64,000 bases of DNA from Scleroderma bovista (lineage: Eukaryota > Basidiomycota > Agaricomycetes > Boletales > Sclerodermataceae). The translations under genes and the position numbers were made by a program. The notes beneath the pieces were generated by a model. It was not told the DNA's origin and did no database searches. It saw only the letters and a list, made by a program, of their open reading frames with translations. Shown piece by piece: positions 1 through 64,000 of this stretch. Numbering within the stretch: the stretch's first letter is position 1; each line of letters begins with the position of its first letter. The stretch spans positions 111,886-175,885 of the forward strand of contig JAYMGJ010000126.1 of the NCBI GenBank assembly GCA_037178675.1, given 5' to 3'.

Positions 1-1657
1 AGCGCCAGCTGTGCCGCCACCCCAGTCGACGAACTCCCACACCCTCGCGATGGCGGGCGAGGTAGTGGCGGCGGCGGAGGAAGAGAGAGCGACGAAAGTG
101 CATGCGAGAGAAGCGTAAATCGATGGTCGATCTCTGCTTCAACGATATCCGTCATCTGCACCGCAGAACTAACCCACCCGAACAACCTGTCCAACTTCCA
201 TCTCAACTCGTCTATATCCTCGTCGAGTGGATCCTCATGTGTATCGCGGGTCCGAGGTTCATCAGCCATAACTTCACGAATACGCTCGAGATCGATGCAG
301 GATTTGAATGCGGGTGAGAGCTCGTCAGGGTGTGGCATAAGCCATGACCAGTCTTCTGTGGAGGGCTCTTGGGATACTGCGCGTTGTTTTCCCTTTGCTT
401 TGGCGGAGGGAGGCTTGAATGAGGCAAGTCGACTCTCGAGCTCTGCTCGGGAATTAACTTGGTACGCGTGATAAAAGTTGTCTACGCGCCCCCACGCTTC
501 AGCTTCAGCTTGGGCTCTACAACATGACACGACGGTGGTGAAACGAGGTCTTTTTATGCAAAGACCCGAAACATACCGATTAATATGCTCCTGAAACGTC
601 ACCTCGCGTGCCCGGTTCTTCACGTTCTGTTCGTTCGGTTTTAGATCTGTCCCCTTACAGGGAGTCTTGTCGCGCGAATAGACAGACGTATCGATCTTCC
701 TTTCTGCAAGCATACGAATAAAGTCCTCTTGGACAGTCTTGAGCAGTGCTTTCTTGTCATCATCAAGTGGGGGTGGATCTTTGCCATGACTATTATTTGA
801 CCCCCTGGATGGGGGTTTGGGAGGTTTCGCTGATCGAGACGATGATGACGATGGTTCGGATGACCGTGTCAGTGCGCGCGCGGCTGACCACACAAGGAGT
901 TGACGGGCTCGTTGTGGTTCCGGAAGGTCGCAGTCGATATGCTTGTAGAAACTTGAGTCACTGACTGATGCGTGAGGTTGGGCTACGCAGTGTCGTGTCA
1001 CAACTAACACCGAAGGGGATGAACATGTCGGACGCACAGATAACACCTGTATTCTCAAAACTCGTGCTTGTCCGTTTGCTACGCATGCTCATGGATGTAC
1101 GTCGTGGTGTTTGCGCTTGGGGCGTGCGGGGCTGTCCCACACGCAGTAGCTTATTCCGTTGAATCTGTGGAGTCTCGCAATCAGGAAGTGGTTGGAGAGT
1201 ATCTGGTGGATGTCGCCCAGACGGTGATGAGGGCAGGAACTGGAAAGACTGGGTCTGATTACTCGACTCCTTTGCTCGTGATCTTCGACGCAAATTATCA
1301 GTTTCGTCCTCCATCTGACGTACATCTTCGTCGATCTCCAGGTCCTCGCGTGGTGGTGCTGCCGGGACATCGCGCAGTTTTGCACCTGTCGGTGCACGAG
1401 AGGAGTCGGCCTTGAGCTTCTTGGAGGGTGGTTGTGAAGTGGATGCGAGTGGCTGGGAAAGAAAAGCGGGGGGGCGAGATGATGTGCTGACGAGAGGTTG
1501 AGAAGAGAAGAGGTTTTGTTGTGCTGGTGCACGGACGATGACGAGCCCACCTGGCTGTTCTTCGCCGATCACTGGACAAGATATGAGTATGTATGTACGC
1601 GTCCGACTGATCTGCACTCGACTCACGTTTCCGTTTCCCATTAACCTGCGTGTCCAT
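1..1657 (-). CDS. DSN1: Kinetochore protein Mis13/Dsn1 (3' end outside window)
   Basis: A subunit of the Mis12/MIND kinetochore complex, which links centromeric chromatin to the Ndc80 microtubule-binding complex. Three exons can be traced: from the start to 1038, 982-577, and 516 running off the window at 1. Introns are 1037-983 (55 bp) and 576-517 (60 bp, GTATGT donor, readable in frame). The family signature spans the first junction: a basic stretch ending SSFE-like TSFENTGVI, then SSFYKHID, LPEPQRARQLL and FIRMLAERKID, and later a DNFYHAYQ segment. The N-terminus is low-complexity, rich in Pro, Ser and Arg. The start is uncertain. ATG 1657 (MDTQVNGKRKRES) would need a short extra intron near 1615-1570, while ATG 1641 reads straight into the same frame. 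The assignment rests on motifs read by eye and is strong for the middle exon. Confidence 0.88.
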
Positions 1658-1838
1658 CAGAATACGTCCAGTGCATACAATAACCCACTCACCTCTTTCT
1701 TTTGTTTCTTTGTTGTTGCTGCGAACAGCGAGTTCTCCTGCTTTCGTTTCGTCCCGTTCATCGTCAACGGACAGAGTGCAAACTTTCCCACGAGTCGATC
1801 AACAACAGCGTGACATCACGCGACGCGTTCAATTAGTG

Positions 1839-2759
<921 letters not shown>

Positions 2760-2799
2760 TTAGAGTCACGTCAGTCACGGACCCTCCTTGTGTCTCGCC

Positions 2800-4013
2800 A
2801 TGCTGCAGTTCAACAATATCTTTGCATTCATTGAAGTCGACGGTCAAGAACTTCCCCAGTACGGAATAGATATATCCCAGAGGAAAACACCGTCACATGC
2901 TGGGTAGCCTCTCAGCCCGACAAGGTCTGTTCCGTCCTATGTATATCCTGATTCCACACATTGACTACAACTCACCTCTCTACACACAGCATTTCTCGTT
3001 AACATACGGACATACCCGCCAGAATGACACCTTCGACATCAACATCACCACGGACGGTTTCCAATATGGTTGGTTTCTCAAGGCCTCGAAAACGGGAACA
3101 ACACGAAATACGGTGACCGGTGTAGCCACTTCGTCGACATCTTTGAGGCCATATATGTTTTCCAGGCTACAGTTGACAGGCATGTTCCCCCCATAAGGAT
3201 GTTATTATTGATATTGACACCTTGCAAAGACGAAGACGAATATCTAAACAAGGAATCGAGTCATATGGGCGAGATCCGTCTGGACTTTTACAGATCTGTT
3301 CTTATAGAACAACGTGAGACGATGGCGTACGATGTTTGTGAGCCGGAGGGAAAGGTGCATGAGCGTGCAAAGAAGGCGCTTTCACATTGCATCAGGTGAG
3401 TTGCGAGTGTGGATCATTTGACTTGGTTACTAGTAAGTTGGCATAACGAAACTGACTTTTCCGATGCGATACTATATGATTCTTTGCAATCTAGCTTTGG
3501 CCGTGAGGTGTCGATACCAGCGAGTATGTCAGTTAGGACTAAGCGTCTCGACGCTACCCCCCTCGCAAGCTTTATATTCAGATATAGAGAACACAGTGGG
3601 TTTATCCGTGTCCCTCGCCTCTGGCTTCGCTTTTTAACCAAGTCAACACAGGTATTCTCCGTGCCAACGGGATAATACCACGACCCATAGAGAACAAACG
3701 TACGACTCAAGCCCCAGAGGAAGGTCAGAATCCCCCATTACACACAAAGAAAGGGAAAAGGCCCGCATTACACGTAGAAGAAGAGCAAAATCCAACATCG
3801 CTTCCTCAAGATATCCTCGACCTAACCATTGAAAATGTAATCAATGCAGATATCAAATCGATTGACGCCACCATCCAGGCTTTACAAAGAAAACGCGCTG
3901 CCCTCGAGACGAGGTCGCCTACCGCATCTGCATCGCAGCCCCCCGCTAAGAGAATTAAGCGAGAGAGCACCTCCGTGACAAAAGGTGAAGTTATTGATTT
4001 GACGTGTATATAA
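2800..4013 (+). pseudogene. DUF7918 domain gene, copy A, frameshifted in exon 1
   Basis: Collinear with the intact copy at 4883-6109 over all five exons and introns. Exon 1 starts MLQFNNIFAF as in copy B, but one C is missing near 2873-2874 (GATATATCCC here, GATATCATCCC in copy B). The frame then runs into a TAG about 45 bases later. The second intron donor is also GC (CAG|GCATGT) where copy B has GT. Exons 2-5 remain open and conserved: HFSLTYGHTRQ, IGEIRLDFYRS-like, GKVHERAKKALSHC, LASFIFRYRE, and the C-terminal EVIDLT. Disruption is therefore recent, or the locus is expressed by another route such as a downstream start. A sequencing error at one base is the main alternative. Confidence 0.7.
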
Positions 4014-4882
4014 TTCACGTCGGGTCTGGGTTGTGCAAGCATTCGTTGGACTCATCCTCAGAGTCAGTGTACTATAATCATTTTTGTAAATCGGTGCACC
4101 AGGGACACATGGGGCTGGTGTATAATACGCTATTTTATGTCGTTGCGATCTCTGGGTTCGTGGAGTTGGTCGCTAGGCTTCAACATGACAGTAAATTGAT
4201 TGCACAGACTGCCACAGGCTCAAATCCAAATCTTGACCAGTAGCCTAACGAGAGGTTCAGACATCACTTTGGTCATGCTGTGATCCGTATACAATACAAA
4301 CCTCCTACCACCGTGGAAGTCGTTTAACACGCGTTCATGGACAAGTAAATGTCCATAACAGGAGTTAACACCGTGCCGCAGCACACCTGATGTATTTCGC
4401 TTGTGCCGTGGGTTGCCGATTGTCGTCCCGTAGTCAGGGGTATGGCGTTCAGGCCGAAATGAGACACCAGTTGACATCGAAAGGGGTCACCACTGAAGTT
4501 GTTTATGAGGTTCTGATAGACTTGATGGGCATAAGCACTTCCGGATAACGTCGTGATGCGGATCCATCTCAAGCATCGGACACTCACCAAATGAAGTCCG
4601 ACTCATCACTTACATCTTTGTGAGGGGCCCTGAGGGCCGATGAAACGTGCTTGACAGTGCCCCAGGTTGTTCACTCACTAGAAATTGACCAGCGCGTTCA
4701 ACTCGTCGATTGGGCCTGATAATTAGTAGCAAATTATTGGTACGGGAAAAGATTCGATCACCAATAGACGTGGCCAGACGTGGCCAGCCCGGATGGGCTG
4801 GCATCGCGAGATGAAGTGGTGTTGAAGGTATTAGTTATTAATTAGAGTCACGTCAGTCAAAACCCTAACCTTGTGTTTCGCC

Positions 4883-6109
4883 ATGCTGCAGTTCAACGAC
4901 ATCTTTGCATTCATTGAAGTCGACGGTCAAGAACTTCCCCAGTACGGAATAGATATCATCCCAGAGGAGAACACCGTCACATGCTGGGTAGCCTCTCAGC
5001 CCGACAAGGTTTGTCTCGTCCTATGTACATAGTATATACCGATTCCACACATTGACTACAACTCACCACTCTACAAACAGCATTTCTCATTAACATATGG
5101 ACATACCCGCCAGAATGACACCTTCCGCGTCCGCATCACCACGGACGGTTTGCGACGCGCTAAGTATCTCAAGCCCTCGAAAACGGGAACAGCACAAATG
5201 ACGGTAATCGGTGTATCCACTTCGCCGACATCTGTGAGGCCGTATATGTTTTCCAGGCTGCATTTGACAGGTGCACTCGCCCCATAAGGGTATTATTATT
5301 GATATTGACGTGTACAGACGAGGACGAAGATCTGAACAAGGAAACGAGTCATATAGGCGAGATCCGTCTGGACTTTTACAGATGTGTTGTTTTAAAAAAG
5401 AGAGTGACGAAGAGATATGATGTCTGCGAGCTGAAGGGAAAGGTGCATGAGCGTGCAAAGAAGGCGCTTTCACATTGTGTTAGGTGAGTCATGTGGATCA
5501 TTTGCCGTTGGGTAGTCGGTCGGCGTAGCGAAACTGACCCGTCGTTATCCTTTCCGATGCGATACTACATGATTCTTTGCAATCTAGCTTGGGCCCTGAA
5601 GTGTCGAGATCAGCGAAAGGTTGTGTTGACAGTAAGATTCTCGACGCTAACCCCCTCGCAAGCTTTATATTCAAATATAGAGAATACAGTGGGTTTATCC
5701 ATGTCCTTCACCTTTGGCTTTGCTTTTTAACCTCAACACAGGTATTCTTCGTGCCAACGGGATAATCCTACGACCCGTAGAGGACAACCGTACAACTCAG
5801 CCCTCAGGGGGAGGCCAAAATCCCCCATTACACGCAGAAAAAGAGAAAAAGCTTGCATTACATGCAGAAGAGGAGCAAAAGCCCACATTGCTGCCTCAAG
5901 ACATTCTCGACCTAACCATTGAAAATGTGGATGCAAAGACAGAGGATATCAAATCTCTTGACGCTGCCATCCAGGTTTTACAAGGAAAACGCGCTGCCCT
6001 CGAGGCGAGGCCACCCTCTGCATCTGCATCGCAGCCCCCCGCCAAGAGAATCAAACAGGAGAGCACCTTCGTGGCAAAAGGTGAAGTTATTGATTTGACG
6101 TGTATATAA
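4883..6109 (+). CDS. DUF7918 domain protein, copy B (intact)
   Basis: A protein of unknown function from a family expanded in Agaricomycetes. Five exons: 4883-5008, 5081-5270, 5318-5483, 5588-5688 and 5742-6109. All junctions are GT-AG and keep frame. Features in order: an N-terminal beta-rich segment (FIEVDGQELPQYGI, TVTCWVAS), a central block (SVRPYMFSRL), HIGEIRLDFYR, the signature GKVHERAKKALSHC, and FIFKYRE followed by LRANGII. An acidic/Lys tail holds a predicted helix (LDAAIQVLQGKRAAL). The end VIDLT followed by CI resembles a SUMO-interacting motif (hydrophobic core plus acid), which is an inference from sequence form only. About 300 residues. Regulation is not visible beyond the duplicated upstream stretch. 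Confidence 0.8.
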
Positions 6110-7060
6110 TTCACGTCGGCTTGGGTCTGGGTTGGGCAAGCATTCATTGGACTCATGACAGTGTACTATATTCTTTTTATTTTGTAAATCGGTGCACCGG
6201 GGGCGCACGGGGCTGGTGCATCTATAACATTGCATTCCCAGCATGTCATGCAAGCCAGGTCAGATGTGTTTTCTGTTATGTAAATTGACCAAGTGACTTA
6301 ACGCGAGTTGTGCAACCTCGAAAAGGATTTTTATTCTATCCTGTCCTAGCTTTAACCAAGTTGGGCGAACAGGACCTTGAAAAAATGAGCACGCAATTGA
6401 TTGGAGTAAATGCAAGCTCAAAGCACCAAGGAGAACACGCACCTTACGAAATTCTGCGCGGAACACGTCGACAGCTTGGACTCCAATGACCGAATGATCC
6501 AACGTAGGTGGTGCAACATCAAAGAGGATCAATATAGATTGAACCAGGAACGTTGAACGCCCACCTTATATACCTCCAAGGCATACACGCTGCGGGATCA
6601 AGGTAGGTTCGAGCATTGCTTTTGTCTGGTCCATATACGATACGTATCTGTTCGTTAACATCTCCGAGCACCGTGGAAAGCGTGTATACCACGCGTGTTC
6701 ATGGATAAGCAAATGGCCATGACAAGAGTCGTGTACCACCGTGCCGCAGTGCATTTCGCTTGTGTCGGAGGGTGTTCAGGCTGAGATGAGCCACTAGCTG
6801 GCATCGAAAGGGGTCACCACTGGAGTTATTTATGTGAGGTTCCGATCGACGTGATGCATACTACCAAAGATAAAGCAGTTCCGGGCAACGTCGTACACGT
6901 TGTGATGCAGATCCATTTCAAGCATTGGACACTCATCAAATGAAGTCCGACTCATCATTTACATCTTGGTGAGGGCCAATGAATCGTGCTTGACCGTGTC
7001 CCAGTTCACTTGCTAGAAGCCGCGTTCAACTCGCTCGATCGGGCCCGATAGTAGAATTAT

Positions 7061-7787
7061 GGGTTTGATCACATCGACAGTCGTGGGCAGCGCGGATCGG
7101 CAAATGCTCAGTACTTGCTGTAGGTGCTTAAATGCTTTGGCTGTTCTTATAAATTGGGGTTGTGGCCGAGAATGAAAAATATTCGATGATCAATGCTGTT
7201 GACATGCAGCACGCAATACTTATTATTCAAGGGTCTGGCAGTTTGACACGTACTCCATTGCGAGAAAGGCCACCGTCAGATGTGTTCCAATTGCCACTGA
7301 TCCTCAGAGCGCTTTGGTTACTAGTGCCAGCCGGTGGCACTTGCAGAGTGGAGCCAGGACGTCTTTTGGTCCACATTAATCGGGTCAGTACCCTCGAATC
7401 ATATATCTGCCCTGTACGATTAACCCGGTAGTTCTCGACAATATCGGTATCGTAGCACGATGGAAGGTGCTGTGAAAACGGTATGTATGAGTGTGATGCC
7501 CCAATCGCTTAGGAGGTCAAAGGCTACAAAAGCTGAATGTCCTTCCGTCGACACAAGGCAAACACGTTGCCCTGCACTAATACCGGGCTCCACAAAGGGT
7601 TCTCCCACCCAATGGAATTTCGAGCGGACCGTTCATCTCATGACGCATTTCTTTCATGTTACACCGGCGGTAGAATCCTCCTTGGTCACTATTTATCCGC
7701 GGGTGGCGACCCCAAACACGCAGAAATCTCTTGTTTTATCCTGCAACGCGGTGACCCCGTGCACAATCACAGTGCGCAGGCAACATA
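7061..7787. other. Intergenic, no supported gene
   Basis: An open frame on the + strand at 7460-7876 (138 codons) overlaps the start of the next gene in another frame. It shows no domain, no conserved junctions and no compositional signal, so I leave it uncalled. Part of this stretch could be 5' UTR or promoter of the HSP20-like gene. Confidence 0.5.
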
Positions 7788-8596
7788 ATGGCTCTTGCAA
7801 CCCACCATTTTCTGTCGGTGGCCTCTACTTTTCCGACCTCATCCATGTCCCTCAGTCCCGTCGACATGTTACTTAAAGCCGAGGTTACCCTAGAATTCCA
7901 GGAAGAAACCGCCATCATCAAAGGCGACTCAGACGCCATGACTAGCTTGGACCTCCCAAATGCTTCTCTCGACCGACGGTCGTCGCGCTCGTCAACAAGA
8001 AATCAGTGGGGGAGGACAAGCGACAAGCGAGAAAGGTCGTGCTTTCCTTGTGTTTCTTGGTCGTCGGTCGCCTCCAGTACAAAGCCGCTGTCCAGCGATG
8101 CTGAGTCGACTTGTGCCACTAGTTCGTCATTCATGACTGGCTCGTCTTGTTGCATAAGCGCTTCATGTCCGTCGGTAGTCCCATCGCCAATGGACCGCTC
8201 ACAACGCTCACCACCCCCCGGTTCTTGTCCTGAGATGACAACACAAAGTTCGTGTACAACGCACACCTTCTCTGTGACCCTTCCACGTACCATCCTACCC
8301 GAGATGGTTACTGTCTCTGCGAAGAAGGGTGACCGCTTAGATGTAGTGGCGGATGCCTGGCATATGGAACGAGACTGTGAGTTCAACTTGCTCGACCTCT
8401 AACCATTCGATCATTGACGATGATATTTACAGGCCATTACGAGTGGCAAATACGATTTGCTCCTGGCGATGTAGACATGGCAATAGTCCGTGCACAGCTA
8501 GGTTCCGATGGGAAACTTTCCATCGAAGTCCAGCGGTGTACCCCTGGCCAAACTTGTTCTCCTCGTACAGGAATCGGATTGAGATACAGGTTTTGA
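7788..8596 (+). CDS. Small HSP20/alpha-crystallin-like protein
   Basis: Two exons, 7788-8376 and 8433-8596, joined by a 56 bp GTGAGT...CAG intron that completes a cysteine codon. The C-terminal ~90 residues read as an HSP20/CS-like beta sandwich. Strands appear as FSVTLPRTI, MVTVSAKKGDRLDVVADAW, then across the intron HYEWQIRFAPGDVDMAIVRA and GSDGKLSIEVQR, the last fitting the G-x-L-x-I/V pattern of alpha-crystallin domains. The first 110 residues are Ser-rich and probably disordered. The ATG at 7788 is the first in frame (MALATHHFL). An antisense frame at 8003-8386 also stays open but does not continue across a splice site. The fold is inferred from strand pattern, not from a database match. 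Confidence 0.55.
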
Positions 8597-10377
8597 TTTA
8601 TATTACTTACCTCTCGGCGAAACACCAATCTCAGTACAAATAATCTAAGCCTTCCCCTTAAATTGGTTAAAATGTACTAGTCATTTTATGTCTATTGTAC
8701 TATTCATAATATTTTGTACTATCTATGCGGGAATTATACCCGACCCCTCCCTCTTTGTATTATCTATTCTTGTTAGAAATTGTAAGAGCTGCGCAAATCA
8801 GCCCCGTCGGCGTGGTCTGCGCATTGAGATCTGGTGTATTGGCATTGTGGAGCGTTGTGAATAGCGAGTATTCAAGTGGGCCACGTATGTAAAATCAGTC
8901 CAGTCACGTCTTCCCAAAATGTACGTGCTAGCTTGTGAACTTGCCTATTTTGTCGTGTTCAGCTGACCAGTGGAGAATTCTGATTAGTACCCACGTGGCA
9001 TCGTAGGGGATGAACTGGTTCTAACCTCGAGTGACTGGTCACCAAACCATAAACTCATTGTGGTAACCATTGACGATAGCAACCTGTAAACTAAGCATGT
9101 GGGGGAAAACAATTGGAGGGGTAGTAGTAGAGGCGAGGAGAGTCAATGACCTTTCAGAGCACACATACCTGATAAATAAATGCTGGATGGCTGCTGCCCG
9201 AGATCCAATATTTCCCTTTTCATGTACATAGCTCTTGAGCTTCTCTAACCTTGTGTGAAATGAGTAGGGACCTACTCCACTGTTCGCGAAGCAAGACCCT
9301 GACCTGGCGATCAACCTACTAGGTGTTTTGGACCATGCGCGTGTTGTATATCACACAGGGATTGCTATTCCCCGCGTTTATAATTCTTTAGGTTCAATTT
9401 TGGCGATATGGCGTGAGCACTGCAACTATTAAAAGGGCCCTTCCTTCTGCATCTTGATGGAATGATGGAAGGAATTCAGTGATTTACTGCGATCTGAGTG
9501 GGATCACTCCCTGATGTTCCTCGTCGACATGTGTGGTGACCCTGTGTAGATTTCGTTGCCCAGGAGGACGCCACCACCACTGAGGTCATGACGTGCAATG
9601 CCCACGGACTGGCTCAGGGTGACTGGCACCCCTGTATTCCTGCAGATCTAACCCAGGAACCAGGACAACGGGGAGTTTGTGTTCAGATGGGCTCGTGGGG
9701 AAGAATGTAGGCCCGTCTCCAAATGCCTCGTAGATTAGAGCCAGGTAGGTCAGGGGTTTCTGTGTCCATAGGGTTCAATTGTGTCGAATCAGCTCATAGA
9801 TTATAATGAGAGGAATACTCCTACGGCGATTAGTATCCAACAGCTTGATACATACTTTCCATCATTCCAGGTATATCTGGGATGTGATCATGAATGACAG
9901 TACCTCTTTACCCCCTTCTATAGCAGCAACGAAGTTGAACGAGGGAAATAGAAATCAGATTCTTGTAGAAGGTACCTACTGTACATTTTTGTCCCGAATG
10001 TTTGACCAAAGTGGCATGTGACACTCAGCACATAGTATCCCTCTTGTTTCCGTGCATTTGTAGTTTCACTTTGTAGCACTACTATCACGCCCTGCAGTGG
10101 CTATACAGTCTCAAGCTCGAGTGCCCAAACACATAAGGTATGGCTGGACCGATCAAGGTCTTTGATTCAACAGTGAAATGTTTGCAGGTGCATCGTTGAA
10201 GGAACCGGATGCGAGAGCTTATGGTTTTCAATAGTACGTACCTTTCATAATCGTATATATCAGCACATTGCTTACTACCGTCAATTAGTGTACAGTTCAA
10301 GTTTTGGAAGACTGCTTTTCATACAGACTCGTACACAGGTGACTATAGCTGGCGCGCATACGTAGACTAGCAATGCC
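8597..10377. other. Intergenic 1.8 kb, no supported gene
   Basis: AT-rich sequence after 8600 (repeated TGTACTA-like stretches at about 8680-8730) looks like a 3' UTR or terminator region of the HSP20-like gene. Further on, short frames at 9039-9314 (-) and 9806-10021 (+) have no recognisable domain. Nothing else can be supported. Confidence 0.5.
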
Positions 10378-11660
10378 TTATTTCGTTTCTTGCGGGTGTG
10401 CGACGAGCTTGACGCCACTGACCTCACCCCTCCTCATTCTCTCCAAGCCCTCTGGAATGCCATGAAGTCCACTTGGCAAAGTTTCAAACTTATTTGGCTG
10501 CCGGAGCAATGGTCAGCGCTGCTCCAATTTGACATACATATTGGGGTGCACGAACCTTTATGATGCCACCATGCAACCAACTTTCTAAAACGCTCCATGC
10601 CTCCTGGCCTAAGGCGTGGTTCGCCTCAGCATGAGGGCTAGCGTAGGTTGCCACGACCCTGCGGCTCTTGCCCTGGTTCTCTTTCACAACAGGTTCGAGG
10701 GTTGAAACCAATGTCCCGCCGGGTGCTAGAATATCGAAAGCCACCTCTTGGGTTTCCGGTAAGGAAATCGCGTCGTACGCAAGTTCGATGGGAGAAGACG
10801 TGATCTCCATAATAGCCATTTTCTGTTCTTCTTTATCGACGTGCCTATGAACAACATTCGTCGCTCCAAGTGACTTGAGGTAGTCCTTGTGCAACCGCGA
10901 TGCAGTCGTTATAATTGGCGAGAATCCCGACAAGCGGGCCAGCTGGATGGCTATGGTACAGTGAGACACGCTTTTGTTACACGTTCTTACCCCTTACCGT
11001 AGGATCCAACGGAGGACGAACCCCCCATGATCAAAATAGGTTTTCCTGAGTATTTTCCCTTCCCTTCCCGCTTCCATGGTGGTACGAGCCCTGCGCCAAG
11101 GACTTCCGAATACATTCCTACCATTGCTGTGTCAAATCCCAACGGGACCGTGGCCGCTTGATCGTAGGTCAGATTCTCCGGGATCTCCAAGCGTCTTGTC
11201 AGTCAACCATAGAAGCCAGAGTCAAACCGTCTACATACCTTCGCAGTGAAGGCAGCCGTCGCAAGTGCATATTGCTGTTGGCTAGATTGATCGGCTGACT
11301 GGAAGTTGCCATGTGCGAAACTGCATGTGAAGCACTTTTCATAACGGGTAACTTGGGAAATAATTTTGCTGATATCACTTACACTCTCTGGCCCTTGGCG
11401 AAGTTGACCACACCTTGGCCGACTTCGACAACCTCACCGGCGATGTCTGTCCCCACAACCGTGGGATACTTGTCAACCCAACTACCGCTTTGTTGGATCT
11501 TCCAGTCCACAGGATTCAAGGCTGTCGCGTAAACCTTGACCAGCAGCTGCCCTACGCCCGGTGTGGGAATGGGTCGTTGGCCCACGATGAACTGGCCTTG
11601 CTTTGCTTCAAGAAGGAGTGCTTTCTGCATGAGTGATGATGTAGTTTGCGAATGCCACAC
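10378..11660 (-). CDS. MDR-family oxidoreductase (zinc-free, quinone/enoyl reductase type), paralogue 1
   Basis: Medium-chain dehydrogenase/reductase with an N-terminal GroES-like domain and an NAD(P)-binding Rossmann domain. Exons: 11660-11383, 11320-11239, 11184-10998, 10950-10556 and 10497-10378. Motifs are TALNPVDWK, VVGTDIAGEVVEVG, IPENLTYDQAATVPLG, the nucleotide-binding GGSSSVGSYAIQLAR split by intron 3, and the end GVKLVAHPQETK. The zinc-ligand Cys and the GHE motif of true alcohol dehydrogenases are absent, so quinone-oxidoreductase or trans-enoyl-reductase chemistry is more likely. The substrate cannot be read from sequence. A second ATG at 11630 (MQKALLLEAK) matches family starts better than 11660. 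It lies in tandem with a paralogue at 12,528-13,791. Confidence 0.9.
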
Positions 11661-12527
11661 AGGGCTTGTACAGGGGCATATATATCCACTACTGACGTAG
11701 CCGCTGGCTGTCCTCCATCTGCTTTGTCATTTTCTTCCCGTCTCATCTCGCGTCAGCGCGCTTCAGTTCATCTGTGAGTGATGTCATCATATCAGTCATT
11801 GTGACATAGATGCTGACAAATAAGCGGTGCATCATCACTTGTGCCGTCTTTCTCCCTGCGTCCGTCTTCATGGCGAGATCTATGTACCTTCATTGACATT
11901 CTTGGTCTCAATGATGGCATTTAGTTCATGCCTGCGGACGAGAAGCACTGTTGGAAGCACGACGCCTGAATTCCTATTCCAAGTGGCGATTTTCCTGCGG
12001 AGATGTTCATCTATGAGTATGGCCATTGACAAGGGCGTCTATACTATTGTCACGACATGTACGCTGCTTGCACCGGGTGCTAATGTGCATTACGAGATAC
12101 TTCATTACAGCTCAGTACGCCATCTGCATAAATTTGTGAAGCAGATACTACTCTTTTAGTTATCTTCTTCACTAACGAGACACTGCAAATGCAGTCCTTT
12201 TCCCTTTCTACTAGTATAGCTCTGCACGTCCGTAGGAAAACATCCTTGTTCGTGGTTTTGTCATTCTGTGTTATAGTTTCCCTATTTGCAGATATGCCAA
12301 CCACCGTATTCCATTTCTGCCCGCCGGTCAAGCTCGATATGTCGAGCCATGACAAAAGATCGCAAAAATCGCGTTGCCATCCTGAGTCGAAGGTAACGCA
12401 TTGACGGTGTCCTTCTAAGGCTTTTTACTTGGGGACACGATGATGACAAGAGGTCAACGTCACTGACAAAGACAGAATAAGATAAGATGAGATACTGCTA
12501 GACAGGCCTGGGAACTTTTCTAATGTT
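11661..12527. other. Spacer between the two MDR genes
   Basis: Holds the promoter side of paralogue 1 and the 3' side of paralogue 2. Frames at 11827-12159 (+), 12189-12404 (+) and 12080-12355 (-) lack any domain or splice support, and I do not call them. Confidence 0.5.
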
Positions 12528-13791
12528 CTACCTTTCAGTGTCTTGTGGGCGAGCTACCAACTTAACACCATCAATGTGGCCCCTTTCGAACCGCTCCAAC
12601 GCCGCACCGATCCCCTTGAGGCCACCCGGTATCGTCTCAACGTGGTTGGGCTGTGGCCACGAACTATTAGTCATGTTTACGTCTTGAGAGTGTGCAAAAC
12701 TCACTATAATATCGCCTTTCTCCAGCCATCGAGCCAGGTGTAGCCAAAGCTGTCTACCTGTCTCCCAGTTATCTTCTGTATGTGGATTTCCATTCGTGAG
12801 CACAACTCCACGCCGATCATCAGGTTGTCTATTAACCACGGGCGGCAGCGTCAATACGAGCCTGCCCTGGGGACCAAGTAATTGCCATGCTGCTTCTTGT
12901 GTTTCCCGTATAGAAACTGTGTCATAGATAAGGTTTATTGGCGCGGTGGTTATTCGTTGGACTTCTCGCTCGAGTGCAGAGAACGGGAGATATCGATCAA
13001 TGACGTGCGTCGCCCCAATGCTTTTCAGGTAGTTGGTGTTCTTCAGTGATGCTGTTGTGATAATAGGAGAAAATCCAGACATCCTTGCTAGTTGTATGGC
13101 TGGGATATCATCATATTCAGGAACGATATCATACGCCACATCGTTGGGCTTACCATAATTGCCTACGGAGCCAGCACCGCCGAAGATTATGATAGGCATG
13201 CCTTTGTACTTTCCGACTCCACCGTGCTTCCATGGGGCCACGAGGCCGAGTCCGTTTACCCTCCCGTACAGCCCAATGGCCGCAGTCCCGATCCCTAACG
13301 GCATGGTAGCCGCTTGATCGTATGACAAGTTATCAGGGATCTGTGGAGAACGCGTTAATAATTGACTAAGAAGCGATGCACTGTACGGTAATTACCTTCG
13401 CAGCAAAGTCGACGACAGCAATGCTATATTGCTGGAATGTTGCCAAATCGTTATCATCATAGGCCCCGTGGAAAAATCTGTTCGTAAGATTAATCTTCTT
13501 TACGCTTCAATCGGAGAAAAGGGCTAGAACTTACACGTCGTCCCCTGGATCGAATCGTGTCACACCCTCACCCACTCTTTCGACGACTCCTGCGCCGTCG
13601 CTTCCTAGGACAGCGGGGAATTTGTTTACATAGATTCCCCGCTTCTGAGTTTTGGCGTCCCCAGGATTCAAAGCGGTAGAACGGATTCTGACGAGGATTT
13701 CTCCCGGTCCGGGATCATTGGTTTCGCGAGGGCTGACGACAAAAGGGGCTTGTCTTGAAGGTAAGATCAATGCCAAATGTTTTCCGGTCAT
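12528..13791 (-). CDS. MDR-family oxidoreductase (zinc-free), paralogue 2
   Basis: Same architecture as its neighbour at 10,378-11,660. Exons: 13791-13535, 13477-13396, 13340-13154, 13099-12705 and 12650-12528. All four introns fall at the same codons as in paralogue 1. The third (13153-13100, 54 bp) and fourth (12704-12651, 54 bp) are multiples of three without a stop, so an unspliced reading stays open. Motifs are STALNPGDAK, VLGSDGAGVVERVGEGV, IPDNLSYDQAATMPLG, GGAGSVGNYAIQLARMSGF, ETIPGGLKGIGAAL and GVKLVARPQDTER. I chose ATG 13791 (MTGKHLALIL) over an upstream ATG at 13857 because family proteins start there. The zinc-binding residues are missing here too. The substrate is unknown. Confidence 0.9.
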
Positions 13792-16700
13792 GACTGCTGT
13801 GAGTGCTCGAAGTGCTGAAAGGCTAGCGCAGGGGAAGTCGAGGGGTAGTCGACGCAAGATAACATTGACCGTGGGCTTTATATACTCTATTGACGTTGCC
13901 TCGGCTCACAGACCGTATATTAAAACCTCGTGTAGTCCGTGCTGCGTAGGGGAGCCAGGGAAAATAAGAGGGGACATTGAGTCACGAAGTGACCACTGGT
14001 CTGGGTCATTGCTGCCGCGGCCCAGGGTAACAGCCTTCCTATAATATGGAGTGGGGGAGCAGAGTTGACCACCACAAAGCGATGCACTGTCTTTGTGAGG
14101 CTCGTCTCTTTCCATTGCGTAGCGCCGTAGCCACATCACGCTGAAATCGGGACATGTCTAGCCCTGGGAGCATGGGCACCCCTTGTCAAGCAGTACCACT
14201 GGATGTGGATCCAAGCCCTCCAAGTGGATCGATTCCGAGGTACTAGCTCCAGCTTATGTAAATGCGCAATACAGACGCATTGCAACTGAAACAAAACTTA
14301 TAGATATTGACCGGAATCTAGAAGAGTCACGGTGTGCAGTACGAGCGATGTGACTGGTAAGAACGAGGCAAGTGAAACAGACGCCAGCTTGTTACGGAAA
14401 AATAATCATCTCGAACGTGGATAGCTTCGAACATGAGAGTGTATGGGTTCATCTTAAACGAACCTTACCAAGCCTTTTCCCAGCGTTGGAGGTGGGGACG
14501 TAGAGACCACGCCTGATTAGGATGGAAACGTGGTTACTTAAGTCCGTGACATCAACCACATGAGCTGATTGTGAGGTAATCAGACACGGTCCGTGCTGCA
14601 GTCAAGAACCAAAAATAGCGAGTTAACAGCAAGAACGGAGACGACTATCTTACATAAGGTCGTCTCAGAATATACTTGGTGTTCGAAAGTTTCTCCTGGA
14701 ACAACTCGGGGGTTGAACGGACATGAATTACACTCGTTTTGTGCTGTTCGACGATAGCTGTATTACGCATTGCACTGAGGCGCCACAGGCGAACTAAATG
14801 ACCGGGCATTACGTATCCCTAGGCTCAGCACCGTCGGTCTTCATGAGGAAGGAGTAACTCCACATACCGTGCCACCACCGAACCCGCCTTTGACTGCGTT
14901 TGCCGAGGAGATGACGTTCGTCTAAAGATCAAATTCGTCCCTGACATCATTGCAGGGCTTAACAACTGAAGAGTTCTCTCACGCATCGCTTACAGGGGAT
15001 CTAGGGATTTTTGTAACGGAGAGAGCTGGCGTTGTCGACGAGTGTCTGACTGAAATGGAACTTTAGCATTCAGAATAACCTGAATCCGGCGATGTCACGT
15101 ACTGCTGTACCTTGTTAGAGACCGATTTCGGCAGTGTGTTGCTTCGCGAACCTGTACAGGGTCTCAGTGGAACGGTCACGAGAGTATCACAGGATCGAGC
15201 CCCACCCGGCACATGTTTATTCTTATGTCCTCGTGTACTTGTGTCCAATGAAGTGTGCTTAGGGAAATATGACGCCAACCCTTGGCACTTCCCATGGGTA
15301 CGTATCATCGATTGCAATACTATCGCTCCTCTTACCCTGTTGCGACTGGAGCAATTGGCGTCCCTCGATGGAGGTGAGTGGTGCTACGGATGTAGCCCCG
15401 GTGAGAACGTTGGCGGTAAGTATGAATAGAACATTGATTACCATTAGGATTCACGTGCGCCTGAAGATATCTACGCCGTGTACTTCTAGAACTTACATTG
15501 AATGGATGCCAAAGACGGCCTTTGTTGCATTGAATAGAAGACGGGGGTCGACAACGCAGAGTCAATGAACAACACACACATTAGTTAAACATGGGCATGT
15601 GCTGGAAGCACCGCTAACCGTCAGCCCTTCCTCAGGGCCTCATGCTCAGACGACTTGTCCGGGCGGAGCTAAAAGCATCGGCCAAAAGAAGAGTTACGAA
15701 CAAAATGCCTCTGAGTTCCTGAATGTCATGCGACAAACGGTGACAAAACGCACCACATCACCCAAGAAGCAAGGCAAATAGCTAATAAGACTTAGTGAGG
15801 TCAATGGCCTCTCCAGATATGACACAACGTTTCTTAGACATGCTCCTTGACACGTTTTGGTTTAACGTCTTGCACTGAATCGACAACTTGATCACGAAGG
15901 CGTTTGAGTTCACTCTGCCTCAATTTGTCATCCTGCTAGGCTGACAAAAAAAACACACATACCTCTCATAAGCTCAGCCTTCCAAAAGAGCTGTTTGGTC
16001 TTTCTCGGGCACGGTGAAGGGACGTTTGGACATTGCGGTGCAATACTATTTTCCCGGAAGTTTTCTAATAGCCGAATGGGATATGCATATCCATGGATCT
16101 GTATGACTGTGATTTGGGCATGCTAGTTGGATGTAAAACGAAAGACACGTCGGAGCGGACTCCAATCCCGTTCTGGCGTAAGCTCGGAAGAATCGGTGAG
16201 GACTTATGAATTGGCCCTACCCAACAGTGACTCGGCACTTTTTTCGTAGTTTTCTCTTGCCTCTTATTTGTGTAACTGGTCGATTTTGGTGCCTTCATGT
16301 AATCAGTGGCGACGTGCGATGAACTCGTACCATGTTTATTTTTCAAGGAAATCTTGCCACAGTTCCGTTGAACATGGTTTTGCAATAGTGCCCCGTCATC
16401 TTGATAACCTAGATATGCAAAAGTCATGCAGCTGAGGCTCAGAGAACATAAAATCCCGCTCTTTCATGGCATACATTATTGATGAGCGACACTTAGCATC
16501 CCCCTGCCCAAGGTAGCCAGGCCGTATGAGTTTGTTACCACAAGGGATCCCGTCCAGGTTGATTTCCCCACGACTGGCGATGAAGAACGCGTCTCCACCG
16601 TCCAGTAAAACTCTTCAAAGAAGTTATGTGAATACTTGCTCGCACAACTCGTTGATTCATGGCACGTACCTTCAGCAACTCGGCATGTTGCCTAAAATTG

Positions 16701-17125
16701 CTCCTTTCCATCAATAAGGGTGCTTGCTGTATATTTCCCGACATGCCAATCGGGAGAAACAAAAGTACTTGAAAGTGCTCACCAAGAAGTCACGTGCAAG
16801 CGCAAGTACAACTTGAAGCGTGTTGAATTCGCCGAGCAACGTTGAATGATAGAATTAGATGCTATGCTTTTCAGTAGTTCCCAGTGTAGTCTTGACGAAG
16901 ATTTCCAATGCAGCAATGTGACCACTGGTAGCGTCGAAGTATGGCACCCAGCTTCAGACTTTCGGCGGAGCCCGTCAGGACTCGGACTCTCGGAGGCCTT
17001 CGTGAAAGACCCATATCAACACAATCTGCACTGAGTCGAGAAGAAGCCTTGACTATCTTCGAGTCTTTAGTCTGCCAAGGGGAGACTAACCACAATCATT
17101 GACCACTTGTGATCACAGGCTCACC
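13792..17125. other. 3.3 kb without a supported gene
   Basis: The longest gene-poor stretch of the host block. Frames of 60-120 codons exist on both strands (for example 15112-15429 +, 16065-16427 -). None has a domain, a plausible run of splice sites into further exons, or repeat similarity to other parts of the window. I see no tRNA, no terminal repeats and no transposase fragment. It could hold a non-coding RNA, a highly diverged gene or a decayed element, but the sequence alone does not show it. Confidence 0.45.
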
Positions 17126-18938
17126 ATGTCCATCCAGCAGAACGAGGAGACTGTTTCAGTCAAGCAGCTTGCGCCAGATTTCTATCACTCTTTTTTGTCT
17201 AAAGCAGCGAAGGAACGCAAACCCAGCGCAAGTACGTGTTCCTTGTATGCGTTAGAAACATAATTGATGCTCAGGTCGATCTTTCCAGTTCGTGGCCTCT
17301 ACCCATTGGAAAGTAAGCCGGGCGTGATCTCTTTCTTGGCCGGAAAACCGAACGATGCCATGTTTCCCTTCAAGTCATTCTCGTTCACTGCAACGTGTCC
17401 GTCCAACCCCGGTGAAGTCTCCACCGTCTCTCTCTCCGGCCCCGATCTAGCCAGTGGACTGCAGTATGGTGCTACAGCCGGCCTTCCGCGCCTCATCGAT
17501 TGGTTTGTCGGGCTACAGGAACGTTCGCACGGTCGTACACGCAACGAAGGCTGGAGGCTGTCCGTGGGGACTGGTTCACAAGATCTGATATGGAAGGTCA
17601 GTCGTGCGGAGCGCTTCCTCTCAGTCGCTATACTAACTGTGGTAGGCCGTTCAATCTCTCGTTGACGATGGCGATCCTGTCCTGATCGAGGCGCCTGTTT
17701 ACGCGTAAGGAACTATCCCCAAAATGGATTTGCTTTCAATGGTATCATCGGTTCCAGCGGTGTCATTCCGATGTTTAAGGCCCTCCATTGCGAGGAACAT
17801 GGTCAGTGGATCTGATCAATTCATGTAATACAAACTGAATTAGCTTTAGAGGTCAAGACGGACGCCCATGGCATCTGCTCAAGTTCACTAAGGTCCCTCC
17901 TCGAAAACTGGCCGGCGGGTAAACCCAAGCCGAAGATCTTTTATACAGTTCCTGTGAGCCATTGTCACCGCCGATCGATCATACCAGATGCTCATTGTTT
18001 GATCCCCTTTCACGCAGTACGGCTGTAACCCCACTGGGATGACAGCAGCGATCGAACGGCGCAGAGAGGTTCTTCAACTAGCTCGAGAGCACAACTTCCT
18101 TATTCTCGAAGGTTCGTAAATTAGCCACAGCTGGGACGGAGGCTGATGGGTTTCGAACAGACGATCCTTACTTCTACCTTTACTTCGGCAAATCCGAACG
18201 CCCACCGTCGTATTTCAAACTTGAACTCGAACAGCCAGAGGTTGGTAGGGTTATGCGATTTGACAGTTTGTCAAAGATCCTATCCGCAGGAATGCGAGTG
18301 GGCTTTGCATCTGGACCTAAGCCCATTCTCGATGTTATGGATCTCCATGTATGTCCGTGTCCCTCGATCCTGGCTCGCTCGCGTGGGCCCATAGCCTTCC
18401 ATTCGATCATGACACTGACTGACAAACTCCGGGGCTAGACCGCAACTACCAATCTGCAGCCCTCTTCCCTTGCACAAGCCATTACACTAGCACTGCTCGA
18501 GAACTGGGGATATGATGAATTCTATACTCATACCAGGGTTGTGTCGGAGTTTTACAGAGAAAAACGGGATGTGTTCGAGAAGGCAATGCGAACACATCTT
18601 GATGGTTTGGCGGAATGGAGTACACCCGAAGCTGGCATGTTCTTCTGGTACGTACCGGAAATTAATGACCATGATGGATGCTCTTGACTTGACCACCCAC
18701 CCGCAGGTTCAAGCTCCTCTTGGGCTCTGACACGGACGAGGGTGACTCCAAAGAGTTGATAGAGAAGAAGGCGTATGAAGGGGGCGTGCTCGCCCTTCCT
18801 GGAGCAGTTTTTCTCCCCAATGGCCGCAAGACAGCCTATGTCCGAGCGGCTTTTTCGCTTTCGACAGAGGAACAAGTAAACGAGGCACTCAGGAGGCTTC
18901 GACTTGTCATCCTGAAGGAGAGGGAGAATAGATACTAG
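17126..18938 (+). CDS. Class I PLP aminotransferase, ARO8 / 2-aminoadipate type
   Basis: Fold-type I aminotransferase of the kynurenine/aromatic/aminoadipate group, which moves amino groups between aromatic or 2-aminoadipate substrates and 2-oxoacids. Nine exons: 17126-17231, 17289-17596, 17646-17704, 17758-17801, 17844-17953, 18018-18111, 18161-18348, 18440-18648 and 18707-18938. Every junction keeps frame. Landmarks are PSAIRGLYPLE and PGVISFLAGKPN near the N-terminus, GLQYGATAGLPRL, the YTVPYGCNPTG segment (Asn contacting PLP), ILEDDPYFYLYF (Asp pairing the pyridine N), the Schiff-base lysine in DSLSKILSAGMRVGF, and YVRAAFS near the end (carboxylate-binding Arg). The length, about 450 residues, is normal. 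Lysine-pathway versus aromatic specificity cannot be told apart. Confidence 0.92.
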
Positions 18939-19230
18939 CGCTGGCTCTACTTGATTTCACTCGGAATTATATCTAGCTTAGCCACCGTGCATGCTATGCG
19001 TCGAACAACTTTGTATTTTGTATTTTAGAGCCACATCATGGACTCAGATTTGTCTGTGGCAGGTGTCGTGCATTCATGGGTGCGACAGTATACGACGGAT
19101 TTTTTTCATATTCATAGTAACGTGTGCACGAGTGAACTGTCCTACCAAATCTGGCAAATATTTGGAGCGGTTCATTTGCATCTTCCATCGAGTCTTTGGT
19201 CTGCCAAAGGGAGACTCGTTGCCAGTCTCT
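18939..19230. other. Short intergenic region upstream of the sugar transporter
   Basis: Contains the 3' end of the aminotransferase gene and presumably the promoter of the transporter. No element is recognised. Confidence 0.4.
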
Positions 19231-22165
19231 ATGACGGGCTATTCTGAGTTGCCCCTCGAAGGCGAGAACGATGTCGTAGAGCGCCGCTTTGCTGGGGATG
19301 CTCGCATCCTTGGGCCTTCATGGACGCGTATGCCAGCCCTCACTGTCGGACACTTTGGCGTAAGTGTCCTTTGGTCTCTTGAAATGTCCTCTGGTGCGTA
19401 TGGTTCGCTCGTCAAATTCCCTGCGCACATGCATTAGCCATTCTAAGCTTCGCCATACTTGGTCTCACTTGGTTTATCCAAGTCTTCTATGGCTGCTGTG
19501 CTACTCGCTGGCCCACTATCGGGCCTCATTGTCCAACCACTCATAGGTATGCTTTTGGTGCGCGTCCCGTGTGTCCAACCCCATTATTATCGCCTTGCAG
19601 GTATTCTTGCGGACAATTGCAAGTCACGGTTCGGCCGACGCCGACCCTTCATCCTCGTTGGCACGGTGCTCTGTTGTTGTGCAACGCTCCTCCTTGGCTA
19701 TACTCGGCCCGTCGCGTCTATATTTACAACCTTAGGCTCGCATTCTGTGCGTGTCTTCAATTGACTGCGTTACGCGTGCTTACCTATAGAACGTATGGTA
19801 GAACGATGCCCTTACAATCTACCTCGCTATTCTTGCTATCTATTGTATAGACTTCTCTATCAATGTTGGTGCGTACCGAACATTTCCGCGTATCAGCGAA
19901 TCGACTGACCCCATGTAAAGTCCAAGTACTCAATCGTGTCCTCATTGTTGATACCCTTCATACCTCCCAACAACCCAAGGGAAATGCCTGGGCAGCACGC
20001 ATGGCTATCATAGGTGGTATTACTGGATTTTTCATGTGAGCTTTTTGTTCGTTCTGTTTAATCACATTAGAAACCTTGTGATTCCAGCGGTAATCTTGAC
20101 CTTCCCTCGATGTTTCCCATTCTCGGCACCACCCAGCTCGAAGTCTTGTCCGTCATCACATGCTCCCTTCTACTTTGTACACATCTTTGGATGGCTATGT
20201 CGGTCCGGGAGTGTGTCCTTCTTGCTTCTTCGTGAGTGGCTACCATTCATGAGTCGTTCTATATATTTTATCTGTTGGCTGCTTCCATTATCCTAACTGT
20301 GTTGGTGTGGGACAGTGGTCCTGTTAGAACTCTCCGCCAGGAATTCCTGCACCTCCTGCACACATTTCAACACCTCCCACGTGTTATTCGTCAGATTGTA
20401 CGTCTATATTCCTGAGGAATAAACATCATCTAAATATCTATGCCTTAGTTCGCAATCTCATTTTTGTGAATCCTTTTCTTTTGAATGATTCGTTGATGTC
20501 ATTGACTGGCGTATAGTTCCTCTCTCGCTGGGTTCCCGATGATGTTCTACAGCTCGCTTTACATTGGAGAGCTCTACAAGAACTCGTTGGACATCGACAT
20601 TACTTCAGCGGACCCATCTATCGTGGCGGCTATGGATGCAGAAACTACACGTCTCGCGAGTCGTGCACTCTTGTACAGTGTACTCGTCTCATTGATTATG
20701 AACCTGATAATGCCTGCATTGGTCATACAACAGGACAACGGAGAGGATGGATGTGGCAGTAGTGCGTCGAAAAGTTGGGCAGGGCGTTGGGCGGGCCAAG
20801 CGTGGTGGATGAATATGAAGAGAACAATACGCTGCATGCATCTTGCAACATTGTGGGCGATAGGACATGCCGTGTTTGCGACTTGTATGGCATCCACGAT
20901 GTGAGTTCAAATTTTTTTGACTTGTTTATCGTTGCTACACTTTGGATCCCGCCATCGGTGTATAGTCATGCCTCTGACTCTGCACTTGCTTTATTGCCGC
21001 TTCCACTTAACCTTTATACATTCACATACTTTTTATGATTTTATGCTGACCGCTTTATTCCCGGTCATCCCGTTTCCCCATCATGCAGGTTGACGAGTAC
21101 TGTGAAGGGTGGAACGCTTATGATAACTGTCACAGGCGTCGCATCTGCGATCGGACACTGGGTACCATGGGCATTGGTCAGTCACGGTCAAGTATGTTCA
21201 CGATGAACATTGACTTAGTTTTTCTCTTTCTCTTTCCCCCTTTTCATTTGGACATGTTGTTTTATTTGAGTAGCTTGGTGAAGCAATCCGCTCTTCCCAC
21301 CCTTCAGCAAGGTTCACTGAGGTTGAACTGGGTCTGCACTCCATGATGAGCGTCGATGACGGCGAGTGGCGGCGGTTGGTCGAGGAGGAACAGTCCACCC
21401 AACTGAACGATGTGAGTTTCAGGGGTGGTTTTTGAATGCAAATACTGACTGACGTGACAAGTCGGCCTACGAGGAGTCCAGTGACAACATTTGGCACAAT
21501 GATCCTGGATGCACAGGGCAAAATGTTATGGGAAGTTCGTCGCTCCCCATGCACGGCCAAGTGAATGATCCGGAGTATGTACCAGTGAGCCCTTGGCGAA
21601 GACAAGCAGGAGTTGGCCTCACTGCACAAGCTGGTTCTATCATGGCAAGTGCTTACCCGTGTGTCGTGATAATACTATGTTAACATAACATTCTATTTGG
21701 AACTAACCTGGACTCACAGGGTGTCCACAACATATTCATTGTCATTCCCCAATTCATGGTTACAGGCATCGCATCACTCCTATTTATGATCCTGGACCCT
21801 GCCCGATCTGACATTCACGGACACCAGCACCCAACAAGGGTGCTGCCCCCAGGCATGGAAGAAAACATGATAGCGACGGTAAACCATATGGGCAATGAAG
21901 GCATAGCGTCGCTAGCCACGCGTGTGGTCTATTTTGGCGGAAAAACTGCCCGCATGCAAGAAGAGGATGTAGATACGAGCCGTACAAATGCGGTTGCAGT
22001 GATATTTCAGTGCGTCTCTGCACTTCTTAGGCCGAATCTATTTGCTGATAATCAATTGTTGGGTTCTCTTATGCACCGCCTTGTGCATCCAGGTTGGGGG
22101 CCATTGCTGCGATGGTTGCTTGTGTATTATCATATCGCCTCTCGCGAGAGCTACAACGCAATTGA
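19231..22165 (+). CDS. MFS sucrose/glycoside transporter (SUC/SLC45, GPH-like family)
   Basis: Proton-coupled sugar transporter of the plasma membrane, related to plant SUC, animal SLC45 and fission yeast Sut1. Fourteen exons: 19231-19393, 19448-19546, 19601-19746, 19802-19868, 19921-20035, 20088-20231, 20316-20397, 20449-20465, 20517-20900, 21089-21176, 21274-21411, 21462-21644, 21720-22009 and 22093-22165. Signatures: SASPYLVSLGLSKS in TM1-2, LIVQPLIGILADNC, the loop motif SRFGRRRPFILVG, AIYCIDFSINVVQ, FPMMFYSSLYIGELY, NIFIVIPQFMVTGI, and a last helix LGAIAAMVACVLSYRLSREL followed by QRN. Exon 8 is only 17 bp. Intron 12 starts with GC (GCAAGT) rather than GT. A Ser/Asp-rich cytoplasmic loop lies in exons 11-12. 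Substrate specificity is inferred from family only. Confidence 0.9.
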
Positions 22166-22925
22166 AAATACCGTGAATTCTCTTAATTACAGTCAACTGG
22201 GCTACATGTTATCGGTTGTATTGCTCTCATATGTCACATGTTCAGTTCCCTTGGATGGGCCAAACTAACAATCTCAAGCCTTTCCAATGAGTTTGACGAA
22301 GTCTATATGTGATCCAAGTTCCAGTGTTTGAAGGGCCGGCGGTCCTCCGTGGGCAAAGACGTGTGTGGTCGACGACAGGACGACGACTGACGCCGCCGCC
22401 GTGATGACGGCGGCGGCTTTCACCTAAATTAGGAAGTAGTTAGTCATCACTTCACCGTAGCTCGAATGGACAGCGTACACACCTAATCGTGTGTAAGGTT
22501 CACCCAACGCCAGACGGCGATTAGGTCATGGGAACGTCCTGATAAGGCTAACCCAGTGATTTCCGTCGAAGGTATTTAGGCTATTGTGAAATACATAGAG
22601 TACACGAGCGGTTCGAAATGTATAGGCATCAGTTGTCACAAAGCTTGGCCACCAACTTTTACATACACTCCTGCAGCATTTTTTAGAATGTCACAGCTTT
22701 GTTACAAATCAAGGGCGGAGTGCTCATTGCTCTGAGGTCGGACGAACATTAGAGCCAAGGGCATTGGATTCTCACTATCCCCATTATTTGAGGTTAGACA
22801 AATGTTTGTCTCAGCCCATCAAAATAATATTACTTGTCCAGCATTTATATTCAATTGGTGGTCTGGGGTAATTTACATTGTATGATCATAGTAGCATTGA
22901 TAATACTAAATAAACTAAATAGTAG

Positions 22926-23480
22926 GATGCCTGGGTGTTGTCGTCATCATCATTGTCATCAGTGGTGGCAGTATGGTCATCATCCATTGTCGTCGTCAAT
23001 AGTGGTGGTGGTAGCATCATTGTCGTCCATGGTAGAGTGGTGGTGGTGGTCAGCGTTGCATTGGTGGTGGTGTAGTCGTCGTCATCGGTCATTCTCAGTG
23101 GTAGGGTAGTGGTGATCAGTGTTGCATTGATGGTGGTGTCATTGTTGGTAGTGGCCAGTGGTTGGCATTGCGTTGGCGGTGGAGGATGAGAGAGGATGAC
23201 GGGACTTGAGAAATTTTGGATGTGTTATGATTAGTCATCACGATGTTTGTCCTCCGTGGCGCCACGTCACCGCTACCAACACACCACCACCAACGTCACA
23301 ACAACTGCGGCTACAAGCCTATACGACGATGATGCCTTCAAGCACCAGTGCGACACTGACCACCAACACCCCAGCCCTAAAACCGCCTCCACCAACCACC
23401 AACGTAACATCCACCACTGACGATGAACGCCGCCACCAACACAACCACCACACTGATGACACCACCAATCCCAACCAGGC
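22926..23480. repeat. Low-complexity GGT/CAT tract and its complementary CCA-rich partner
   Basis: 22926-23190 is dominated by GTGGTGGT and CATCATC triplets. 23265-23480 is dominated by CCACCACCAAC on the same strand, so the two blocks are roughly complementary and could fold back. Frames through them give Trp/Gly- or Thr/Pro-rich strings with no domain. Confidence 0.7.
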
Positions 23481-23901
23481 ATAAGACTTATATAATACGT
23501 AGTTTGGCATTTAGTATGACTTGTACAGTTTGATGCAAATCTACTTTACATAATTGTCTTAATGGCTTGGACACTACTAAATGTTAGATGGTTGTCACCC
23601 AACAAATGAGCAACTAGCACTTTCAGGTTGTTGAGTACAGAATAGAGGCATAGCCCCAGCAAAGTGATATTGTTATTTCTCATGTGCGTGGCCATGTCAC
23701 ACAAATATATGTGGAACCAAGTCCCAACCTCAGACAAACGTTAGAAATCTCATGTCAGCCGTACGTGCCCAAAATTTGTGTCCTGTGAACAATTGCCCTA
23801 ACCCACTTTATTTATTCTACCAAAGTCCATTTAACACCAAACATATGACACCAAAATAATTTCCGTCAAATGTTAGATAATCGGTTTGCTAATTTAGGTG
23901 T

Positions 23902-23955
23902 GTAGCTTGAATGGACAGCGTAGCTTGAATGGACAGCGTAGCTTGAATGGACAGC
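23902..23955 (+). repeat. Three perfect 18-bp tandem units
   Basis: GTAGCTTGAATGGACAGC is repeated three times without a break. A near match (GTAGCTCGAATGGACAGC) stands alone about 1.44 kb upstream near 22460 in the same orientation. Confidence 0.85.
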
Positions 23956-24357
23956 TTCTCTGCTCTTTGTTACTGTTAGTGCTGGCGAGGTCTTGTTTGG
24001 TCTGAGCTTTGTACAGCGTAGTCAGCCATATTTTTATTTCATTGCACATTGTTTGACACAACAATCAATTATATAATCATGACGCCGTGATGACGAGCCA
24101 ATCACACACTTAGTTTTCCGTCGTGAGAACAACACCACCGTGATCATGTTCGACGTCTCCGCCAGTGCTGACTTTCTGGTGATCCAGCAGCATGCCGCCG
24201 GCCCTTCAAACACTGAGTGCAATGGATCCTTCCAAGGCTTTCACCCTGTCACGTCCTGTCCCATTTTTAGCTCACGAACGAAACTAGAGCGCCGTCGACG
24301 ATGGCCAACACCTTGTTTACAAAACCAAAGTACTATACACATGTTTAAACCTATTCC

Positions 24358-25596
24358 TTGATGAATATCACTGATCTAAACCAGGCATTTTCTGAGAGTG
24401 GAGTAGGCGACACATACCTCATAACAGACCTGGCATCAGAGGCACACCATCTTGAACCAGCAGCACCGCACAAGCTCTTGGCAGACCAACATTGTGCCTA
24501 CGACATCATCGACTGCCATCTGCAACAATTCATTAGTGGCAAGTGTCCCAAGCCCATGTGAATGATAATACCTGGCGAAGCAGGTGTGGGCAAATCCAAA
24601 ACAATCCAAACCATCACTGAAAATTTCGTGGCGCAGGGCATGGGCAACACATGAGTCAAGGGCACATACACCGGTCTGGCCACGTCAATAATTGACGGGA
24701 AGATGCTACATTCTATAGCCATGATGCTGTTGCGAGGAGGCAAGCAGTCAGTACAAATGGTGAAAGTATTGGATGAGTACTGGAAAGACAATCACTACCT
24801 GATTATCGACAAAATCTCCTTGGTGTCTCAAGAGATGTTTGCCAAACTTTCCAGTATCATCAGCCGTGCTAAAGCTGGAGAAGTCTTGGCATCTGAGGAA
24901 CCATTTGGAGGGCTCAACGTCATATTAGTAGGCAATTTTCACCAATTTCCAACCATGGCCACCAAACCATCAGCAGCACTGTATTGCCCTTGCAATCCAG
25001 AGAAGGACACGCACAATGACCTATTGGGAAGGAAGTTATACAAACAATTCAACACCATTGTGTGCCTAAAAACTCAGGTTTGAGTGACACATCCAGAATG
25101 GTTGGACCTCTTGCAGCATGTCCGCCATGGCAACTGTGATGAAAGACACATTGTCATGCTTCGTCAGTTCATTGTAACGCACGATGACTGCCCACCCACC
25201 AATTTTACCACCCCTCCATGGAAAGATGTTCTTCTGGTTACCCTGAGGCATGTGGTCTGAATGAAGTGGAATAGCATGACTGCTAGAACGCGCACACAAG
25301 CACTTGGCATTACACTCATCATTTGATACTGTGCAGGGATGCCAATTAACATTAGAGGAGAAATTCACAGTGGCAGTGAAACCCAAGACAGAACAGGGCA
25401 AGAATCATCACAACTGGGTGGGACTTGCCGACAAGGTGGAAGTCATGGTCAGGATGGAAGTTATGGTGACATTCAACATATCAACTGATTTGGACATTGC
25501 CAATGGAGCACAGGGCCACGTAGTCGAAATAGTTCTTGACCCACGAGAACAGATTAGCACAATGACAGGCCAGGTCTACAAATTGCAATACTCACC
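24358..25596 (+). pseudogene. PIF1-like DNA helicase, 5' portion (interrupted)
   Basis: A decayed copy of the repetitive PIF1/RecD-type SF1 helicase family common in Agaricomycetes. In order: LLADQHCAYDIIDCHLQQFI, Walker A GEAGVGKSKTIQ, TYTGLATSIIDGK, a Walker B segment LIIDKISLVS in which the catalytic Glu has become Lys, FGGLNVILVGNFHQFP, then MVTFNISTDLDIANGAQGHV and LDPREQ. In-frame TGA stops lie at 24559, 24652, 25081 and 25258, each where family context favours Arg, and the frame shifts by one near 25,300. The piece stops at TAC TCA CC (25596), where the 27.4 kb KDZ insertion begins. Its continuation is at 53,037. The true 5' end is not clear. Confidence 0.8.
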
Positions 25597-25760
25597 GAGC
25601 CCATGCACCTGGGTAGGCCGTGTTATACGGTCAGCGGACAATGACAATCGGCTGTGCTACACGGGCTGGTGGAAGTGAGGCTTATGACTAGAGCTTTTCC
25701 GTATCACAGGGGTCAGCCCCTGACAGTATTGTCACCAAGTGACAATGGTGGGCCCATGGC
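25597..25760 (+). repeat. Left terminal inverted repeat of the KDZ element
   Basis: Begins GAGCCCATGCACCTG. Blocks shared in inverse orientation with the right end are ATGCACCTG (25603), GACAATCGGCTGTGCTACA (25644) and TGTCACCAAGTGACAATGG (25730), followed by TGGGC. Sequence between the blocks has diverged and differs in length by about 36 bp. Confidence 0.75.
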
Positions 25761-25959
25761 TCTGTTGTCATCATGGGGTAGGGTGAAAGTCTTAAGCCGG
25801 ACAAATTGGTGTCGTCGTGAAAATACTTGGGCTGAGAGGAGTAGCATACCAATAGAATAAGTGAGCCAGTATGCAATGGAGGCAGTGTGGTGGAAATCTG
25901 ACGGCAGCAATAACACCATAGTGAGCCGGTCAATCAGCATTGTGGCATGGTCAACAGTG

Positions 25960-26135
25960 CAGCAAAGTCAACACTCCGGCATGTTCAACATCCCGGCACA
26001 GTCAACCGATGAGATGTTGTGCTGATGAGATGTGGTGCCGATGAGATGTTGTGCTGATGAGATGTGGTGCCGATGAGATGTTGTGCTGATGAGATGTGGT
26101 GCCGATGAGATGTTGTGCCGCTGATGTGGTGCTGG
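25960..26135 (+). repeat. 16-bp tandem array, TGCCGATGAGATG type
   Basis: About ten units alternating TGTGCCGATGAGATGT and TGTGCTGATGAGATGT. It shares the TGCCGA/TGCTGA core with arrays near 38.6-39.35, 47.9-48.2 and 51.75-52.03 kb, all within the KDZ element. Confidence 0.8.
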
Positions 26136-26199
26136 ATGTTATGTGTTGGCCACATCAATTTAGTTCCGGTGGTTCCTCGTGCCGGATCTTGGCCTAACG

Positions 26200-26860
26200 G
26201 TAGTTAGTTAACACTATATCCACGGCGATACATCTATATAGAGGACATAGTATCTAGGGCCTGATGGGTATACAGGGAGATCAACCTTGCGGCCCATCAC
26301 ACTCGATGGGAAGCCAATTCACAGGCCTGCCCAACTATATAGTTGTTCCCACATTGAGGGCTTGTTTAATCCTCTGGGACACCCCATTCATGGCTTGTCA
26401 CTTTAAAATGTACTTGCAAGGTTTCCCTGCATAGCTAGATAACACCTCTGCTAGGGCCTGCCCAATGCTATGGGATACCATGGCCATTGCCTGTCAGACT
26501 GAACCCATATGCTGGGCGCACTGACTATAAATGACACTGTCTCCAGGGCTTGCCCACAGTTATGGGACACCACACCTGTGGCTAGCACCCCTTAAAGGTA
26601 CAGTCTCCGCACAGCCCATTGGAATGCAAGGGACAATAGTTCCATGGCCCTTTGGTAAGAAAGGGACTCTGTTGTTACAGCCTGATCAAAGCCCGAAACA
26701 CGATATTCCTCTGGCCTGCCAATAGAAACGGCAAACCATATTTAGGGCCTGATGCAAAGCACGGGACACTGGCACTGCAGCCCTCCTACTCACTCCTATT
26801 TGTTGGGCTCTATAATAGAATAGAGAACACTATATCCAGGGCCTCCTGCTCTTATAGATG
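26200..26860 (+). repeat. Subterminal block, left copy
   Basis: Diverged direct repeat of 52,060-52,650. Shared landmarks in order: GAGGGCTTG...AATSCTCTGGGACACC, ATTCATRGCYTGTCACTTT, TAGATAACACCT, CAATGCTATGGGA, and CAAAGCAYGGGACACTGG. The block is rich in GGGACACC-like phrases and has no coding signal. The stretch from here to 27,424 (GC-rich to about 27,170, then AT-rich) holds no gene. Confidence 0.75.
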
Positions 26861-27424
26861 ATACGGCGCCTGGGGCTGTTATGTAATCATGGGACACCAT
26901 CATGGGCTTGACACATTGTGTGACACCAATTTAGCGGCGTGCCTTGGGAACTCCAGGAGGCGGGGCCTACTCTGCTACTTCTAGCCCCTTGGCCACAATT
27001 CCATGGCTACCCTGCTGCTTTGGCTGCCATGCTGCTAACAGTCCTTCGGCAGCAGTGGCCATCCCTGGTTCTCTGGCTGCATTGCTGCAGCATACCGTTC
27101 ATTTGCCGTGATACCGCGGCTGTACTTGTCATAGTGGCAGCCACCACTGCCGCCCGGCCATGATTGGTTACAGCCATCACAGCTGCGAACTTGACAACCA
27201 GCATAAGGTATCAACTTGCAGCACCCATTGTATTGGAGACATGCACTATTCCCATTCATGCTGATGTGTTCCCTGTGTGATTTCTGCCTTATTGTTAACC
27301 TGGCCAGGTGTTGCAGCCGCAGCTCAGATTTTGGCCGGCAACATTATATCACAGTGTCGCTTTGGCTGATATTTGATTAACCAATTATTGTTGTGATGAA
27401 CATATATGTGTATTCATACAATGT

Positions 27425-28180
27425 TTACCTATGGCGGCACTCCAAAGACTCCTCCCATTTCTGCCGCAATGCATTTGGTGCACGGGTTAGCATCTCAATG
27501 GCCTCCATCCTTTTTGCACAATGCTGCATCACCTCCATATGATATTTAAGGGCATTGTCTGAGCTCCGCAAGATCTTGTTGCACAAGTACCGTGCATTTG
27601 ACAAGGCCTTGTCCGAGGTATATCCAATGGTGAGCTTTCTATCAGCAACCTGGAAAAGCTTTAGTACCTAACACAACACGAATAAGGGAGCATACCAGGT
27701 CTGCTGGAAAGAATGCCTCTGCCTCCGATACCATGTCCTGCAGTGGCCGCGTGCTGTACCCTGCCATACATGCACCGTGGCCATTAACCCACCACGAGTT
27801 TGCCACTTGCAGCATACTTGGAACCTGGACTTTGGCGGCCTTGGCATGATAGACATTCAACTGTCGCATTGCCGCATACAGTCTTGCCGGTGGCAGATTT
27901 TCTAGTATGACCATTCTGTGCACCCTGCTCGCCATCATTGGCAATATCATCTTTGCACCCATAGCCTGGCATGCGGCAAGCACACGTTCTAAATTTGCCT
28001 GGGGGCTCATGAGTGTGTTAATCAAATGTAATCATTCTCCACTTACCACTTCCGTTTGTACGTTTGCATACCATTCAGCTGTGGCCAGCATCCCCTCGGG
28101 CTGTTGTTGAACCACATGCACCAACCATCGAAAGCGGACTCCAACGTATTGCAATACCATGGACAGTTCACAGGTTTCGC
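27425..28180 (-). CDS. Unknown KDZ-element gene, 5' end truncated by LTR-like repeat
   Basis: Not recognised. Reading on the minus strand from the repeat boundary: an open exon containing LQYVGVRFRWLVHVVQQ, a GTAAGT...CATGAG intron at about 28050-28009, a long exon with MILPMMASRVHRMVILEN, LQVANSWWVNGHGACM and AGYSTRPLQDM, a GTATGC...CCAG intron at about 27699-27655, and a last exon ending ECRHR-stop at 27425. There are no in-frame stops. The sequence is mildly basic with helical stretches and has no membrane segment. The upstream exons are missing: position 28,181 starts the 2.1 kb repeat, and no matching coding sequence is found at the far end of that repeat (37,570). It is therefore a 5'-truncated gene. 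Confidence 0.5.
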
Positions 28181-29490
28181 TGTCATGCACCAAACAGGTT
28201 TGGTACAGTGAACATGGAAGATAATGCCTATATCGAATGATCCTTATGCGAAGGATAAGCATGACGGACCCTCATCGTAGCCATCTATCGCACAAGAAGA
28301 CTATCCTGATGCGAGAGATGAATGCCAATGCAGACAGTCATCTATCGCATGAGAACCACCAAGAAGCAGAAGAAACTGAAGGAATGACGTCAATTGTGGT
28401 ATGAGAAAGGAATGCACACATCTGCAGTCCAACTCCCATACCAGAACGATCAAAGAAGCTGAAGAATTGATGGAGAAACGAAGGAGAAAGAGAAGAAATG
28501 ATTTTTAGTGCCCAAATGTCATTTTTAGGTGCCCAGTGCCGGCATTCCAATATTTTGAATAGCTCCATCGTTTCTGAAGCTATCAGGCACGTGACTATAC
28601 CGTCAGAGAGCCTAGAATCTGGTCTATCTGCCTGTCAAGTTCCGACGCAAATCCATTCATTTCCCACGGAGATATTCCCCCCGCAATCCAGACGTTCACT
28701 TCATCGCTCACTATGGAGTCCGTATTTTCTCTGAATCATTTCTCCACTATTGCTGCAGATCTCCACTATGTCCTGCTCTTAGGACAGCCTCTCCCAGAGT
28801 TCCCGTGCACTGCCTGGCACATATCTTCCCAGCCTGCTCCCTCAGTCCCTCTCGTTCTCGGTCAGCACGTTCTCCTTGTCAGTCCTGCATCAAGGACGTA
28901 CTTTGGTCATCTTAGGTCTATTGTCAAGCTTGAGAAGTCTTCTCTGGTCGTCTCTGTGTCCCCTGAGCCCTCAGCCTATGGTCCCTTCCTCCCAGATACT
29001 TGCCATGTCCATCTTCCTCTGTCATTTGTCTCGCTTCCCTGGATGTGTTGAATTCAATACTCTATCTGCTTCCCTACTTTCAGACGACGTCCCCCAGCAC
29101 CATGACAGTTATTCCCCCCACTTTATAGTGCTATTAGGAAGAAGAACCCTCTCTCATTCTTTCCCAGAAGAGAGCTCGTCAAGGGAGCCCATGGTTGCAC
29201 TTCAGCGGCACTAGAACACATGCACTATACCTTAGTGTATGCTGACCCCCCAAAAAGACCTCTGGACCCCTGGTACCCTTCTTGTGGCTGTTTTGTCTCG
29301 GATCAATCCCCCTGTTTATCTCAGATCTTCCCCATTGTTGTCCCATCAAATTCCTGATGGTACACAGCCCCCCATCAAACTTCTTAGGCTGTGCATCAAT
29401 GACTCCTTCTGCTGTGCAGTGACTCATCCCTTGCTTACTGATGCTCTCTTGTCATCAGTATTACTCTATCCCTTTCACATTTTTGGTATA
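28181..29490 (+). repeat. 2.1 kb LTR-like repeat, copy 1, left part
   Basis: Starts TGTCATGCACCAAACAGG and is nearly identical to the inverted copy at 62,922 downward. At 29,490 it is interrupted by the Helitron, and the rest is 36,779-37,569. Joined length is 2,101 bp. The repeat begins TGT and ends ACA as LTRs do. It holds an open frame at 28713-29051 (starting MESVFSL) whose protein is also nearly unchanged in copy 2, where it is longer (61998-62390). I cannot assign that protein. No clear target duplication flanks this copy. Confidence 0.7.
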
Positions 29491-29494
29491 CTAG

Positions 29495-29516
29495 CAGATA
29501 CCCGTGGCTACGCCAC
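29495..29516 (-). terminator. Helitron 3' hairpin
   Basis: Perfect 5-bp stem with 3-nt loop (GTGGC, GTA, GCCAC) followed by 9 nt and the terminal CTAG. In Helitrons this palindrome marks the end of rolling-circle transposition. Confidence 0.85.
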
Positions 29517-29964
29517 TCGACAAAAAGTTAAGGGCAAGCTGCATCAATTTATGTTCTTTTGTGCAGACTCTGTGCTTGATGGAAAACTGCCACCGAAGAC
29601 ACAATTAATATTGGAGTGTACCGTGTAACACCATGATTGAACCCATCTCGACTGTTACTGTAAGATAAGAGAGTAGAAAAGGATTGACTGAAGTTAATTA
29701 TGGTGGTGTATGGTAGTCAGACAGATGCCAAAAGGATGGTATGTGAAAAGAATGATACGGGGGTAAAGGAACTGTGACATGCACAAAAAGAGAATGGACC
29801 GTCCATGACCGGAATACTGGCTTAATGAGTGGGATCTTCAAGTCGACGCTTCTTCGCAGACCTGGATTTTGTGAAGTCAAATTTCATGCTTGCACGCCCA
29901 GCTACCGGAGTGGATGGTTCTGATAAGGGTTGAGAATTAGCTCGTCTATGAGATGACAGTGAAA

Positions 29965-30819
29965 CTACCCACCTGTCACCGGATCTCGGGTGCTTGACAT
30001 GACTATAGGTCGCCCAAGAAATACCATGGATTCAATCGTAACACAAAATCCCTCACGAGCCTGAGGTGCACCAATCCTCTCAGTGATGAACCCAGTTACA
30101 GAAACATACCCCCCAGCCTTTGGAGTCGTCTTTTTACCAGACTTTGTCTTCCATCTCGGACTATCAGGGATCAAGCACTTGACTGGTAAGACCGATTTGA
30201 ACCGGCGAGTACTGGAAAGCGCTGGAGAACCCTCGATTGATGTGGTGTGCAGGCCAGGGAGATTCCGTAGTACGGCAACATACTGGTGTGGGGTGAGGTT
30301 GAAGGTGCCCATGAGATCGTCAACGGATTCCGCAACCCCACAAATGTTGATGTATGGGAGGTATTTCGGATCAATGACTTCGGCATCATCGGTACCATCT
30401 GGAATCTTGATTGGAATGAGCTGTAACATCATATTAGAAAAAGTAAACATTGCACAAACACAATATAATACACTCACATTGACAATATCTCCCACCAGAT
30501 CATACTCTGTCTCGGGAGGACAACTGGGCTGGCGGGAAATCATTGCACCTGCCTCCATCATTGCGACCTAGTAGTAAAAATATGAGCCCTTCAAGCAGAG
30601 ATTTAAAAAATCAGGACCTACACTTGCAGTAACGAAGTAGAAGCCAATGTCACTGAACTCGCGGCCTTCACGATTGAAGTACCTAAGTGCAGCAAGAATC
30701 GGCGTTGACTTGCCAAGGTAAATCTGAGCATCAAAAATGTAGCTCATGCCCTCAATATGTCGGCCGTTCTCGAAAACTGCAATGGCAGTGATGGTTGCTG
30801 AAGCTCCAGAAGATGACAT
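29965..30819 (-). CDS. Helitron-borne conserved protein, possibly an OB-fold ssDNA-binding (RPA-like) factor
   Basis: Three exons: 30819 to about 30621 (MSSSGASATITAIAVFENGR ... FYFVTAS), 30567 to about 30478 (starting VAMMEAGAMISRQ, ending GDIVN), and 30420-29965. Introns are GT-AG and keep frame. The final exon carries YLPYINICGVAESVDD, KCLIPDSPRWK, GYVSVTGFITER and VFLGRP. The alternation of short beta segments, and the position next to a Rep-helicase on the same strand, recall the RPA1-like genes known from plant Helitrons. The RPA link is inference, and I see no zinc ribbon. The protein is about 245 residues and has no stops, in keeping with a young element. Confidence 0.55.
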
Positions 30820-31106
30820 TATATCAAAAGCTGAAAACAAATGTGAGAAGTCAAGATAGTAGTACTAAGGAGCGGGATGGAAAGGTGTGCGAACCAGTGA
30901 CAATTGTTGAAGATATATATACCAGGTAAAATCGGAGATATTTGTAAGTGACAGAAAACCATGGAATCTTTGGGAATTTTCCACTAAGATGGAGGAGGTG
31001 GCACACAATGTAATTTCTGGCAAGAGCACATCTTAGGAAGCAACTAAAACAATCCTGGTTTCTTGAAACAGAGTTTCAGCATGCTTTTACTTGCCATGCA
31101 GTAGAC

Positions 31107-34100
31107 TTACCAGATGAGAATTTCGGGATAGACAACATTCGGTGTTGTTGTTTCACCTGAAGGAAGCAAAACCGAAATGCGCTGGCATGATGTTGCACGA
31201 GACAGTGCAACATAAAGTTGCCCGTGACTAAAAACAGGAACACGCAGATCTAGACCAACGTACTTCACAGACTGTCCTTGTGCCTTATTGATAGTCATCG
31301 CGAATGCAAGACGAACTGGAAATTGACGGCGTTTGAGGACAAATGTGAAGTCTGCATTTTTAGCTGATGGTATGAGTGAGATTCTTGGAATAAAGGCCGT
31401 CTTCCCATCATGGTCCCCACCAAGAATGCGAACTTCAAGTACTCTGTCTGACATTTGAATTAGTACCATGCGTGTCCCATTGCACAGACCATCTTGGGGT
31501 GCGAGATTCCGAAGTAGTATCAGTGGGCAACCAATCTTCAGTGTAAGTTCTCCTGGTGGGAGGCCTGATGCATTAAGTGAGCGCAAAAACTCCACTGGGA
31601 AGGCTTCTGCCTGATCATTGTCTTCAGTATCCTTCGGGTGATGCACTTCATCTGCACTGAAGTACGTTCTTTCATCGCCACACATTTTTCGGAGAATGTC
31701 CATGTTGATGTCATCAACATCACCATTGCGAGCAGCAAGGATGGTTCGGTTCTTGAAGTACTCAGGAGGTGGGATGTTCTGACTGTCAATCCCAGCATAG
31801 ATATTGTTGATCAGGGAACCGAGATCATGTGTGATCATGTCTGCTGGCAATGCAACATGACCATCAGCGTTGCAGTTATTCCCATGACCAACATCCAAAA
31901 GCCATTCTGCAAAGTCTCGGCTCTCTGCATCTGAGCTTTCAAGGCGCATATTCTTTGTTAACCGCAGGATTTCGATTTGCTTCCAAAGGTAGGACCGCTG
32001 GACTGTTGCATTCACAATATCTTGTGGAGAGCCATGGCGAACGACTGGCAAGATTTGCTGATAGTCCCCTCCAATGACGACTGTGATACCACCAAATGGC
32101 ACATCCGAATTATCCCTGAGATCACGAAATGTCCGATCAACAGCTTCTAAGGCATGCTTGTGTTGCATGGTGATCTCATCCCAGATGATAAGGCAGGTTT
32201 GGCGAATGAGACCTGCAAGAAGGCTCTCTTTTGGAATGCGACAAAATGAATCCTCTGTCAAGTCATCCACCGGAATTTTGAACATTGAATGTGCAGTGCG
32301 GCCTCCTCGCATGAGGAGTGCAGAAATCCCTGAAGAAGCCACACAAAGGACGATCCGTCCCTCTGCCCTGATGTGGTGGCAGACTGTCTTGTAAACAAAA
32401 GTCTTCCCTGTGCCACCTGGTCCATTGAGGAAGAACAGTGTTCCTGCATCATGCTGAACTGAATCAATAATGCGATCAAATGCTTCAAGTTGCTCGTTGT
32501 TTAGGCAGCGAATGTTTGCAATGGCTTCTTGTCTTTCCACATCAATATTGTATGCCCGCTGCTCAGCAATGAAACGATTTCCAACAACAGCACCCCAGTT
32601 GTGCTGATGCTGAGGCATGGAAAAGTCTGACAAAGTATGGCCCAATGCTGTCAACAACTGATCGAGAAGATATAAGCCGTAGTCATAGACATCCTCAGTG
32701 GTGGGATTGTTATGCTGAAGGTTGGTGATCAAGTAGTGCCGCAAGTCATCACAGATGTGCTGCCGGAAGTCCATCCAGAGTGCTTCAGGGTCAGCAGGAC
32801 TACAGAAAAGGAGCATCGTGCAGAAGAGTTGACGGAGTTGATGCCCTGTTTGCATTGCAGAAGCTTCCTCCAGACACTGCCGCCACTCCCCATCATTTTC
32901 CAAGAGTCCACGGGCAATGCAGGCATCACGAAAGGTGGGATAAAGTATGCCATTAAATGCTCGCAAATGAGCAAATGACGTGGGGCCCTTAACAATTGTT
33001 AGGAGGGTCCGGAGATAGAAACGTTCTCCACTTGTTGGACTGACATAATACATGCGACCAAGTGCATATCCCCTCTGACGCAGAGCCCAGACCTTCTCCT
33101 TTGGCTTCCATGTGAAGTACTGAGGAAACTCCTGGTAGGTGTGACGGCGGGCTTCCACACCAAGTGCCCCAAGATCTGCATTAGCATTGAAAAATGCGGT
33201 GAGTGTTGTCTGCTCCGTAGCAGCCCGTTGCTGTACAGCCTCAACATCCTCGTTTGGATCAAATGTCACCATGTGCTGTCCTGGCAAATGCACTTGCAGT
33301 CGAGTAATAGAAGGCTGTTGCTCATGAATGTGAAACTGGAGAATCCACCACATCGACTCTGGAGCAGAGATATAACGACCATCAATGTATTTCTTGATCT
33401 CATCTCGCCTGGAGCTGACCTCCAAAGTTGTCCGATCTTGACCCTTGCAGATATATTTGTTGACATACTTCAAAGAGCTGAATGTTACACCACACTCGAC
33501 GTTGATGTGACAGTCGAAGGTGACTGACATGAATGGGTTGTAGGGCACAATCCAGCGATTGTCAAGATCGTGGTGACCAACTTTGAAGCTACGGTGATCA
33601 TCCGGACGAAAGTACAGTGGGTAGCCTTCCTTGTCCATGTTCGTTTGTGCTTGGAAGGGCTTCGGATACCCTTTGGTGCATTTGCCATTTTCCATGCACG
33701 GAGCATTCAGGTTGAGGGCACCACATGGTCCATGTACCATGCAGGCTTTGACAGTGGCAAAGAGCAAAGGTTGCATATCAGGGTCAGGCCATCGTGCCCA
33801 TATGACTGAATCAACTTCAGCAGGAGTAAGTAACTTGTATGGATGATTGAGGAAAATAAGCATATGCATGTGGGGTAGCCCCCGTTTCTGGAACTCGATG
33901 GTGTATATGTATGCGACAGTTCGGCCAAAGACACCATGCTTGGAGGTGTAGTTGATAATAGCCTCTTTCTTCATGTGAAACACGCGTGCCACTAAGTCTG
34001 GGCGATCTGAGGCTTTCTGCCCTGGAAGCAGCTCCCGTTGAATCTCAGGCCAAGAAGGATTGCATGTGACGGTCATGAAGATGTCAACTTTCCGGAAGTG

Positions 34101-36107
34101 TCGAGCCAATGCCAACCCGTCTTGATAACATTGATACATGTAGCGTGGACTACCCGTGAATGATGACGGCAGGATGATGCGTTGCCCAATTTCATGGAGA
34201 CTGAGTTCCTCGTCACCAGCTGCAGCAATAGCATCCTCCAGACCACTGTAAAGTGATGCACGTAGTTTGTCTTGGTTGGCACGCAGGAATGTGAGACGAT
34301 TTTGATCTGCAGATGCGAACATGTCAACCAAATACTGTTGGAAAAGTGCATGCCCACGGAGGAGAGCTGAATACTCTGCTTGATGGGGAAAGAGACGAAA
34401 CGCAACATAGCGAATTTGTGAAAGCGTCCGCTGCTTGTCTTTGTGAGGCTGGTGCATCTGCAAATCCCAGTGCCAACCATCCTCGCCATATGGGAAGAAG
34501 AGAACATAGTGAAGGCAGGCATACGATCTGTGCCCTTCACTGATTCGTTGAAGCGGTCCATTCCGGCGGTGCAATACAATGTCACGGGAATCAGTAGCCT
34601 GAGAGCCATCTCCTGGTATAACTGCTGCAATCTCACCCACAGTTGGCAGATTGTAGCGTCGCTGATCACGGGCTGGATCTGCAAGCAAACAAATGGTGAT
34701 AGAGGAGTCCGTAGGGTATTGCAGAAGTAGCTCATGGGCATTGCGAAAGAGAGTTGCATACCAGTGATGTTCAAGTAGCACATTTTGGAGCTTCCGCATA
34801 GTACGTTCAGAGAGCTCACTGTTAACATCACGTTGCATATGCTCCCGGAGTGCTGACTCAGGGTCATAGATATACAGTTGGGCATACATGGGCTGATGGC
34901 CCTCTGTAGGTAATAGCTGCCCAACTCGGTGACATAGCTCTCCGTGAACACGAAATACGTATGGTGCATGACGACCCTGCGTGTTGATCTGATGATCAAT
35001 CTCCACTCCCAGCGAGGTGAATGCAAGCACTGCATTATATTGACGAACGTTTGTCCGAAACTCGATTGCATCAGGTGTTTCACCATCCCATAACGACTTC
35101 AGAGGCTGCGGAGGCTCACGCATCAAAGGAATACGGACCTGGCCTTGGTCACAGCACATTCCAAACAATGGGCGGAAATCTGATGATGCTACAAGGCGTT
35201 CAGCTATCCAATGGTAAGCATTGCAGTATGGGCACATCACGTTCATGCGTCCAAGATCATGCTGGTTGTCTGGCTCAACATAGCGATGGCGGGCAGCAAG
35301 GAAGAGGTCTCTCGTCGCAGCTGGTGCTCGGCCACGCTGGCGCAGCACCTGGGCATCTCGTGGAGGTGCGTTGTCAACTGTTGGTTGTTCGTGTTGTTCT
35401 GCTTGACATTGTTGGCGCTCTCGTTCACGATGCCTCTGCTGCCCGAGTGAGCGACGCTGATGTGGATCCAGGTTTGGCCGAGGGATTGCAGGAGGCTGGG
35501 GGATTGCAGGCGGCGGAGGGATTGGTTGTTCACGTTGGTCTGCTGCTTGGCATTGTTGACACTCCCATTCACGACACCTCTGCTGCCCGAGTGAGCGACG
35601 CTGATGTGGATCCAGGTTTGGCCGAGGGATTGCAGGAGGCTGGGGGATTGCAGGCGGCGGAGGGATTGGTTGTTCACGTTGGTCTGCTGCTTGGCGTTGT
35701 TGACACTCCCGTTCACAACGCCTCTGCTGCCCAAGTGAGCAACGCTGATGTGCATCTGGGTTTGGCTGAGGGATTGCAGGCCGCTGGTGGATTGCAAGTG
35801 GCGGAGCACTTGCAGGTGGGAGAGCAATTACCGGTGGCGGAGCAATTTCAGACAGCTGAGGGATTACAGGATGATGGGCCAGGGGACGCACTGGTTGCTG
35901 TTACAAGTGATTAACTACAGGTAGCATCAGAGACTGGTAATGACTAACCTGATGCTGCTGGCGCTCGCGTTCGCGGCGTCGGCGCTGACCAAGTGCACGT
36001 CGAGAGATGGGCATCTGACCCTGTACCGTGTTTCCGTCAACATCCATCAAATTTCGTCCATAATGCATTCCGGAAACATTGTTACTTCTTTGATCTGCAC
36101 ATCCCAA
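31107..36107 (-). CDS. Helitron Rep-helicase (RepHel)
   Basis: Rolling-circle replication initiator fused to a PIF1-type SF1B helicase, the protein that mobilises the Helitron. The main exon, 35897-31107, is open for about 1,595 codons. A 51-bp GTTAGT...CAG intron (35948-35898) joins it to an upstream exon ending ERERQQHQ, with a possible start at 36107 or further upstream near 36353. In order: a Pro/Gln-rich N-terminus with three 48-residue repeats, a CPYCNAYHW zinc-like pair, the HUH motif in GLPHMHMLIFLNHP (about residue 670 of the main exon), the tyrosine motif YVNKYICKG (about 805), Walker A NGPGGTGKTF (about 1,155), LIIWDEITM, GGDYQQILPV, and the motif VI region YVALSRATSC. No premature stop is seen, so it could be active. 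Confidence 0.92.
35400..35830 (-). repeat. Three 144-bp tandem repeats inside RepHel
   Basis: The phrase CCTCTGCTGCC recurs at 35433, 35577 and 35721 on the plus strand, exactly 144 bp (48 codons) apart. Each unit encodes PHQRRSLGQQR-type sequence plus a Pro-rich spacer. The first two units are nearly identical and the third is more diverged. Confidence 0.85.
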
Positions 36108-36778
36108 TGCTGTAGGGCAATGAGCTTGTTGAATTCCTTAGTGGTACGAACATAATACCCTCATGTTTGTGCGAAGTTGCTTGCAAACTTGTGAGTGCAA
36201 CTCGCTTTCGTGGATGAGCATCATCCTCTCCAAGGCCCTCGGCTGCAGCTCGACAGTGTTTGCCATGTGTGGACAGCTGGGCTGAAGTCGAAGAACCTTG
36301 AATGAAGTCGTCACGCTTGTCTGACGATGCTTGATGAATGCTGCTTGCGTCATTACTTGCGCTGAACCCTTCTCAACTGTTTTCTGCCTGAATACTGTTC
36401 CACTACAAGTCCAAAAAAAAAGTAAGGAATTAGCACTCAGAAGGTATACTCAACTCACCCGAAGGCCGTGGTTGTGATCATCTGAAGACGCTCGGCGCAC
36501 ACTGTGGATGCTCTCCCACGTGCTAAATACATGTTAACGTTGCAAAGTGAGGTCTAAGGCGCGAAAACCATACCTCTCCACATGCCCATGAGCCATCTTG
36601 TGGTGTCGAGCGCCAATCAGAGACTGCTTGACAGTGGTTGGTGAATGAAGTGGAAGAGTGCTGGCTCGTTAAGGAAAATTACCAGCCAATGAGAATTAAG
36701 AGTTGTCTCAAGTTGTCAGCCAATGAGATTTCAGAGTTGTCTGGCGTTCTCACGAGCTAGCTACTTTAATATAGAAGA

Positions 36779-37569
36779 TTACTCAGCTGATGACTCACTC
36801 CCTTACCAATCAATCTTGTCATGCAGCTTACTCATTCCTTTACTCAGCAGGTTATTCATGCTCCCTATGCTTACTCATTCCTGCTTATCCCTTGCTTACT
36901 GATCGCTTACAAACCCCTTACAAAGTTCTTACCAATCCCTTACCAATCCTTGACAAATTCTGCTTACTCCCTTCTCTTTTTGTACTTTAATGCTGTGCCC
37001 CCCATGTATTTAAACCCCTGGGCTCAGCCCAGTGAAAAAAGGACCCAATTGCACGAAATTATCCCTCTCTCAGACTCTCTCAATCAGTATCCCTTCAGTC
37101 TTTGAGTCCTTGTAGGCTTCAGTGAAGGTCTAAAGGCTCAATATTGTCAAGTTTATCCAAGTTATTCAAGATCTATTCTTTATACTAGGCTCAAGCGGAG
37201 TCTAGGCTTCATACCAGTCAATCTTCCTCGCCTCTGGACATCAGAGGCATCCCTGCCCCTTTGCTGCACCAACCTCTAGGTGTAGTATCGCTACTTCAGT
37301 CCCTGTCAGCCCAATCCCCGCTTTGACACTTCCTAGGCTTTAGGAAGAGTCCAGACCCCTATCCCCTTCATCTTCTATTACTCCTGTACCCAAGGAGTAT
37401 CCTGCATCATCGTCTGCATCACCCTGTTGGTGTAGATCCCCTTCCCCCCTCCTCAGCATATCCTCTCTGGACACCGCGGAGGTAAACCACCACTCGCACA
37501 TATTTGTAGTCCTTTGTTGGTGTTGTGTTTGGGTTATTACTCCGACCCAAATCCACACTTTGACTCACA
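36779..37569 (+). repeat. 2.1 kb LTR-like repeat, copy 1, right part
   Basis: Continues copy 1 after the Helitron and ends TTTGACTCACA at 37,569. It contains repeated ACTCATTCC/CCTTAC phrases, a TATTTAAA box at about 37,007 followed by CTCAGCCCAGTG, and a pyrimidine-rich stretch. This layout is like an LTR promoter with a downstream R region. The promoter role is inference. Confidence 0.65.
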
Positions 37570-38627
37570 CCGTTCGGCACATTCATCATTTTGCCACAGT
37601 TAACAGTTCGGCACAATGAACAATTCGGCACTATCATTGCACACGTTGCCGGAAGCATCCTGACACACCACTACACAACAGAGTGAACTAATCTAGCATC
37701 AATCATGCTGCCAGAATTATAATTGTGCCGAACTGTTGAATCTGCCGGAATGATAAATGTGCTGCACAGTTACATGTGCCGGAGTACACAGCAATTGGTG
37801 ATGTTCACCCCATGGATGCTACTGCCATTGAGGCACTGCACACCCTCACTCGGACAGAACCAGCAGAGAAATAGAGATGTGACTGCAGCTATTTCCGCAG
37901 GTGGTCAATGCAGATCAAGTTGGAACCTACTGTCAACACTGAAAATGATGAGAAGCTCGCAGGAGCATCAGCCTTGAGAAGAAACCATTGTGAATGAGTG
38001 GCCCATATGCACACACCTGCAAAAGGAAGAAAAGTAGCTGGGGAAGAAGAGAAATGTACACAATGCAAGGAGAGAGATTTACTGTGTGCTGTTGAGGTCA
38101 AACACTCGACCTGGTTTTGCAGTAAGTCTCTCTCTTTGCACTGTGCACACTTGTCTTCTTTCCCAGCTACTTCAAATCCTTCTGCAGGTGCATATGGACC
38201 ACTCATCAGTGATGGTTTCTCCTCAAGGCTGATGCTCCTGCAAGCTTCTCATCATCAGTGTTGACAGTCGGTTCCAACTTGATCTGCATTGACCACCTGC
38301 GGAAATAGCTGCGGTCACATCTCTCTTGCTCTGCTGGTTCTGTCCGAGTGAGGGTGTGCAGTGCCTCAATGGCAGTAGCATCCATGGGGTGAACATCACC
38401 AATTGCTGTGTACTCCAGCACATGTAACTGTGCAGCACATTTATCATTCCGGCAGATTCAACAGTTCGGCACAATTATAATTCTGGCAGCATGATTGATG
38501 CTAGATTAGTTCACTCTGTTGTGTAGTGGTGTGTCAGGATGCTTCCAGCAACGTGTGCAATGATGATAGTGCTGAATTGTTCATTGTGCCGAACTGTTAA
38601 CTGTGCCGAAATGATGAATGTGCTGAA
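37570..38627. repeat. Large imperfect palindrome 1
   Basis: The left arm reads forward what the right arm reads in reverse complement: TGACACACCA at 37661 pairs with TGGTGTGTCA at 38527, giving a centre near 38,099. Both arms contain a matching 'CAQCKERDLL'-type frame, one on each strand (37889-38206 minus and 37998-38264 plus). The left arm is cut exactly where the LTR-like repeat ends. Confidence 0.85.
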
Positions 38628-39400
38628 CAGTTGATTGCGCTGCAGGGCTGACTCTGCCGCAATGTTGAGCCAGAATGGTGATTGTGCCGAACTGTTGATT
38701 ATGCCGCAATGTTGACTGTGCCAAACGGTTGATTGTGCCACAGGGCTGACTCTGCCGCAATGTTGACAGTGCCGGAGGGTTGATTGTGCCGCAATGTTGA
38801 CTCTGCCAGAATGATAATTGTGCCAAAATCTTCATTGTGCTGAACTGTTAACTGTGCCAAAATGTTGAATCTGCTGGAATTATGAATGTGCCACACGGTT
38901 GCATGTGCTGGAATACACAGCAGTCAACAGGCTGGCACAATCAATACTCCGGCACAATCAACCTTGCGGCACAGTCAACACTCCGGCAGGATCCACATCC
39001 CGGCAGTCGACAGGCCGGCACAATCAACACTCCGTTGGCACAATCAACACTTTGGCACCATCATCAGTCCGGTCCAGTCAACACTCCGGCACAGTCAACC
39101 CTCCGGCACAATCAACCCTCCGGCACAATCAAACCTCCGGCACAATCAACCCTCTGGCACAGGCAACATTCCGGCGGAGTCAACACTGCAGCACAATCAA
39201 CAGTTCGGCACAATCACCATTCTGGCTCAACATTGCAGCAGAGTCAGCCCTGCGGCACAATCAACCGTTCGGCACAATCATCATTCCGGCACAGTCAACA
39301 TTCCGGCACAATCAACAATTTGGCACCATCATCATTGCGGCACATGCTGCTGGAAACATCCTGACACGCCGCTACACAACAGCATGATTGATGCAGTGAA
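38505..39400. repeat. Palindrome 2 built of 17-18 bp TGCCGA-core units
   Basis: It shares its left edge with palindrome 1. TGGTGTGTCA (38527) also pairs with TGACACGCC (39362), centre near 38,949. The left arm is a run of TGCCGAACTGTTGATTG-like units, and the right arm is the same in reverse complement (CGGCACAATCAACACTC-like). About 20 units sit in each arm. Confidence 0.85.
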
Positions 39401-39813
39401 CTACAGCACATATGTTATAGCTAGCTGTTGCACTGGCACACAATGGTTTCTAGCTGCGGTAGTTGATTGTTATCAATGCCAGCAGTCGTGGAACTATGAG
39501 GACCACGGCCGGTAGGCCCATGTTTGCACATCTTCCCTTGGCAGATTTATATTTACATATTGGCCGAAGGGTGTTCATGCATGGCATTCAATTGCTCCTG
39601 GTGCATGGCTTTGCCATTGCGGCTACCAGCGAATCTATGTGCCACTGTCCATGACCCTCCCATTCCATCATCCATTCATTCCAAGGTATGCACCCCATAA
39701 ATACCTTGCAGTTGCACCTTGTTTTTTCCACTAACAGCCACTTGATGATCCGTTTCAAATATGTCCTCTTTGCATACCATATAGCGGTATTTGATGCCGA
39801 TGGTCAATGCCAA

Positions 39814-42800
39814 TCATACACAACCAAGTCTACCATACATTTGACATTGCTTTGCTGCATAGCATGCTCTCCCCATCTCTCCGCTCATATTAGCCTCCTC
39901 CTTCTGATCTCTCCAAAGTGTTTCCCTATACGAAAGAAATTGTCTTGTCCACGTGGCTTCACATGTCAATAGTTTTACCTCTTCGTCCCACCTGTCTCGC
40001 AATGCTTTCGCCCTCAACCAATGCACCCGGTAAACTATACATGTCAGCCGGTGTTAACATGAGGAGCAATCATCTTACATTCAGACATCCAATCATTGAC
40101 CTCTGTATCCCGCGGCACATCCATTGTCCAAAACCAGGCCAAAGTGTCATCCCTATGACCCCTTGCATTTGGGTCGGCAATGGTTGCACTGATCTTTAGG
40201 TCTTCTTTCCTCAACATTTTGTATCGGTTCAATGTGTTGCCACTTGCATTCAATGCTATCATTTGTTTCCGGCACCGACGATATATTGCCGCATGCCGCT
40301 GCACTTTCACATCGGCACTACCCACCTTCCCCCAGGCCCTCGTAGTCATATTGTATGTCCCGGCATGTCTGACATCGGTCCGGAAGATGACTGCCTTGTG
40401 TGCCAGCGAAACCCTTAGTTCATGTAGAGCATCGTTGGCCTGACCTTCCCTCAATCGTAACTCCTGATCCACCATGGTTAAAAGCCCCAACCTATCGGCT
40501 TGCTGCATCCCCAGGTACGACGGCAAGGGCAGTACCACAGCATCCGAGTAGTTGGGATCTTGTGGGTGGAATGTGTCTGAAAATACATCTTCACCATCAC
40601 CTTCATTGATGTCCGTTGTGGAAATGAGATTATCCGAGATGTCCTCATTCCAATCTTCGCCTAGAAATTGGGAAGCTGATTCACAGAGCCGATCAATTTG
40701 CATCTGCAGGCGGTCCTGCCGGCGGGCAATAGACAACCTTTGTGTTTCCGTCGCCCTTGCATGAATGTGGCGGACATCTATGGCCAAAATAATTTGTGAT
40801 TCTTCGGCTTTCAATACCCTTGCCATCCATGTTGCTGCCCCACACATATGACCATCCGGTCCCTGATTACTTATAATATCCATTTCGATCGACTTAGTTG
40901 TTTGAGCTGTCATTATAATACGTCAAATTTGTTTGAAATCAGCCAAGCAAGTAAATACCTTTTTCCAGCTGCACCTCAAATATGTCCATTGATTTTGGAT
41001 CAGTAACCCTATTCTCCAAAGCCGATTTCTCTTGCTGTGCCCAAAGCTCATGCAACTCGACCGGAACCCTTGTATCAAGCTCCGCAAATGCTCCTTCCGC
41101 GGACATCAGTGCCTCTTGAGCATTCTTCAATTTTCTTTTCAGGGCGATGGCTGTGCAATATGTCGTCGGCATACTTCACCCAAAATCTGCAAGATATTGT
41201 GATACCACTCACGCATCCGCACCATCTTTAAGAAGTTGTTGTCATTCATTTGAAAATCAAGCAGCTCCTGTCTATGCGGTGTTGCCATTCCTGCGGGCCG
41301 ATGGCGAAATGATGTTAAGAGAGGACCAGAGAGTCTCCATAATTTCACCATCGACGCGGCCTACACCAGAAATGAAATTGGGAGCATATCGGGTGAAACA
41401 TTCTGCCTTGTGACCATGTACATGCCAGAGCCCAATGCTAGGTTGAATCCATAGCCCATGTGGTAAGGATATAAAATTGTTTGCTTCTAGCTGCCACTTT
41501 AGGTTTTTGCTGTATTGGCAATTGATGTCATAAAAGGTTATGACTTTTTGTTGCAGATCCATCCCATGTTGCATGGCATGTGCCAGAGCATAATCCATAT
41601 TTACCTGCCTATCTTCCTGTTAGAGTGGAATGCAAGCAACATGTCGGCACATACTGCTCTCCCTTCTGAAAGTCAACCATTGCATGGGGTACAAAGCATC
41701 CATGCCGCACACATGCACACCCGCCAATTCCAGTAGATGCCAGCTGATTTCTTTTAGCATTTGCCTGGTTTACTGCTCGATGGTTGCTACAGTCAGATTT
41801 CTGTGAATTCCATTACAATGCTGAACTGTATTGTAAACATGTGCAATCACAAACCTCGACCCGGTTCAATGTTCCGGCAAGATAATCCTTATATTCCGGC
41901 ATTGTAACCATGAATCCCATTCCGTCCATGAGCCAAACTTCATTAGCTGAATTCTTTGGCCGCATATGCTTGGCCTTGAAGTTTCCATCCATCACGATGG
42001 TCCTAGAATATTTCCACCTATATTGTTCAGCTGCTCAATAAGTACAAGTAAAAATAAAACATTACTTACTCCGAGAGGTCTACATTTTCACTGGATGGAA
42101 TGTTTACTCCTGGTTGTGGGCATGCCAGACAGAACAGCACCAATTCCCCCCTCTTGGGATCAGGAGACCCTGGATGAAAACCTTGCCATTTCAACAACTT
42201 TAACAGCCTCCACATCCTCGACACCCTGAGTAGCTCTCTGTATCTGTTCTTGGATCAGTGTTGGTGGTGTCATCGGGTCCTTAATATCATCCTTTGAACT
42301 CACCGGTACAAGGCCAGGAAATGCATTGGATGTGACTCGCCGAAGCTTGCTGTAATAATTCATGCCAGAGGTGCCGCACTCCACATTATCCATAATGAAG
42401 TCATCCAATACTTGGAAGGTGAATACAGTCCTAGGTTCCTTTGTAGTTGCCGGGAAGAGTCCTGCTTTGACCAACTGCAGATGCGAAGCTCCTGCATCTG
42501 GACAGTTACAATACCTCACATCGCAAAAATGTACCCCAGATGTATGCACTACAGTTAGGCAAGACCTGTCCGTTCCTCCAGAAAGATGATGGGGTCTTGG
42601 TTGGTCCTGAATATCCTCCCATTCATCCTCAACATCACCAGCAATGTCCTCACCATCCATCCCGCCATTTGGACATGGATCCCCACCATGGCCGAGGTGT
42701 ACCACCAACCCAGCCTTCTAAATGAGTTGTTGCTGTATGCCAAGTAGAATTCGTGACTCACCAGTCGTAACGATGATTCCTCAAAGAATGTACCGTTCCA

Positions 42801-43336
42801 TTGGTCCACCCGGTGGAAGGGCCGCAACTTGTGTTCCTTTCTGCAACAGGAACTGCAGAGCAAGGGCCGGTGAATGCATTCGGCACATCTGTACGTGCCA
42901 TCTCCTTGACACAACATGCAGACCCTTGGGTCAGGGGGTGCCTCCATGTCCAGAAGGACCTGGAGGTACCTCTGCTTGTATGGCAACCATGCCAATAAGT
43001 AACTGTCCTATTATGCCTTCAGGAGGACATGGCAAGTGCAGGATCGGAATAAATCACACACCTGATTCTTTGACACACCTGTTCTCTTTCGGGGTGGAAG
43101 ATCATCCATGGAAAGGTATGGCTGGCCATCATCTGGAAACAGTTGGGATTGTTCTAATCCTATAGATGCTGACTGGGTTGGAGTGTCATTCGAAGGAGCT
43201 TTTCCATGACGGGCCTTCTTTCGGGGAGTTGCCTTCACCATCTTATCAATAGATCCCCTCCTTGATTTGAATGCCTGCCATGTTACATGGACCACCGGAG
43301 TAGAGCTACCAGCAGGTTGTATCTTGGACTTTGCCA
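39814..43336 (-). CDS. CxC2-KDZ transposase (one frameshift)
   Basis: DDE-type transposase of the KDZ superfamily, with an N-terminal CxC2 cysteine cluster for DNA binding. Starts at ATG 43336 (MAKSKIQPAG), with about nine exons on the minus strand. Order: LLAWLPYKQRYLQVLLDMEA; the zinc cluster CMLCQGDG...CAECIHRPLLCSSCCRKEH with FHRVDQWNGTFF; YRELLRVSRMWRLLKLLKWQG; first catalytic Asp in IVMDGNFKAKHM; GCFVPHAMVDFQKGE; second Asp in ITFYDINCQYSKNL; catalytic Glu in GRVDGEIMETLWSSLN. Then one extra A (plus-strand T at 41286-41287) shifts the frame, after which MATPHRQELLDFQMNDNN resumes. The C-terminal part is open: RKLKNAQEALMSAEGAFAEL, FSDTFHPQDPNYSDAVVLPL, HWLRAKALRDRWDEEV. The stop is downstream of an exon around 39,814. 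It is probably inactive unless the indel is a sequencing error. Confidence 0.88.
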
Positions 43337-43755
43337 TGAGTGGTATCTGATGAGGAAATCCCTGCACAAAGTCTCCCACATTGTATCTCACTGAAGCCTC
43401 ATTGAAACAGCACGGACAGTGATCGGAAAGGGATCTGTGGATCTGCCGATTTGGATCTAGCTTTTGTAATATGGACTTGAAGATCAGGCACCAATGCAAA
43501 ATCCCATATATGGTGGCCGCTACTGCATTAGATCCAAAGTTAAAGTCCAGAAATAGCATCTTAGCTGCCGAACAACATAGCCGGCCCCAGAAGTAGCTAG
43601 CTCACCAATGCATTTTCCAAAAGAAGGCAGCGGGGAGGAATTGAAGACTAATTGACATGGGAGAAACAATAGCTTGGGAATCCTTCAACAAAGTGTCGGG
43701 GACTTTTCTAGCACAGCACCACTCAAAAAATATCAAAGTCTACTCGACATACAGC

Positions 43756-45585
43756 ATGGCCCGCAATCGTTCCTCCAGCAGATCTATGGAGAATCCTGAT
43801 ACAGAAGATGAGCAAGACAATTCCTCTGACTCGTCGGGCCCAGAGGCACCACAAAATGTGGTAAAAACCAAACTCCGGGATGATGAGGTCGAGGTCCTTG
43901 AGGAAGCCTTGGAAGACTGGAAGGCAGCGGACAGCAACCAAAGGAAAGGTATGAAGAATGCCATGAAGGCAAAAATCAAAAATCTCCCTGCCAATAGCAC
44001 ACTCAAAGGACATGAATGGGAGAAGAAGAAAAAAGTGCGCCCCATTTCCATAACTTCACATGGACTACTGATGCATCAGTGATATCAGGCAATTAAAAAT
44101 TGGTCGTATAACCACAGCTGAGCCCGTGCCCGAAAGGCCCTAGTAAAGTATGGATGTAGGTGGACTGCCAGATCAGTCATAATGAAGTCGAAGAAAAAAG
44201 AAATTGAGGCTGAATTCGAACAGGCTGGAATTGCCCAAGGAAGCACAAGCATGATTAAAGGCTACCAAAAGGCAGTAGGAAGCATCATGGGGAAGCTCAC
44301 CCAGGAGGAAAGGGATGTTGCGGCGAAGCAGGCTGATGAATGGAACGAGGAGCAGCCGCCGGCAGAGGTCCAGGCCGAGTAAGTTTGTCATGTTGTCTCG
44401 ACAATTATTCATCTGCAAACAGAATGGCCGAGACAAAAGGCCGACAATATGTCAAACAGTTTGCGCAGGAAATGTGGTGGCAGTGTGGGATGAGGGTGGT
44501 TGTGATGGCGGCATGGAAGGGCCGGAATGGTCAGCCCATGATGGGAATGTATGTCGCTTCTCACTTGTGGTATTTGTATACTCACATTCACAGGCATGAC
44601 TTTAATTCGGCATTGGGACAAGGGAAGACCTTTGCTGATTGGGACGACATCAAGCACCACTGGGATGCCTATGCACAGCAGGCCATAGGAGGGGAAGAAC
44701 ATGATGATAGTGATGATGATGCCGGACCGACGATCTGCCAGAAGAAAGGGCAGAAGAGGCCGCAAACTGTTTTACCAACAACGGAAGATGGCACACCAAT
44801 GATTCCGATCATCCTCGATATGCAAGCATTGGAGCGAAAGGATATTATGAGGACTTTTGTGACATGGCATTATCGTAAGTTCTGCCTTGTAAATGGAGAA
44901 AGAATTGACCCCTTGCCGCAGGCAAGGCATGCGGCAAGCCAAGTGCCAGTGTTCCTTGGGCTGCCATCCATGCAAAGACCAGTATCTACATATCATCTGG
45001 GTATCTGCCGCGGCATTGGGAGTTCAAAGAGCCGACCCGGCTCACAAATCAGGAGGTTACCAAGGTACTGGAATTCTGGTGGGACAGGCAAGTGACAGAT
45101 CCAGAAGATGTACTGACATTTCACAAATGGAGAGATATGGATGGTGGATTACAAGATCCAGTATCAGATTGTGAGGACTCAGTGGCCGGAATGATAAGTG
45201 GAGAAAAGCTGCCCCTGGAAGGTTAGCTCTGAATACTTTTATCAACTTGTTTTGACTGGTTCAAAGAACATGCGGCACCGGATGTGGAACTCGCAAACAG
45301 TCGGAAGAGATGGCGCACAATGGGTATGGATCTTTCAACCCTGTTATACAACCATTGACATGCATAAAAGAAGAGGCCCCAGAGGAGAGGGAGTCCGGTG
45401 CAACAAACAAAAACCGATGCCGGTCAAACCGGGATGATGGTACGCCCCATACGTATTCCAAGCATTTGATCCTCCTACATTTGGAACATCCCTGTCAGCA
45501 AGCCATACAATGCCCATTGAACAGCCTGGTCAGTTCCTTTGAATATTTTTGTTGTCAGAATATGAAGTTTATATATAGAGGATGA
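43756..45585 (+). pseudogene. Conserved Agaricomycete family often seen beside KDZ genes (one nonsense codon)
   Basis: Function unknown. It is divergently placed from the transposase (about 420 bp between starts). Exon 1 starts MARNRSSSRSMENPDTEDEQ and is acidic, then KLRDDEVEVLEEALEDWKAA. A later exon reads KNWSYNHS-stop-ARARKALVKYG, where TGA at 44119 replaces an Arg expected in this family, then RWTARSVIMKSKKKEIEAEF, MAETKGRQYVKQFAQEMWWQ, a GTATGT...CAG intron (about 44548-44595), HDFNSALGQGKTFADWDDI, FVTWHYR, a GTAAGT...CAG intron (about 44872-44921), KACGKPSASVPWAAI, TRLTNQEVTKVLEFWWDRQ and DPEDVLTFHKWRDM. The 3' end (near 45,300-45,585) is uncertain. It is rich in charged residues and helices, with no catalytic motif I can name. 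Confidence 0.6.
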
Positions 45586-46234
45586 CTCGGATGGACATAA
45601 TGCAAGATCATCTAAGGAAAATGGTGCGTGGTGCTTGGTTTTGTTATGCCGGTGGCAACATCTTCACGAAGAGCATCAGCGGCACTGACAGCACGGCAGC
45701 CGGCCGAACCTAAACAACAAGGTGGGTATCAGTCTCAATTACTTGGAAATGGCACATATTCTCATATAAGAAAAAGCACATATGGATCCCGGAAACATCA
45801 TGGCTAACGGACCGATGAAGCCAAAGCCCCGGGTTAAAAAGAGCACAGCCGATGTGCCGGTGGAATGTAAGTCTGCCTATTTCAATATCCATTTACCAAT
45901 TCCGACAAATGATAGTTGGTAAATTAACTATGGATTCCATTGGCAACACAAATGGGATGGAGGGTGGTTGATCAGGGGATGATGATGTCACACACTCTGG
46001 AGGAAAGGGGAAGCAGGCTGCCAGCACACGCCGGATTGCCAGGGCTCAAAGTGTCAATGCTGTTGCCGGGCTGAGTTAACCGGAACAGCAAAGATGGCGG
46101 CCAAAGTGGCCAGATGCCGATGTCCCTACGCCCAGCCCAAAGAGACGCCACAAATAATATATCTGTAGAATAGTTGTATTGTCAAATTTTCAATTTGTTG
46201 TCCTGAAAGATTTTATTGCGGCACTACTGTAACA
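45586..46234. other. Short non-coding spacer between convergent cargo genes
   Basis: Plus-strand remnants of coding character may continue the 43.8-45.6 kb gene, but no frame stays open for long and no terminator element is recognised. Confidence 0.35.
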
Positions 46235-47483
46235 CTACAGCTTGGAGGGATCTAATACTACCACATCCTCAGGGTGATCAGCCTCAATTATGTCACCATT
46301 CTCACCAAGTCGGGCTGACCTAGCCAACATATCCCGCACATTCGCCAACATTGCTCTCCGGCACATTTCCGATCTCCACAGCCTGGCAGTGTCGAGCAAC
46401 GTATTTGCATAATGAATGTAGGCCGCGATGATAGGGTGGTCAAGGCCGGCATCAAGTGGGAGTAGGTCGGGCAAGTGCCTAGGAGGGACAGATGTAGCGA
46501 CTTGCCTTGCAGAGGCCACTAGATGACAACTGATCAACTGATACTATGGATGAAGCCCAAGAGAGACTTACATGAAAGCGCATCATTCATGAATGGATCC
46601 AAATCCTCATGCAATGCATTAATCCTGTCCACCATTTCAAAATAATCCACTGGATGATTGTTAAATACACATAATTCCCGCAGTAATACTGACCATCCTC
46701 TGCATGCACATGTTCCCGGAATCGTGCATGTGATCCAGATGCAGCCTCAGGAGATGATTCTGCCTCCATTGGGGAGGTGGGAATCAGCTGGCTTGATGCT
46801 GGGCTGGATGGCGATGCCAGGCTGGATGGTGATGCAGGGACTGAGGATGCCGGCATCGATGGGGATGACGTCCCAATACGTGGCACGTGCACTGGAGAGG
46901 GCAGGATCCATGCGGCCATCGTGGGGGATGGCGATGGTGGCATCCATGCTTGCGGTTGGGTCCCTTGGGATGATGGCTGAACCGATGGGGTAGTTGGCAT
47001 TGCTGCTGGGGGTGGCATTGACGCCTGCGACCGAATGGTGAGGGTAGATGGCACATTGGATGGACCTGCAGCGATTGGAGGAGATGGTGGCATCCAAGCC
47101 TGGGATCTAGTCATGGGGGTTGCTGCACGCATCTCATGTGCTGAGGGGCCAGGGAGGTTAATCGGAGCTGATTGCAAGTGGGCTGGTAACTGATCGTTTG
47201 CTGCTGTTGCTTGTCTGTTGCTGTCCACAGACATTGCATCCTTGTTCCTCACAGACACATTTGTGCTCATTTCACCTGTGCGCATCCCGTGGCGTGGGGG
47301 AGAGGGTGGCATCCAGTCCATGCTTGATGGCAGGTGTTCGTTGACAATGGATGGAGGCGGGTGCCACACTGGCAGTGCAGGAATGGCTGATAACAATGTC
47401 ATGCAGATCAGCTCAGAGGAGAGAAATTACTCACTCAATTTCCGTGGACTTGCGCTATCAAATCTGACAGACTTAGGTGGCAT
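46235..47483 (-). CDS. Pro/Ser-rich unknown protein of the KDZ element
   Basis: Starts MPPKSVRFDSASPRKL at 47483. A GTGAGT...CAG intron (about 47435-47384) leads into a long exon of low-complexity sequence with repeated WMPPSP phrases (six or more), then SSSPEAASG-like sequence and FREHVHAEDG. A final exon (46537-46235) has a helical C-terminus, including IIAAYIHYANTLLDTARLW and MLANVRDMLARSARLG, and ends DVVVLDPSKL. I do not recognise a domain. The N-terminal KSVRF style start is common in basidiomycete disordered proteins. No stop interrupts it. Confidence 0.5.
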
Positions 47484-48594
47484 GGCGGTAGCAAAGATGC
47501 AAGTTGACAAGATGGAATTGACGTGGAATGGAAATCACAATTGAATGATTATATAATAATGGTTTCCATATATAGTTCATCTATCTCACCACTGGAAAGA
47601 TTGGCATAGTTGCATAGTGCCGATAGTGGGCAAGTGCCGATGTTATACAAGTGCCGATTGTATTACGAATGTATGTCCTGCTGCTGGGGTGTGTGCCGAC
47701 TGTCTACCGTATGCATGTGCCAATGGAATGCTGTGCTGATTACAGTATGTTACCCCTATCAATACCTAATGCCGCCATCCACAGCAATTATATATACTCT
47801 TGCTATTTATGTATATCGGTAACATTGAAGAATTACTCCAGAGGTAAATCTTGCATTTGCCGGCGAGAGATTGGGATAGTATGTACATAGTGCCAATAGT
47901 GTGCTGTGTCGATAGTGTGATGTGCCGATAGTATGTTGTGCCAATATTATGTTGCGCCGATCCTATGATGTGCCGATCCTATGTTGTGCCGATGTTATGT
48001 TGCGCCAATCCTATGTTGTGCTGACATTATGTTGTGCCGATCCTATGTTGTGCCGATCCGTTGTGCCATGCTGATAGTGTCTTGTGCCAATGGTTTGCAA
48101 GTGCCAATGTTATGCTGATGGTGTGTTCCAGCGGTGTGGATGTAATGCTGCTGGTGGTTGTGCTGATTGTATGCCATATGTATGTGCCGATGCAGTGCCG
48201 AGTGGATGTTCGCCCTTGTATGTTCTGCCGATTATGTTGTGCCAACAGTGGATTAAAGTATGTTGCTCCTTCCAATACTTGATGCCACCATACACGGCAA
48301 TTTTAGTTACATCTGCAGGACATATCTAGCCTCCTCTTGGCATTCATGTATATCAGTGATGTTGAAAATTTACTCCACAGGTAAATCTTGCATGTGCTGG
48401 TGACATATTGGCAATGTGTTCATGGCTGTGGTTGAGACCATTACTGGCATGTCTCTGACAGAGTTCGCAGGCTGCATCAATGATTCACAAGGACAACTCT
48501 ACATCCATAAATATACTTTACAATGCAATGTATATGGTATACATGGAATAGGAATCGGAAATTGTACAAAAGATGTAGGTATGATAAAAGAAAA
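47484..48594. repeat. TGTGCCGAT array and flanks
   Basis: From about 47,610, and most densely 47,880-48,260, phrases of the form ATGTTGTGCCGATCCT recur with 16-18 bp spacing. Two similar AATATATAC...TTTACTCCAGAGGTAAATCTTGCAT-like stretches at about 47,800-47,870 and 48,340-48,410 form a direct repeat around the array. No gene is supported. Confidence 0.65.
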
Positions 48595-50530
48595 TTAGTC
48601 TGTTTGCATTTGCACACCGGCATCGTGCCTGCCATCGGCATCGGAACTCCCAATCTCCATATCGGATGCCGGCGTCCCAACATCTCCATCTTCCGGCAGG
48701 CTGACCTCGATTGCCGGAATATTGCCGGTCTCCATTGTTGCGGGCACTTCATCACAAATCGCTGTGTCAACAACACAATGTTGTGATCAGTAGCACATAG
48801 CTTGGTAATTGACAGACTTACTGTTTGGTGGGGCCCAGTCGTAGCTATCACCGGTTGGCTTGCTGGCACCCCTTTCATCGACCAAGCCTGGAGTTGCCAC
48901 CTCAAGACTTGAGGCATTGTGGGTGCCGGTCGGCTTGTTCGAGCCATGCCAGGATGGATTGCCGGACAACACCATTTCTTCCAGCATAGTGGTAGGTGCT
49001 AGTGCCAACGGGCTTGGCAGACTGGGGTGAGTGCACTGCGAGACCTTGGCACATATTGAGTCAGATGCCGGCTCTGTCGGTGCAAATGCCGGACATTGAA
49101 GGTGGGATGGTGTTGGGAACATCTGTTCCCGCATCGCTTCAACCACCTGCCGTAAGCTGGCGACTTCTCTGAGCGCGACAGCCAACCTGTCATTTGCTTC
49201 ATCCACCTTTCGTTCTGTTTCGGCCTGCTTTTCCCTCAAACGGACAACCTCCTCCTCGAGATCTTGTACATTGGAGGTATTTGTACTGTCTCCCGGTGTT
49301 GTGGGAGGGTTCGTGCCACTGCCAGCAGCTGTTGACAATGGACTTGCCGTCCTCGATGTCTTCCCTAGCCATGCTGGAGTATTGATCAGTACCCCATCAA
49401 AAACTGCATGGAATATCGATAGAAATGATATTAAATGGTTTGAATAATGAATGACTTACCTTGTTTCCTGGGCGGATTGGCCGCTGCTGGTGCTGGGGTC
49501 TGACGTTGCCTTTTTGAACGCTGTGATCTTCCTCAATTGAGCGTTGAGGGCGCAGATGGTGAGCGCTGACGTGGTGCTGGTTTCCTCGGTGCTTGTGAGC
49601 ACGACCTTGACCTCACTCTGACTGCCGTCATCATGCTGCATGCAATCTTGCTGCAACAGCATTGCCAGCAAGCACGGCCTGGGTTCGCTGTGCACCGTCA
49701 ATCCCACTGTATGCACTTGATGCACCGATCCTTGTCATCCACCCACTCATAGCCTGCATCTGGTGTCTGCATGTCGTGAACGTTTGGCCTTGGTCGCTTT
49801 GGCCGTGGTTGCGATGAGCCTTCTTCATCGTCACCATCGCTGTTGATTGTTGTGACCAATTGGGCATGCTTCCTCAGCTTGCGACTGCGACTGTGGCCCC
49901 TAGGCGCTTCATCATCCTCGATGGCACCGCTTCCTTCTGGCACTGCTTGTGAGTCCTCAGTTTCGCTGGGCTCACCTACTTGGCCACAACTGCCTTGCAC
50001 CTCCGTCTCCTTTACCCCCAATGGTCCTGCCACTGCATTGTTCCCCAATGGCTCTACTGCTCTCCTCTTTCCCTTGTCCACCTTCTTCTGCGGCTTGCCT
50101 AGTTGGAACCAGGGATGGTCCTGAATATTGTGGTCGGTGGCATTAACGATGTCCGGGAAGTGAGGCCACTTCCCTGTCGACAGGATCACCTCTGGTGCCT
50201 CCATAAACTGGTCGGCAGCAACGATGATAGTCGGTATAATGAATCCTGCAGGTAAGTCCTGCAGGACATTCTCGACCCAACGCTATCATATCCTAATCAG
50301 TGAGTTGATTGATTGCAGATAAAATTTCCACACACCACCTGGGCCCAGATAGTTGACACTGCTTCCGACCATACACCCTTCTCCCGTGTGCTTCTCAAGC
50401 CATCAATCTGGCCTTGAATTATTTCAGCGGCCTGGGCGACGACTTCTTCTGCAGTGAGGGACGTAGCCGTTGACACGTCCTCTTGAATGGATGAGGCGGA
50501 GATGAACTGAGAACCTTCTGAAGTTGCCAT
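48595..50530 (-). pseudogene. Cys-rich, coiled-coil unknown protein of the KDZ element (two nonsense codons)
   Basis: Starts MATSEGSQFISASS at 50530. After an intron near 50,335-50,290 comes WVENVLQDLPAGFIIPTI, an acidic/basic linker with KKVDKGKRRAVE, then a Cys cluster RCIKCIQW...RCTANPGRACWQCC. TGA codons at 49698-49700 and 49533-49535 (plus-strand TCA) sit in the same frame at expected Arg positions. Downstream, after an intron, is a long coiled coil (VQDLEEEVVRLREKQAETER followed by about 40 heptad-like residues, 49250-49100). A last intron (GTAAGT...CAG, about 48821-48755) leads to an acidic tail ending in VQMQTD-stop at 48595. The Cys cluster plus coiled coil suggests a DNA-binding dimer, which is inference. 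Confidence 0.55.
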
Positions 50531-51745
50531 ATAGATTGTAAGGATGTGGAAATGGTAAAGCAGTGGTTGAGGAGAGGAAGAACTGGGTCTAATTGCTGTG
50601 CGGCCTGGAGGATGTTCAACGTATTATATAAGCATTTCACACCACAACATGTTTGCATTGTGGTCGCACACCAAAGTGGACTAAATCAAATATAGGTTAA
50701 TAATTCAGCCACAAGTCCGACCAATCATTGTCCTGACAATTCGGCTAATGAACCACACTGCCGCATTTCATATTGCATGGTGGCCGCATTTCTATTGCTT
50801 GTGATTGGCTGTCACAGTGCATTGTCCCATCACAATAACAAGGGATCTCGGATCGGCATTATGATTGGGCTTTGCAGTCGCCTTATTTTGGAGTTTGTCT
50901 ATCCCGTGGCATGTGATCTGACATGCTTGTGTTTAACAAGGAGCCTCAGTTATAGAAAGTGATTTCAAAGTGAGCAGCCTGCCAGCGCCGGCTCATCTAG
51001 CACTGCCGTCTCTTGGGGAACAATCAATGCGGCATGTATTAACACAGCTGCAGCTTGAGAAAGGCATCAAGGCCACATCTTGGTCATTGTGGTACGGCCA
51101 TCATTAATTTACTATCACTTACACCGTTGTCGGCACCCCCACCCATTCAGCACTTTGGTTTTTTACCACCCACTGCTCAACTACACACAAAATTGACTAG
51201 TACAAAATTTGTTTTATACCACTCGGATACTCTGATAGCTCGAAGGATCGATATATGTGCAGTAGTTGTTGAGATCACAAAAAATGCTGGGTTGAACAGC
51301 AGTCACGCTCATTTGTCACCCAAGTTGTCACAAGTGCCGAAGTGGAGTCACACTCTCATCACGGAATCTGTGTGACACCGGTGACATATGGTGACATTCT
51401 GTGACTGCCGAATGGGTGGGGGTGCCGACAATGGTGTAAGTGATAGTAATGCTATCATTGCAGCACTTATGTGCACAGCCACCACAGCTTGGCTGCCGCA
51501 GGCCAGTATGTCAGTGGGAAATGCCGGTTTCCACAATACTGTGCTGACACTACCACACGGCACGGTCATTCCCATATTGCTGCACAAGCAAGCATGATGG
51601 CCACATGGCTATTACTGCAGCACATTTGTGATTCTCGGCAAGGTATCATGGCATCCGGTGATCGGTGCAAAGCCATTACCAGTATTTATGTTGTGCTGTT
51701 CTTGTAATGCCGCAATTCTATTATGCCGATGGTAGATTGCCGATG
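50531..51745. other. KDZ-element non-coding region with an internal inverted repeat
   Basis: The phrase TTGTCGGCACCCCCACCCATT near 51,130 is the reverse complement of GAATGGGTGGGGGTGCCGACA near 51,409. Flanking words match too (TCACTTACACCG versus CGGTG...AAGTGA-type), giving an inverted pair about 280 bp apart. No gene is supported. Confidence 0.55.
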
Positions 51746-51749
51746 ACAT

Positions 51750-52030
51750 GTTGCCACTGTTGTGTCCTGCTGACAGTGTGTTCTGCCAACAGTGTGTTCT
51801 GCCAACAGTGTGTTCTGCTGACAGTGGTGTTGTGCCGACAGCCGTGTTCTGCCGACAATTGTGTTCTGCCGACAGTTGTGTCCTGCCGACAATTTTGTTC
51901 TGCCAACAGCCATGTTCTGCTGACAGCCGTGTTCTGCCGACAGCCATGTTCTGCCGACAGTTGTGTTCTGCTGACAGTTGTGTTCTGCTGCCGGTGTGTT
52001 CTGCCGCCAATGTGTTCTGCCAATGCCATG
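51750..52030 (+). repeat. 17-18 bp tandem array, TGTTCTGCCGACAG type
   Basis: About fifteen units of TGTTCTGCCGACAGT-like sequence, some with TGCTGAC or TGCCAAC variants. Frames on both strands stay open through it because the unit lacks stops, but they are not genes. Confidence 0.85.
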
Positions 52031-52059
52031 TCGTGCCACACCCCAGCTTACCGCTACTT

Positions 52060-52650
52060 TAGAGAAGACCAGATGCCCAGCCCTACATTTATACAAGGGA
52101 TATAGTTCCAAGGGCCTGCTGTGTATATTGGGAGGCCAAACATTATGGCCGATCATACTGAAGGGGAAGCATATCGGCTGGCCTTCCTATCTAGCTAGGT
52201 GTCCCCAGATGGAGGGCTTGCTTAATGCTCTGGGACACCGCATTCATAGCCTGTCACTTTGAAGTGTACTGCAAGGCCCTCCCATATAGGTAGATAACAC
52301 CTTTCTGAGGGCCCACCTAATGCTATGGGACATTGTACCTATTGTTGCCGTGTGCCCTGACTATATAGATGAAACTGGCTCCAGGGCCTACTCATAGTCA
52401 TGGGACACCAATCCCATGGCTAGGCATTCTTAAAGGTACACCATGCATGCAGCCCATTGGAAAGCACGGGATGCTGTTTCTATGGCTGGCCCTGCAACAA
52501 GAAAGGGACACCAAAGGTACAGCCCAATGCAAAGCACAGGACACACTATCCCTCTGGCCCACTGACAGAAACAGGACACCAATACCACAGCCAAATTCAA
52601 AGCATGGGACACTGGTACAGAGGCCTTTCTATTGACTCCCATCCGCAGGT
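52060..52650 (+). repeat. Subterminal block, right copy
   Basis: Direct-orientation partner of 26,200-26,860 (see landmarks there). It is followed by a CTGCGGCA-rich stretch to about 52,800, as the left copy is followed by a CTGCTGC-rich stretch, and then by the right inverted terminus. The open frames inside are compositional. Confidence 0.75.
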
Positions 52651-52844
52651 TAGCCGCATTGCGGCACTTACTACCATCCTTTTGCTGAAATGCTGCGGCA
52701 GCCCCCCTGCAATCCTCGGCCTGAATGTAGCGGCTACCCTGCGGCATATAGTCCTCTGGCCGCATGCTGCAGCTCCCTTGCCGCATTAGGTCCTACTGCC
52801 ACAGGCCATATCCTGATCTAGTGTACTAGTGTGTCAGCCCACCA

Positions 52845-53028
52845 ATATTACTTGGTGACAACCTCTCCATGAGCCACCAATATGGCACGGTGAAACACCT
52901 TACCATTAGCCCACTCGTATGACATGGGGATGCACCATGGCTGGGCCCTATCTCAGCTGGCCATGTAGCACGGCCGATTGTCAGCTTTGTCTGTCCATGT
53001 TGTATGGGACAATGCAGGTGCATTATGT
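52845..53028 (-). repeat. Right terminal inverted repeat of the KDZ element
   Basis: Read inward on the minus strand it begins ACATAATGCACCTG, then GACAATCGGCCGTGCTACA from about 52982 and TGTCACCAAGTAATATTGG from 52860. This is the same order of blocks as at the left end. Confidence 0.75.
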
Positions 53029-53036
53029 GACTCACC

Positions 53037-53415
53037 CACATATATCCTCGTGTGCATGCTCTGAACCAAGGTGCCTGTGCTTGACAGTCTGGAATGTGGA
53101 GTTTTTCCTATAACACCACTTAGCAAAACATTCAGTGTGGTCAGCAGTGGGACCGGCGAGAAAGTCACAGTCACCAGACAAGAGTTACCCATCACTCCTG
53201 CATACGCATTCACTGATTACCACTCCCAAGCACAAACTATTGAGCACATCATCGTGGACCTTGCCAGTCAGGGCAAGTTACTGACACCATTTAACACCTA
53301 TGTCGCATTGTCACGAAGTTGAGGCAGATCCACTGTCCGCCTTCTCCACAACTTCGACAGGTGTTTGTTTACCCAGCATCCCAACAAACACCTACAGAAA
53401 GAGGATGCTGGCTGA
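53037..53415 (+). pseudogene. PIF1-like DNA helicase, 3' portion (other side of the KDZ insertion)
   Basis: Picks up the reading frame exactly where 25,596 leaves it: QYSP before the insertion and TYILV after it. It encodes the C-terminal helicase motifs, including LECGVFPITPL, ITPAYAFTDYHSQAQTIEH (motif V region) and the motif VI segment FNTYVALSRS. In-frame TGA codons at 53062, 53320 and 53413 again stand at Arg positions (for example SRS-stop-GR for the usual SRSRGR). The tail beyond 53,415 decays into non-coding sequence up to the gypsy element. Confidence 0.82.
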
Positions 53416-53845
53416 GCGAGATGGAAGAACAAAGAAGGAATGGGATGTATTTCAAAGAATATGTAAACGAGGCAAAAGTGTAGTCGGCAACTCGGTATGC
53501 GTACGCGAGAAAGCCTAGAGAACAATGCTCGATTCGAATGGAGACTGAATTACAGCAGATTCGCGGATGTTGAAAAAAAGCGGTCCAATTTCCACTGGGA
53601 GCGACCTTGTTTGTGAACAAGGTGATTGGAGTATGCATGGGGTGTACTGGGTCGAGAGCCTCAACCTCGATTCGACTCGCAACTTGATTCATTGTGAGTA
53701 ACACTAGAAAGTAACCGACTTGTCTTCTATCCCTGCTCATCCAACACTAGTGAGATCAGATTGGCACTTCCTTTTTGATCAAGGGAAGTTCATGCTAACA
53801 CAACAAGCGGAATGGCTGTTTGACAGTCTCTTGTACTTGACGGAG
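53416..53845. other. Decayed sequence between the PIF1 pseudogene and the gypsy LTR
   Basis: Open only in short pieces. The last five bases (CGGAG, 53841-53845) are the left copy of the gypsy target duplication. Confidence 0.5.
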
Positions 53846-54228
53846 TGTAATGGTCTAGACTTTTTATCTTATCTAATCTGCGATTAGATGACATCTTATC
53901 TTATCGTACCATAGTATCTTATCTAGTGCATCTTATCTGTAGGTCTGTCTAGACTACAGCCTCGTGCTGTACATGCTGTATCCCTTGATGTCATTAGCGT
54001 AGCCTTACCACAGGATAGCAGCTGTGCTCACTGCCTCATACAGCATACAGCCTCATGGGTAGCCTCGCACAGGACACGTGTAGAGTAGTATATATACTGC
54101 TGCAATCCAGCACCCAGAGGCTCTCCATTCGAGCTCTCTTTGGGTCTTTGCTCTAAGACGCTTGCATCCTTTCCTCTCAGAGTTCGTTGTGTGGTAGTTC
54201 TTTGGGTTTTGCCCTTAGGGTTGTCTCA
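53846..54228 (+). repeat. 5' LTR of the gypsy element
   Basis: 383 bp. It includes repeated ATCTTATCTTATC phrases and a TATATATACTGCTGC stretch (about 54088-54103) that could be the TATA region. Confidence 0.93.
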
Positions 54229-55034
54229 CTAGAGCTCGAATCTACCCATCTACTAGTTGTCTACCACGCGCTGTTCCCCAGCCTTATAAAGGGAAACTAT
54301 ACCCGGACTCCAGGGTTAAGGAGCTTTGTTTCAAACCTTTCTCGTTCGTGCATGGCCAGCCTTTAGTGCCGTTCCCTGTAGCCCACTTGGGTTTGGGAGT
54401 TTCTAATACCATCTCGTTTACGTATCGTACACCAGCCCAGGGTCGTGCCTGGTGTCTGTAGGGCGGCTCCCATTCAAGCGCGATTCGCACCCGCAAGGAG
54501 ATTGAGCCATAGTTACCAGTAGTTCCTGCGTCCATGCAGAGGTAAACCCGTGATCTGCAGCCAGTGGCCATTTGTTTCTGCATAGCTGTGCCACTGCCCT
54601 GACCCGGCGAGCGTGACAGGCGAACAGAAGCTTACACTTAGTTCATTGGAACACCTGTGGGGATCTAGTCCCAATATATCGCTACTCCTACGTTACCCCG
54701 CTACCTAGTCACCATACCTCCCTATGAGTACTCCTTTAGTCAGGCAGGTCGCCTGACAGTCACCTACGATATCCGTTACCCCCTTCCTCTTACGCCTGCT
54801 CAAGAAGCTGCCAGAGAAGCAGACTTCAAAAGGGTTGAGCAGACGTACACCGCCTTCCGCCGTTACAATCTCGTTGTCAGCACCCTTGCAGACCTCTTCC
54901 TCGACAACCCCCGCTATTACGTCGAGGCCGAACCCGCCCTCTCGCTCACCCGCCGTCGTACGTTTCGAACTTCCTGCCTCTACCCCGCACATCCCCGAGG
55001 CGCTCCCTACTCTCGCTACCACCCATACTAGAAG
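54229..55034 (+). other. Gypsy 5' leader
   Basis: Between the LTR and gag. The sequence after the LTR (CTAGAGCTCGAATC) does not begin with TGG, so I cannot name a tRNA primer site. Stretches of biased coding-like sequence occur at 54835-55030, but the frame ends in TAG just before the gag ATG. Confidence 0.5.
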
Positions 55035-56024
55035 ATGGATCAGCAGCATCATGATCCCCTTCAGAATATTCTCCTTCAGTTCGCGCAGGGCCAACTCGAC
55101 CTGCAAAACAGTATTCAGGCCCTTGCTGATGCGCAGCAGGGCCTTGCTCCCACGGCGCCGCCTAGAGCCCCTAAGAAGATTGTCGCTGAACCTGGGAATT
55201 ACGATGGCTCCCCCCAGGCCTTCAAAGTTTGGTGGAGCAAAATGAAGTTGTGGGTCATGATGAACCAGAGGAGCGGTCTCCTAACAAGGAATAGTGAGAT
55301 CATGGCGGCCATTCTCTCCAGGTTCGAAGGGCCTAAAGCTGGGTGTTTGGCCCAGGTAAAGTTGGACTACTACCTTGGTCCAGGGGTCGAGTACCCCACG
55401 TGGGAAGAGCTCCAGGCCAAAATAACTAGCTTTTTCGTGCCTGGCAACAACACCGACTGGGCCAGGTCCCAGCTGCTAAAGTTGCGTCAGGGCCCCCATC
55501 AGCGAGTCGACGACTTCCTCGCGACCTTTGAGTCGCTCAAAGTCGAGAGTGGCTGTCCCGACGCCTATGCTAAGGACTTGCTTGAAAGAGCAGTACAGAG
55601 GCAGGTCCTCCAGCAGGTGTACCTCCTGGTGAAGGATCGCGCCACTTATGCTGAACTGGCCACCTCGGTCAGGACCGTTGGAAGGGCTCAGGAGCTCTTC
55701 CTGATTAATACGCAGGGCAGTGCCCGCTATTATCAGCAGGGGAGTGGCTCCTCCTCCTATGGAGTTACGCCGGGCGCTGGCGCCCCCATGGATATTGGCG
55801 CTGCTCAGCAGCAAAACCAGCAATGGAGTAAAGGGCTCCAGTGCTATAACTGCCAGGGATTTGGCCACATCGCTCGCGAATGTAGCCAACCGCGTTGCCC
55901 ACGTCGAGGGCAACCCCAGCAAACCCGGGCTGTGCAGCCCCAACCTGACGATGAACGCGTCAACGCTGTTTGCGGCATGTCCTTCTCTGAAATGAGGGAC
56001 TATTTCAAGAATTTAAAAGATTAG
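55035..56024 (+). CDS. gag: Gypsy Gag (capsid and nucleocapsid)
   Basis: 329 codons. The N-terminus is Gln-rich (MDQQHHDPLQ). The retrotransposon gag domain covers roughly residues 50-215 (for example NYDGSPQAFKVWWSKMKLW and WARSQLLKLRQG). Near residues 270-283 is one zinc knuckle, CYNCQGFGHIAREC, of the form C-x2-C-x4-H-x4-C that binds RNA. The end is MSFSEMRDYFKNLKD. Pol starts 14 bp downstream in a different frame, so Pol is made either by internal initiation or by a frameshift or bypass before the Gag stop. Confidence 0.93.
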   Translation: MDQQHHDPLQNILLQFAQGQLDLQNSIQALADAQQGLAPTAPPRAPKKIVAEPGNYDGSPQAFKVWWSKMKLWVMMNQRSGLLTRNSEIMAAILSRFEGPKAGCLAQVKLDYYLGPGVEYPTWEELQAKITSFFVPGNNTDWARSQLLKLRQGPHQRVDDFLATFESLKVESGCPDAYAKDLLERAVQRQVLQQVYLLVKDRATYAELATSVRTVGRAQELFLINTQGSARYYQQGSGSSSYGVTPGAGAPMDIGAAQQQNQQWSKGLQCYNCQGFGHIARECSQPRCPRRGQPQQTRAVQPQPDDERVNAVCGMSFSEMRDYFKNLKD

Positions 56025-56038
56025 AGAGTGAGGATACA

Positions 56039-59000
56039 ATGGGCACCCTCGCTCTTGAGTCTGAATTGGACAGTGCAGTAAGGATCTTGAACTATCGTCT
56101 CTCCTGTGCTAAATCTCCTGAAGCACAGAATATTTATAAATACCGCATCTCTCTTCTTTCTCATAAAATACAGAAAACCCATAAAAAATCACCTTCTGTA
56201 ATTTCTCCTGTTTCTGCCTCCTTCAACAAGTACTCTGTCTTGTCGGTAGATAGTATGGACTGTAATGACTCTCCTGTATTTATTACTCCACCCTCTAAGG
56301 GAGTCCCTGCAAAGGGCTCGGCACCGGAGGTTAAATCGAGTGTGCTTAATTCCCTGTTGAATACTGCTGTTTCTTCTCCTTTGGCATCTGAGGAACCGGA
56401 AAGCCCCGCCGGAACCGAAGAAGTTTCTTTCTTGGACTTACGGAGGTCCTTCACCTTGGAACGTGAAGTGACGATACCCGTCCACATTCGCAGACCCCTT
56501 AACGTTATTGAAGTAGATGCCCTGCTAGACAGTGGCGCTACTGGATGCTTTGTTGACAAGAGCTGGGCTCTTGATAGACGGTTGCAGTTATCTAAGCTGG
56601 TAAAGCCTGTTCCAGTGCTTAATGTGGATGGCACGAGGAATCAGGAAGGCGATATCACGCATTATGTATTACTTACAGTCGGTATTGGGAAACATGCTGA
56701 AAAACTTTGGTGTGCAGTCACCTGGCTTAGAAAGCATAACCCCAATATTGATTGGGTAACCGGACAAGTTAATTTAACTAGGTGTCCTCCTGAGTGCAAG
56801 TCACTCTTGGAAACACGCTTCGCTAAGTTATTACGTCAGAACGAATCTCAGGAAACTTGGGTTCAGGCTTTAAAGGCTCACGAGTCAAAGGTTGCTATCG
56901 ATGAGACAACCCTCGAAGAAGCCCAGAAGCTTGTGCCCCGAGAATACTGGGAGTATTTAGATGTCTTCTCGAAGAAGTTGTCAGAACGCATGCCGCTTAG
57001 GAAGCCGTGGGATCATGGTATAGATCTCAGGGAAGATTTCCCACCTAAAAAAGGGTGTTTGATACCCCTGTCGGTGGATGAACAGAAGGAAGTTGAGGAC
57101 TTTGTTGACGATCAGCTTGCGAAAGGCTATATTCGCCTGTCCATTTCCCCTCAGACTTCCCCTGTCTTCTTTGTTCCAAAAAAGGACAGCAAAAAGCGCA
57201 TGGTTCAGGACTATCGGTATTTAAATGAGTGGACCATTAAAAATAACTACCCGCTACCCTTGATCAGTCAGCTTGTTGACAAGCTGAAAGGATGTAAACT
57301 CTTCACGAAGATGGATCTTTGCTGGGGATATAATAATGTCCGTATCAAGGAAGGCGATGAGTGGAAAGCTGCGTTTGTAATGCACAAAGGGGCTTTTGAG
57401 CCCATTGTTATGTATTTCGGTCTGTGTAATTCACCCGCGACATTCCAAAAGATGATGAACGAGATCTTCCATGATATGTCGGATGTCTGTGTGGTGTATA
57501 TTGACGACCTCATGATATTTACAAATACGGACGATCAGGAAAAGCATGACAGGATCATGCTTGAAGTCTTAAAATGTTTACGTGATAATGACTTATTTGT
57601 CAAACCTGAGAAGTGTCGCTTCTGCGTTACTGAAGTCGACTTCCTTGGAATGATAGTCTCATGTGACGGGATAAAGATGGACCCTGAAAAGGTTAATGCT
57701 ATTTTGAAGTGGCCTGAGCCAACGAATGTCAAACAGGTTCGAGCATTCCTAGGCCTCGGCAACTTCTATAGACACTTTATTAAGGACTATGCGATCATGG
57801 CTAGGCCATTGACGGACTTAACGTGTAAAGATGTTGTGTTCCACTTCGGTGATAAGGAACATGCTGCGTTTGAAGCCTTGAAGGCTGCGTTTACTCGTGC
57901 ACCAGTACTTCAGTACCCCGACCAGGACCGCGAATTCCGCCTCGAGACTGATGCGTCTGAGTTCACCGTCGGGGGAGTGATATCCATTAAGTGTGAGGAC
58001 GGCGAATTCAGACCAGTAGCGTACATGTCGCACTCTATGACCCCGCCGGAACGCAACTATCCTGTTCACAATAAAGAAATGCTGGCCATTATAAAAGCAA
58101 CAGAGGCCTGGCGCCATTATCTCGAGGCCACTCCTTATGCCTTTGAGATCTACACGGACCATCATAACTTAACGTACTTCACGAAGTCGCAGAATCTCTC
58201 CAAGCGCCAAGCGCGCTGGCAGATGTGGATGATGCGCTTCAACTACTCATTAATTTATAAAAAGGGAACTCAGATGCATGTTGCAGATCCGCTTAGTAGG
58301 CGGTCGGACTATTACGTATCTAGCTCCAAGGACAACAAGGATCAGACCTTGCTGAACCCAGTATCTATTAAGTCGATCGATGTTACGGATCAGACTTACG
58401 AAGAGCGCCAGTCGCTAATAACGGACTTTCATGACACACCTGTCGCAGGACATAAGGGTGTCAAAGCTACGTTTAATGCACTCAGGAAGCACTATTCCTG
58501 GAAAGGGATGAAGGAGCAGATCCAAACCTACATAAAACACTGTCAAAAGTGTCAGCAGTCAAAGGTTTCGAATCAAAAGACTTCCGGAAGTCTCCTTCCT
58601 CTCCCTGTCCCAGAAGGACCGTGGCTTGACGTCACAATGGACTTTACTGAGATGCCAGAATCCCTCGGTTATAACTATATATTAGTGGTCGTCAATCGGT
58701 TCTCCAAGGAAGTGGTCTTTGTGCCATGCACTAAGGAGGAAACTGCTCTCTCGACTGCTGAATTATTTAGAGATCACGTTTGGTGCCAGCATGGACTTCC
58801 TAGCACCGTAATATCTGACCGTGGATCGGTCTTTGCAAGCAACTTCCTGGGGGAGTTGTATAGACTTTTAGGCATAAAACGCAAGATGTCTACTGCCTTT
58901 CACCCGCAAACTGATGGACAAACGGAGCGGTTGAACCGCGAGATCAACCAGTACCTTCGAACCTACATTAGCGATCATCAAGGCGATTGGGCTAAGTGGA

Positions 59001-59770
59001 TCAAGATTGCCCAGTTTGTCTGGAACAACACGGTCTCGGAGGTTACTACCGATTCCCCGTTTGGAATTACCCAGAGTTATTCCCCACGCATGGGTGTGGA
59101 GCCGGTGCAGACAATAGCCCCAGCGGCTAAGGACTTCGCTGCCATATTTAACAAAGTCGTTGAATCTTCTGAGAAGGCTAAACGCAACATGAAGCTTCAG
59201 GCGGATAAGCATAGAAATCCAGCCCCGGACTATACTGTCGGTCAGCAAGTCTGGCTTTCAACGGACAACCTTCGTATGTTAAATCGTGCTTCTAAAAAGC
59301 TCACAGAAAAGTGGATCGGTCCTTATGAGGTCACTCAAGTAACCCCGAATGCGGTCGAGCTTAAGCTCCCGAAAACTCTTCGGATTCATCCAGTAGTGAA
59401 TGTCTCTCGAGTTAAACCTTACTTAGGTCCACTCCCCGGACAACCTGTTTCCCGGCCTGGCCCGGTACTCGTCTCTGAAGAATGCGACGAAGAGTACGAA
59501 GTAGACTATATTGTAGCGTCCCGTATTTATAGATGCCAGCTCCAGTACTTGGTACATTGGAAAGGGTACGAGGAACACGAAAGAACGTGGGAACCCTCGT
59601 CAAATCTGAAGAATTCTCCTCTGGTAGTCGAGCGTTTTTATAGGCAGAACCCTTCTGCCCCTCGGAAGCTTCGCATGGTACAGTCGGACTTCGACTCGTT
59701 ATTCACTCGGATTCCCGAAAGTCTTACCGTTTGCGAACCGACCTTTTGCAGTCTGGAATCCTGCACCTAA
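56039..59770 (+). CDS. pol: Gypsy Pol polyprotein (PR-RT-RH-IN-chromodomain)
   Basis: 1,243 codons, intact. Aspartic protease active site LLDSGATGCF near residue 162. Reverse transcriptase runs from about 345 to 520, with KMDLCWGYNN and the catalytic YIDDLMIF near 487. RNase H begins near 633 (LETDASEFTVGG). Integrase has the HHCC finger near 797-840 (HKGVKATFNALRKHY ... HCQKCQQSK) and the DDE residues in TMDFTEM (about 867), VISDRGS (about 925) and DGQTERLNREI (about 962). The C-terminal chromodomain, near 1155-1205 (YLVHWKGYEEHERTWEP), would target integration to modified chromatin. It keeps the aromatic residues of the classical chromodomain fold. Confidence 0.96.
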   Translation: MGTLALESELDSAVRILNYRLSCAKSPEAQNIYKYRISLLSHKIQKTHKKSPSVISPVSASFNKYSVLSVDSMDCNDSPVFITPPSKGVPAKGSAPEVKSSVLNSLLNTAVSSPLASEEPESPAGTEEVSFLDLRRSFTLEREVTIPVHIRRPLNVIEVDALLDSGATGCFVDKSWALDRRLQLSKLVKPVPVLNVDGTRNQEGDITHYVLLTVGIGKHAEKLWCAVTWLRKHNPNIDWVTGQVNLTRCPPECKSLLETRFAKLLRQNESQETWVQALKAHESKVAIDETTLEEAQKLVPREYWEYLDVFSKKLSERMPLRKPWDHGIDLREDFPPKKGCLIPLSVDEQKEVEDFVDDQLAKGYIRLSISPQTSPVFFVPKKDSKKRMVQDYRYLNEWTIKNNYPLPLISQLVDKLKGCKLFTKMDLCWGYNNVRIKEGDEWKAAFVMHKGAFEPIVMYFGLCNSPATFQKMMNEIFHDMSDVCVVYIDDLMIFTNTDDQEKHDRIMLEVLKCLRDNDLFVKPEKCRFCVTEVDFLGMIVSCDGIKMDPEKVNAILKWPEPTNVKQVRAFLGLGNFYRHFIKDYAIMARPLTDLTCKDVVFHFGDKEHAAFEALKAAFTRAPVLQYPDQDREFRLETDASEFTVGGVISIKCEDGEFRPVAYMSHSMTPPERNYPVHNKEMLAIIKATEAWRHYLEATPYAFEIYTDHHNLTYFTKSQNLSKRQARWQMWMMRFNYSLIYKKGTQMHVADPLSRRSDYYVSSSKDNKDQTLLNPVSIKSIDVTDQTYEERQSLITDFHDTPVAGHKGVKATFNALRKHYSWKGMKEQIQTYIKHCQKCQQSKVSNQKTSGSLLPLPVPEGPWLDVTMDFTEMPESLGYNYILVVVNRFSKEVVFVPCTKEETALSTAELFRDHVWCQHGLPSTVISDRGSVFASNFLGELYRLLGIKRKMSTAFHPQTDGQTERLNREINQYLRTYISDHQGDWAKWIKIAQFVWNNTVSEVTTDSPFGITQSYSPRMGVEPVQTIAPAAKDFAAIFNKVVESSEKAKRNMKLQADKHRNPAPDYTVGQQVWLSTDNLRMLNRASKKLTEKWIGPYEVTQVTPNAVELKLPKTLRIHPVVNVSRVKPYLGPLPGQPVSRPGPVLVSEECDEEYEVDYIVASRIYRCQLQYLVHWKGYEEHERTWEPSSNLKNSPLVVERFYRQNPSAPRKLRMVQSDFDSLFTRIPESLTVCEPTFCSLESCT

Positions 59771-59781
59771 GGGGGGAGTAG

Positions 59782-60164
59782 TGTAATGGTCTAGACTTTT
59801 TATCTTATCTAATCTGCGATTAGATGACATCTTATCTTATCGTACCGTAGTATCTTATCTAGTGCATCTTATCTGTAGGTCTGTCTAGACTACAGCCTTG
59901 TGCTGTACATGCTGTATCCCTTGATGTCATTAGCGTAGCCTTACCACAGGATGGCAGCTGTGCTCACTGCCTTGTACAGCATACAGCCTCATGGGTAGCC
60001 TTGCACAGGACACGTGTAGAGTATTATATATACTGCTGCAATCCAGCACCCAGAGGCTCTCCATTCGAGCTCTCTTTGGGTCTTTGCTCTAAGACGCTTG
60101 CATCCTTTCCTCTCAGAGTTCGTTGTGTGGTAGTTCTTTGGGTTTTGCCCTTAGGGTTGTCTCA
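59782..60164 (+). repeat. 3' LTR of the gypsy element
   Basis: 383 bp, about 98% identical by eye to the 5' LTR. It is preceded by a purine tract, AAGGGGGGAG, at about 59769-59778, the likely polypurine tract. Confidence 0.93.
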
Positions 60165-60405
60165 CGGAGCCCTCTCATTGGCTACGAGCGTCTAACCAAG
60201 CAGAAAAGTTGTCTTACAGCATGTCCTTCCAAACAGAGGTTGACAGGCCATCAGTAAACTACCCAACTTCTCATGTATGTTCGCTTCATGGCACCCGCGG
60301 GTTACATGCAACTTATGATAGCTCCAGATCTAGCAGTCCCAGGTGCTGATTGGTGGAGCTGTCTTGGGCATTGCTATGTGTAGTACAAATGGTATACTAC
60401 TTGTA

Positions 60406-60779
60406 CTAATGGTAGTCGTCATACATTGTATGGTACCATTCTTTATCGGTGAAATTGTTCAGATAAAATTCATTGTAAAGTTCAAGGCATGTTTCTGGAG
60501 TTATGTTGTGATTGGCAGCCACCCCATACTTGGGGATCAACTCGACAGAGTGAATGACATCCAACAATGAGATGATCACCCCCACACGAGATCGACTACC
60601 ATCTGGGTTGTTGGAAAACATATGCTGGACAGTGTACATTGTGACGTCAGGCTGATGAGCCAGGGTTGCTGTAAAAGCAAAGTATTGGACATATAGAAAT
60701 GGGTTAGATAAACCAGCGGGGAGCAGGGAGCCTCTTGCTGAGAACGAGAATATAGCGCGAACTTGAGCAACAACAGCAG
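60406..60779 (-). pseudogene. DUF6830-type transposon protein, C-terminal exon
   Basis: Follows a good splice acceptor (TTTTTTTCCAG at about 60790-60780) and runs to a stop at 60406. Content: AAVVAQVRAIFSFSARGSLL, PFLYVQYFAFTATL, DVTMYTVQHMF, SRSRVGVIISLLDVIHSVEL, IPKYGVAA, and LYNEFYLNNFTDKEWYHTMY. I recognise the pattern from Agaricomycete DUF6830 proteins, thought to come from transposons. The preceding intron is joined to copy 2 of the 2.1 kb repeat, and the matching upstream exons lie on the opposite strand at 62,923-63,807. Confidence 0.65.
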
Positions 60780-60818
60780 CTGGAAAAAAATAGAATGAGT
60801 ACAGTTGCTGCTTAGCAG

Positions 60819-62922
60819 TGTGAGTCAAAGTGTGGATTTGGGTCGGAGTAATAACCCAAACACAACACCAACAAAGGACTATGAAAATGTGCGAGTGGTG
60901 GTTTACCTCCGCGGTGTCCAGAGAGGATGTGCTGAGGAGGGGGGAAGGGGATCTACACCAACAGGGTGATGCAGACAATGATGCAGGATACTCCTGGGGT
61001 ACAGGAGCAATAGATGACGAAGGGGATAGGGGTCTAGACTCTTCCTAAAGCCTAGGAAGGGTCAAAGCGGGGATTGGGTTGACTGGGACTGAAACAGTGA
61101 TACTACACCTAGAGGTTGGTGCAGCAAAGGGGCAAGGGGGCTCCTGACATCCAGAAGCAATGGGATATGAAGGATAGACAGGCTAGACTCCGCTTGAGCC
61201 TAGAGAAATACTTGGACTTGAATAGATTGAATAAAACTTGAATATCAGAGTCTTTAGACCTTCACTGAAGCCTACAAGACTCAAAGAGCTGAGGGGATAC
61301 TGACTGAGAGAGTCTGAGAGAGGGATAATTTCGTGCAATTGGGTCTCTCCTCACTGGGCTGAGCCCAGGGGTTTAAATACATGGGGGGGGGGGCACAGCA
61401 TTAAAGTACAAAAAGAGAAGGGAGTAAGCAGAATTTGTCAAGGATTGGTAAGGGATTGGTAAGAGCTTTGTAAGGGGTTTGTAAGCGATCAGTAAGCAAG
61501 GGATAAGCAGGAATGAGTAAGCATAGGGAGCATGAATAACCTGCTGAGTAAAGGAATGAGTAAGCTGCATGACAAGATTGATTGGTAAGGGAGTGAGTCA
61601 TCAGCTGAGTAATATACCAAAAATGCGAAAGGGATAGAGTAATACTGATGACAAGAGAACATCAGTAAGCAAGGGATGAGTCACTGCACAGCAGAAGGAG
61701 TCATTGATGCACAGCCTAAGAAGTTTGATGGGGGGGCTGTGTACCATCAGGAATTTGATGGGACAACAATGGGGAAGATCTGAGATAAACAGGGGGATTG
61801 ATCTGAGACAAAACAGCCACAAGAAGGGTACCAGGGGTCCAGAGGTCTTTTGGGGGGGTCAGCATACACTAAGGTATAGTGCATGTGTTCTAGCGCCGCT
61901 GAAGCGCAACCATGGGCTCCCTTGATGAGCTCTCTTCTGGGAAAGAACAAGAGAGGGTTCTTCTTCCTAATATCACTATAAAGTGGGGGCATAACTGTCA
62001 TGGTGCTGGGGGACGTTGTCTGAAAGTGGGGAAGCGGATAGAGTATTGAATTCGATGCATCCAGGGAAGCGAGATGAACGACAGAGGAAGATGGACATGG
62101 CAAGTATCTGGGAGGAAGGGACCATAGGCTGAGGGCTCCGGGGACACAGAGATGACCAGAGATGACTTTTCAAGCTTGACAATAGACCTAAGATGACCAA
62201 AGTACGTCCTTGATGCAGGACTGACGAGGAGAACGTGCTGACCGAGAACAAGAGGGACTGAGGGATCAGGCTGGGAAGATATGTGCCAGGCAGTGCACGG
62301 GAACTCTGGGAGAGGCTGTCCTAAGAGCAGGACATAGTGGAGATCTGCAGCAATAGCAGAGAAATGATCCAGAGAAAATACGGACTCCATAGTGAGTGAT
62401 GAGGTGAATGTCTGGATTGCGGGGGGAATATCTCCGTGGGAAATGAACGGATTTGCGTCGGAACTTGACAGGCAGATAGACCACGTTCTAGGCTCTCTTA
62501 CGGTATAGTCACATGCCTGATAGCTTTAGAAACAATGGAGCTATTCAAAATATCGGAATGCTGGCACTGGGTGCCTAAAAATGACATTTGGGCACTAAAC
62601 ATCATTTCTTCTCTTTCTCCTTTGTTTCTCCATCAATTCTTTGGCTTCTTTGACTGTTCTGGTATGGGAGTTGGACTGCAGATGTGTGCATTCCTTTCTC
62701 ATACCACAATTGATGTTATTCCTTCAGTTTCTTCTGCTTCTTGGCGGTTCTTGTGCGATAGATGACTGTCAGCATTGGCATTCATTTCTTGCATCAGGAT
62801 AGTCTTCTTGTGCAATAGATGGCTACGATGAGGGTCTGTCGTGCTTATCCTTTGCATAAGGATCATTCGATATAGGTGTTATCTTCCATGTTCACTGTAC
62901 CAAACCTGTTTAATGCATGACA
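60819..62922 (-). repeat. 2.1 kb LTR-like repeat, copy 2 (Helitron-free)
   Basis: Full-length, 2,104 bp, TGT...ACA ends, inverted relative to copy 1. Its position 61,603-61,616 is the empty site of the Helitron in copy 1. It keeps the MESVFSL open frame at 61998-62390 on the minus strand (130 codons, longer than in copy 1). A G-run at 61384-61392 replaces CCCCCC-poor sequence in copy 1. Confidence 0.82.
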
Positions 62923-63807
62923 CCGCGCCATCCATGCCATTGTCGACTTTCTCTACTGAGTATCACCCCCTCGTCAATCTGTGCCATGGAGGAGTCATTG
63001 CAGGAGTTCCACTTATACAAGGGCACTATTCTAAGGGCAGGTGTGCACTGAGGAAAATCCCAGGAGATTCCACATTTCCAGATCCCTAAACTCGAGCTGC
63101 TACAGTCGTTCAGCCGTGGTGTTCGTAATTCCAGTTCCCTCATCCCATACACTGCAGATGTCAGTGAGCGACTTCTAATTACTCATTGCAAGGACCCATT
63201 TATGCATACTAATCGCCAAAGGAGCGGCTTCACACAGCAAATTGTGCTATTTCTTGACTGTGAAGAATCCATCCAACGATTCAACCTTTATTCTCTCCTA
63301 CACAAGAGGGATGTCAGCCTCACAAACATGCCCTTACCATCTGACGATCCTCGCTATGTTGACCCAACAATGAGCTGGGTTCAGCATGTTGCACCAGAAG
63401 AGGTAAACCATTTCCATGGTCCAAGAACCTTTCACAACCACTTCTTAAAGGGAATCGTCACTGAGGATTCAACCACTGCATTCCATGTCAACGTGAAACC
63501 CGACTTTGCAGATAAACCACCAAACTACTTGGTTATGACATACCATCTTCCTGACTTCCCAGCTCTCCTGCAGAACTATATCGATGCCATTCCTGGCAAT
63601 CATCCTCGGCTCCATGGGCATCTACTCAAGGGATGGTCAAAGTTCTGACTGCAGTTGCAATCTCACCTTTGTCCAAGCAACCTCCTGCCAAGGCAGCAAG
63701 TGCAGGCTCTTCCGCCCTCGATAGAACATCCTTATGGAAAATGTGATACTGTTTTGGTTCACTATACTCCCCTGTCACCAGGAATATCAAGTAAGTGTTC
63801 TGCCTGC
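62923..63807 (+). pseudogene. DUF6830-type transposon protein, upstream exons (inverted segment)
   Basis: Reads on the plus strand: STEYHPLVNLCHGGVIAG, then after a likely intron KLELLQSFSRGVRNSSSLIP, YTADVSERLLITHCKDPF, QIVLFLDCEESIQRFNLYSL, YHLPDFPALLQNYIDAIPGN, LQALPPS-like VQALPPSIEHPYGKCDTVLV. It ends at a splice donor (GTAAGT, about 63791) with 17 bp of intron before copy 3 of the 2.1 kb repeat. This is the part of the protein that should immediately precede the exon at 60,779-60,406, which lies on the other strand. Confidence 0.6.
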
Positions 63808-64000
63808 TGTCACGCACCAAACAGGTTTGGTACAGTGAACATGGAAGATAATGCCTATAACGAATGATCCTTATGTGAAGGATAAGCACAATGGACCCTC
63901 ATTGTAACCATCTATCGCACAAGAAGACTATCCTGGAGCAAGAGATGAATGCCAACATCTGGCAGTCATCCCTCGCACAAGAACCGCCAAGAAGCAGAAG
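63808..64000 (+). repeat. 2.1 kb LTR-like repeat, copy 3 (runs off the window)
   Basis: Starts TGTCACGCACCAAACAGG and follows copies 1 and 2 closely to the window end. It sits inside the DUF6830 gene's intron. Confidence 0.85.

Follow-up and report, generated by a model that had tools for sequence, protein, structure and literature searches.

The window, a 64,000-nucleotide stretch of the Scleroderma bovista genome, very probably contains a copy, now dead and loaded with successive nested insertions, of a DNA transposon of the KDZ superfamily, about 18–20 kb long and normally encoding, from left to right, a TET/JBP dioxygenase (+ strand), a CxC2-KDZ transposase (− strand), an accessory gene A (+ strand) and a region B (− strand). 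The insertion has exact ends, a 7-bp target duplication and an empty relative of its target, and its ends recur in pairs elsewhere in the genome, with TET and KDZ genes positioned between them. A sequence-only reading had described a 27.4-kb KDZ transposon with recognizable ends, a target duplication and five genes. That observation is partly confirmed and its interpretation partly supported; corrections apply to the stated size, to the length of the duplication and to the genes assigned.

Limits of the insertion and its target

25597..53029, unstranded: whole inserted element including nested insertions, 27,433 bp, GAGCCC...TATGTG
25590..25596, unstranded: left copy of the target duplication, ACTCACC, 7 bp
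53030..53036, unstranded: right copy of the target duplication, ACTCACC, 7 bp
25597..25846, unstranded: conserved left end, ~250 bp, with inverted blocks A (base 7), B (base 46) and C (base 133)
52800..53029, unstranded: conserved right end, ~230 bp, with inverted blocks, counted from the end, A (base 7), B (base 47) and C (base 169)

The proposal of one insertion with definable ends is borne out: this is a single inserted element with exact limits, flanked on both sides by a perfect ACTCACC. The left end had been placed correctly at 25597, and the right end lies at 53029, one base beyond the 53028 first given. An 8-bp duplication with one mismatch had also been proposed; the mismatched pair consists of a T on the left, which is target sequence, and a G on the right, which is already part of the element, and amongst 39 paired copies in the genome there are no duplications of 4, 5, 6, 8, 9 or 10 bp. 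The termini are, as had been noted, inverted repeats with three blocks in the same order. In the window copy, local inverted matching gives a top score of 40, whereas 500 single-letter shuffles never exceeded 29; the score is 50 in the short copy L060 and 37 in L044. Agreement amongst copies is 0.94–0.98 at the left end (28 rows, representing 27 distinct places) and 0.94–0.99 at the right end (50 rows, 47 distinct places), and conservation drops past ~250 bp and ~230 bp, respectively.

An empty relative of the target, a related repeat rather than the same locus of a sister strain, is present at G000:C134:88652-88901. It reads cleanly through the junction with a single ACTCACC and no extra sequence. 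The earlier statement that the insertion splits a PIF1-like reading frame is not confirmed as it stands: the frame had decayed beforehand, its remains on either side containing stops and shifts of frame. A Pfam search named neither of the two pieces adjoining the insertion, and the label 'PIF1-like' is therefore a matter of reading only.

AGCAT is the majority sequence to the right of the 23 sites that bear a duplication (see below). The same offset in 55 other flanks gives agreement at 125 of 275 letters, compared with 90 of 275 at the next best of the 21 other offsets. On the left, the mirror image of AGCAT is seen at just the two outer positions in the discovery set (23 sites), and at all five positions in the other set. 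On these flank counts, ATGCT-N7-AGCAT is taken to be an established palindromic target preference.

Copies in the genome

A genome search with the two ends yields 128 left and 138 right matches, and none with reversed controls. Amongst the 100 left and 100 right ends listed, at least 39 same-orientation pairs lie 3.3–27.4 kb apart, against ~4 expected under uniform placement. A perfect 7-bp duplication flanks 23 of the 39 pairs but only 1 of 1482 mismatched pairings. The repeat is missing in the other 16, and some of these are therefore rearranged, chimeric or misassembled. Length is 18.2–20.6 kb in 14 of the 21 pairs longer than 9.4 kb.

Derivation of all short copies by deletion from the long one was considered and rejected, as it fits only C207, C448 and C1. 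In the remaining 15 of 18 copies below 9.4 kb, the ends are ~86–92% shared and the interior has diverged. That short relatives share the ends of the long KDZ element is taken as established from these sequence comparisons.

Nested insertions

25597..28180, unstranded: KDZ element proper, left part, collinear with the copy L062 on C640 (95.3%)
28181..37569, unstranded: nested element X, TGTCATG...GACTCACA, ~2.1 kb, interrupted by a Helitron; absent from the C640 copy
29491..36778, − strand: Helitron with both ends present, 5'-TCTTC...hairpin-CTAG-3', between A and T; empty site in L043
37570..53029, unstranded: KDZ element proper, right part, collinear with C640 (95.7–97.9%, 42818-43918 being left out of the comparison)

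Outside the nested block, the window copy follows the C640 copy, which has ~0.55 kb extra near 52270. The KDZ portion of what had been taken for a 27.4-kb element is thus only ~18.0 kb; 28181-37569 is nested DNA, missing from C640, and occupies the place of that copy's TET/JBP stretch. Element X is also found in the C1 copy (L043), at a different position and without the Helitron. Helitrons are recognized by a 5'-TC, a 3' hairpin followed by CTRR, insertion between A and T, and a Rep/Hel protein. All of these are present here (the hairpin was identified by eye), the protein being a Rep/PIF1 open frame of 1597 aa at 31107-35900 (PF14214, E 2.9e-62; PF05970, E 7.1e-76). The description of five genes in one element consequently fails, as this largest open frame belongs to the Helitron and the family's TET/JBP gene is missing.

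The 27.4-kb unit might nevertheless be a genuine giant KDZ element with a Helitron-like helicase as its own cargo. The helicase frame is open along its whole length and lies inside the paired ends, and one other pair, C76, known from its ends alone, is 26.5 kb long. This reading is highly improbable, given the C640 copy without the block, the presence of X in C1 without the Helitron, and the predominance of pairs of 18.2–20.6 kb. In addition, Helitron stretches 99% identical (2001-base query) occur at C645 and C207. On the C640 copy, together with the Helitron's own TC...CTAG ends and A-T empty site, the Helitron was rejected as KDZ cargo. It is likewise highly improbable that the two ends derive from different insertions and that the 7-bp match between them is due to chance. 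Pairs elsewhere do lack a matching duplication, but here seven of seven bases match, against the chance rate of 1 in 1482; every base at the junction agrees with the empty relative, and apart from the nested block the interior, as far as compared, runs collinear with C640. A single KDZ element, later invaded by X and the Helitron, remains the preferred explanation.

Genes of the element

40044..43601, − strand: region of the CxC2-KDZ transposase gene, in several frames with provisional exon borders (PF18803, PF18758)
43645..45226, + strand: accessory gene A region, with a 251-aa frame at 44340-45095
46235..50623, − strand: accessory gene B region, several frames, with two frame changes relative to C640

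A frame scan of the window places the CxC2 domain (PF18803) at 42160-42717 (E 1.7e-26), its cysteine cluster preceding the KDZ transposase domain (PF18758) at 41272-41619 (E 3.5e-25; E 1e-29 in C640). The KDZ frame of the window copy is broken, the frame of the catalytic domain changing near 41292 relative to C640. A PDB search with the KDZ core gave nothing useful, and Pfam assigned no family to the 251-aa frame of gene A and none over the cut-off to the tested frames of gene B.

The ends do occur together around KDZ genes elsewhere. At least 15 of the 39 pairs contain a KDZ match amongst those listed (the best 150 of 317 candidates scored), in every case on the opposite strand and 6.9–8.8 kb from the left end. 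The matches listed include none for seven (C448, C1, C496, C131, C19, C568 and C76) of the 22 long pairs other than the window copy, or for that copy itself, whose KDZ domain comes from the frame scan instead. Of the 23 pairs measuring 7.4 kb or more, 22 contain a TET/JBP gene, the window copy being the sole exception; the gene lies on the same strand, and its distance from the left end is 3.6–4.7 kb, or 6.5 kb in the X-containing C1 copy. The 16 pairs of up to 6.6 kb have none amongst the matches listed. The TET/JBP gene carried by the long copies resembles enzymes that oxidize DNA methylation marks.

The organism-named relatives of the KDZ frame, amongst the best 120 of 177, belong to Pisolithus, Scleroderma, Suillus, Gyrodon and Chiua, all of which are Boletales.

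Relationship to known elements

The KDZ domain, the preceding CxC cluster and the short duplication of fixed length (23 of 39 pairs) are features of the KDZ superfamily. The window copy is a worn-out, insertion-loaded example of a large fungal element whose general kind was already reported in 2025; the family resembles the TET-carrying Kyakuja of PMC12730594 in its 7-bp duplication and TET cargo. Such elements with 7-bp duplications, including Kyakuja-1_LB and -2_LB, are reported from Agaricomycetes (Kojima 2025, PMC12730594). Common to both are a KDZ transposase, a TET/JBP gene related to CcTET (inside the ends in all long pairs except the window copy), a right terminus ...TG and occurrence in Boletales. 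Kyakuja is reported to have 5'-CA..TG-3' termini and no TIRs, whereas here the termini are GA..TG and inverted blocks extend across ~175 bp; short relatives and a target preference are found here, and no mention of either was found for Kyakuja in the available text of PMC12730594.

Cryptococcus KDZ1-3 are mobile, with inverted repeats of 139–241 bp (PMC12810828). Like the present family, they have inverted repeats, a short duplication and a KDZ transposase that includes a CxC domain, but they are ~9–11 kb long, carry CxC1 rather than CxC2, and have duplications of 8 bp (KDZ1) or 4–8 bp (KDZ2 and KDZ3) rather than 7 bp; the available text contains no mention of TET that we found. With these two reports, the remark that KDZ elements are usually known by their transposase alone is out of date. 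In the literature available to us, no description was found of three spaced inverted blocks, a palindromic target preference or short relatives sharing the ends. The TET frame of C640 aligns with CcTET of Coprinopsis cinerea (PDB 7vpn; E 3.7e-26, aligned 4-169, with the HRD and distal H aligned) and is predicted to encode such an enzyme; the window itself lacks TET.

It is quite unlikely that the element is a Zisupton or Dileera. Zisupton belongs to the same superfamily and has inverted ends, and inverted repeats, present here as in Cryptococcus KDZ1-3 and reported absent from Kyakuja, favour that assignment. Against it, 23 of 39 pairs have a duplication of exactly 7 bp and none has one of 8 bp; in PMC12730594 the 8-bp length is that of Zisupton and Zisupton-1_PGr/Dileera, and the 7-bp length that of Kyakuja. 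Only Kyakuja is reported there amongst TET-carrying elements of Boletales, and the KDZ relatives are those named above. A Kyakuja-like KDZ element is thus the preferred assignment.

CpG change

Between the window and C640, transitions affect 308 of 1339 CpG positions (23.0%); between two gypsy copies without TET, the figure is 52 of 231 (22.5%). KDZ-specific hypermutation was considered and rejected, as CpG transitions are equally common between the gypsy copies. No NCG context stands out (0.125–0.152). Relative to the majority letter, 30 right-end copies show 186 C>T and 204 G>A changes at CpG, in 47 columns each (~4 per column), compared with 0.56–0.69 per column for the same two changes outside CpG. 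Amongst variants in two or fewer right-end copies there is no CpG excess (0.34 versus 0.32–0.36). A direction-of-change test in the right-end copies gave a mixed answer. TET did not visibly prevent CpG change, and even these few comparisons argue against a plain shielding from mutation driven by methylation.

Proposed mechanism and significance

The KDZ transposase may bind blocks A–C and probably acts as a dimer, which would account for the symmetric target and the inverted ends. Movement would be of the cut-and-paste type, the cuts being staggered by 7 bp, and short relatives could be mobilized in trans by the same transposase. Methylcytosine on the element may be oxidized by the TET enzyme, which would ease the silencing of the element. 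In the window, the element probably inserted into a PIF1-like repeat that had already decayed; X would then have inserted, followed by the Helitron into X, before the TET stretch was lost and the transposase frame broken.

A tentative and somewhat unlikely extension is that this is a distinct KDZ lineage, combining a 7-bp duplication and TET with inverted ends in three spaced blocks, the ATGCT-N7-AGCAT preference, an abundant short TET-less partner moved in trans, and a TET that does not shield CpG. If so, TET would not protect its own copies from CpG mutation and its benefit would therefore lie elsewhere, in a transcription burst or chromatin state rather than in sequence protection.

Precise ends, a stagger and a target preference are now available for a TET-carrying KDZ family with more than 100 ends in one genome, which opens the way to assaying transposition and testing binding. 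With TET-carrying long copies and TET-less short relatives in the same genome, what a transposon gains from its own TET enzyme becomes testable.

Conserved ends and their pairing

In the 51.8-Mb genome, a search with the 26-base left end and the 28-base right end of the KDZ element, allowing three mismatches, found 128 left and 138 right ends; neither pattern occurred reversed. Among the first 100 ends of each kind listed, at least 39 pairs stand in the correct order and the same orientation, spaced 3,252–27,433 bp, against about four expected under uniform placement. At least nine other combinations lie within 40 kb among these ends. Majority-letter agreement is 0.94–0.98 across the first ~250 bp of the left end (28 rows, 27 distinct places) and 0.94–0.99 across the last ~230 bp of the right end (50 rows, 47 distinct places), and drops inward in both.

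The sequence-only reading had described three inverted blocks at the ends, and these are confirmed, in the same order at both ends of the window copy.

Block A: left-end base 7, right-end base 7
Block B: left-end base 46, right-end base 47
Block C: left-end base 133, right-end base 169

They recur in the 19 copies examined with up to two mismatches allowed. All three were found at every left end, and at the right end block A was found in 19, block B in 16 and block C in 17. In a short copy on contig C139 (L060) the inverted match spans bases 7–177.

Target duplication and target preference

Comparison of the sequence outward of GAGCCC and TATGTG over 4–10 bp revealed a perfect 7-bp direct repeat at 23 of the 39 pairs (10/21 pairs above 9.4 kb, 13/18 shorter ones) and none at the other 16; no pair matched at 4–6 or 8–10 bp. 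Among 1482 mismatched control pairings one was perfect, joining two copies with an identical right flank. The window duplication, previously read as 8 bp with one mismatch, is therefore the 7-bp ACTCACC, and the right end is 53029. Copies L047 and L060 share the right flank GATAACAAGGACCTT, with a matching left flank in only one of them; this is a rearranged or duplicated insertion.

AGCAT is the majority sequence directly outside the duplication in the right flanks of the 23 sites. Their left flanks mirror it at the two outer positions only; left flanks outside this set mirror all five. In the 55 flanks outside the set, 125/275 letters match AGCAT at the same offset, in line with a target preference ATGCT-N7-AGCAT, compared with 90/275 at the best of 21 other offsets (offset 4, which overlaps this one). 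The p-value for the preference, 1.6e-13, assumes that letters are independent.

The insertion itself is supported by an empty site. The window flanks, joined with a single ACTCACC, match C134:88652–88901 at 98%, unbroken across the junction, and remoter relatives on C68 and C428 (69%) likewise read through. The proposed splitting of a PIF1-like reading frame is not confirmed: the target was already degenerate, with stops and frame changes in the flanks. The C134 relative holds an independent 2.4-kb insertion (C134:86214–88651), 13–25 bases left of the junction. Also outside the element are pieces of alanine-racemase-like and zinc-binding dehydrogenase genes, at window 1839–2447 and 10490–13391.

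Nested elements and gene content

The window was compared by BLAST with two parts of the 20,484-bp copy on contig C640, a comparison that covers the element on either side of window 42818–43918. The two copies are collinear, at 95.3–97.9%, outside the following exceptions. Window 28181–37569 is foreign relative to C640; the window copy lacks the 1.85-kb TET/JBP stretch of C640, apart from ~150 bp of repeat that borders this stretch; and near window 52270 C640 is longer by ~0.55 kb.

28181–37569: contains element X (TGTCATG...GACTCACA, ~2.1 kb), interrupted by a Helitron
29491–36778: Helitron with TC/hairpin-CTAG ends, inside element X; A-T empty site in the C1 copy (L043)
41272–41619, minus strand: KDZ domain (E 3.5e-25)
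42160–42717, minus strand: CxC2 domain (E 1.7e-26)
Accessory region A: plus strand
Accessory region B: minus strand

Element X is present at another position in L043, bordered there by the 4-bp repeat GCGG. The Helitron has a Rep/PIF1 frame open over 1597 aa, and a 2001-base piece of it has 99% matches at two other places, on C645 and C207. Since 28181–37569 consists of these two foreign elements, the KDZ part of the window copy is 18,044 bp; the earlier 27.4-kb element at 25589–53036 keeps its insertion and ends, not its size. Fourteen of the 21 end pairs above 9.4 kb measure 18.2–20.6 kb. Degenerate minisatellite-like arrays lie within the KDZ element at window 37.6–39.4 and 51.7–52.0 kb, the former matching C640 in both orientations.

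Five genes had been assigned to a single KDZ element. This is not borne out, given the foreign DNA and the missing TET/JBP. Compared with C640, the window copy shows one frame change in KDZ, near 41292, and two in region B, and so looks broken.

With the TET/JBP profile PF12851 (150 of 159 candidates scored), 22 of the 23 pairs spaced 7.4 kb or more enclose a TET/JBP match, oriented along the plus direction of the element; among the candidates scored, the window copy is the one long pair that lacks it. For KDZ, 150 of 317 candidates were scored; among these, matches fall inside at least 15 of the 39 pairs, and seven of the 22 long pairs other than the window have none among the matches listed. 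Neither domain appears among the listed matches in the 16 pairs of up to 6.6 kb, one of which, on C207, bears a TET fragment by tblastn. The C640 TET frame aligns with CcTet (E 3.7e-26), including the HRD and the distal histidine.

No Pfam family scored above cut-off in the frames tested from regions A and B. Protein matches number nine to A and 21 to B, the only organism-named ones being from Scleroderma citrinum; one such match to each probably lies on one shared contig of 433,648 bases.

In many of the short copies (L045–L060), the plus strand is open for several hundred residues in more than one reading frame, as would result from tandem repeats in the interior. Another arrangement of TET plus KDZ (TET frame 181 aa, KDZ frame 286 aa) occurs on C17, C441, C700 and C324, with a 3.3-kb gap recurring at three of the four places, and is apparently a different KDZ family.

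CpG change

Between the window and C640 copies, one pair of long KDZ copies, transitions affect 308/1339 CpG positions and 98/15,145 others. This resembles methylcytosine deamination, a direction of change only partly supported. The pattern is not peculiar to KDZ: one pair of gypsy copies without TET has 52/231 and 48/1782, and element X at two places 29/130 and 30/1967. The comparison rests on this one pair of long KDZ copies and this one pair of gypsy copies; the 87 short-copy and 390 right-end pairs are not mutually independent. CpG observed/expected is 0.46–0.53 for the KDZ parts and 0.81 for the gypsy element; the left flank stands at 0.89 and the right flank at 0.64.

A Ty3/gypsy-like element with a chromodomain occupies window 55032–59770 (gag frame 330 aa, pol frame 1259 aa, both open); a 2-kb piece of it has at least 42 matches among those listed.

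Placement of the family

In the listed titles and abstract openings on KDZ ends, from a partly accessible literature, neither this family nor the ATGCT-N7-AGCAT preference was found named. The family resembles TET+ Kyakuja, as described in PMC12730594, in its 7-bp duplication, TET cargo and KDZ-frame relatives. That description gives Kyakuja a left terminus CA and no inverted repeats, whereas the left terminus here is GAGCCC and inverted blocks are present. With these two features differing, the element is filed as a Kyakuja-like member of the KDZ superfamily, not as Kyakuja.
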